Of a stretch of 43,202 nt of DNA, positions 1 to 43,202 are shown one piece after another (positions within the stretch are counted from its first letter, which is position 1; each line of letters begins with the position of its first letter). A program made the translations under genes and the position numbers. Origin of the DNA: Fistulifera solaris. Taxonomy: Eukaryota; Bacillariophyta; Bacillariophyceae; Naviculales; Stauroneidaceae. The stretch spans positions 1 through 43,202 of the forward strand of contig AP026170.1 of NCBI GenBank assembly GCA_030295235.1. The letters run 5' to 3'. The notes beneath the pieces are model-generated. The model did not search any database, had not been told where the DNA came from, and was given only the letters and a program-made list of their open reading frames with translations.

Positions 1-1763
1 TTCGTTAATTCAAAACGTAACGAATTTTATTTGTGACGATACTGGTAGCGATGATCGAATGATGTGTGTGCGCGTATGCGAAAAAACGAATACTACGTAA
101 TACGTAAAAATAATGGAGATGCACCCGACAGATGACAGACGAACACGTCGCTCCTTTTGTGCGTCGTGAATCGTGAAACAGTATGAGTACAAAGTACTCC
201 GTATTGTACATTTCATATTGTTTCTTGCGACCGCTCATCCGTCCGTACGTCATTCTCAACTAAATGGCTAAATTCGTGACTTGTAAATCGTTACAAACTT
301 AGTTAATGTGGTACACACATTTGCAACAGGCTATTTCCTTACGACGAAATGCAAAGCCCGATACGAAAATATTCGTATCATGAAAAGCATTGACGAGCTC
401 TGCGGAATTTTAATTCAAGCCCAAAGGAATTTACCAGGTAGGGTAGTGCAAGCCACGGCTAGACGAAAGCTGTACGTTTTCCGCTTCTTCCATGAATTTC
501 GCCATAGTTTAATCCGTTCGGTTAGATATTATTCTAGAACGCAGATTTTACTGATGAAATCATTCTTTGTTTTCCCAATCCGGCCTTGGGAGGAAGAATT
601 ATAGTTCGACACGCTCTAAAATAACAAATAACGAATACCGATATTCACGTTATAATAACGTATTATATCAGAGCCATTTTTCCCAATATCGATATTTGTC
701 GATATTTGTACGCCTGACAGAGGGATTTGTGGCATTTTACGCTAAAATGGCTGTATTTTGCGGGCGAAGACAGACGGTCGCCGATATTAATATCGGTTAT
801 TATATCGTATAATACGATATTGATATTCGTAAAATCGAAATATCGATATTTGTCGAACTATGGGAAGAATGCCGAAGTCATTATTTACTTGCCAATTTTG
901 AGGTGAAACCTTCATGTTTTCCGTGCCGAAACGTTTGGTATGCTGCACCAGGTACAGGTACTTGTAGAGTCAAAGCCATCAAGAATACCTTGGTACCTGG
1001 TACTTGGTATCAGGTACAGTATTTTCAAAAATTTTCACTAAAGAGAGCGTCAAGTCTTCAGAAAGGATTTTGTTGTCGAAACCGATGGAGAATGAAGACG
1101 AGACACTACAAAATACCAGTACAGTACAAACACGTAACACGTGCATAATCGATAATCGATAAACGTATTGCGTCGACGGCTGTCTTTAGACTCTAGAGAG
1201 TCGTCTTTACAGTTGTCCTTAGAGTCACGTACGTAGCTCAGAAAACAACACCTAAAACGGCTCTTAGGTTTTGGTAAATAGCAAGATGTCGCGAGACGTG
1301 GTAGGAACACTATCGACTTTATTCACTTTTTCTCTTCTTCAATATCGATTTTGCAGCATCTTTCTTTGGCGATCTTAAAGACCCGAATACATCTATGACA
1401 CTTTGACCTCAGACATCGTTTCTGGATCAGACAAAAGTTTCAACATGCAAAATGCAAACCAGTGAAGTACTTTATTAGTCAAACATTTTATTCTCCAACG
1501 GCCTCTGAGCATTTCTGGGCAATCAAAACTCCAACGACAGAACAATCATTTTGCCTAAAAACATCTTAAAAGCATCCATTTCCAACGATCTCGCTGACAA
1601 TACAAGTAGCTGGTAGTGTCAGCTAACCCGACCTGCAACAGACGCTCAACTTCCAAGAGCACAACCTAACTAAGCCTATTGTCCTTTCCTCTGGTACAAG
1701 CATCTGAATTGCTGTCGCTGATTTCTCTACCCCGTCAATAAAACAATTGATAACGCGAAGAAT
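1..1763. other. Intergenic, no recognisable gene
   Basis: No open frame here shows a recognisable domain, and the short ones carry no convincing composition. The stretch at about 645-865 is AT-rich and dense in CGATATT/AATATCG. A GGTACC-type motif cluster lies at about 945-1020. ClaI-like ATCGAT doublets lie near 1147-1160. I see no RNA gene. Confidence 0.5.
645..865. repeat. CGATATT-rich low-complexity block
   Basis: The heptamer CGATATT or its complement AATATCG recurs about eight times in roughly 220 bases, for example near 648, 688, 698, 781, 790, 822 and 841. Several copies are palindromic (AATATCGATATT-like). Its function is unknown. It could be a decayed tandem repeat. Confidence 0.5.
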
Positions 1764-2738
1764 ATGTTTCAAGAAAGGCAGAATCGTAGGAAAAGAGATG
1801 GGATTGGATTAGAGCGTCCCGCAAAGCGAAGAAGAGCGGATGCAAAAGCCTCTAGAAAAGCGCCCCAGACATAGACACAGGCCGCGTAGCTGCCATTGGA
1901 GACCCGCGAGAACGTCAGTTTTTCTCTGCAGGATACAAACGAATCAAGCTCGAGAATCTGGTCCACAAAAGGCGAATTGTTGAGTCGACTTGAAATAACC
2001 GACCCAGCATTAGCTCTGCAAGATAAACTGACCACTGAAGAAGGTCAACTGAAAGAAAATCCCAATTTCACCCGCGAGCAGGCACGGCAGGCCGCCAAAC
2101 GCGAGTATAATCGCCGTAATGCTGCAAGAGGTCGTATACGCCGCAAATGCCTCTTGAGTGAGCTACAGGAGAAATGTGACATGATGGAAATTGAAATGGA
2201 GGCTCTAAAATGAAAATGCTGCATTGAAGGCAGAAATTGAGGACATGAAGCATATTACGGTCACTGGCGTCGAAGATAATGTCGGTAGAACAAATCAAAG
2301 TGCCAACCAGCCGCAGCAAGCAATAGGACAGGCATCGCCGCGTACAGACCTTGATGGAAGTGAGTCAATGCAAGACGGCAATGCAATTCTATACCAGCAA
2401 AATCCACGGTTTTATTTCCAGCAAAGCGGAATCGATGTGAATGCCAGGCTGATGAATAATAGTGTTTTCTATCGCAACGAGATCAGTGCCTTTCTTTGCC
2501 GCATGTAAGCGACAGTGCGCTTTTGTTTCAGCAACAAAGGGCGTTTGTTCCTCAATCGAGAATGAGTAGTCTGCTTCATCAAAATCAACCAGTTCCTTCT
2601 CATGCAGGGCTTCCGGGTGGTCAAGATTTGTTGCAAACGCTCATGCTTGCCAGAGTTCGAGCAGCACTCGATTCGAGCAATGATCCCTCGCAAATGTCGG
2701 AGTCAATCTCAAGGATCTTTGCGAAGCTATCCGCCTAA
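1764..2738 (+). pseudogene. bZIP transcription factor, copy 1, frame-disrupted
   Basis: A bZIP DNA-binding regulator can be read across three frames. The basic region is in the frame 1896-2213, with the signature NRRNAARGRIRRK (N-x7-R core) preceded by AAKREY. The leucine-zipper heptads follow and cross a TGA at 2211 into the frame starting 2224. A Gln/Asn-rich C-terminal region then crosses another break near 2505 into 2496-2738. The first ATG at 1764 opens a Lys/Arg-rich stretch that ends at a TAG after about 36 codons, so at least three lesions are needed. Copy 2 at 8968-9761 aligns through the LALxxKLT-EEGQL, NPN[FY]T and basic-region segments, so the two are duplicates. A nuclear role is expected from the family. 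Either it is a pseudogene or the sequence contains indel errors. Confidence 0.75.
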
Positions 2739-2872
2739 TTTCTTGCCGAAGTGAATGTCGTTGTTATGTTTAAGTTTTTACGGCATTTTTCATTCCATAC
2801 TCTTGTTTGTTAGAGTTTAGTTGCCTGTAGACTGTCGATGCTGGCTGCCTGGTAAATAAAAAAAAATTGAAA

Positions 2873-2907
<35 letters not shown>
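2873..2907 (+). repeat. Poly-G tract (35 G)
   Basis: An uninterrupted run of 35 Gs comes just after an A-rich stretch (AATAAAAAAAAATTG) downstream of the first bZIP copy. Runs of this length can form G-quadruplexes and are also prone to length error in assembly. Confidence 0.95.
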
Positions 2908-2909
<2 letters not shown>

Positions 2910-2953
2910 AGGAACGGCGTTAAAATTCTGGACAGGAACGGCGTTAAAATTCT
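2906..2953 (+). repeat. Two perfect 24-bp tandem copies
   Basis: The 24-mer beginning GGACAGGAACGGCG and ending AAAATTCT is present at 2906-2929 and again at 2930-2953 without mismatch, directly after the poly-G run. Confidence 0.9.
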
Positions 2954-3007
2954 GCCTCGTCATAGACGCTACGTAGAATCTCATACTGGGAGGCAGAATT
3001 TTTAACG
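2942..3007. repeat. Inverted repeat (hairpin), 17/18-bp arms
   Basis: The left arm at 2942-2958 (CGTTAAAATTCTGCCTC) is the reverse complement of 2990-3007 apart from one extra A/T. The loop is about 31 bases and contains CTACGTAG. The arm sequence GGGAGGCAGAAT also occurs, in inverted orientation, beside the left LTR of the gypsy element (about 3572-3583). Confidence 0.75.
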
Positions 3008-3372
3008 TCCTTCAAAGGTTTTCCCAGTTCCGCTGTTCCGCTACCGAGACTCCCATTAAAGGTACACTGTAACGACAAAGTAGAAATTCTCCCCGTTTCC
3101 CAAAGCATTTCAGCGTGAAGATCCAGTCTGTAAATGGCAAGCCAAATCATTTTCCTCCCAACTACTGGTACCTTTAGATTTTCGCTTTTTCAGCGGAAGA
3201 CAAGGCACAAGGCACCATACCTACTACTGCCTCAACCCTCAAGTCTCAGTTCCCAGTTCTCTCTAGAATACTCCGAGTATCTGAGGGTAATGAGAAGCTC
3301 CCGACGCACGGCGCCGCTACCGCACATCCACGACATCTAATTATGTGCCTGGCACTAATTGTATGAGATGAT
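3008..3372. other. Intergenic, nothing recognised
   Basis: This gap between the hairpin and the gypsy target site contains only short frames with no recognisable domain. Confidence 0.5.
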
Positions 3373-3377
3373 GAGCT

Positions 3378-3571
3378 TGACTTGACTCACGAGGAATGTA
3401 ATTGATGATAAAGATATATTATAAGCATGTTAACAGCTAAAGTAAAGATGAGCAGGGCGCAGTTCTCAATAGATGAGAACCAAGCGTAAATGGAATCAAT
3501 AATAGATTGCCATGATCCATAATCTTCTAAGAACAGAGCGTAAGAACAAGAGGGACATGTAGTGTACTGCA
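3378..3571 (-). repeat. Gypsy 3' LTR (left)
   Basis: Starts TGACTTGACTCAC and ends TGTACTGCA, and matches 8094-8289. The adjoining internal bases read, on the minus strand, as a short purine-rich stretch ending GGGAGGCAGAA, a plausible polypurine tract. Confidence 0.93.
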
Positions 3572-3669
3572 TTCTGCCTCCCAACATTGCTTGAAAAGTA
3601 ATGTTGCTTGAGATAGATCAATGTAGATAAGGTTTGACTCGTCGGATATTGATATGTTCTTGAACAGTG

Positions 3670-4740
3670 TCATTGAGTTGGATAGTTAAATTTCCGTTCT
3701 GAAATGCCGACAACTTTATAGGGTCCAATTGCTCGATCTTGTAGTTTTGATGGTTGGTAGACTAGTTTGAGGACTTCCATTCCTGGTCTGTGGTTGAAAG
3801 GGGAATGTCGTTTTTGGTTTGCTAAGACTGTTCGTTCGTCGATGAGTTGTTGTCTATTCTGTTGAATGGTGATCCAATCAGCAACAACTGGTATATCAAG
3901 TATCATGTCGACCAAAAACTAGGGCTCGGTGTGGCTTTGAGTCCTCCATGACACGACGCTCTAAGTGCAAAGACGGTATTTGCTAGGGCGGTGTCAACCA
4001 TGAGTTTCTCCTGTTTCCAAGGCTGTTGGTGGATTCAAAGAGGACATCGTTCGTAGAATGTTACCAACTGATTGATGCATACGTTCGCAGATCGCGTTTG
4101 ATGTTGGCGTCTTCTTGTTTGAAGGTGATTTGTGGATTCCATATTTTTGTAGAGTGATTTGAAATCCATGGCCAATAAATTCACCACCTTGATCGAATGT
4201 GCAGAATAATGGTCGTGGATATTTTGATAGCCAAGCGTTGTGAAGTTGGAAGGCGGCGTATCGGCCGTTTGTTGTCTAGTCATTATGGAGTTCTGCAAAG
4301 GTTGGTTACCGGATCGATGATTGAAAGGGCGATGAAACTGTGCTCGTGACCGGCTATTTGAAGAGTCCATGGTCCTATGAGATCGACACAAATGTCTCGC
4401 CATGGATGAATATTTGCTTCGTGGCGGTAGTTCTCCGTATCCGCGTTGAAGTTGCTTCTACGTTTGGCATTAAACCGGCACCTTGATACGTAGTCATCGA
4501 TTTTATTTCATAATTGGGAGTTGTAAAGATGTGTGGAGATGGTGTGAATAGTGACTTCTTCTAGATGACCCGAGTACAAAGTGGTACCATGCCACTGTCT
4601 CATGTAATAGTTCATCTGGTAAATAGATCTTCCACGGTTCATTTGGTTTTGGAATAAAACATGTAACATAAACATTGGGTGCGAGCATTTGTTCGCAAAA
4701 TGATTGTGGATATTTTTGTCGTAGCGTTTGCAAGCGAGCA
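3670..4740 (-). pseudogene. Gypsy integrase, frame-disrupted
   Basis: Three parts are recognisable. The zinc-binding end is at about 4620-4480 (HETVAWYHFVLG, then His and Cys residues in shifted frames). The catalytic core is at about 4410-4020, with DLIGPW carrying the first Asp, FDQGGEF the second Asp, and a later SNAICERMHQ segment with the catalytic Glu. The C-terminal GPY/F domain is at 3915-3670 (KLQDRAIGPYKVVGIS). No chromodomain is evident after it. The core is split between frames, so no functional integrase is encoded as written. Confidence 0.85.
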
Positions 4741-4963
4741 GTCCCTCATTTGTACGCTCGAAGCCTCTTGTAATCTAAGACAAAGCCACTTCATTGAGTG
4801 GTAAGATTAATGAAGCAACTCTTAAGGTCGTCATGGTCGATGGCCATTGAATAAAATGTTTGACTTCCCTCTTGATTGGAGTCAACATATTGTGGTTCGA
4901 ACCTGTTAAGAATTTCTTCGTCAAATGGCAAAAGCGTGAGAGGCGTCTGCTAATGGATTATCT

Positions 4964-5428
4964 TCACCTTTGATATGGTGTAGTGTGTACCGTATTCATC
5001 AAGAAAAGTCTTTCATCGTAGTACTCTTTGTGATGTGTATTTTCGAAGACATTGTTTCGATGGTCCGTATAGACATGAAGGTCTGGACATCCATAGAGCA
5101 TGGTACGAAACTCGTGTAGTATTTTGACGATAGATAAGAGTTCTTTTCTCCTGGAGTGTAATTTTGTTGTGCAGCGTCGAGTTTTTGGTATAGTAGGCGA
5201 CTGGCATTTTGTCTTGAAATATGGCGCGCCCATTTGTTCATTGCTTGCGTCGGCATAAATATGGAGCGGTTTGTTATGATTTGGGTACCGGAGAAAGGCA
5301 TCTTGAGCCAGTAGTGCTTTAATTTGCTTGAATGCTTGTTCCATTTCGTTAGTCCAGTTAAGCTCTTTGCCTTTCGTTGCCGTTGCTTTTGATAATGGTG
5401 CAAGAATATGAGCTCGACGAGGGTACAT
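4964..5428 (-). pseudogene. Gypsy RNase H
   Basis: The frame 5428-4964 begins in the RT connection (LAPLSKATATKGKELNWT) and continues into RNase H. IYADASNEQMGA holds the first catalytic Asp, SRRKELLSIV is the Glu-bearing helix, and LHVYTDHRNN holds the second catalytic Asp. The arrangement is the standard gypsy RNase H, which removes RNA from the RNA/DNA hybrid. The downstream frame ends in stops before the integrase. Confidence 0.85.
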
Positions 5429-5625
5429 ATCGCGATAAAATTGATAGCTCCAAAGGCTGCGTAATTGATGAACGTCTTTTGGTTGCTTGAGCGCGAGGAT
5501 GGGAGTTATCGTTTTTCAAGGTTTCAGACCATTCGGTGTTAACCAGTATCCTAGCCAATCCGTTTCTTGAACTCCCCATTCGCATTTTGAAGGATTGACA
5601 GTGAAGTTATTGTCTTGCAATGTCG

Positions 5626-6260
5626 TTAAGACTCGGTCAAGAAGTTTAAGATGAGCTTCCACGAGTCTGAAAAGCATCCGACATCGTCGATGTAGACTTC
5701 GATGTCTTCAAAGTTTCGAAATATCTTTTCCATCTTCTCTTGAGATATGTCGGGAGACTGTGATATTCCCATTGGTAATCTGTTATATCGGTAATTTCCA
5801 AATGGCGTACAAATGAAGCAAAGATTCTTGCTTTCTTCGTCGAGTTCAAAAGTATAAAACTGCATTGAGATGTCGAGTTTAGTAAGATAGCGATATCCCT
5901 TCCGTTGTTTGAGAATGTCGGTAATGATTGGAAGGTTGTAGACTTTTCGCTTGATAACTTTATTCAATTGACGGAAGTCTGAGATCCATCGAACTCGACC
6001 ATTTTTGGAATAATAAATGAAGGTGAAAGCCATTCGGATGGTCCAAATTTCGATAGGACTCCGATAGCTTCAAGATGTTCTAGCTTCGCCTTTGAAGGTG
6101 GTTCGGTTGTATGGCGAGATTGAATAATATCGGTATGCGTGTGGTTTGCTTCCAGGTTGGATATCTATGTGGACTTTTCCGGAAAGCATCCAAGTTTGCT
6201 TGAAAATAAACGCTTGTATTTTGATAGTAGACTTGCGAGTTGGTCCTTTGCACATCGTTT
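5626..6260 (-). pseudogene. Gypsy reverse transcriptase fingers/palm
   Basis: The frame 6033-5626 (135 aa) has the typical gypsy RT succession: RWISDFRQLNK (residues 15-25), YRYLTKLDIS (47-56), CFICTPFGNYRYNRLPMGI (72-90) and the catalytic box YIDD (114-117). The usual box is Y-[VL]-D-D, so Ile is a mild variant. The leading part at 6260-6034 is in another frame. The polymerase would copy element RNA to DNA. The thumb and connection continue near 5585-5430, again out of frame. Confidence 0.88.
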
Positions 6261-6302
6261 AGATGATCTTGCTTTTGTGCAATTATATTTGGATTGGTTT
6301 CT

Positions 6303-6800
6303 TCATATTTTGCTGGTAGAATCTCTTTTGATTTGTATCCTGCCTCCTTGATTTGTTCTTCTGTAATGAAAGTTTGAGCAATTAATTTTATCGTTTTCAA
6401 AGAGATCGGACATGGAGGTAAAGTGTGCAGAGAAGTAGTTCGGTATGAAATAGTCACTTGATCGAAATGGTATTTGGTTTTCGAACCATGATACTGTTTT
6501 CGTTGAATTGTGAATGTCGATTCCGAGTTTGGTCATTAAGTCATTTCCGATGATTACGTCGTAGATCGTTTGAACGTTATCGAAAATGATACATGGAAGT
6601 GGACCTGGCACTCGTTGAGAGGCGGAAAACTCGGGTAATGAGATGTCTTGAAGTTCAACTTGATTGTTATGGGTTTCAACGCCATGAAGACCGACGATGC
6701 GTTTACCTTGAATGAGTTTTGAGTCGCACCTTTTGGTAAAGCTCTTTGATTAAACATTGTATGATCTGATCCTGAATCAAAAATATTTTTAATGGATGCT
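6303..6800 (-). pseudogene. Gypsy aspartic protease region
   Basis: On the minus strand an FDSGSDHTMF segment near 6785-6750 carries the retropepsin D-S/T-G active site. Farther on, in the frame 6611-6303, YDVIIGNDLMTKLGIDI is the conserved C-terminal hydrophobic-Gly-x-Asp segment of retropepsins. The two parts are in different frames (6757-6554 and 6611-6303), so the domain is disrupted. It would process the Gag-Pol polyprotein. Confidence 0.75.
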
Positions 6801-7221
6801 TGTTTTCTTGGCCTTGAATATATTTAGCTGACACTTGATGGTTATGGGGCCGTGTCTTCGCGATTGTTGTATCATGTAATTAGGTATTAATTTAATGTCT
6901 AAATCTCCAGAATAATAAATATCGTCGCATAAAGATGTGAATGATATAGAAGAAGATACATTTGATTCACTCTGCGAAGACGATATTCTGGGATCAGACA
7001 ATAAATTTTTCATCGTGATTGTTACGGAAACACGATGACATACCATAAAACTGATTCGGATACAAGTCGTTTCGCCATCATTCCGGCTGGTTTTGAAGGA
7101 GTTTCTTGTGATTTTCGCATGATCTTGAGGTGCTGTCTTGCTGTTCTTGGTTTCATTGATCTTGCGGATTTTATTTGGATTGTAATTATTTCCGTTTCGA
7201 TTATACCAACAGTTGTTCCAA

Positions 7222-8056
7222 TCATGATGACTCACACCGTTTTATCAAGGCATTCGCGCTTTCGGCAGTCACCGACCGCTTTAAAAGTCTTGCGTTTGTT
7301 ACTGCCTCCGTTGTTCTTGTTTCCTTGATTATTTCCTTGATTGATGTCGTTATTCTTGCCTTTCCATTTGTTGTTGGAGCGATCGTTGTTTTGTTTCTTG
7401 CTTGAATTTTGTTGAGGATTTTCTTAGCGATATTTTGTTGCTTGATGAAATATTCCAAAACTTCTCCCTTACTGATTCTGGCTAAATCAAAGGAGCTTTT
7501 ATCAAAGGACTTTTGCCACCACTCGGGCATAGCACCATAAATCGCATGCTTGAGTGTCGATTCATCGAGTTTCATCGCATTTCCAGGAGAAGACTTATCC
7601 AGTCATTTGCTTCTTCCATCAAAATGTTAAATTGACTCCGTCCATTGTGAAGGAAGAGCGACTGTTTCAAATTTCTTCAATAAGACTGAAGCTGGTATTT
7701 GCTTTATAAAACTTGTTGATGAAGTTCTTGAGCTTCGACTTGAATGTTTTGCTTCCATTGTTTTCCGTCCATGCTGAAATAAAATTTGGAGAAAGCGTTA
7801 GCGGAAATAATTGCATGCACGATTTTTCAATCTTCTTCTCGGTTTTTCTGATTCGTCTCCACCGATTGCTTGTTTGACATAATAAGGTAGTTAGTGCAAT
7901 GTCTCATGAACGGCGTGAATTCAATTTTCGTCAATGTATTATGAATTTCATACTTCACTCCTTTGAGTTCCCATTTGAATTGGATCTCTTGAACATTTTC
8001 TTCATCCTTGTATCCGGGTTGAAGTAAACATTACTGGTTGATTTCTTGGCTGCCAT
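7222..8056 (-). pseudogene. Gypsy gag with zinc knuckle, frame-disrupted
   Basis: An ATG at 8056-8054 opens a Lys/Ser-rich start (MAAKKSTSNVYFNPD) that soon meets a frame change. The better preserved C-terminal part is in the frame 7575-7222. It has the gag-like YGAMPEWWQKSF segment, then an Asn/Lys/Thr-rich tail. Near 7190-7260 a Cys-rich segment (CRKREC ... SHHDWNNCW, crossing frames) resembles a degenerate CCHC nucleic-acid-binding knuckle. The expected role is virus-like particle assembly and RNA packaging of the element. Broken as written. Confidence 0.7.
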
Positions 8057-8093
8057 GGTGTATTCGATATGAGCGTGGCGTCTGTGATCACAA

Positions 8094-8289
8094 TGACTTG
8101 ACTCACAAGGAATGTAATTGATGATAAAGATATATTATAAGCATGTTAACAGCTAAAGTAAAGATGAGCAGGACGCAGTTCTCAATAGATGAGAACCAAG
8201 CGTAAATGGAATCGATAATAGATTGCCATGATCCATAATCTTCTAAGAACAGAACGTAAAGAACAAGAGAGGACATGTAGTGTACTGCA
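8094..8289 (-). repeat. Gypsy 5' LTR (right)
   Basis: Near-identical to 3378-3571 and flanked on the right by GAGCT. On the minus strand the internal sequence begins TTGTGATCACAGACGCC. I could not match this to a particular tRNA primer-binding site. Confidence 0.93.
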
Positions 8290-8294
8290 GAGCT

Positions 8295-8967
8295 ATCATC
8301 ATTATCATTCACTATTTACCATCACCACTTACAAAATACTAATCACTAATCACCAATCATCCGGACTTTGCTACATTAGTAGACATTGTGGAACCACACC
8401 AGGTACCCAACAAGCCTACAATAAGTAATACGTAAAGAATAGAACAAGAAGTAGTGAAAACAGGAAGCCAGTTTCGTGTCTGATTTCTTTTATTCGACTA
8501 AAGTTTAGGTGTCAGATGGTGTAAATTTTCAAATAAAATGCAGTTAAAATGTCGGAATCTAAACTGTGTAACGTATTATGTCCTCTGATGTGGGCACTTT
8601 TCATGGTTCTCATTTTGCAATTTGTCGGAGGCCTTTTACCAGGTACCGCACCCGGTACCCTGTATGTATTCTTTAATCAAAAATGTGATCCCATATCCCA
8701 TGAAGTACGTAGTACTATGTACTGATGTTAGAGACGAACCGCGATCTTGACCACTGACCACTGACCACCGTGTCGCCGCTCGAAGTTCGCCGCAGAACAA
8801 GACGCCTGTTTTCGAAACGTGCCTCCGGACGGTGAAGTGGGGCTGATAACGCCGATCAGGGGAATCCGTCCTTTCTCTTCAATTCGTTGATAAAACGCGA
8901 AGAAAAACAAATCCAAAGCTCTTATAAGAATTCTGTTACATTCCACTTCTTTTGAAACTATTGCTAG
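8295..8967. other. Intergenic between gypsy element and second bZIP copy
   Basis: No gene is recognised. It contains two GGTACC-type motifs (about 8399 and 8640-8662) and TACGTAGTACTATGTACT near 8706. The minus-strand frame 8946-8728 has no recognisable domain. Confidence 0.5.
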
Positions 8968-9761
8968 GATGTACGCAAGATCAAACAGCGATCACGAGGA
9001 AGTCGGACCTTCCAAAAGAGGAAAGTGGGCCATCACAACGAATCGCCGACTTGGTTATTCAGCAACGTCCATGACTCCAAAACTAACGATGTCGACGAAT
9101 CAGCCGGTGATTCTTTGCTGCCGTACTGCAAGACAGGAATGAAACGGGTGCACATAAACGACCGGGAAAGTCGAGCAGTGCATCTCGTCGCATCGAAATA
9201 TCCAATCCAGACCTTGCCCTACGCCACAAGCTCACCAGCGAAGAGGGCCAATTAGAAAAACCCCAATTACACTCCAGATCAGGCGAGAGAAGCGGCTAAA
9301 CGTGAATATAATCGCCGAAATGCAGCCCGAGCTCGCATCCGTCTAAAGTGTACTTTGACCGAAATGCATGAGAAGTGCGCTTCGATGAACGATGAGATTC
9401 AAATCCTGAAGGATGAGAATGCTGCCCTGAAAGCTGAATTGAATGAAATGAAGCAACAGGCTCGAAGAAATAGTCTCAATGCCGATAGACTTCGCCTGAG
9501 TGATATCACTTTGCCAACAGACCGAGGATTGTGTCTTTCGCAAGGTGCATTAGTTCCACAGTGGCAGTCCAACGAGGCCAGACTACAGCAGTTGATTTCA
9601 ATGGGTGGTGTGACACCCTCGTTCCGTCCGTGCAGCCTGAATTGGCGCTTGGGCAACCGTTGATGAACTCGCTCATCTTGGCGGGCCGGGCTGCTTTGAA
9701 TCTAAATAGCTCATTGACCCTGCCCGAGCTCAAGAATCCGTCACTCTTTTTACCCAAATAG
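8968..9761 (+). pseudogene. bZIP transcription factor, copy 2, frame-disrupted
   Basis: Paralogue of the copy at 1764-2738. An ATG at 8968 opens an N-terminal part that is interrupted (TGA near 9139). The conserved LALRHKLTSEEGQL segment lies at about 9213-9254, and a frame change follows in the GAAAAACCCC run near 9256. After it come NPNYT, AAKREYNRRNAARARIRLK (basic region, about 9290-9348) and a leucine zipper with DENAALKAELNEMKQQ. The C-terminal part needs another frame change near 9620 to reach the Leu-rich end at 9761. The basic region keeps the N-x7-R DNA-contact signature. Nuclear DNA binding is inferred from the family. Either a decayed duplicate or an indel-laden sequence. Confidence 0.75.
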
Positions 9762-10568
9762 TCACAAAAATTGGATGATCGTCAATATCTTTTGGAAGTG
9801 GCTGCTGGTACTTTTACTGATATTTTGAAAGAACTCAGTAAGTCAGTCTCAGCATATCGCTTTTGCTGTTAGTTATGCATGTAGAGGAGCTGCTGAAATA
9901 CGGGAATATCAAGTGAAACAATTTGACTTTGTGCTTTTGATTGTTGATTGTTGATGATCATCGAATTGTGGTCGATGGAGAAACAAAAGGTCGTGGTTGG
10001 CTTTTACGTCTCAACGGGCCACGTGAAGGGTGCAAAACTCCTCTCACGACTCATGACTACACAAGTCGTGGTAAATATAGGGTGACCACTTTTTAGACTC
10101 AGTGTACCACGTTGACCATCTTCATTGAGTGGCGATGAAGGCAAACAATTGTACAACTAATGGTGCGTGTTTCTTGTCGATATGCAATTGCTTTGAAAAT
10201 CGACCAACATGGTGAAATTCATGGAGTATACAGCGATTCACAAGGCCGTTCGACAAAATTATCGAGGCTGGTGTTTTATAATATGATGATGGTATTCTAA
10301 ATTTAATATTAACAAAGTAGAATGAAGCTGACAGGTAACAGGTAGCAGTCTGGCTATAAAAGTTTGCATTCATGACTGCAATCCTTAATTTAAGCATCAG
10401 CCTGGATGGCCAACTCCACAGTTTCATGCTACAGTACTTCTTGAACGAAACAAGTCATTACTCCGTAATTACAACAGAAACGATTGTTATGCGTTTCGTC
10501 GGTTTTCGGCATCATCGTCTTTTAACGCGTATAGGTACCTTTCTTCATCAAACTGAAATATAATCATA
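9762..10568. other. Intergenic upstream of globin
   Basis: No gene is recognised. Short frames (10122-10427 minus, 10372-10563 plus) lack domains. The promoter of the globin gene is expected here, but I see no diagnostic element. Confidence 0.4.
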
Positions 10569-11314
10569 ATGAAAGAATTGAGTTACAATACAATCAGTCA
10601 TGTTCTCGAATCATGGGAATCTCTTCGCCGGATAGCCAAGTGGGAGGAAGTAGCCGGAGTTTGTTTATTCCGAAAGTAAGTAGAGGAATACGCGAGATGA
10701 TATATCATTATTTGCTGACCTGCTGGAAGAGAAGTTTTTGCGTGCGTGTTTTCACTTGCGTGTACTGAGAAATCAATCCCTTTTCTAGACTTTTTCGTCG
10801 CTCTCCTCCTGCGAGAGTCCTTTTGGTTTCCCCATTGATATCGATCCGGATTCGGACGATCTTCGCTTCTCAAACGTTTCGTGACGCAGGCGATGTACAT
10901 GATTCAAATGCTCGATTCATCGATTAGTATGTTAGGTCCTGATATTGACATGCTTTCTGAAATTATGGTAAATATCACGCTTGCTAAAATATTCTTGCGC
11001 GAGCATTTGTTCCGATCTTACCTTGCTTTTTCGAAGGCGGAATTGGGAGCTAAGCATTCCAGGTAAGTCATCCTCAAAATTTATTTATGAGTCGCTACGT
11101 CTCAAGAGCTATATGGTCTCTGACAAATACTCTGTCTCCTTCGTGTGGAGGCAGATATGGTGTGCAACCGGAAATGTTTACCGTCATGGGCGAGTGCCTC
11201 ATTGAAATGTTGGCCGAGGTATTGCCAAATGGCTTGTCAACCGAGGCAGAGGCGGCTTGGCAGACTACTTACAAAGAGCTTTCTCAAGACATGATTCGAG
11301 CTTACGTCTCTTGA
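10569..11314 (+). CDS. Globin (haem-binding), four exons, two frame breaks
   Basis: A globin-fold protein read through three GT-AG introns: 10676-10788, 10968-11036 and 11063-11154 (113, 69 and 92 nt). Exon 1 starts at ATG 10569 and contains HVLESWESLRRIAKWEE and AGVCLFRK, the globin A/B helices. Exon 2 holds FGFPIDIDPDS, then KRFVTQAMYMIQMLDS and MLGPDIDMLSEIM. Exon 3 is only 26 nt (AELGAKHS); its His is in the usual proximal position of E-L-G-x-x-H in protist globins. Exon 4 gives YGVQPEMFTVMGECLIEMLAEVL and ends at TGA 11314. Total is about 150 residues, normal for a single-domain globin. Two single-base losses in exon 2 (TTTT at 10821-10824, and near 10867) break the frame. The expected role is O2/NO binding. 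Confidence 0.82.
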
Positions 11315-11664
11315 TTACCCGCTACTAAGAATGTAGCCTTGAACGATCTTCGGTGAATTAGGATTACATCAATTAACACGATAAGGTGATGTGATGAAAG
11401 TACACGCACGACAATATTGTTGAAATCAATCTAGTTCTACCATGCAACACTGCAATAACAAGCAACGCTGGTATGAGACGACTTCTCGTGTGTTGCTGTT
11501 GGCATTTTTATGTTCTAGCATTTGGTGCACCACGAAGCAAAGAAATTTTCCCTCATTGGATCCAAGTCCTGCTTGCCTATGCATTATCCATTTTGAATGT
11601 CAAATAGCGGCTATCAAATGTATGTGAATTCCTAAAGAATGAATAAGCGCCGGCTCGACAAGTT
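11315..11664. other. Globin-HSF intergenic gap
   Basis: No gene is recognised. A 61-codon frame at 11442-11627 has no recognisable domain. Confidence 0.4.
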
Positions 11665-12669
11665 TTGGTGCACCGTTGTGTCCCCTATTTTCAGGCGAAG
11701 TTGTCGCTCTCGGTACAAGTTCACAATTCCTTGGCAACCCTCATCAAAAGTAGCAAAGAAGCAGTAACATCTTCTACCCTTTCCTCTGAAGTCTATTGCG
11801 CCATGACAAACTTTCCAGCAAAGTTGCACTATTTGCTCGGTGAAATGGAAAAGATGGACAGAACGACATCATGTCCTGGCAATCGGATGGGCTATCCTTC
11901 GTGGTTCATGATAAAGCCCGTCTCGAAGAACACATCCTTCCACAGTGGTACCGACAATCTCATTACAGTTCGTTTCAGAGGTGCGTACGCTGAAAGAAAA
12001 CCCATCGATGATATTTCGTGCCTCATGATTTGTAATGCTCTCCTCTAGGCAACTCAACATTTACGGCTTTCAGCGTATTTCGAAGGGTGCGTTTTTCACG
12101 TCAGCGACATTATCTTCACCTCTCATTATATGACTCAATCGTTTTGCCGTTTTTCCACAGGAGTGCATAAAGGAGGTTACAAGCATGAGTTCTTTCAACG
12201 TGACAAACCAGAGTTGTGTGCGAATATTCCCCGCTGTCGAAAGAAAGGAAGAGTTGACATTATGAAACAGAGCAACATCACTCGTAATTGTGTTGGGACT
12301 AAAGCGGAAGCATCCATTCCCCGACAACAGAAATTTTCGTCGCGGTCCTGTAACGAAAACGTCGGGAGCGGTAGTAGTACCGATCGTAAATCGAGCTCTA
12401 TATTGTTGAATGATTACATCGGTGCCCTTTACGGTTTAGCTAATTGTCAGCAAGCCGTCTCGCGTAATGGCCTGATGGAAAACAAAACAGAAGGCCATCC
12501 AGATTTTATGCAAGCAAAGAGGAGTTGTATGCAACAAGTTCGAGTCTTTTGGATCGATTTTCCGATAGCAGCGAATGAACGACAGTCTTTGTCGATTCAT
12601 AATTTTCTGCATCATAGGCGCACTCATAACTCTTTAAAGCGAGCAGATTGCACTAATTCGTATGATTGA
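11665..12669 (+). CDS. Heat-shock-factor-type transcription factor (HSF 1)
   Basis: The HSF DNA-binding domain is assembled from three exons: 11665-11980, 12049-12086 and 12161-12669 (introns 68 and 74 nt, donors GTGCGTA and GTGCGTT). Exon 1 contains FPAKLHYLLGEMEK, then, after a one-base loss in the AAAA run at 11849-11852, DIMSWQSDGLSFVVHD and HILPQWYRQSHYSSFQ. Exon 2 encodes RQLNIYGFQRISK and exon 3 GVHKGGYKHEFFQRDKPELC. These are successive segments of the winged helix, including the recognition helix. The rest is a low-complexity tail with no clear hydrophobic heptad array. The start is uncertain, because conserved sequence begins only around codon 46. Two intron positions and phases match HSF 2 at 29258-30506. 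A nuclear regulator; HSF expansion is typical of diatoms. Confidence 0.85.
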
Positions 12670-13665
12670 ATAGGCTGATGCGTAGACAGGAATACATCAG
12701 ATTCTTTCTCCCGACAGTAGAACGGTGTTTTGAAACAATCGACTTTGGACGCTGAATTTTTAAACGTATTTGATGGACATCACCTCGTTTGGTCCTCGGA
12801 AATTTTTCAAATCCAGTCATTACTTTGCCCTCAGTAAAATGTCGATAGCTCCTTGCGCGTCAATCGGTTTTCGTTTCGATCGAGAATGACTGGTAAGACG
12901 ATAATTCGATTCTTTAGCTATAAAGACTGGAAGGATTGATTAACGCAACTGGTTGCAATCAAGGAATAAGAGGCAAGGAGATTAAGATCACTATAACAGC
13001 AAAAGTTCAGAGCAGAATGAATCATCATTGTCGCGACACAAAGGAGTAATTCATGGTGCACTAGACTTTCACTTCGACAGTCGCGCGAGGTTTTACTTGT
13101 CGTTTACGATATCACGACATGCATGCTAAGTTCATTGATTGATTATATCTTTCGAATGTTGATATTGATAGCGAACGCGGAGGAATGCGTGTTCATGCAA
13201 AAATGAAAATGGCCGGAGGTATACGAGGCCTATTCATACTAAACCATGGTTGGAGTTATCATCGGAGGTGCGCGCAGCAAAGTTGAAGTTTGAAAGTCGC
13301 TCGGTATTCGAGTTCTACTGAAGGAGTGTAGAAGATGCGACAAAGCGAACGCGAATCGGCCATTCAATTCGCGATTCGCATTTTCGTTGAAGACCAAGAG
13401 TAACCAATTGCATTGATTCAGTTGCTGATCAATGATTTCCTGCAATGCCTTCCTCTTCGCAAGGATTGATCTACTTAGTTATAATCTCACCAGAAAGCAG
13501 AGTGCGCTTCGCATTCGAACCCTGTTCTTCCATTCCTCATTTTCTTTCTGTTCTTGTGCGTGCAAAATTATTGTCCTTGTTACACGCCCTGTTGAGTCGT
13601 TAACTTCTTCTTTACAATTTGCCGACGATCAAGTGTAAACTGCATTTTGACGTATAACGAAGAAC
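12670..13665. other. Intergenic, nothing recognised
   Basis: About 1 kb without a recognisable coding frame. The short frame 13432-13638 is Cys/Phe/Ser-rich with no domain, and I do not call it. Confidence 0.45.
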
Positions 13666-14093
13666 ATGAGCAAACGGACGCTGCAATCCATTCAAGAACA
13701 TGGACAGGGTAGTCCGTTGCTGCCGTTTCCTCTCTTGCAGTTCAGCGAAAAGAGCTCCCCTCAAAAGTCGCGTCTACAACAAAGATCAAGTCGGTTGAGA
13801 CTAAGCGATCGACAAAGACATTTGTCTTTGTTAAGTTGCTTTTACAATATTTGGATCGTACAAACAACCATCTCATGCAGGTACAAGCAAAGCCATCATT
13901 GCCGAATGTATTCAACGCAATCGCATGGGAGACCCGCTCTATACCGACCTTCAAAAGCTCTCCAAGTGCATTTATCAGCGGTTCTAGGGTCAACAACGTA
14001 CACAGGTATTCGGCTATGCTGTCAGCGGCGATCTCGCAACTGCTCGATATGATCCAAAATGCCCTTATTTTTCTAGCTAATATTTGCCTGTAA
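13666..14093 (+). pseudogene. Unidentified coding remnant, possible KIX-like segment
   Basis: I cannot name this gene. ATG 13666 opens a Gln/Ser/Leu-rich frame. From about 13830 a more protein-like reading appears across frames: LLLQYLDRTNNHLMQ, then AKAIIAECIQRNRMGDPLYT and DLQKLSKCIYQRF. The AK-x-I-I-x-E-C-x5-GDP-x-Y pattern followed by an amphipathic helix reminds me of a helical (KIX-like) segment seen in diatom nuclear proteins. I cannot confirm this without a search. A TAG at about 13985 and frame changes interrupt it. Confidence 0.3.
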
Positions 14094-14896
14094 AAACTTG
14101 TTGTCTCTCGGCTCTCGTCTTTATTATCCTGCATAAAATGATTTGTTTCGGTCGCCTGTTCATACCTGGTAATGGACGTTTTAGAGGCGTAGTGGAAAGT
14201 CGATGAGTTTTTCATTTTGGTGTACCCATCATAGTACACTTAATTGTGTTTTACGCAGAAAGTGGCAGAAGAGAGAGAAAGAATGCTGCGATAGACCGCA
14301 TGGAAAGGAGCTACCTTCTGTAAATTGCAGATATCCACTTTGCTCTTGGTGAAACATTTTTAAACTAAAATGATCGTATTAACCGGACTCCAGTCACAAG
14401 CACGTCAACATCTGAAATTAGAGCTTGAAGTCAGCGAGTTTGTTTCATCCGAGGAAAAGCCAAAGATGAAGCGCAAACACTCTTGAAAATACTTTGTAGT
14501 ACCAGGTAATACTCCGTAGTAGTAAAAGTCATTTCAAATGTGCCTCTCGAGATTAGTCGTTGAGTGGAGAAGGTACTATAGTACCTAGTACCCTACCCTC
14601 TACTCCTATTGGGTTTTGGCATTGTTGAGCGGAGCATTTTTCTCCGGGCCTTGACAGCAAACGGCAAACTATTTTTCCGGAGTAATTAATAAAATGGAAT
14701 ATCATTCATAGATCTAACAAGAGATTTCACACTCGAGCTCATCAAGCCTATCCGCGAAGCAATCATGTGCCTGAAGAAATCAAAGAAAGCCAAAGCGTTT
14801 GAAAGACCCACGAACACTGCACTTCCCCGTAAGAAATCATTATCGGAAAGCGCCATGATCACAACTCAGATCACAGGCTCGTAAGCTGTTTTCACA
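14094..14896. other. Intergenic with GGTACC/TACTCCGTA motifs
   Basis: No gene is recognised. It contains GTAGTACCAGGTAATACTCC near 14497 and AGTACCTAGTACCC near 14579, both forms of the motifs recurring between genes in this window. Confidence 0.45.
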
Positions 14897-16546
14897 ATGG
14901 AAACAACCGATATTATGTCGCCTCTGAGTGTCGTTAGTTCTGTATCAAATGTATCAAATGCTTCGAATCGCTCGAAAAGCACAACCAAATCGAACTTTCA
15001 GAACCTATCGATAGCCAAAAGCTCGGCGACTTGTGTTGGCGCTTCACAGTCAAAGTACTCGTCAAAAGGAGACAATTCAAAGGAACACTCGTAACGTCGT
15101 TCTTTAATTCGTCGAGAATCCTTATCAGCGAAAGATTTGCTCGCTCTGATTGTGGAAGAACCAGGATTTACTGTGCGATTGTCGAAATCAATGACAGACC
15201 TCAAATCGTCCGTTAACGACCCACGAGCCCCAAAGAAAGCAGATCGGTTCCCCATCGTGAATTTATGCCAGTAGAGGTTTTAGCCCTGCAGACAATGGAT
15301 TTGGAGGACGAAGAGAGGGCCGTTCTAAGAAGTCGGTTATCACGGTCGATGACTGCTTTGCGATTATCCCCGAAAGTAAAGGCATTCGATAATATAACTA
15401 TGGCTAGCAAAAGCCGAAGAAAACTGGCTCTCACAAAGGCGGACTTTTCTCAGTACATGATGCCTGCTTTACCTGTTCGAGAAGATAGTTTAAATTTATC
15501 CGACAACCAGAATGCGCAATTTTCAAGCTGAATGCGCGAAGCCGCAAGGGTGACAACCATGATTCGCGTCAAGCATTCACATCACCAACGTCAGAGGGAC
15601 TGGTGAGCGGCCACTTTTCAAAGTCAATGAGCGACCTATCTACATCACAGCAGTCCTTTTATGTCCGACTGTCTCGCTCTCATTCGTCGGAAAGGATGCC
15701 TGCGATGCCAATCCGTCGCGGCAGCTTTGAGACCGGTGGTACTAGTATATCAAATTTCGCGCAAGGTGACATATCAAGGGTCCTCTCTTCGTTACATAAT
15801 TCTCCACAGCAATCAACGCCGACAATCAGTTTGAAAACACATTCACAATTGAGCATTCATGGGGCTGGTCCGAAGCGTCAACTTTAACACGCAGTTCACC
15901 TTCAATTTTACTAACGGACTTATATGGGCCACGGTGTGAACATCCTGGTCTTCGTCGGTCTTATTCGTCGGAACGAATGCTGTCGAAGCCAACGCGTCGT
16001 AACAGCGACCGCCCTTAACGAAAACTCACCTCCAAAGCCAGTGACTCCACAGCAGCACACACGCAGAACAGCTTATCAAAGGACATCGAAAACTTGTTTT
16101 GAAAAGCGCTTTATCGGTAAGATCTCCTTGGTATTTGAAGCAAGCGTTAATGCGCTTAATTGTCATTCCGATGAAGCACGAGATGTATTCAAAGACACGT
16201 CTTCTATCCTATCTAAGATGACCAGAGGAAATTCTAAGAGTAAACGCTCTAATTCATCCGGAGTAGCTCGTGTGTCGAAATCTATGTCGGAACTTCATTC
16301 AATGCTTCTTTCTCCCAATGGAGGGTCGTCTCGGAGCTATCTCGCTATCATACATCCGCCAGGATGCCTACGATGCCAAAGCGTCGTGGCAGTACCGATG
16401 ACGGAATCGAGTTTGCTAGGCATACCTCCAACCTGCATAAGTTTCGTGGTTTACCCGCAACGAACCGCATGAACACGCTGGTTTTGTACAATCACAGCAT
16501 TCAGTTGTTTCCGTGGACCAAGCTTGAGAAAGAGAATCTGGACTAG
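14897..16546 (+). pseudogene. Ser/Arg-rich protein with repeated SKSMSDL and RRGS motifs
   Basis: No known family is recognised. Starting at ATG 14897, protein-like sequence continues through several frames (14897-15094, about 15085-15255, 15265-15531, about 15520-15887, about 15880-16020, 16130-16330, about 16330-16546). Two motifs repeat. S-[KR]-S-M-[ST]-x-L occurs near 15182, 15340, 15618 and 16275. The other is LSRSHSSERMPAMPIRRGS at 15669-15725, with relatives at 15953-16006 and 16337-16393. The RRGS/RRNS ends resemble basophilic-kinase phosphorylation sites. One frame change is a missing T in TTTT at 15520-15523. The sequence is probably intrinsically disordered, with no signal peptide or membrane segment. 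It may be one gene with the coding sequence at 17279-19158. Confidence 0.55.
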
Positions 16547-17278
16547 CTATCACTACACCAGCTGCAAAGTCCAACATATTCTTCGACACAGCTCCATCCA
16601 GAAAATCTACGGTTGGGGAGTCACTTAACTGTTATGGTACCTGGAGAGGCAAGAAGTCAGGTCGGCAAGGCAATTTCAGCTCGTCGACTGTAACTGAGCT
16701 TACATAGCGTGTCGAAGAATTTTGATCCCCGCATAATAATCAAAGAGACAGGGAGCAATCTTTGTGAAACATAATGCCGAAGAGTTGAAGCTGCTCTGTG
16801 TTCGTGCTTTTCAAAGTGCAGACATAACGATAGATGAGATAGGAGGCTATCTTAGGCAGCGAGGCTAGCAAAATACTCCGTAGTTTACTAAGATGGTTTT
16901 GCACCTATCTTAGTCGCGCTTTTGTTGCACACCTACTATTGGTCTAGGCTATGATCCAGGCAAAGAGAACTGAAAAGACGACAAGTGAAGCTCGCCGCAC
17001 GAACAAACCACTTATTAATGTTGCGCTGAGCTCTTCAGCCCTACAAAGAGTTGGTTTGCTACTGGGAAGGAAGGATTGTACTTTAAGTCGATCGTCGAAA
17101 GTAGAAAGTCATAGACAAATATCATTTAGCATTAAACATGATTATACCTTATACGTCTGTCCTCTGTCATGTAGATAGTGCTGTCATACAATATACTTTC
17201 TAGAGAGGAGGAGTACATTATTATTTATTCTTTCTTCTTTCCTTCGTCGAAGGTGAAGTCTTAAGGTGTAGAATCCAA
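16547..17278. other. Gap between two blocks of repeat-motif coding
   Basis: No recognisable protein motif. Short frames only (16951-17178 plus). TACTCCGTAGTTTACTA occurs at about 16875. It could be an intron-like or decayed segment, or separate the two coding blocks. Confidence 0.35.
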
Positions 17279-19158
17279 GATGCAAAAGCTCCCCATGATA
17301 CTCTTTCGCCCTTCGAACGACAATAAGATTTCTACCCCTCGAATTCTCAAGAAACGACGAAAGGAAGAGAATAAACGCTTTGACAAGTTAGCCGAATCGC
17401 ATAGCCTTCTGCAAGGTGAGGTTGAAACTGACTTTTGTTGTAAATCGTGGCAATGAGAAGAGAAGCATCCGACAACTTAACTTTCCGTCAGGATTTTGGA
17501 ACGCCGATGTCATCGCTACTCGCTTCACCCGCTCGAGAATCTGTTTATGCGGAAATCCTAGTGAACTATTCGCATCCGCTCCTCGTTTCGCCGTTGGGTG
17601 AAGAAATATCTCCACTGAAGCGTTTACCAGTCCCTATGATCCCGGCGATCGAAGCATGCAACATTCGTCAAGCAAACCTTCCCATAATGAAAGACCCAAA
17701 ATAAGAGAGGCAGCCTTCGCAGCGTCGTCGAAACGAGAGGCCTTGCTCGAGCAAAGTCAATGGTTATTAGGAGTAGCACCACTAAATCAGCTTCTTCAAG
17801 AGAGCTTCAGTCGCATATGAAAACATTTCGTCGGTCACGAAGCACTCTTCGAATCCTGATCTCCAACTGCAAGGATATGCAGCGCGCCCGCAACGCACTA
17901 TGATGAGTAATGCACGGTGGAACAATGTCAAATCTGAGAGACTCAGCAAATCCCTTGACTTGGAAAATGTGTTGATAACCGACTGTTTGGTCGACATGGA
18001 CAAGATAAGCCGTGACAATCCTGGGGCAAACTCGTCACTAGACCTGCAAGAGGTATTTGGCAAGTCGTCAGACAAGATAAATACTGAAAGAAGGAATATG
18101 GGTGCAGATTCACGACGCAGTCTTGGTGACTCTGCAAGTAAATTAGACGAGCGGTCAGGATTGGCTCCTCGGCGTCCGGTACGGTTGCTGAGCCCCATCA
18201 AAAGAATAGGCATTATTCAACACCGGAACTTGGATGTAGGCTGGGTGATCTCGAAAGGAAGCAACGTCGAGCATCGATGAGCGATGAGTGGGATGACTCG
18301 GAGAACACGGAATGTTCCCTAGAACTAAGCAATGTCTTCCCTGACTTTCAACGAGAGCAGAATCACATTCCTGTAAGACACGATAAAAGTCGAGGCATTG
18401 CACGGACAAATTCATCCATCGACTTGCTGAATGTTTTGGGGATCTCTCCACGGAATGGAGCCTTCGCTATCGAAACGACCAGCATCCACGTCAACGAGTA
18501 TCTTTCGAACAACACCCCGGTCTCAAAGCGACAAGAACATCAACAAGTACAGCTCGAGCCCAAATCTAGGCCACAAGCGCTACGTATCTCCCACAAGTGT
18601 GATGGACGTGAACAATTCTTTGGATGATTATTCCACAGGTAACGCAAATAGGAGTAATCAATCGGAGTCAGGAAACAGTGTATGTTCGGGACGACCGGAA
18701 AACGTGTTCAGTCAGGGCGTGTCGACAAAGACGAACCATGATCGTAGAAATCAATTGCCATCACCGCCAACAAAAATCATTCCCGGTCGAACATCCCATG
18801 AACCTCTGAAGTCGATGCAACCATTACAACTACGACGCCCAACGTTGGGGCTACAAAATACAGCTCAACTCCAGAGCTTCATCGAAGAGTTCAAGATTCA
18901 CGATCGGGAACATTTGAAAACGGCTTCTCAAGGCACAAGATGGAAAATACCCATTGGGAGCCTAATAAAGCAAACGGTCATGGAAATGCTTTTATGTCAG
19001 CAAGCACTCCTCTCAACTCGGTCAGGCCTTTTAGTCGCGGCGTCACACGGACTACCTCATCACTTGACTTGAGCTTAGTCTTTGGCTCGTCTCTTGGGCA
19101 TATCAAGGGACGTCAGTTTAATAGGTTTTCGAAATCTGAGATTCAATCCCAAATTTGA
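17279..19158 (+). pseudogene. Ser-rich protein with repeated SSLDLxxVFG motif
   Basis: No known family is recognised. ATG 17279 starts a Lys/Arg-rich N-terminus (LKKRRKEENKRFDKLAE), followed across frame changes by RREASDNLTFRQDFG (about 17455) and further Ser/Arg-rich sequence. A decapeptide then recurs: SKSLDLENVL (17945-17974), SSLDLQEVFG (18032-18061), CSLELSNVFP (18313-18342), SSIDLLNVLG (18412-18441) and SSLDLSLVFG (19057-19086). The spacing is irregular, in otherwise disordered Ser/Asn/Arg-rich sequence. RRAS occurs just before the segment at 18277. The stop is at 19158. The motif core S-x-S-[LI]-[DE]-L also resembles SKSMSDL of the preceding block, so the two may be one gene or tandem relatives. 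Confidence 0.55.
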
Positions 19159-19920
19159 GCTTACCAGTCATCCTTAAAGAAAACTGATGCAACTAAAGCT
19201 AAACTACTTCATCATTGTCTGTCATGTAACTTTATCGGCACGAGACGTTGTATGCAGCTCAAATTGAGTGCAGTCCACAATTTTCGGGATTGAGACTTAG
19301 TTGATAGGAATCGATTCTTTTGCGCGACATGGACTTGTACGGAGTAATTGATCATCGTCGTCTTTCTTTGAGACGAGAACGATGGATAACCAAGTCGAAA
19401 TGGTCTCACGCTTTGTTTCATCTTTATATATTATCTGAACCGACTTACCTTGCTATTACGTACGCAGGAACTATTATCAGTGACCGGGACTGATAAGAAG
19501 TTCAGTCCGTCATATATTATGCACTTGCGTATGATACTTGATGTATCGTTTCGCAAGTGCCAAGTCTCAAGAATGCCGTAAGCGCCAGTAGCCCGAACAC
19601 TCAACTACTGGTACTTTAGCAGTGCATCCGCGATTCAATGACCGTGGTAGGAATAAGCCCTTAATTGTTTTAGATTCTTGCCGTTTCCGGCCTTATACAT
19701 TTACCTTGACTCGCGACTCCAATTTCTCGATATAGTATGGACTCTAAACGAAGCATCCAGCAGACTTCCTATGACCTGTGTCACGGTAGTGGATACGACT
19801 TTAACAAAATATGTAGACAGGACTAAGAATTAGACTAGGCTTTAGTATAAATATTATTTTTACTTAGGATTAATGTTGAAGGGCAGCTTTAATTCTCGAG
19901 TTTTTATCCCTTAATATTGT
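19159..19920. other. Intergenic, nothing recognised
   Basis: No gene is recognised. TACGGAGTAATTG lies at about 19338. The minus-strand frame 19421-19212 has no domain. Confidence 0.45.
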
Positions 19921-21515
19921 ATGTTTGGACTTAGAAGAAGAGTTTTTCGCTTTTCTGTGCAGGCAAAAATCACTCCTCCCAACCTCCATGTCTCTCAACG
20001 TCGAAGAACTACGAATAAAGGCAATCAAACACCTAGCACCATAATTTTTGTATGCAGTCAGGATATCAAGATAGATCTTGCTTTATCAAATGCCAAACAG
20101 AGAGCGAAATCGAGCATCTCTTGTTCAACCACTTGAGAGACGACAAAACTAGCAACGCCGTTACGTGAATCTCCGTGCCAGAAGCGCAACGCGCCTTCGA
20201 AAACGATCATTGAAACTGCCCTGATTGCGTCTCCTCGTGAAGCGAAGACAATACTATCTACTTCTTCTGAAAAGAATTACGGCATTCGATTACAGTCGAA
20301 GAGAAGAGATTCCCGCAAAGAAAGTCTCCAATCACTTCTCTGGATAAGTTTCTGGCTTCTTCATCGCGTAGATCCAAGAATCGCGTCAAAAGTCCCAAAG
20401 GCGTTTGTGAGCTTCGAGAAGAATCACCGAGCTTTCCATTATTTTCAAAAATAATACTTCCTACCAAATGAGTCGAGAAGATTGTTCAGCTGTCGTCGGA
20501 AGCGAGCAGAAGACTACGCAGTCGCCTCATCATTTCACGCAACGACGACAACACGTTGCTGTAAGGATCCCTGAGGAAGAAAGATCGCCTTTAGCAGAGC
20601 AGTCGCAGTACGAGAAATCACCAACCTACTTTCCTGCTGTTGATTATATTACAAGCACACGCTCTGATGTGTCGCCGCAAAAGCCGAAGCGAGTATCTGA
20701 TGCTGAGTCCAGAGCCCCACCATCCGATAATAAGACTCAGCAAGCACCGCCAACTCCAAGCAATGCAGCACAGGACAAAACTGACCCAGCGATAAACAAA
20801 ACGTCGATAGCATTCCCACCAAGCCGACGAGAAGCTTGAGCAAGGGTGCAAAGACACAGAATGCAGTCTTCCGTCCAAAGACGCCACAGAAACGCTTCCT
20901 TAAGAAGGGAATCAAACTTAGTCCTACTCTTCTCATGGCTTCCCTCTCATCACGTGCTGCAAAGATGAAAGCTATCGTAGAGTCCCCAAAAGCATTAAGG
21001 AATCTATTTGTTGGTATTGTGTCACCAAAATCCGCAGGCGACGATACCCATTCGATCGAAACGCCCACGCAAAAGCGAAGGTAACGAGCATCAGCCGAAT
21101 GATGGCACCCGACTTGGCAGTTTCAACATCAGGAGCAAATGAGAGCAGCTCCTCCTTGAAGATTTCCGATCTATCGGATCCACCTACTCGGGCAAGGCAA
21201 ATGTCGTTACCCGAAGTGTTGGGTCAATCGTTACAACACAATTTAAACGGTGATGACATTATGGATGATATGTTCGATAAAGACAGTGAAAATGGGACCA
21301 TTGGCACCGAAGATCAGCGTACACCCTTGTGCTATGACCGTTGGCACTGTTCAACGCCATGTCTTCCATCGCCCAGTTTCGCATTCCACCAGAGATCAAT
21401 GCGACGCTTGGACAGTCCAACTCACGAAAACAACAGCAACAACAAGAACGATTCGGCCACCTTGCAATTCATGCCGACAAAACCTCGTCGCTACAACAGC
21501 AGAGAATGTTCCTAG
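19921..21515 (+). pseudogene. Ser/Pro/Lys-rich low-complexity protein, frame-disrupted
   Basis: Function unknown. Coding-like segments occupy 19921-20136 (Arg/Gln-rich), about 20280-20440 (Arg/Ser-rich), 20468-20830, 20800-21084 and 21085-21515. The reading passes from one to the next by single frame changes; for example, the frame at 20468 is continued by TKPTRSLSKGAKTQNAVFRP after about 20815. Basic proline-directed sites (SPKAL, SPKSA, KTPQKR) dominate the middle. RQMSLPEVLG at 21195-21224 resembles the SSLDLxxVFG motif of the preceding gene, and RSMRRLDSP lies near 21396. The end is Asn/Ser-rich. No signal peptide or membrane segment. Possibly a third relative in a local family. Confidence 0.45.
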
Positions 21516-21628
21516 TGGCACTAGTCACGATCAGTTTTCTAGCAAGGATTTTTCCTCAGATTAACATTTTGAAGACGAATTTTAAAATATAGTTCACAGT
21601 TATCACTCATGTGCGGTTAACTGCACTT

Positions 21629-22881
21629 CTAGTTACCCATTTCCATGGTAGAATTGTGACATTCCGTTGGAGCCGACGTTGGTTCCGGTGTTGGCTCGGG
21701 AACAACCGCAACTGGTACAGCTATTTTATCCTCGCAGTCATGCGTCGAGCTCTCTTTGAGTACCGTGGGTGCTGGTGTTGGAGCGCAATCATGAGCCATG
21801 TCGTGGTAAAATATATCCAATGAAGATTGAAACCTCCTGCCAAGATATTAATGCGAAGTGGCTGCAGTCCTGTTGTCGTTACCTCCATTTGCACAGCAAC
21901 TGTCTCGAAGCTTTGCCACGCACTTGTCACCGGCATCTCATCCACAAAAGCAACAACGCGTTGCGATCCGACATCCATTTCAAATGCTCCTTCTCCATCT
22001 GGGGACGCTACGTTCATAGAAACTCTGTACTTGCCGACCATTGGAAAATCAACCATGTATTCAACGTAGTCTCCAGGGTCCAGAAACCCAACGATTCCGA
22101 TCCCCTCAGACGATGTTTCTACTTCAACACCTTGCATGGTAGAAAAGTCTGCAGCATCGACCATAAAGTCCACTTGTCGATCTCGTCGGGTACAAATTCC
22201 GACGAAGGAACCGGTGCTACGGTAGGAACACTTACCGGTAGCAAGACGGGCGGAGGTACGGGTGTCATGCCGGGTACAATTGTCGGTGAACTGACAGGGG
22301 AAGAAACAGGAGACCCAACTGGAACCATGACTGGCGTTGCAACAGGGGCCATCGTAGCCGGGGTCGCAATAGGGGACTTGCTGGCGAGATGGTAGTTGTT
22401 GTAGCTGGTGCAAGAGTTCCGTCCTGCTGTTTAAAGTACATCCAAAAACAAAATTGAGATCCCTGCTCCCTCGACATTCGAGGAGAAAGCGTGTACGAAC
22501 CAGCCGGTAGCGTGACAAATCGACTGATAGGCTTGTATCGCTGCCAATTTCCGGATGCTGGAAGATCTTGAAAGGTTGCATAAACTTCACCCGTATCGGC
22601 ATTCGTAATTGTGAAGCGTCCGCCACCATCGGGACTTGCTAGGCGAACTTGCAACAAGTATGATTCCTCGACCGGCATACTCAAATAGGATAGTGAATAA
22701 TGCCACCACTCTTCAACTGGGAAAGATTGTCAGTGCCTTCTGACGAGGGCTCTGGGACAATCCCTTCACTAGCCGACAAGAAGGGTACGGCTGGAATAAA
22801 GTAAAGAGTTTACTTTCTTGTGCGTCGCAAATACTTGGCATTTGCAATCGAAGCGAAACAACAGATAGAGGATCGATTTCA
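21629..22881 (-). pseudogene. Secreted protein with two CBM6-like modules and proline linkers
   Basis: An ATG at 22881 precedes a short hydrophobic start (MKSILYLLFRF), a possible signal peptide, then frame changes. CBM6-like module 1 (about 22720-22420) reads SYLLQVRLASPDGGGRFTI, then ASGNWQRY, FVTLPAGSYTLS and CFWMYF. A linker of repeated P-V-x-S-P units covers about 22350-22190. Module 2 (about 22170-21800) has GVEVETSSEGIGIVGFLDPG, DYVEYMVDFPMVGKYRVSMN, VASPDGEGAFEMDVG and LRINILAGGFNLHWIYF. The pattern of Y-x-V then A-S-P-D-G-x-G, W-Q-x-[WYF] and a terminal N-[LF]-x-W-I-x-F is typical of CBM6-type beta-sandwich carbohydrate binding. A further Pro/Thr linker follows to 21629. No catalytic domain is seen. 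Likely extracellular, perhaps cell-wall or frustule mucilage. Confidence 0.75.
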
Positions 22882-24112
22882 TGGTGACTGAGAAAAGAAA
22901 TTGGTAATTGCTATTCAATATTCAAGCGAATGAAAGAAAATGAAAAGTGACCGCATGTCGGTCGATCCTGAAGTAGCCTTCTCGCTAATGAATCTGATTG
23001 GGGCAATGAATGTCTCATAGTAACCTTACCTGGTACGTACGTAGAACGTAAAACGCAAGTCGACAATAAAATAATGACCCTTCTTTCCGTTCGTCCGTGC
23101 ACGGCCGAAAACATGCCAAGGCCTCGAAAAGATGGCCTTCGCTTCACATTTTCATTCGTTTCTTCGAGAATGCTTTGGCTGCGCTCAACTGACAAACCAT
23201 AATGAGAAATCCTCAAAGTTCGGTCAACTGCAAAACGCTCCGATGATAGCTTCGTGAACACGCTTCGACGAACGCTTTGCAAACGATTCAATGCACAAAA
23301 CTGCCGGCATCGTCGAGCTAACCATATGATCAATTCTACACCGACATCATTTGCAGTTGCCTTTTGATGCACAGGGTGAAGAAAAGGCCCTTGGAAGAGT
23401 TGCTCATGCCGGTGAAAATTCGAAGAGACAGATTTAGAAAAGACGACCCAATACGCAAACTCAAAATCAATTCGTCGACGGATCAATACTTAGTATGGGG
23501 TCTGGAGAAGAACCCTTTCCGACGCAGCTTGAATCGGCGACCAGAGCGTTGCCCTTCGTGTGCTAGCAGAAAATTCTTGATGATGGGTGGAGATTGCATT
23601 TTCTGAAGTTTCAATCTGGAGCGCGTCGATCGTTTCGAACAATGACAAATTCCTTCCACAAAGTGATACCACTTGCACAGGAAGATAATGAATGAATGTT
23701 GTTTATTGACGATATCTGTTGACATCAACAGTCCACGCAATGGATCAAACAATGAGAAGAGCGGTTCAAAATATATCTTGGCGATAGAGCTTTATCTCTA
23801 TTTCATTACTACCGACTAATCAGCCTATCTTACGATTGTACTTACACCAAAACAAGCTTCTAAAGTATCTAAAGCGTTAAAGTAGCAAGAATCGCAGTAG
23901 AATCTGATTGAGATTAGCGCCACCATAGCTAACTTCCAACAAACTATAAAATTTCGCTTGCCTTGGTCATGCCATCAGTAAGAAAAGGAAAAACTGCACA
24001 GATGCGAACTCTCTTGAAATGTGTATGGAGCAACGATGTGAAATAGCTAAGAGATATTTTGACTCTTGTGACGCAAATAGTCTAAACCTAATTGCAACAA
24101 GAGAGTTGGGGT
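22882..24112. other. Intergenic, one doubtful minus frame
   Basis: No recognisable domain. A 191-codon minus frame (23486-22911) runs through a TACGTACCAGGTAAG intergenic-type motif near 23030, so it is probably chance. The plus frame 23364-23606 is also unsupported. Confidence 0.4.
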
Positions 24113-24336
24113 TGCAGTACACTATATGTCCTCAGCTTGTTCTTTACGTTCTGCCCTTAAAAGGAAAAGGGTCAAGGCAATCCATTATGAATCCCTTCAC
24201 GTTTAGTTCTCATCATCTAATGAGAATTGCGTCCTGCGTCCTGCTCATCTTTTATCGTTGCTTTTGATATGCTTTTAATATTCCTTTCCATGATTTAATG
24301 CATTCCTTGTGAGCTTGTGAGGTGTGAGTCAAGTCA
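24113..24336 (+). mobile_element. Solo LTR of the gypsy family
   Basis: The segment begins TGCAGTACACTATATGTCCT and ends GTGTGAGTCAAGTCA. It aligns along its whole length with the reverse complement of the gypsy LTRs at 3378-3571 and 8094-8289, with substantial divergence and small insertions (224 versus about 195 bp). The 5-bp flanks are GGGGT (24108-24112) and GGAGT (24337-24341), a target duplication with one mismatch. The coding sense of the lost element is plus here. It probably formed by LTR-LTR recombination long before the full element at 3.4-8.3 kb arrived. Confidence 0.85.
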
Positions 24337-24341
24337 GGAGT

Positions 24342-24930
24342 AACATATTTCAGAAATCAAGTACCGCACCGTACCTGGTACGTAATTTATAGCGTTCGCA
24401 CTTCGTAACACTTTCACTGATCTCGCTCAAATCACAAGGGACTTACTACTTTCTAGCGGCAATAAACAATAAAACATTCTGGTGTTACAAGTCATTTGTT
24501 TAATCACTTAGGAACTCTTGTGCGCAGTTACCTGTAAGTCATTTTTCGTTATCGGCCAACAACGTTGGAACTTGGAACTGAGTAGAAGGGTACTTGTAGT
24601 GGTAGTGTGAATTACGCATATAGAAGAAGGAAAAATAGCTTTCATCTTTCATGTTTCATTCTGTGCACAGGCTCGTCGCTTCGCTCGCCTTGAATCTAAA
24701 TGCCCCGGAATTCGAATCAAGAAAGAGACAAACCACCAAGGTAGCTTTGGCCAGCTGTTGCTGATCCTACAATCGTTATCACTTTGAAATGAGTGGCTAT
24801 TTGTTGTCCAGCGATTCTCTCCCCTCGAACTATACAGCGTTTCGTAAAGTGTCATCATAGTGGATGACAAGGCAGTTTCACAATTTCCCCTGGCTCTTTT
24901 GTCGGCAAGGAATCAATACCGCCTCTTCGA
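24342..24930. other. Intergenic, nothing recognised
   Basis: Contains TACCGCACCGTACCTGGTAC at about 24362. No gene is recognised. Confidence 0.45.
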
Positions 24931-25206
24931 TTGATAAGGCGGGCCAATTGCGGGCGCAGCCGTGAAGAACAGAATACTAGCCGTTCACTGTTCAATCGCT
25001 CCATACCAAATCACGATCGCTGGAGTAACGCTTTCGCGACATGCAGTAAACCTAAAATGCCGTTGCGCAATTACGACTTTGAAACGAAAGAAAGAACTTT
25101 TAAAACAATCGTCTGCATGCATAAATCGCAAGCCCCGCGTGACCTGATTCTCGAAGAAGCCCTTCGCATCATGAAGGAAAGCTCACCCGTTTCACCGAGA
25201 GCTTAA
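24931..25206 (+). CDS. Small hypothetical protein
   Basis: Unrecognised. The frame is 91 codons and basic. Its second half (ETKERTFKTIVCMHKSQ, then RDLILEEALRIMKE) looks like a compact helical segment, while the first half may be non-coding. An internal ATG at 25060 would give a 49-residue product. No signal peptide or membrane segment. The call rests on composition only. Confidence 0.25.
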   Translation: MIRRANCGRSREEQNTSRSLFNRSIPNHDRWSNAFATCSKPKMPLRNYDFETKERTFKTIVCMHKSQAPRDLILEEALRIMKESSPVSPRA

Positions 25207-25594
25207 GGTTTACTTCAGGAACAGCTGAAACTTCCGTTTGAACATTATTTCTTTGCACATTTTTCATTGACTTACCATTTATGTAAATTGAATACTTTGG
25301 AACTCAAAGGATCGTCGTGTTGCAAACGGAACTAAGCGACCTTTGCTTGATTCTTCAAGCCGAAACGGATGCACGTTGTAAAATTTGGTGATAAGATGAA
25401 AGCGAACCTTAACCGCGATCATTTAAAAGACGCATTCGGCTTCATTTCCATCGCTAATGTCTTTTCAGAATCGGTCGAATCATTGTTTTAGTAAAGCGCT
25501 ATTCTGGTGGAGAGAATTGTGGCTCCGAATTGTGAAGTGACTTTATGAAAGATGCGGTAAATTGCCTATCCCGTTTGCCAAATACACGTAGCAG
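25207..25594. other. Intergenic gap, nothing recognised
   Basis: About 390 bases between the doubtful small frame and the end of the J-domain gene. No coding or repeat signal is seen. Confidence 0.4.
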
Positions 25595-26136
25595 TCATTT
25601 CTTCCTTCGTCGACGCAATGCAGCAGTTCCTGGTTCCAAGCGTTCCACTTGAGCCGGTCTCGATGACTCTCTCTCCGCTAGTTGTCGGGCCATTTCCCAA
25701 TATCCTCCCTTATCTTTCCCACCATGCGAGAGCGTCTCGTATGATCGAATGACTTCTTTTCTAGTCGCATCGTTCATTTCAAAGGTGAGATGATCTTCTC
25801 TAAGGTAGGGTGTTATTTCAAGATCCGATGTTGACTCGCTAGTACCTTTCATCGACTTCTTTTGAACTATTTGCTCAAAAGCCTGCCGGTAGCGAATAAA
25901 AGCAGCCTGTGAATCTGCAGAAGATCTAGAGTTGCCATTCCGATCCGGATGATGATGCATGGCCGCTTTTAGAAAAGCTTGTTTGACAATCGTGTAATCG
26001 CTGTCGCGGGGAACACCGAGAATCACGTAAGGACAAAATGAGACGACGTTTCGCCGGAAAAGAAAGCCTTCGGAATTAAGCGAGATCGACTAATTGCTTT
26101 CTTTGGAAGAAACTGTGCCTGAGCTATTGAAAACAT
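25595..26136 (-). CDS. J-domain (DnaJ/Hsp40-like) protein, one frame break
   Basis: A co-chaperone of the J-protein family, expected to stimulate an Hsp70 ATPase. ATG 26136 starts MFSIAQAQFLPKKAISRSR, a basic amphipathic leader that could target mitochondria. The J domain begins CPYVILGVPRDSDYTIVKQA and includes the diagnostic HPD in AMHHHPDRN, then RYRQAFEQIV. The leader and J domain are in frames one base apart. The break is at 26035-26038, where TTTT on the coding strand needs one more T. The C-terminal half (EITPYLREDHLTFEM, GYWEMARQLAERE) has no Gly/Phe or zinc domain, so this is a type III J protein. It ends at 25595 in a run of Arg/Lys. Total is about 178 residues. Confidence 0.82.
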
Positions 26137-27663
26137 CTTGGAAAGTTATCTATTCATGAAGCTTCATTGTTGGCTGCCTTAAGCGTTATTGCGTTGCGTT
26201 GCAACATGTTTGTTATACGGGTGGTCTTTCATAGTAACAGTGTGACATCGACTGGGATTTGGCCCTTGGCGTTGGCTTGAAGAACCGCAAACTGCGAATG
26301 CCTCTGCAGTTTCCTTGCAAGTTGCCTCGAGGCCGAAACTGCTTGCTGTCCCATCAGTCCGTCAACGCAGATGACTAGAGGGTAGTGAAATCACGTCTGC
26401 GTTCATCGCACGGGGTCCGTACGTGCTCCGTTTTACGCTCTTGAGCAGCCAAAACCTTGGACCTAGCTGCAAAGCGACCAAAATTATTTAGCCATCGACG
26501 TCGACAAGTTAAGCAGATTTTGACTTGTCTCAAGGATCACAGGGTAAAGGAGACTGAGTCTACAGCACGTAAGTTTAGAAAACAGGTCAACCTTCAATGT
26601 TTCAAAATGCTAATAACTAATAACGCATACAACATGCGTACATCATACATCATACATCTTGCATCATCATAATTAGTAACCAGTAACCCGTACAAAATAA
26701 CCAGTAACCAGTGACGTGTGTGACGGTCACTGCTAACCGAACTTTGAATCGTGAATATATTGAAGCTTGAAGCATGAGCATGTGACGGCGAATCTAGAAT
26801 CTCTAGAGTCTGGAGTCTGGAGTAGAGCGAAGAGAATTAGCCCAGTGACATGTGACATCGAAATTGACCGTCGACCAAAGACCGAAAGTCGTAAGTCAAC
26901 GTCGAACGTCCAAATCTCGAATCTCGAAAGCGTACAACGTACAACTGGTCTCCGTCATCGACAATAGAGAAAGCAATACTAAAGAGAGACAAATTCAAAA
27001 CAGGTAGATTACACCCGGGACATATTCTGCGATGCGAAAGGCGATAAACCAAAACCAGGTGCATGATGAGGGTCGTTAAGGTCGTTACCCTCGTACCGGT
27101 AGTCGTTAGATGTAGAGAAACGAGGGCTCTCCTGGTAGAAAAATGAGAACCTAAGTTTTACGTGAATAGCAACCTCGCAACCTCACACGAAAGTTACGTT
27201 TTAGGACATTACCCCGTACTTGTAGTGTTTTAAATTATTTCACACTATGGCCTAGACTCTCAACTCTTAACCACAGTGAATAACTAAGGACATGATGTTC
27301 TACGTAGCGTCTCTTCCTAAGGTCACAAAATAGACATTCACGATTAATTGGGTGTTGTTGATAGAATCCCTTGCTGACTGTTGTATTGGACTGAAGTAAG
27401 ATTGTACAACTTAATGACCTCGGACCTTGGAGTTGGCGCCTACGAACAAGTGTTTTATCGCTTTTCTTTTAGTCCATGCAGTTTTCCCAATAAGCTTCTA
27501 TCGGACGCTGTCCCTTCACCGACGTCGCTGGTTCCCCTACATTATAGCCAATTCTCGGCAACTTCTTCTGCGTTTTGTGTCTGATTTTCTCCGTGTTCAA
27601 AACCTCTCAAAAGTCAACCAATGTTTCAAGTGCTTCTCTCTCGAGGCATCAATTTAATATACC
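26137..27663. other. 1.5-kb intergenic region with simple repeats
   Basis: No gene is recognised. Stretches near 26640-26660 (ATCATACATCATACATC) and 26675-26720 (repeated CCAGTAAC) are simple-sequence. TTCTACGTAGCGTCTC is at about 27299. Frames at 27381-27657 are unsupported. Confidence 0.5.
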
Positions 27664-28902
27664 ATGGGGATCCGTACAGCACATAAAGCACCTACACCAC
27701 AGGGCCCCTCGAAAAGACAGCACCGAAACATATGAGGGGTCGAGTGCAAGCAGCGGCAACGGCATGCTTCCGGAATCGGGTTTTGCCTTCAAACGCCGCA
27801 CGCAAGAGGTTTGGTGCGAGCCGCAAAACACATCTCGCATTCACCAACTTTCAGTGTCAGCGGACTAAAGAGTATTCCATCGTTTTCTAGGGATGATTTG
27901 GAGGTTGGGTCTGTTTTAGGTGTCGGTGGGTTTAATTTTGTCAACAAAGTCAAGACGGACAAAATCAAAAATACAAAGAAGAGCAAGTCAAGAACAAACC
28001 CTAATTCACAAAGTGACAAGCTTGTCGTCAAGACGCTGTTTCCTCACACAACACCGAGTCAATTACTCTCCGGCTGTCATCAATTAGAAAGGAAAAGCGA
28101 GTGCTTTCACAATTGAACCACCCAAACATCATTTCACTAAGGGGATACTCCGAAAGGGTCTAGATAGTATTGCTGAGACAAAACGTATCGATTCTTGCTT
28201 CCTTCTACTCGACTTTCTTCCCGAAACACTCACGGATCGCATCGAGAAATGGGGTAGGATCATAAGGACATCACCGAAGAAGAAGACACAACGTCGATGG
28301 ACTTTGTTATCCAGAAAGCGTTTCCCCTTCGATCGAGAGATGTTCATCGAGCAAATACAAGTTGCCATTGATATTGCCAGTGCTCTACGGTACCTACACG
28401 AGAAGCGAATCATTCTCAGAGATCTCAAACCGGTAAGGGACTTCCAAATCGTCATGCTTTCTGTGTTTCTTTTGTCACTGTCTAACTCTTGTCGAACTCG
28501 AAACGAAAGGACAATGTCGGCTTCGATGAATCTAATTGTACAAAGCTGTTCGATTTCGGTCTCATTGCACAGCTTCCTAAATTTTGCAATCTCGACAAGA
28601 CACACACCATTCCTGGAAACATCGGAACCCCGCGATACATGGCGCCTGAGGTACTTCGAGCAGCCTTACAACGTGAAAGCCGATGTATTTTCGTTTTCCC
28701 AAGTGCTTTGGGAGATATTAACCCAGAACGAGCTCCTGGTGCAAGTTCTAGTCGTCCTGTTATTCCTAAGGAATGGCCAGGAACACTACGTAGAATCCTG
28801 GAGCGCGGCTGGTCGGAAGATCTGAATGACCGACCGTGTATGACGGAATACAAGTACGCTTTAGAAGATTTACTGCGTCAAGCTAAGGAAGCGTCCATTT
28901 GA
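27664..28902 (+). pseudogene. Protein kinase (TKL-like), frame-disrupted
   Basis: ATG 27664 opens a basic N-terminus with an in-frame TGA at 27733. The kinase domain follows: DDLEVGSVLGVGGFNFVNKV (Gly-rich loop, about 27892-27951), KLVVKTLF (ATP-contacting Lys), KRVLSQLNHPNIISLRGYSE (about 28096-28155), IASALRYLHEKRIILRDLKP and, after a 77-nt phase-0 intron (28433-28509), DNVGFDE, LFDFGLIAQL (DFG), GTPRYMAPEVL (APE), YNVKADVFSFSQVLWEILTQ and IPKEWPGTLRRILERGW with NDRP. The D[VI][FY]S[FY]xxxLWE and WPxxLxxIL segments fit TKL kinases. The catalytic loop reads I-L-R-D instead of the usual H-R-D. Frame changes occur near 28093 (AAAA), 28160, 28665 and 28735. The family phosphorylates Ser/Thr in the cytosol or at membranes. 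Confidence 0.85.
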
Positions 28903-29257
28903 TTACTATAACACAAACGCACATTTACAGCCGCGCAAACTTCATTGTCAGTATTTTTTAAAAAACATGATTTACAAGTTTTAGTATAAATTACCATCTT
29001 CTTTGCTTAGTAACACGTTGTACTTTTGTTTTGTTTTGTCAAATGAGAGCGGTATCGGGAATCGAATGGTTTGCTTAGGTCTCAAACTAATGTCGCCTTG
29101 ACCAGAAAGGACTTATGAATTTTCAATCATTTGAGGGAGATCGCCTCTCTTTTTGCACCGAAATGAATTCCAATCAATGATTAGACCAGCAACGACAAAC
29201 GCAACTGATAGTGCAAAAGAAGGACCGTATCGTGCATGTAAAGTTTCTTAGTGATTT
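28903..29257. other. Convergent intergenic gap
   Basis: Lies between the 3' ends of the kinase (plus) and HSF 2 (minus). AT-rich, with no gene or repeat recognised. Both terminators are expected here, but no specific signal is claimed. Confidence 0.4.
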
Positions 29258-30506
29258 TTAAAATGAAGATATGGAATGCCAGAATGGAATGCCAGAAAAG
29301 ATATGCAAATCGACGATGAGGTTCAACGAGATCAATGATCTGGCTCGAATTTTTACTTTTCGAGAGGATGGCGGGCAGAGAAGGCTGAAGTGCGGAGCGT
29401 TGGTGAATGTTGTAATAGCCAAAGTATCCTGCTGTTGGCGATGAGGGACTCTGGTTCGTCCAAGCGCGACTGTTTCGGGTAATAATTCATAATTATTCGC
29501 TCCGTCAGAAACGACAATCATATCCGGAAGAGGAATGGCATGACGGGCCATGGTGGTGGGCGTAGACAGTCTGAGGCACACGATGCGGTGGAGGCAACTC
29601 ATAGCAAGATCGCGGCTGAGTTGGAGGTGTCGACCAGGGTGCCGGATCTCGCGTCTCAGGCGGATCGAACGGGGGTGGAGAAGTAATTGCTTCGGGCGAG
29701 CTTCTGCTACTTCCACCAGCGGTGGAAGCGGTTCCATATGGTAAAAGTCAGGAAAAGTATCGTCGCTGCTGGCTTTGCGAGCTCCTGTCCCTTTGAACTT
29801 TTGACGCGGAATTCTCTGAGCTAGCTCAGGCTTTCCACGAAGAAATTTCTCATGGAAATAGCCACCTTTATCGGGTCCTATTCGCAAGAAATGAATACGA
29901 AGCACCGCTTGTCAGAGAAAACAAGTCATATCTGCTATCGACAGAGGTGCATACATTTTCGACTTACCTCTGGGGATTCGTGAAAAGCCGTAGATATTGA
30001 GCTGTCTGTGAAACGGATAAACGGAAGGCTGCGTGAGTCAACGATGGGCCAATTGAAGTCTTTTCTTTGACCATCAACAATCTGCAAGCGACTAAGACAT
30101 CCGCAATATACCGTCCGGTTACGCACCTTTGAAACGACGAGTAATGCGCTTGCCGAAACCATCTATTAAAGGAATGCGGTGAGACGTTGTAGGCAATGAT
30201 GAACAAGCTCCCAAGTTTTACTTACGTCGGTAATATGTGCTGCTCCAAACGTTTCTGATCATGAACGATGAAGCAGCGACCATGAGGTTGCCAAGACATG
30301 ATGTGCTCCATGCCATCCTTGGCCATCTCATTTAGGACATAGTGTAGCTTATCGGGAAAGTTATGTCTGACAGGAGACGAACGCAAAGGCGATGGCGCTG
30401 ATTCTTTAATAGCATTGCCGTTCGCCTTCTCGAGATTTTGCTTGTCGTGGCTCATGGCAGTTTGACAGAAGTTGACAGATTTTCCTTCTCTTTTGATTCT
30501 TAACAA
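29258..30506 (-). CDS. Heat-shock-factor-type transcription factor (HSF 2), intact
   Basis: Four exons on the minus strand (30506-30226, 30162-30127, 30005-29968, 29877-29258) with GT-AG introns of 63, 121 and 90 nt join in frame to 324 codons plus stop. An alternative start is ATG 30455. The HSF winged helix reads FPDKLHYVLNEMAKDGMEH, IMSWQPHGRCFIVHDQKRL, EQHILPT|WFRQAHYSSFQ|RQLNIYGFSRIPR|GPDKGGYFHEKFLRGKPEL (bars mark introns). The last two intron positions and phases are shared with HSF 1 at 11665-12669, and the first is extra. The C-terminal 170 residues are Arg/Leu/Pro-rich without a recognisable oligomerisation domain. A sequence-specific nuclear regulator, and one of only two multi-part genes in this window without frame damage. 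Confidence 0.92.
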
Positions 30507-30828
30507 AACCGAAGCTTGCTAAATTTGTGAGGAAACAATGTGGGTCGCATGGAATGGTTCAAAAAGCGCCACGGATCTTGGTACAGGTTCGACAGGAAGA
30601 TTCGCATAGAAGGAAGAGAACTTCATCCGATCGAGGAGGAAGTTTGTAGAGATGATGTCCCGTCACTTCTCTAATTTACAAAACATATGGATATTTTACG
30701 ACTGGCCACGGCGTCATCGATAAAGAGTAAGAAACAATGTGCAAGGAACAAAGGTGACCTTCCAAGCCTAACGTGAGGCTTGGTTGGTACTTGTGTTTTG
30801 TTGGTGAGTTTCGTGGGGTCAAATTTTT
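30507..30828. other. HSF 2 upstream region
   Basis: About 320 bases between the HSF 2 start and the copia LTR. No gene is recognised. It presumably holds the HSF 2 promoter. Confidence 0.4.
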
Positions 30829-30999
30829 TGATTATGCCTGTAGCCACTGCGACACCCATAAGTGACGTGCCTAAGGAAATCCCAGAAATCCTCGAATCAG
30901 GACTTCAGTTCCTTCGCTTCCTTCGCAATCAGGCAACATTATGCCCATTAATTAAGTAGAACACTTTTGTTGCTGACTTTGACTTTATAGATATCAACA
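30829..30999 (+). repeat. Copia 5' LTR
   Basis: Matches 32642-32812 over its whole length, including CAATCAGGCAACATTATGCC and the end TTTATAGATATCAACA. Confidence 0.88.
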
Positions 31000-31124
31000 G
31001 TTCTCTGAATTCCTGTTCTTATCATCACGTTCAGTGTATTCTCTCGGTCAGCCAGCGTCGCTATCACCATTGCCATTGTGGCATTCTGCTTATCCAGCAC
31101 ATTTGTGTACTCCGTGTCATCACC

Positions 31125-32100
31125 ATGACTGATCTTTCACCTTCAACCATTTGTGTGCCTCACGAAAACCTCACTCCCATTCCGGCAAACCTTCTTACGT
31201 CACCGTTGACCGCTTATACAGTGAGGTCATTCCCAATGCTTTGGCCGTCCCCTCGACACACGGTCACAAATTTCAACTTCTCACCCATCCTGGAACACTC
31301 ATCCCTTACCCCGCTAATGCCACGAGTGCCCAGCGTGCAGGCGTAATTGCGCACATGACAATTGAGGATTATCTTTGCCAGGAATACGTCCATCAATTCT
31401 TCGACAGCAGATCATTGTTGCTGTTGAGCCCATTTACATGATGTCTCTCCATGGTACAGAGGTCGGATTGGGCCATGTCAATTTGGAAACCGGTAGTGTG
31501 TCGGTATTACACCATGCTGGTTTATCTAAAGACAAGTTCACCAAGATCACGGCGCTGAGATTGAAGCCAATTGTCTCAGCCTTACGCATGGGCGTCCGAT
31601 CAACCTATTCAGGCATTGTGGAATCGACATGTGGAAATCCGTGATTTTGCTGTTGCAGCGGAAGAACCATTGTCCGGGGATGAGTAGATGGATCACACTC
31701 TTAAAATTGCTGGCCATGGCACATTTCAGTCAGCCATTGATGCTTGGCGTCGTCATTCTGAGGCGGACAAAACTTACAAAAACTTTGTGGAGTACTTCAC
31801 TGCGGAACATGAGGCATTGCAAGAACAACTCACCACCTCTACCGCGGGATATCATCACGCAAATGCAGCTGGTACTACAATCCCTGCTGTCATCCCACCG
31901 ACAGCCACCGCCAAGCACCATGGCCCTAGACCCATGAATCCGTTGCGAAGTGAAAAAGTGCATGAAGGGGTTTTGTATGTATTATTGTTGGACGCACGGT
32001 CTTGGTATGAATGCCGAACATACCAGCAAGACCTGCAACCACCGGCTCATGGTCCGTTCACACTGCCACACTCAAGTCGGCGAATCTCAGTGTGTCGAAG
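31125..32100 (+). pseudogene. Copia gag remnant with zinc-knuckle-like motif
   Basis: ATG 31125 (just after TCACC) starts gag-like sequence that changes frame early. Recognisable pieces are KFQLLTHPGTLIPYPANAT and AHMTIEDY (31270-31380), a helical stretch DAWRRHSEADKTYKNFVEYF (about 31740-31800), and YCWTHGLGMNAEHTSKTCNH (31979-32040). The last fits the C-x3-G-x6-H-x4-C nucleic-acid-binding knuckle of diatom copia Gag. Several stops and frame changes interrupt it. Confidence 0.7.
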
Positions 32101-32641
32101 CGAGATCCCGTGTAGCTGGTTACTAGTTTTGAGCTCAATCCCACCAAACTTCCCGATCTGACTTCTCCTCCAATTAATGGTGACATCACCATTTATTGTC
32201 AAATCATGAAACACATGGTGTCAAGTGCAGCCAAAGCCAAACTTCGGTGCTTTATTTCTCAATGCACAAAATCGTGCCCTTGCGTATTGCTTTGGAGGAA
32301 ATGGGTCATCCCAACCTGCCACTCCAATTCAAACTGACAACAGCACTGCTGCTGGCATCGTCAATGACAAAGTCAAACAAAAGCTCTCCAAAGGCGAAAT
32401 GGATATCTGCGATTTTATTGGATTCGTGACCAGCGCAAAGGTCAATTTCATGTTTACTGGAAGGCTGGCGCTGCAGGCAAAGCGGATTTACTTTTCCAAG
32501 CTTCATGCTACTTCACATCATCGCACAATGTGTCCGATGTATCTTCCGCGACAATTCATCTACATCTTATTAAAGCCATCTCTCCTCATCAGGATGTTGC
32601 TCAGTCCGTTCCCGACTCTGGGCTTTGAGGTGAGGGTGTAT
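32100..32641 (+). pseudogene. Copia RNase H remnant
   Basis: The end of copia pol is read over two or three frames: VSSAAKAKL then GALFLNAQNRALAYCFGGNG, IQTDNSTAAGIVNDKVKQKL, MDICDFYWIRDQRKGQFHVY and WKAGAAGKADL. The AEAEL- and TDN-type acidic sites of copia RNase H are recognisable, although the first Glu residues have become Lys. The run GATTTTATTGG at 32411-32421 lacks one T relative to the reading D-F-Y-W. Confidence 0.8.
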
Positions 32642-32812
32642 TGATTATGCCTGTAGCCACTGTGACACCCATAAGTGACGTGCCTGACGCAATCCCAGAA
32701 ATCCTCAAATCCAGGACTTCACTTCCTTCGCTTCCTTCGCAATCAGGCAACATTATGCCCATTAATTAGTAGAACACTTTTGTTGCTGACTTTGACTTTA
32801 TAGATATCAACA
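32642..32812 (+). repeat. Copia 3' LTR
   Basis: Matches 30829-30999. It is preceded by the purine-rich GAGGTGAGGGTG (about 32627-32638), a plausible polypurine tract. Confidence 0.88.
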
Positions 32813-34580
32813 AAATTCTACCTCGTCGAAAGGTCTTTTTGCTTCACTAATACAATTGCTAAGCGAAAGAATTCTTATTGGAGTAAACTTCAGGTGCTTA
32901 AGTTGATCCTTATTCCTGTTCTTCACAATGACTGCGCCCAAGTCCATTTGGTCGACGCGCTGAATCAAGACAATTTCTATTGTATCGGCAGTTCTTCATT
33001 GACTCTAGTATTTGGTTAGGAACAGGTTGAGTCAGATCTGTGCATCAAACTTCCTTGATGTAGTGAAAGGCGAGCGTTTCACCTGAATTGCTTCTCTTCA
33101 TGGAAGACTCCGTGTCATCTACATTGAAGTACATTGGCGTCACCAGGCGGTGACTTCATTCTGAAAACTTCAATTGAAATCGCAAACACATCGCCGGTTC
33201 AGGGTGGGGTGACAGTTACACACAAGGACTTCTTTCTATCAGCTGCGGGGTTCAATCACTGCCTGTCGGATAAAACCAATTTATGGTACCGGTACCAGGG
33301 CGCTTGAGTGACGAATAACTTCCACGATGCGCCAGCCAGCTCAAAATAAGTCACCCTTCCCCCCAGCGGTGGAAGGTAATTCGACCGGCGCTCATATTAC
33401 AAGGCATAACTCCGGCAATGACAGAGCCAAGGCGTTGTCAGCGCAGTAGTTTTCATAAGTCACCTTTTGTTAAAGGCTGGGTGGCATAATTGTGCAAAGA
33501 CCTTGAAGGCAAATAAAGCCTTCTTTGCTGGCGTTTTGTTCACAGACCAAGTTTTGCCACAAAACGTTGATCAATTTGCTTCTCCCACCGCGGGAAATGG
33601 TCGTGGAGTATTAGATCTTCTTGCGAAAGCACACAATGCTGAAACAAGCATTTGTATTCTCCACTAAACATTGATTAAGGCTCAAAAGTGCTTTGCCAAT
33701 GTCGATTGGCCACAGTCATCAGTGATAGTTGCTCTGTAAAGTTTCTGTTTTGTTTGGACTGCGTCCGGCGTGACCTGGGCACAATGTATCAAACAAATCA
33801 TTTCCAGAGCTCCACCATCAGAAAATTGAACTTATCTTTTGCCCACCTTCCCACAGTAGTTACTTCTAATCACCAAAACATGTCGGTTGAACACATTACA
33901 TTGTCAGACCGTTCGCTTCCACTAAATTGTTTGGATCGCCAAATCCAACTGAGCCCTATGATAGACTTTAAGTCAGCTCTATAATCACTAAAGTACCGGA
34001 AGGTAATAGTATCCTTGTAGTTGAAACCGTGCAAAAATATTCTAGGAAATTGTGTGGCGGGTGAATACGGGTGTCGGCATCGGATGAAGCGATGAGAGAA
34101 CAGATATCTTCTAGCAATTCTAAGCATCGAACTGTAGCGACATTTATCACTGACAACGAAAGCCTCCTTCACTTGCAACAGATCTATATGCCTTACTCTG
34201 TACATCCTATCAACAACAAAAGCGGTTACTTGCTTTGCAGAGATTCCAAACAATGAGTTCTCTTAACAAGTTGAACAATAGGCGCCCATAGGTTTGGAAA
34301 GCTCTTTCATTATCACCTATTGGCGGGTGGTGCTGCTTTCATCATTTTGAAGAATCATCATCATCGATCATTGTCAAACTAAAGTGTTCATTTGCCTTGG
34401 CTCGGCGTAGCGTTGCCAGCTACGCGACTAAAACCTCTAAGAATCGCCGTATCACTCGAGACTAACTCAGTCGGTTTAACTTCGAATAATAAGGTGTAGT
34501 CGATGGTCCCTGCGTCAAAATATGTACGGAGTACAACTTATTGTGGCGATGCTTTGGCAATAACATTCTAGCTGAAACGA

Positions 34581-34604
34581 GTCGTCGTCGTCGTCGTCGT
34601 CGTC
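34581..34604 (+). repeat. (GTC)8 microsatellite
   Basis: Eight perfect GTC units. No coding frame is supported over it. Confidence 0.95.
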
Positions 34605-34725
34605 TGTAGAAGGTTATAGTGACTATTGACTATGAAAAGTCGTACGGCCGACGGACAAAACTTACCAGTCATTTTGATGCCATGCCACGGCATACGCCAT
34701 GGCCTACCAGGTATGGCCTCTCGGT

Positions 34726-34770
34726 TCTCGGTACCCTGGTACCGGTACCGGTACCGGTACCAGGTATCGG
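34726..34770. repeat. GGTACC tandem palindrome array
   Basis: GGTACC hexamers are stacked in a row and end in CCAGGTATC. The array is a long near-perfect palindrome. A shorter version (GGTACCGGTACCGGTGGTACC) lies at 34909-34929. Confidence 0.85.
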
Positions 34771-35057
34771 CCGTTCTGCTTCCTTTTACGCACCACTGTA
34801 ACATGGTACTCTACATTTCAATTTCATACAGCATTCACATCATTCTATTTTAGTCAGTTGAAAGCTTCAACGGAAGTTGGTCGTAAAATCACACTCAGGA
34901 AATAAAGCGGTACCGGTACCGGTGGTACCTACGACTTGCGTCGTAGTCTCCCTCGTGTCGATTGTCGATCGTGCTCCTGTGAATGCCTCTTTTGATTGCA
35001 AAACATAATAATAACAGCTACAGTCACACGTAAAGCAATTAAAAACCGGCGGAGGCA

Positions 35058-36582
35058 ATGAGAATTCTTTCGTGTGTTTTGAGTCGAGCGTCTTTCTCGC
35101 GACAGCTCCTACATCTTCAGATGCATTTTGGTCATTTCGACAAAGAGAACGAACCCAACGAGCATTCTAACACAGCAGGAGCCGTGCCCGAAAAGCAGCC
35201 GAAAGTTATACCTGATTACAGTATTTCCAGTCCTGCGCCTCCCTCACGCGATTCACCGAACACGATTTCCTACGGCGTCGACGTGAGCTTACCAATTCAT
35301 CATAATACAATTAGCAACAATTACGCTTGGTTGCCTCACAATGTCGATCCGTCGCTCGAAACACCTTCCAAATACCGCGACATGCCCATTCAACCTCTTC
35401 CGCATCGTCAAAATTCTATGATAACTTCTTGGAGAGTTGCGTGCAAGCTTTGGTAGGAAAGGACAACGCTGCCGTGATACAGAAAGAGATAGAATCGAAA
35501 TGAGTTTGCGACAACCACAATCGATGCAGAATTACACCGCAATAGGCTACAAGAAAATCAAAGCACCCCAGAACTATTCAAGTTGATTGAAGAATTTTGG
35601 AACAACAATCATCACAAGGCGAAACCGGAGCAGTGGGGACGGGTAATACGTACACGAACAATTGGCAATCGTCGAGTTCGATGGTTAGTGTAGAAGACGC
35701 CAAGTTACGAGGTGGTGGCTTCACATTGAAGCAGAAGATCTGGAATGCAGCCAAGAATATTCTGCAAGTGGACAGGAGAAGAATTGACGCAGTGTAGTTT
35801 ATACGGTATTCGCATCTATCACGCGGACGCTGTGTTGGCAACCCATGTCGATCGATTGCCTTTGGTGAGCTCTGCGATCATAATGTCGCCCAAGATTTAG
35901 ACGAGCCTTGGCCTTTAGAAGTTATTGGTCACAATGGAGTTGCAGAAAATGTTACCATGGAGCCCGGTGATATGGTTTTGTATGAGAGTCATTCTGTGCT
36001 GCACGGACGCCCGTTTCCTTTGAAAGGGCGCTACATGGCCAACATTTTCATTCATTTCGAACCCATTGGGCACTCTTTGCGTCACTACGACAACCATAAC
36101 ATTGGTGATGTTGATGTGAAATATAGGAGTCCTTGATGAAGGGCCATGGCGGTCACGAGAATGAGTCAATAATGGATTACCGCCCTACATTATTGCGGAA
36201 GTCCTGAAGAGCCACATTGGCGACAATCTCATCCCAACGGTCAACAGCCTCAGACCAGCAAAACTTTTACAACTGGGTCGACACCCGCGCATGAATTCGC
36301 ACAGAAGGAAACGTTGACTTGTTGGCGGCCGAGCTTTCGAAACAAAGGATTTGGTCCACGCCAAGGATGCCAATGATTGGACTCCACTTCACGAAGGTGC
36401 ACGTGCTGGCCATTTACCGGTAGTGAAATTACTAATTGAACACGGTGCAGATGTCAATGCCAAGACGGGTGGGGGTAGCGGTGGAACACCACTGTGGTGG
36501 GCCGACAAACGCTAGAAGAAGATCATGAAGTGATTTCTTTTTGGAAGAAATTGGTGCATTAGATGCGGGCCCAGAATTGTAA
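35058..36582 (+). pseudogene. 2OG-Fe(II) prolyl-4-hydroxylase-like protein with ankyrin repeat
   Basis: ATG 35058 gives a leader, then DNxxAWLPHNVDPSLETP-type sequence, RQPQSMQNYTAIGYKKIKAP, IEEFWNNNHHKAKPEQWG, GNTYTNNWQSSSSMVSVEDA and WTGEELTQCSLYGIRIYHAD. The oxygenase core has the Fe-binding H-x-D in LATHVDRLPLVSSAI (His 35844-35846, Asp 35850-35852). It continues with DEPWPLEVIGHNG, MEPGDMVLYESHSVLHGRPF (distal His 36002-36004) and, after the 2-oxoglutarate side, KGRYMANIFIHFEP. An ankyrin repeat follows (NDWTPLHEGARAGHLPVVKL, IEHGADVNAKTG), then a tail GALDAGPEL. At least five frame changes are needed, one of them a missing T in TTTTT at 36538-36542. Proline hydroxylation of a protein target, probably in the secretory pathway or cytosol, is inferred. 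Confidence 0.8.
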
Positions 36583-37171
36583 GAAGTGTGCAACGGGCAT
36601 CTAACTTCTCCATAGAGGTAATGAGATTTTGTAAAATACGCGATCTCTAAAATGCCTGCTTACTTGTCACGACAATAGTACCCAAAGGCTAGCACATAGG
36701 ATACTTCTCGATGCTTTATCACTTCGCAAGGGAGCACTTGCATCACGTCGCAATTAGCTGTTGAAGGCACTACTTAGGAAACTGTATCGATTGCCCCTTC
36801 GACATCGTTATGTCTTGATTAAATACAGAGTATTCAATACGGCGACAATCGAGGTCGTTATTGGTTAAGAGTTCCATTCCTCGTAATTTTCGATGCAGCC
36901 ATAAAGGGTCAACTAGTACACTTGCGTCAACGGATCTAGCTCAAAACTGTGATATTGTCAAGAATCAGCTTTGGTGGCCATGCATATGCGTAATGCGTAT
37001 GTAAGCCTAAGCAGAATTCTCTCCGACTCATCGTATTCTCAGTCCCGGGCAATAAGTGTCGGCTTTTCAATAGATTTTCAATGACCGTTTATAATGACCC
37101 GATGAGATCGACAACAACAAAATTCGCACCAACTTACAGCAAGCAACCGAATAGGAAGCAATTCACTTGAA
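36583..37171. other. Intergenic between two ankyrin genes
   Basis: No gene is recognised in about 590 bases. This would be the promoter region of the second ankyrin gene. Confidence 0.45.
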
Positions 37172-37707
37172 GTGCACACGCTGTATCGACCTTTCCATTA
37201 CATATTTTTCTGGTTAATTTTTTATAATGACAGGACGCAAAAGATCAATCGATCCTGGCTGCTGTTTGTCGCAGTACTCGCGATTACTTTCATGAGCACC
37301 GACGCCTTTTGGTGGTCATCGAACAACAAAGACGCAAGTAAGGAAGAAGCAGTCGCAGCCAAACAGGAAGAGAAGAACATATACCGCAGCTTGTCCTGAC
37401 GACAGAAAGTGCTCGACATGCGGCTGCTCAAGGTCTGGTCGAAGAGCTCAAACATCACCTTAAAGAAGAAGATGTACACGCAACCGACGAGAATGGCTGG
37501 GCTGCCTTGCATGAGGCAGCAAGGGCTGGGCATCTTGATGCGGTGAAGACACTCTTGGATCATGGGGCCGATGTACATGCCAGAACTGGGAAACAACAAG
37601 ATGGAGGATCCGTTTTGCATTGGGCCAAGCGCTTTCTGGGAGAGGAGCATGCTGTTGTCACGTACTTGGAACAGCTTGGTGCAATTGATATCGGTCCGGA
37701 GCTGTAA
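37172..37707 (+). CDS. Membrane-anchored or secreted ankyrin-repeat protein
   Basis: The first ATG is 37172. A strong hydrophobic segment, SWLLFVAVLAITFMSTDAF (about 37250-37306), is a signal peptide or anchor, followed by a Lys/Glu-rich stretch. One frame change near 37380 leads to LVLTTESARHAAAQGLVEEL, then a classic ankyrin repeat, DENGWAALHEAARAGHLDAV-KTLLDHGADVHART, and a second partial one, SVLHWAKRFLGEEHAVVTYL. The end EQLGAIDIGPEL matches the tail of the upstream prolyl-hydroxylase/ankyrin protein (EEIGALDAGPEL), so the two genes share a C-terminal module. Ankyrin repeats mediate protein binding, and the partner is unknown. Confidence 0.75.
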
Positions 37708-38196
37708 TTTACATCTTAGATTGATGAAGTGTTCATTGCAGTTCTCTCTACATTTTCTAATTAGTTGTGTATCGAATTCATAATCCTCGCAGATTCTTCG
37801 ATTCCCGACATCGATGAATCAACCGCCTGTTTAGCAATTTGATAAGCGCGTCAGTATGAGGCTAGATAGACGAAATTTGTTTCGAAATGGCATGCGAGAA
37901 AGTCATCATATACATTGCCACTCCTCGGGTGGCCTCGCCGGTAGATACGCGGAGGGGCGACTTATTGTTTTGTTTCTATACCTAGAGATGAGTCTAGAAC
38001 ATGCAACATATCTTTTCTACAATGCTTTGCACTTCATTCATCTCCCACAGAACTTAACGCATCCAAACACCTTCGAAAGTCGATGGCTTCTCCTCTAATA
38101 ATGAACATTTATTTTCCCAACAGAAAGAATTACTGCTACGTCGAATAACGTAAATTTTACTTCCATTGCTGATAGAGAAATAATAATATCACCTTG
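37708..38196. other. Convergent intergenic gap
   Basis: No gene is recognised. The plus frame 37856-38098 has no identifiable domain. Confidence 0.45.
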
Positions 38197-38834
38197 TTAA
38201 CTCTTAGAAAGGAAATAAGCTGAAAAAGCGGCTCGAATCTGAATGCCCGTGATCGCTTCTACCACAGGAATTGCCAAAAGAACAAACAAGAGCGGCAACG
38301 TGACTTTTGAATAAGGACGAGTGTATGCAACCAAGTAAGAAAGGTCATGGTTTGATCAGTGACGGTAGCTGCATCGGAAGGTTTGACGGCCAGTAACCCA
38401 GGATTACGGGCTACCATCGCCATGGCTTTGTCTTTGCCAAAGATTTCGCTGTAAGCTTCGAGCGATGGTTTGAACCATGTGCGCTCAAAGAAAGACAGAC
38501 GGGTAAGTCGATCACCATTTGCTTTGCAACATCGTCCCCATACAATTTAGCAAGCTCTTGAAATGCACTGCGAGCCTGTTTTCGGAAATATCCGTCAACC
38601 GACGACGCTCATTGCGAGACTCCATTTGCGCTTTCATTTTGTCAGACATGCCAAGCGTCGTAAAGGACTAGGCTTTGGCGGCTCGCGTTGAAACGGAAAC
38701 TTTTCATTGTAGAAGGCAATGGCCGTCGATTGGTTTGCGAGAAACAGCGTACCGAACGATGCGATAGCTATTGGCGAACGATTTTGTCGGAGCAAACGCT
38801 TGCGAGCAAGCGCAAAGGCTCGCGAGAAGGACAA
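38197..38834 (-). CDS. Conserved membrane protein of unknown function, frame-disrupted
   Basis: ATG 38834 starts MSFSRAFALARKRLLRQNRS, a basic leader that could be an organelle presequence, followed by IAIASFGTLFLANQSTAIAF. After a frame change come TTLGMSDKMKAQMESRNERR, GYFRKQARSAFQELAKLYGD, FERTWFKPSLEAYSEIFGKD and KAMAMVARNPGLLAVKPSDA. The C-terminus, YLVAYTRPYSKVTLPLLFVL-LAIPVVEAITGI, carries a membrane segment and ends FLSKS at TAA 38197-38199. At least three breaks each fit one missing base, two of them T. The reading continues smoothly across all of them, so a real gene of about 210 residues is likely. The RNPGLLAVKP signature seems familiar from stramenopile proteins of unknown function, but I cannot name it. 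Confidence 0.65.
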
Positions 38835-38870
38835 AAGAGAAACGTCGAAAGGTGCCGAACAGAAGTCATT

Positions 38871-39219
38871 ATGGAGCTCAAAGAAGCGAACGATGTGAGA
38901 TCCGAAGGATTAATTATTGAAATTGATGAATGTGAAGTTATAAGTTCGAGAAAAACAAGAAGCAAAAGGATCGGCATGTTCGAAATGCAAAAGGCGAAAA
39001 GTCCGCATCGGTTGCGTCAGAGAAACAAGACGTCATTCATGACAGGATCGAGTCACGAGTTCTAAAGCGGAGCGGTTTGACATGTCTAAATTCTCAACAA
39101 AATGATGGAGCGTTTCCAAGTAACGAGTGACAAGCAGGAGATTTTGAGTTTTCTTCTTGAAATGGAGGATTGTTCGACTTCGGCTTTAGGACAAAAGATG
39201 CAAGAAAAGAGTAGAGCAT
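38871..39219 (+). CDS. Hypothetical basic protein, doubtful
   Basis: From ATG 38871 a Lys/Arg/Glu-rich reading runs to 39065 (EGLIIEIDECEVISSRKTRS, then RLRQRNKTSF). After stops it resumes in the same frame from about 39106, with ERFQVTSDKQEILSFLLEME, to a TGA at 39219. The composition is protein-like, but no family is recognised and the middle is broken. It is divergent from the membrane-protein gene at 38197-38834. Confidence 0.3.
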
Positions 39220-39276
39220 GACCGTCAAAAGACATTTCCAAGAGGAAGAGTTGATGAAGCAAAGGTAGACAAAATC

Positions 39277-39801
39277 TTAGTTGAAATACATAATGTGGTG
39301 GTAATAAAATGTCGATAGCTGTAGGAAAATAATGGAATCACCGCCAGTGAAGAAAAGTGCAAATGATCTCAAACTACTTCCCTGAGCTAGAGGCGGTGGG
39401 TTGGGGCAGACAGACGAGATGATAAATGTTTCAAAGACGGTCTCACAAGCAGAAAACTCTGCCATTGACATGTCAATATCTCCTTCTGTCTCCTTTAACG
39501 TCGGTGACTTGTTCAGATCTTTGCTGTACTGGAAACCACAGTGTTTCGGCGTTACATCAAAGAAATACACTTGAAGATTCTCTTCCGACTCATTCGTGTG
39601 GGCTACGATGCGTCTGTGGTATTCATGCTCCTGAGTGATCGTGCAGCTTCCAAGCTTGTGATTACTAGTTTGAAAGTGATCAATCATCATGTGCAATGAG
39701 AAGCAAGGACACGAAACGGCTCCGCGGAGATTCGACGCGGCCAAACACTGGTAAAGAGTGCTGGTAATTACAAGCAGAAGATGAAAGGTAAAGATCCTCA
39801 T
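39277..39801 (-). CDS. Small secreted protein, intact
   Basis: A continuous 174-codon frame. MRIFTFHLLLVITSTLYQCLA is a textbook signal peptide with cleavage likely after CLA-A. The mature part has about seven cysteines (for example CPCF, LGSCTI, HCGF, SACETV, SSVCPNPP), suggesting disulphides. It also has one N-x-S glycosylation sequon (NESE). The end is more hydrophobic (FALFFTGGDSIIFLQLS) and could be a second membrane segment. No family is recognised. The frame is free of breaks, unlike most neighbours. Confidence 0.7.
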   Translation of the reverse strand: MRIFTFHLLLVITSTLYQCLAASNLRGAVSCPCFSLHMMIDHFQTSNHKLGSCTITQEHEYHRRIVAHTNESEENLQVYFFDVTPKHCGFQYSKDLNKSPTLKETEGDIDMSMAEFSACETVFETFIISSVCPNPPPLAQGSSLRSFALFFTGGDSIIFLQLSTFYYHHIMYFN

Positions 39802-40193
39802 TCTTTCTCGGTTATCAAAGGTGCAGATGCAAAAGGAAACAAAGTACTAGGTATGATGAGGAATTACAAGTAATAATGCATGTAAATGATAATGGCATGA
39901 AAAGTGAAATGCGGTGCGTGTTGCGAGTTCCGGTGGAGGAATTCAACGATCAAAGAAAAACCTTGAATCTTGTTTCTTTCCTTTTATGAACAATACAGAG
40001 CACATATGAATACCGAATAGACAAAATACCAATAATTGTAAGCAGCTCGTCGGGAGTCGGGACTCATGCTCACAGGGGCAATACTTGTACCTGGTAATAT
40101 GCCTATAAAGGCATCACAAATCACAGTCACGAGGAGACAAGAGGCATTGTACAGATAATCAGTGATTCGCAACTAAAAATGCTCAACTATAGC
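39802..40193. other. Intergenic, nothing recognised
   Basis: About 390 bases with one TACCTGGTAATATG motif near 40088. No gene is seen. Confidence 0.45.
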
Positions 40194-42605
40194 TTATCTT
40201 ATCGTGTCAACATTCATGGTGACCAGTAGTGACCACAAACTTTGTATTATTTCCGGGTTTGATGGTATTGGTTTTCAGACCAGATTGGCGCCTGCTTTGA
40301 GAGAGAGTTCATCCAAATCATTTACTGGCACTCCGATGACAATGGCATTTATTTTGTTTCGCCGTAATGCAATCACAACATCCGTACCCAGAAGCACACC
40401 TCCTGCCATGTATTGATCCATCACAATCACATGGAACTCTTCTTTACATATTTTCAGCGCTTCTTCACCCGTAGCTGCTTCGAAGATTACACAATTCGGC
40501 GCAATTGATTTTCAAACCGTCGTTTCAGCATAGTGCGATTAATTTGAATGTCATCAACAATAAGAACACGTATGGGTTCCTGGATAGCCTCATTGGATTT
40601 AAACCTCAAATTGATTGACACGCCACTACCATCTGACTGCACTTCGTTGCAAACTTCGAATGGTACCAATACAACACAATCAGTCCCCTGCCTGACCGTG
40701 GGATCACTGACAAAGTGAATCGAACCGCGCATGAGGTCAACAATCTGTCGCGAAATGGTTAACCCCAGACCCGAACCTGGTGCACCACCACGTGTTATGA
40801 AACGGTGGAAAATACGCTCTTGGTCCTCTTTCGGTATACCCGGTCCAGTGTCACTGCACGTATTGAATCCATTCCTTCCCATTGTGTCCTATGATTTTTG
40901 CAGAAAGGATAATGGACCCTGATGATGTGAACTTGATTGCATTTGAGGTGATGTTTGTTAAGACTTGACCCATTCTGGAAATGTCTCCAAAGACCCATTC
41001 TTTGCCCGATGGAATTTCCGAATCGTCAACGAGCAGGTCAACCCTTCCATGACATGCCGGACTCATCATTTTCTGCGTTTCGCGTAATAGAACCTTAATA
41101 GAAAAATGTTGCGATGCAAACCTAGTTTTCCTTCCTCTAGCTTCCGACTGTCAAGTAGATTGTTCATCACTCGCGACATGAAATTGCTACATAATTTCAT
41201 GCTTTCAATAACTCTTGAGCTTCCGCAGAATATTATCAGGCATGGTATTCAACGCACTATCAATAGCACCAAGAGGATTCCTGAGTTCATGGGCCAGTGC
41301 AGCGATAAACTGCCGTTCGACTTCTGCTTTGGCTTTTCGGCCATAGTCAGTCCTCTCATTGTCGCTTGTGACTTTTTCTGCAAAAGAACTGTATACACAA
41401 GCAGAGCAACAAAGATGGCAACCACAAACGAAACAACCAGAGCCAAAACGTCTCCAAGCTGAGGATTCTGATCAAATTGGATTGTCAATATCCATTCATT
41501 GTTGGTGGTTTGCAATTGATGGCTCAACTCGTGACTTTTGTACCATAATCTTTTGATTGCGCCAAGTGGACAACTGATTCGAAGTATTCTCCAGCGGTTT
41601 CATTAAAAGTGTAGTCTGTCCGTGTGAGTAGAAATTCCATTGAGTTCGCCGTCAAGGTCTCGTAAATAGAACTTCTGTTGATTAACGTGTCCCAATGAAT
41701 AAGAGCAGTCGCAAAACCCCATCTAGGGTACTCCACACCATCGACTTCAATGATGTGACTTCGGCTCATGACAGGCAATCTCGCAATAAAGTACATACCA
41801 CAATTGGGACACTGCAGCAAAGGACGTGGTCAGCAATTCCGACCACTTCTTGCTTCATTGATTGTCTAGCAATGAACTTGTAAACCGCATGATTCAACAA
41901 ATCTAGCCCAAAAGCATCCGTGTTATCGAGAAATGACACGCCATCATCAAAATCTTCTGTATTATTGATTGGATTGACCAAGCAAATAATCCCACCTGGT
42001 GCCAGCTGAATACTATGCAGAACGCCGTCCATTTGCGCACTTTCTTTGATATTGGAAGCCAGTTGATCGAAGCGACGAATAAGTTGCGCATCATCGCATA
42101 TTCCAGTAACATTTCGATAGAGTCGCACGTTTAGATCACTCGTATTGTACGGAAGGAAAGGGCGCTTCTCCACTCTATCCGGTAAAGAAGCAAACATTTC
42201 AAGTTCGACAGCAAATTGTGCCATGGAAAATAAAGGTAAAATAGCATAGTCGAGTTCTTTTGAAAACCATCTTCCAATTTCAATGGCAAGATCTCTTATT
42301 GCGCGGACTTGTCTTTCATTGTGAGAATCCGTCAATACCAAAAATAGCTATGCCGGCTCCAAAGTATTACAAAACGAGGACACTGAAAACGACTGATCCG
42401 ACTCTCGTAGTTGATGAAACATTTTGCCCGTGATTTTGGTGCGCTTGTCGCCTTCGTTTGAGTCAGAAGCAACTGTTGATACAGAATACGGAAGCGTCGG
42501 TTCATATTGTGTCATCGTCCGCGCCTTTTCTACATCGGTTTCTTCTGTTAGCACAGCAGCTTTAACACGACGTTGGCCGACGGGCATTTTGATTCTTCGT
42601 TTCAC
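40194..42605 (-). pseudogene. CHASE-domain hybrid histidine kinase, frame-disrupted
   Basis: ATG 42605 (Lys/Arg-rich cytoplasmic start), then a hydrophobic transition near 42350 and an extracellular CHASE-type sensor (about 42340-41530): SIQLAPGGIICLVNPINNT, DAFGLDLLNHAVYKFIARQS, YFIARLPVMSRSHIIEVDG, YPRWGFATALIHWDTLIN. A transmembrane helix, VLALVVSFVVAIFVALLVYT, lies at about 41450-41390. The HisKA box FIAALAHELRNPLGAID has its phospho-His at 41289-41291. The HATPase region has MGQVLTNITSNAIKFTSSGS, SDTGPGIPKEDQERIFHRF and GSGLGLTISRQIVDLMRGS. The receiver starts RVLIVDDIQINRT and has the phospho-Asp in VIVMDQYM (40416-40418). Its conserved W-K-P site reads TGA-Lys-Pro (40275-40277), which would truncate the receiver. 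The frame then runs to TAA 40194. Several frame changes. A plasma-membrane phosphorelay sensor related in layout to cytokinin receptors; the ligand is unknown. Confidence 0.87.
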
Positions 42606-42858
42606 CCTTGCTTTGTCCTTCTTTGGTCTTTCCCTTTTCGATTACTATGAGATCTAAGGAGAAGACCGTCAATAACAACCAATTAAGAATGATTTGAAAG
42701 AGCTTTTGAATGATCAATCATTACGATGAGTGAAAAGAAGGAACGAAGAACGAGCATTTGGTGGCAGCGGCCCATATCTAGTACTGTACATTCGGTCTTT
42801 ACCAGTAGCCGTTGCAACTGTTCTTTACTGTGGATGGTGAATTGGGCACTCAAAACAG
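42606..42858. other. Subtelomeric spacer
   Basis: About 250 bases separate the histidine kinase start from the telomere array. The kinase promoter, if the gene is expressed, must lie here. No recognised element. Confidence 0.4.
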
Positions 42859-43202
42859 GTTAGGGTTAGGGTTAGGGTTAGGGTTAGGGTTAGGGTTAGG
42901 GTTAGGGTTAGGGTTAGGAGTTAGGGTTAGGGTTAGGGTTAGGGTTAGGGTTAGGGTTAGGGTTAGGGTTAGGGTTAGGGTTAGGGTTAGGGTTAGGGTT
43001 GAGGTTAGGGTTAGGGTTAGGGTGGGTTAGGAGTTTGGGTTAGGGTTTAGGGAGTTAGGGTTAGGGTTAGGAGTTAGGGTTAGGGTTAGGGTTAGGGTTA
43101 GGGTTAGGGTTAGGGGTTGGGGTTAGGGTTAGAGGTTAGGGTTAGGGTTAGGGTTAGGGTTAGGGTTAGGAGTTTAGGGTTAGGAGTTAGGGTTAGGGTT
43201 AG
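42859..43202 (+). repeat. Telomere, TTAGGG repeats
   Basis: Mostly perfect TTAGGG units with the G-rich strand running 5'->3' to the window end, which is the orientation of a right chromosome end. Irregular units (TTAGGAG, TTTAGGG, TTGAGG, GGGTGGG) increase after about 43020. The array runs into the end of the window, so its true length is not seen. Confidence 0.97.

Follow-up and report, generated by a model that had tools for sequence, protein, structure and literature searches.

Introduction

The work on Homopolish (PMC8011154) and Kastor (PMC12007338) describes systematic indels that are enriched in homopolymers, break many reading frames and are exposed by comparison with a relative; the parts of these papers that bear on the present case deal with small genomes (bacteria, viruses, fungi and metagenomes). 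According to the Polypolish paper (PMC8812927), where one copy of a repeat is free of errors the reads are aligned to it, and a near-identical second copy in this way keeps the erroneous copy uncorrected. Moreover, A-to-G and C-to-T substitutions are reported to be common systematic nanopore miscalls, which methylation-trained basecallers are meant to fix, in a study whose relevant part concerns bacterial methylation (PMC11170131).

Here, we compare with these systems a chromosome end of the diatom Fistulifera solaris. The window, that is, the whole stretch of DNA analysed, is the whole of contig C52 (43,202 bases), and the genome set comprises 51,715,745 bases in 61 contigs. The assembly is catalogued as being of ONT origin, and a survey of diatom genomes cites it as Fsolaris_ONT_v03reference, GCA_030295235.1 (PMC12159174). 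F. solaris is described as an allodiploid with homoeologous chromosome pairs (PMC13276009, PMC5935921); the paired contig matches that we found (C5/C6, C13/C14, C23/C24 and others) fit allodiploidy.

As in the Homopolish and Kastor cases, the window carries systematic, homopolymer-enriched indels that break many frames and are exposed by a relative, but here the standards of comparison are another copy within one assembly and the homoeologue that the cell itself carries. As in the Polypolish case, a near-identical second copy would have kept the erroneous copy uncorrected; unlike that case, the repeat has probably arisen as an artefact of assembly, and we infer that this assembly was polished. 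A-to-G and C-to-T substitutions like those of the methylation-linked miscalls occur as well, many of them beside CpG, in this instance in diatom retrotransposons. We conclude with high confidence that C52 is another consensus of the right telomeric end of C24, one that was hardly polished, and that its broken genes are mainly an assembly artefact.

Contig C52 duplicates the right telomeric end of C24

Positions 1-43190 of the window (plus strand) align to C24:872631-916092, the right telomeric end of C24, in one single alignment of 43,599 columns. Over its full length C52 is nearly identical to this part of another contig, with 141 substitutions and 386 indels overall, and both contigs terminate in TTAGGG-type repeats. 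In the window, these belong to the following feature:

42858..43202, plus strand: subtelomeric repeat with terminal TTAGGG-type repeats, also present at many other contig ends; in C52 some of the units are irregular.

C52 is a redundant and error-rich copy: the assembly already contains this chromosome end.

Length differences, homopolymers and polarity

C52 is the shorter partner in 291 of the 386 indels (291 to 95), an excess of deletions of the kind expected from long-read under-calling. The earlier note had claimed that almost every broken gene is broken by one missing base at a homopolymer. This observation is real but too strongly put: one-base frame breaks are indeed abundant, but of the 211 one-base losses of C52 relative to C24, 99 (47%) fall in runs of at least four bases, which hold 6.6% of the bases of C24, and 50 fall at bases in no run. 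Runs of at least six bases number 8 in C52, compared with 39 in the matching stretch of C24, 55 in the neighbouring 50 kb of C24 and 83 in 87.5 kb of C23, the homoeologue of C24. C52 shows both homopolymer enrichment and a loss of long runs, though its losses are not exclusively in runs.

The error is not purely homopolymer shortening, since losses of the G of GAA (or the C of TTC) also contribute to it, as do errors linked to CpG within transposons. The first of these patterns was spotted post hoc among the one-base deletions of C24 relative to C23 within the duplicated stretch, where it accounts for 18 of 114 deletions and such positions make up 4.75% of all bases. It was then tested on the separate set of single-base losses found in C52 alone, and it recurred in 10 of the 50 losses at single bases, whereas such positions make up 7.1% of all single bases (P 0.002). 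Among the deletions outside the duplicated stretch, 4 of 53 were of this type, and the difference between inside and outside was non-significant (P 0.22).

We used the homoeologue C23 as a judge of which copy had changed. It could judge 172 of the 386 indels and could not judge the remaining 214; among those judged, C23 sides with C24 in 111 cases, with C52 in 12 and with neither in 49. The 33 SNPs that could be judged lean the same way (22 for C24, 6 for C52 and 5 for neither).

Transposon regions were placed at 2.9-8.3 and 30.8-34.8 kb, with limits drawn manually according to substitution density and ORFs, and not according to CpG. Outside them (33.7 kb), the two copies differ by 40 substitutions against at least 183 indels. 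Those 40 SNPs, together with the telomeric repeat of C52 and its standing as a separate contig, would suit a true second haplotype or a recent segmental duplicate with mutations of its own, which could also be error-ridden and in that sense is not an exclusive alternative. We regard this as unlikely: indels far exceed SNPs, the opposite of what is seen between C24 and C23 in the duplicated stretch (4354 mismatches vs 189 one-base indels), and four other small contigs are likewise redundant (see below).

Break sites in individual genes

With C52 taken as a redundant consensus of the end of C24, its genes were compared with both C24 and C23. The features concerned are as follows:

8968..9663, plus strand: gene that we take to be bZIP-like, absent from the list of the earlier note; its window piece gave no Pfam match above the cut-off, and the gene is broken in C52 but in one frame in C24 (in-frame measure of the C23 ORF at 916701: 1.0 in C24, 0.68 in C52).
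10569..11314, plus strand: globin gene (Pfam Globin, E 3.9e-7, on 11135-11311); break common to C52 and C24.
11803..12669, plus strand: HSF 1 (PF00447 on the C23 copy); break common to C52 and C24.
14938..16546, plus strand: Ser-rich region; proposed break site the same in C52, C24 and C23.
25595..26089, minus strand: J-domain protein (PF00226, DnaJ, in the window and in C23); break common to C52 and C24.
27736..28902, plus strand: protein kinase (kinase domain by Pfam in C23); C52 is one base short relative to C24 and C23 near the proposed site.
30960..32644, plus strand: copia-type element, as named in the earlier note; no Pfam match in the three pieces searched.
35430..36582, plus strand: 2-oxoglutarate hydroxylase-like plus ankyrin gene, a single 389-aa ORF in C23, from which the start was interpolated; the hydroxylase name comes from the earlier note and is presumed here, and the Pfam matches of the C23 ORF are ankyrin repeats only.
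38259..38909, minus strand: membrane-protein-like gene, broken; a 231-aa ORF in C23.
39277..39846, minus strand: unbroken gene, the in-window control.
40487..42641, minus strand: fragmented hybrid histidine kinase, which in C23 is a single ORF of 790 aa; HATPase_c (Pfam) in a window piece, histidine kinase domains in C23.

Seven runs had been named as places where one base is missing. At four of them C23 has one additional base, either within the run or immediately next to it. A three-way alignment shows C52 and C24 to be one base shorter than C23 at the globin TTTT (10821-10824); the same holds at the J protein AAAA (26035-26038, plus strand) and the prolyl hydroxylase TTTTT (36538-36542), and for HSF 1 beside the AAAA at 11849-11852. 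For the kinase AAAA (28093-28096), a base is indeed missing near the site, in C52 alone, as C24 and C23 have it, but a few positions upstream of the run. The copia RNase H TTTT (32413-32416) has no C23 counterpart, and five C52/C24 indels lie within 25 bases of it. Two further breaks had been thought to fit the same pattern. The histidine kinase, for which a C run near 40495 was proposed, is one base short relative to C23 in C52 and C24 alike, but about 17 bases from 40495 and in no C run; the membrane protein at 38.2-38.8 kb is broken, and its region is two bases shorter than C24 in an A run.

The two genes described as unbroken fared differently. That at 39.3-39.8 kb stays in one frame throughout (100%), in C52 as in C24. 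For HSF 2, C52 and C24 give an identical Pfam match with one internal stop, and each carries four frame-changing indels relative to the C23 ORF, so that the description as unbroken is not borne out; the Pfam-matched stretch may hold an intron. Ankyrin was also found by Pfam in window pieces, and a phage database search of window positions 14800-20800 gave no match.

At the Ser-rich TTTT (15520-15523) the proposed missing base was not borne out: the run is identical in C52, C24 and C23, and the C23 frame also shifts there between two overlapping ORFs, so that an error and an intron or gene boundary are equally likely here. Introns occur in diatom genes, and programmed frameshifting or introns could in principle lie behind the frame changes of other genes too. 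However, C23 reads straight through globin, HSF 1, the J protein, the hydroxylase and the histidine kinase, and a single base is no intron. The open C23 frames refute this explanation at these sites, the Ser-rich site excepted, and for the window we give it almost no credence.

These same five breaks (globin, HSF 1, J protein, hydroxylase and histidine kinase) are identical in C52 and C24, which means that the end of C24 is damaged too. If C24 were fully polished there, they would argue for real mutations, and they count against an artefact. Real pseudogenes, in a subtelomeric block decaying after allopolyploidy, would have passed their lesions on to both copies; the position is subtelomeric, and the homoeologue provides a working spare. 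The comparison with C23 across the block bears on this alternative.

Reading frames and selection in the duplicated stretch

C24 was compared with C23 on either side of the start point of C52, with one 50-kb neighbouring stretch as the outside control. Outside the duplicated stretch, C24 has 53 one-base deletions over 34,622 aligned bases; inside, the count is 114 over 27,790 (P about 1e-9). The corresponding counts of one-base insertions are 67 and 75 (P 0.05), and multiple-of-three indels hardly increase (2.37 per kb outside, 2.77 inside). Within coding sequence, one-base deletions relative to C23 amounted to 0.78 per kb outside, 2.68 in the duplicated end of C24 and 4.65 in C52, and one-base insertions to 0.62, 1.14 and 1.08 per kb, respectively. 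The window as a whole has 162 one-base deletions and 68 one-base insertions relative to C23. The excess is limited to the duplicated stretch, as measured against one 50-kb neighbour.

Substitutions retained the pattern of coding sequence. Across C23 ORFs of at least 200 aa, mismatches at the three codon positions were 9.5/7.7/21.8% inside and 8.0/6.2/19.6% outside; from this third-position bias, the genes inside the duplicated stretch look ordinarily selected. Coding sequence with signs of selection is found despite the broken frames, and neither the loss of codon-position bias nor the excess of all kinds of indel that would mark a block of pseudogenes was observed. Taken with the preponderance of one-base deletions, the near-constancy of multiple-of-three indels, the scarcity of long runs and the 386 length differences between otherwise nearly equal copies, this makes the decay of a real pseudogene block very improbable.

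The extent of the damage was assessed with C23 ORFs of at least 150 aa that were at least 80% aligned, a frame being counted as intact when at least 95% of the aligned bases lie in one frame. Intact frames were found for 1 of 16 ORFs in C52 and for 3 of 16 in the matching stretch of C24, whereas the adjacent 50 kb of C24 had 15 of 26. It counts against an artefact that even in this outside control 11 of 26 ORFs fall below 95%, because stop-to-stop ORFs take in non-coding ends. The in-frame measure separates the duplicated stretch from the outside for both C24 (P 0.024) and C52 (P 0.0009), whereas the presence of any frame-changing indel (17/26 outside, 14/16 in C24 inside and 15/16 in C52) gives no significant separation (P 0.16 and 0.06). 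The list of broken genes in the earlier note is incomplete, as 15 of the 16 ORFs tested are less than 95% in one frame in C52. ORFs of at least 250 aa cover 2% of the bases of C52, 12% of the end of C24 and 31% of the homoeologous C23 stretch. C23 carries open versions of the genes of the window. In the living alga, most of the genes of the window are probably intact.

Two further observations count against an artefact. Divergence from C23 is higher inside the duplicated stretch (15.7% mismatches) than outside (12.7%), which alone would somewhat raise the number of indels. Moreover, the one-base deletions of C24 relative to C23 lie mostly outside runs (67 of 114 at single bases), and part of them may represent real divergence or another type of error.

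CpG-linked differences in retrotransposons

The first transposon region contains the following element:

3994..7602, minus strand: retrotransposon remains, presumably of Ty3/Gypsy type; Pfam RVT_1 and RT_RNaseH in two of the four pieces searched; C52/C24 differences linked to CpG.

In the transposon regions, 73 of the 101 substitutions between C52 and C24 lie within 3 bases of a CpG, compared with 31% of bases (P 2e-17); 29 of 37 non-run deletions (vs 35% of bases) and 35 of 52 insertions (vs 31%) are also near CpG. The excess is weak for deletions within runs of at least four bases (9/24 vs 20%, P 0.07). In the rest of C52, no CpG clustering was found for substitutions (11/40), non-run deletions (5/13) or insertions (12/43), compared with 36-41% of bases.

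The two commonest of the 101 substitutions, in the direction from C24 to C52, are A>G (27) and C>T (15). Relative to the CpG, the base before the C is changed in 24 cases (12 of them A>G), the C in 18, the base after the G in 14 and the G in 8. Plain CpG decay would alter the C or the G itself by transition, yet it is the base before the C that changes most often. When a 1.5-kb transposon piece was compared with three other copies, 13 of 30 substitutions were private to C52, 5 were private to C24 and 12 were mixed; the transposon of C24 is therefore not error-free either. Earlier, looser alignments of the transposon copies gave noisier numbers.

In the diatom Phaeodactylum, loss of DNMT5a is reported to lead to global loss of CG methylation, with transposons as major targets (PMC9998398), and the DNA_methylase family has 11 matches in the genome studied here. 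We lean slightly towards the view that the uncorrected contig C52 keeps an imprint of DNA methylation, methylated cytosines having been miscalled by nanopore. If so, F. solaris would methylate CpG in its retrotransposons, and redundant nanopore contigs could reveal methylation without a methylation assay.

How the errors may have persisted

Systematic under-calling in a long-read assembly, which the earlier note had suggested, is the best explanation, supported by the length differences between the twin copies, their polarity against C23, the scarcity of long runs, the substitution pattern of selected genes and the ONT assembly itself. The earlier note had not recognised the redundancy of the contig, nor that many of its errors recur in the duplicated end of C24. 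According to the polishing mechanism that we propose, nanopore basecalling would have shortened runs and dropped single bases, and such errors would have been largely corrected elsewhere in the assembly. During correction, two near-identical targets, C52 and the end of C24, would compete for the same reads; the reads would go to the better copy, C24, and C52 would be left uncorrected. Errors present in both copies would survive in both. A prediction based on mapping ties failed, as the distance of the shared deletions to C52/C24 differences does not exceed that of random sites (median 66 vs 73 bases, permutation P 0.88).

Other small contigs and consequences for gene counts

Biologically, the finding is ordinary. 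Its consequences concern annotation: genes annotated from C52 and similar small contigs would count as extra, broken or missing copies, and neither C52 nor the last 43 kb of C24 should serve as a basis for inferring that genes at this end, HSF genes included, have decayed into pseudogenes or been lost. The survey, which covers 49 diatom genomes, describes it as unclear where the duplicate gene groups of F. solaris come from (PMC12159174). Redundant contigs could add a small part of these groups, of which the homoeologous subgenomes would be the obvious main source.

We also sampled other small contigs, non-randomly: C49 was chosen through a hint from an earlier match (10 kb), and C47, C50 and C53 through telomeric matches (1.5 kb each), with C48, C51 and C54-C61 left out. 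The badly broken state does not hold for every redundant contig, which counts against a general artefact: in the C53 sample, 36% of bases lie in ORFs of at least 250 aa, the longest being 512 aa. Runs of at least six bases number 5 in 31 kb of the small-contig samples, compared with 15 in 17 kb of C40 and C3; the contrast is weaker against eight HSF loci of large contigs (13 in 26 kb). All four samples are nearly identical to part of a larger contig. The C47 sample matches C28, that of C50 matches C27 and that of C53 matches the left end of C24, and C49 differs from C40 by 39 indels and 12 mismatches in 10 kb.

One-base deletions were also found in excess at C24:872631-916092, the terminal 43 kb of C24, a main contig of the assembly, and the near-identical counterpart of the window (contig C52); this end of C24 should therefore not serve as a clean reference. 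The differences between these two assembled copies are CpG-linked in the retrotransposon regions (window 2900-8300 and 30800-34800), and only there, possibly as a methylation imprint.

Four other small contigs of the assembly, in the 35-50 kb size class, were sampled in part only. The sampled parts were observed to be near-identical to stretches of larger contigs (C47 to one of C28, C49 of C40, C50 of C27 and C53 of C24), and long homopolymers are scarce in them.

In the Ser-rich region (window 14938..16546, plus strand), the homoeologous contig C23 is longer by about 176 bases at window 15526-15542, where ORFs overlap in two frames; the extra bases may correspond to an intron or to a repeat difference. 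The final gene block before the telomere (window 40192-42746) lies in inverted orientation in the homoeologue (C23:950293-952874).

The HSF family, to which two genes of the window belong, is large in this genome: the HSF DNA-binding domain gave 151 matches genome-wide, a count made per exon that includes homoeologues and duplicate contigs.
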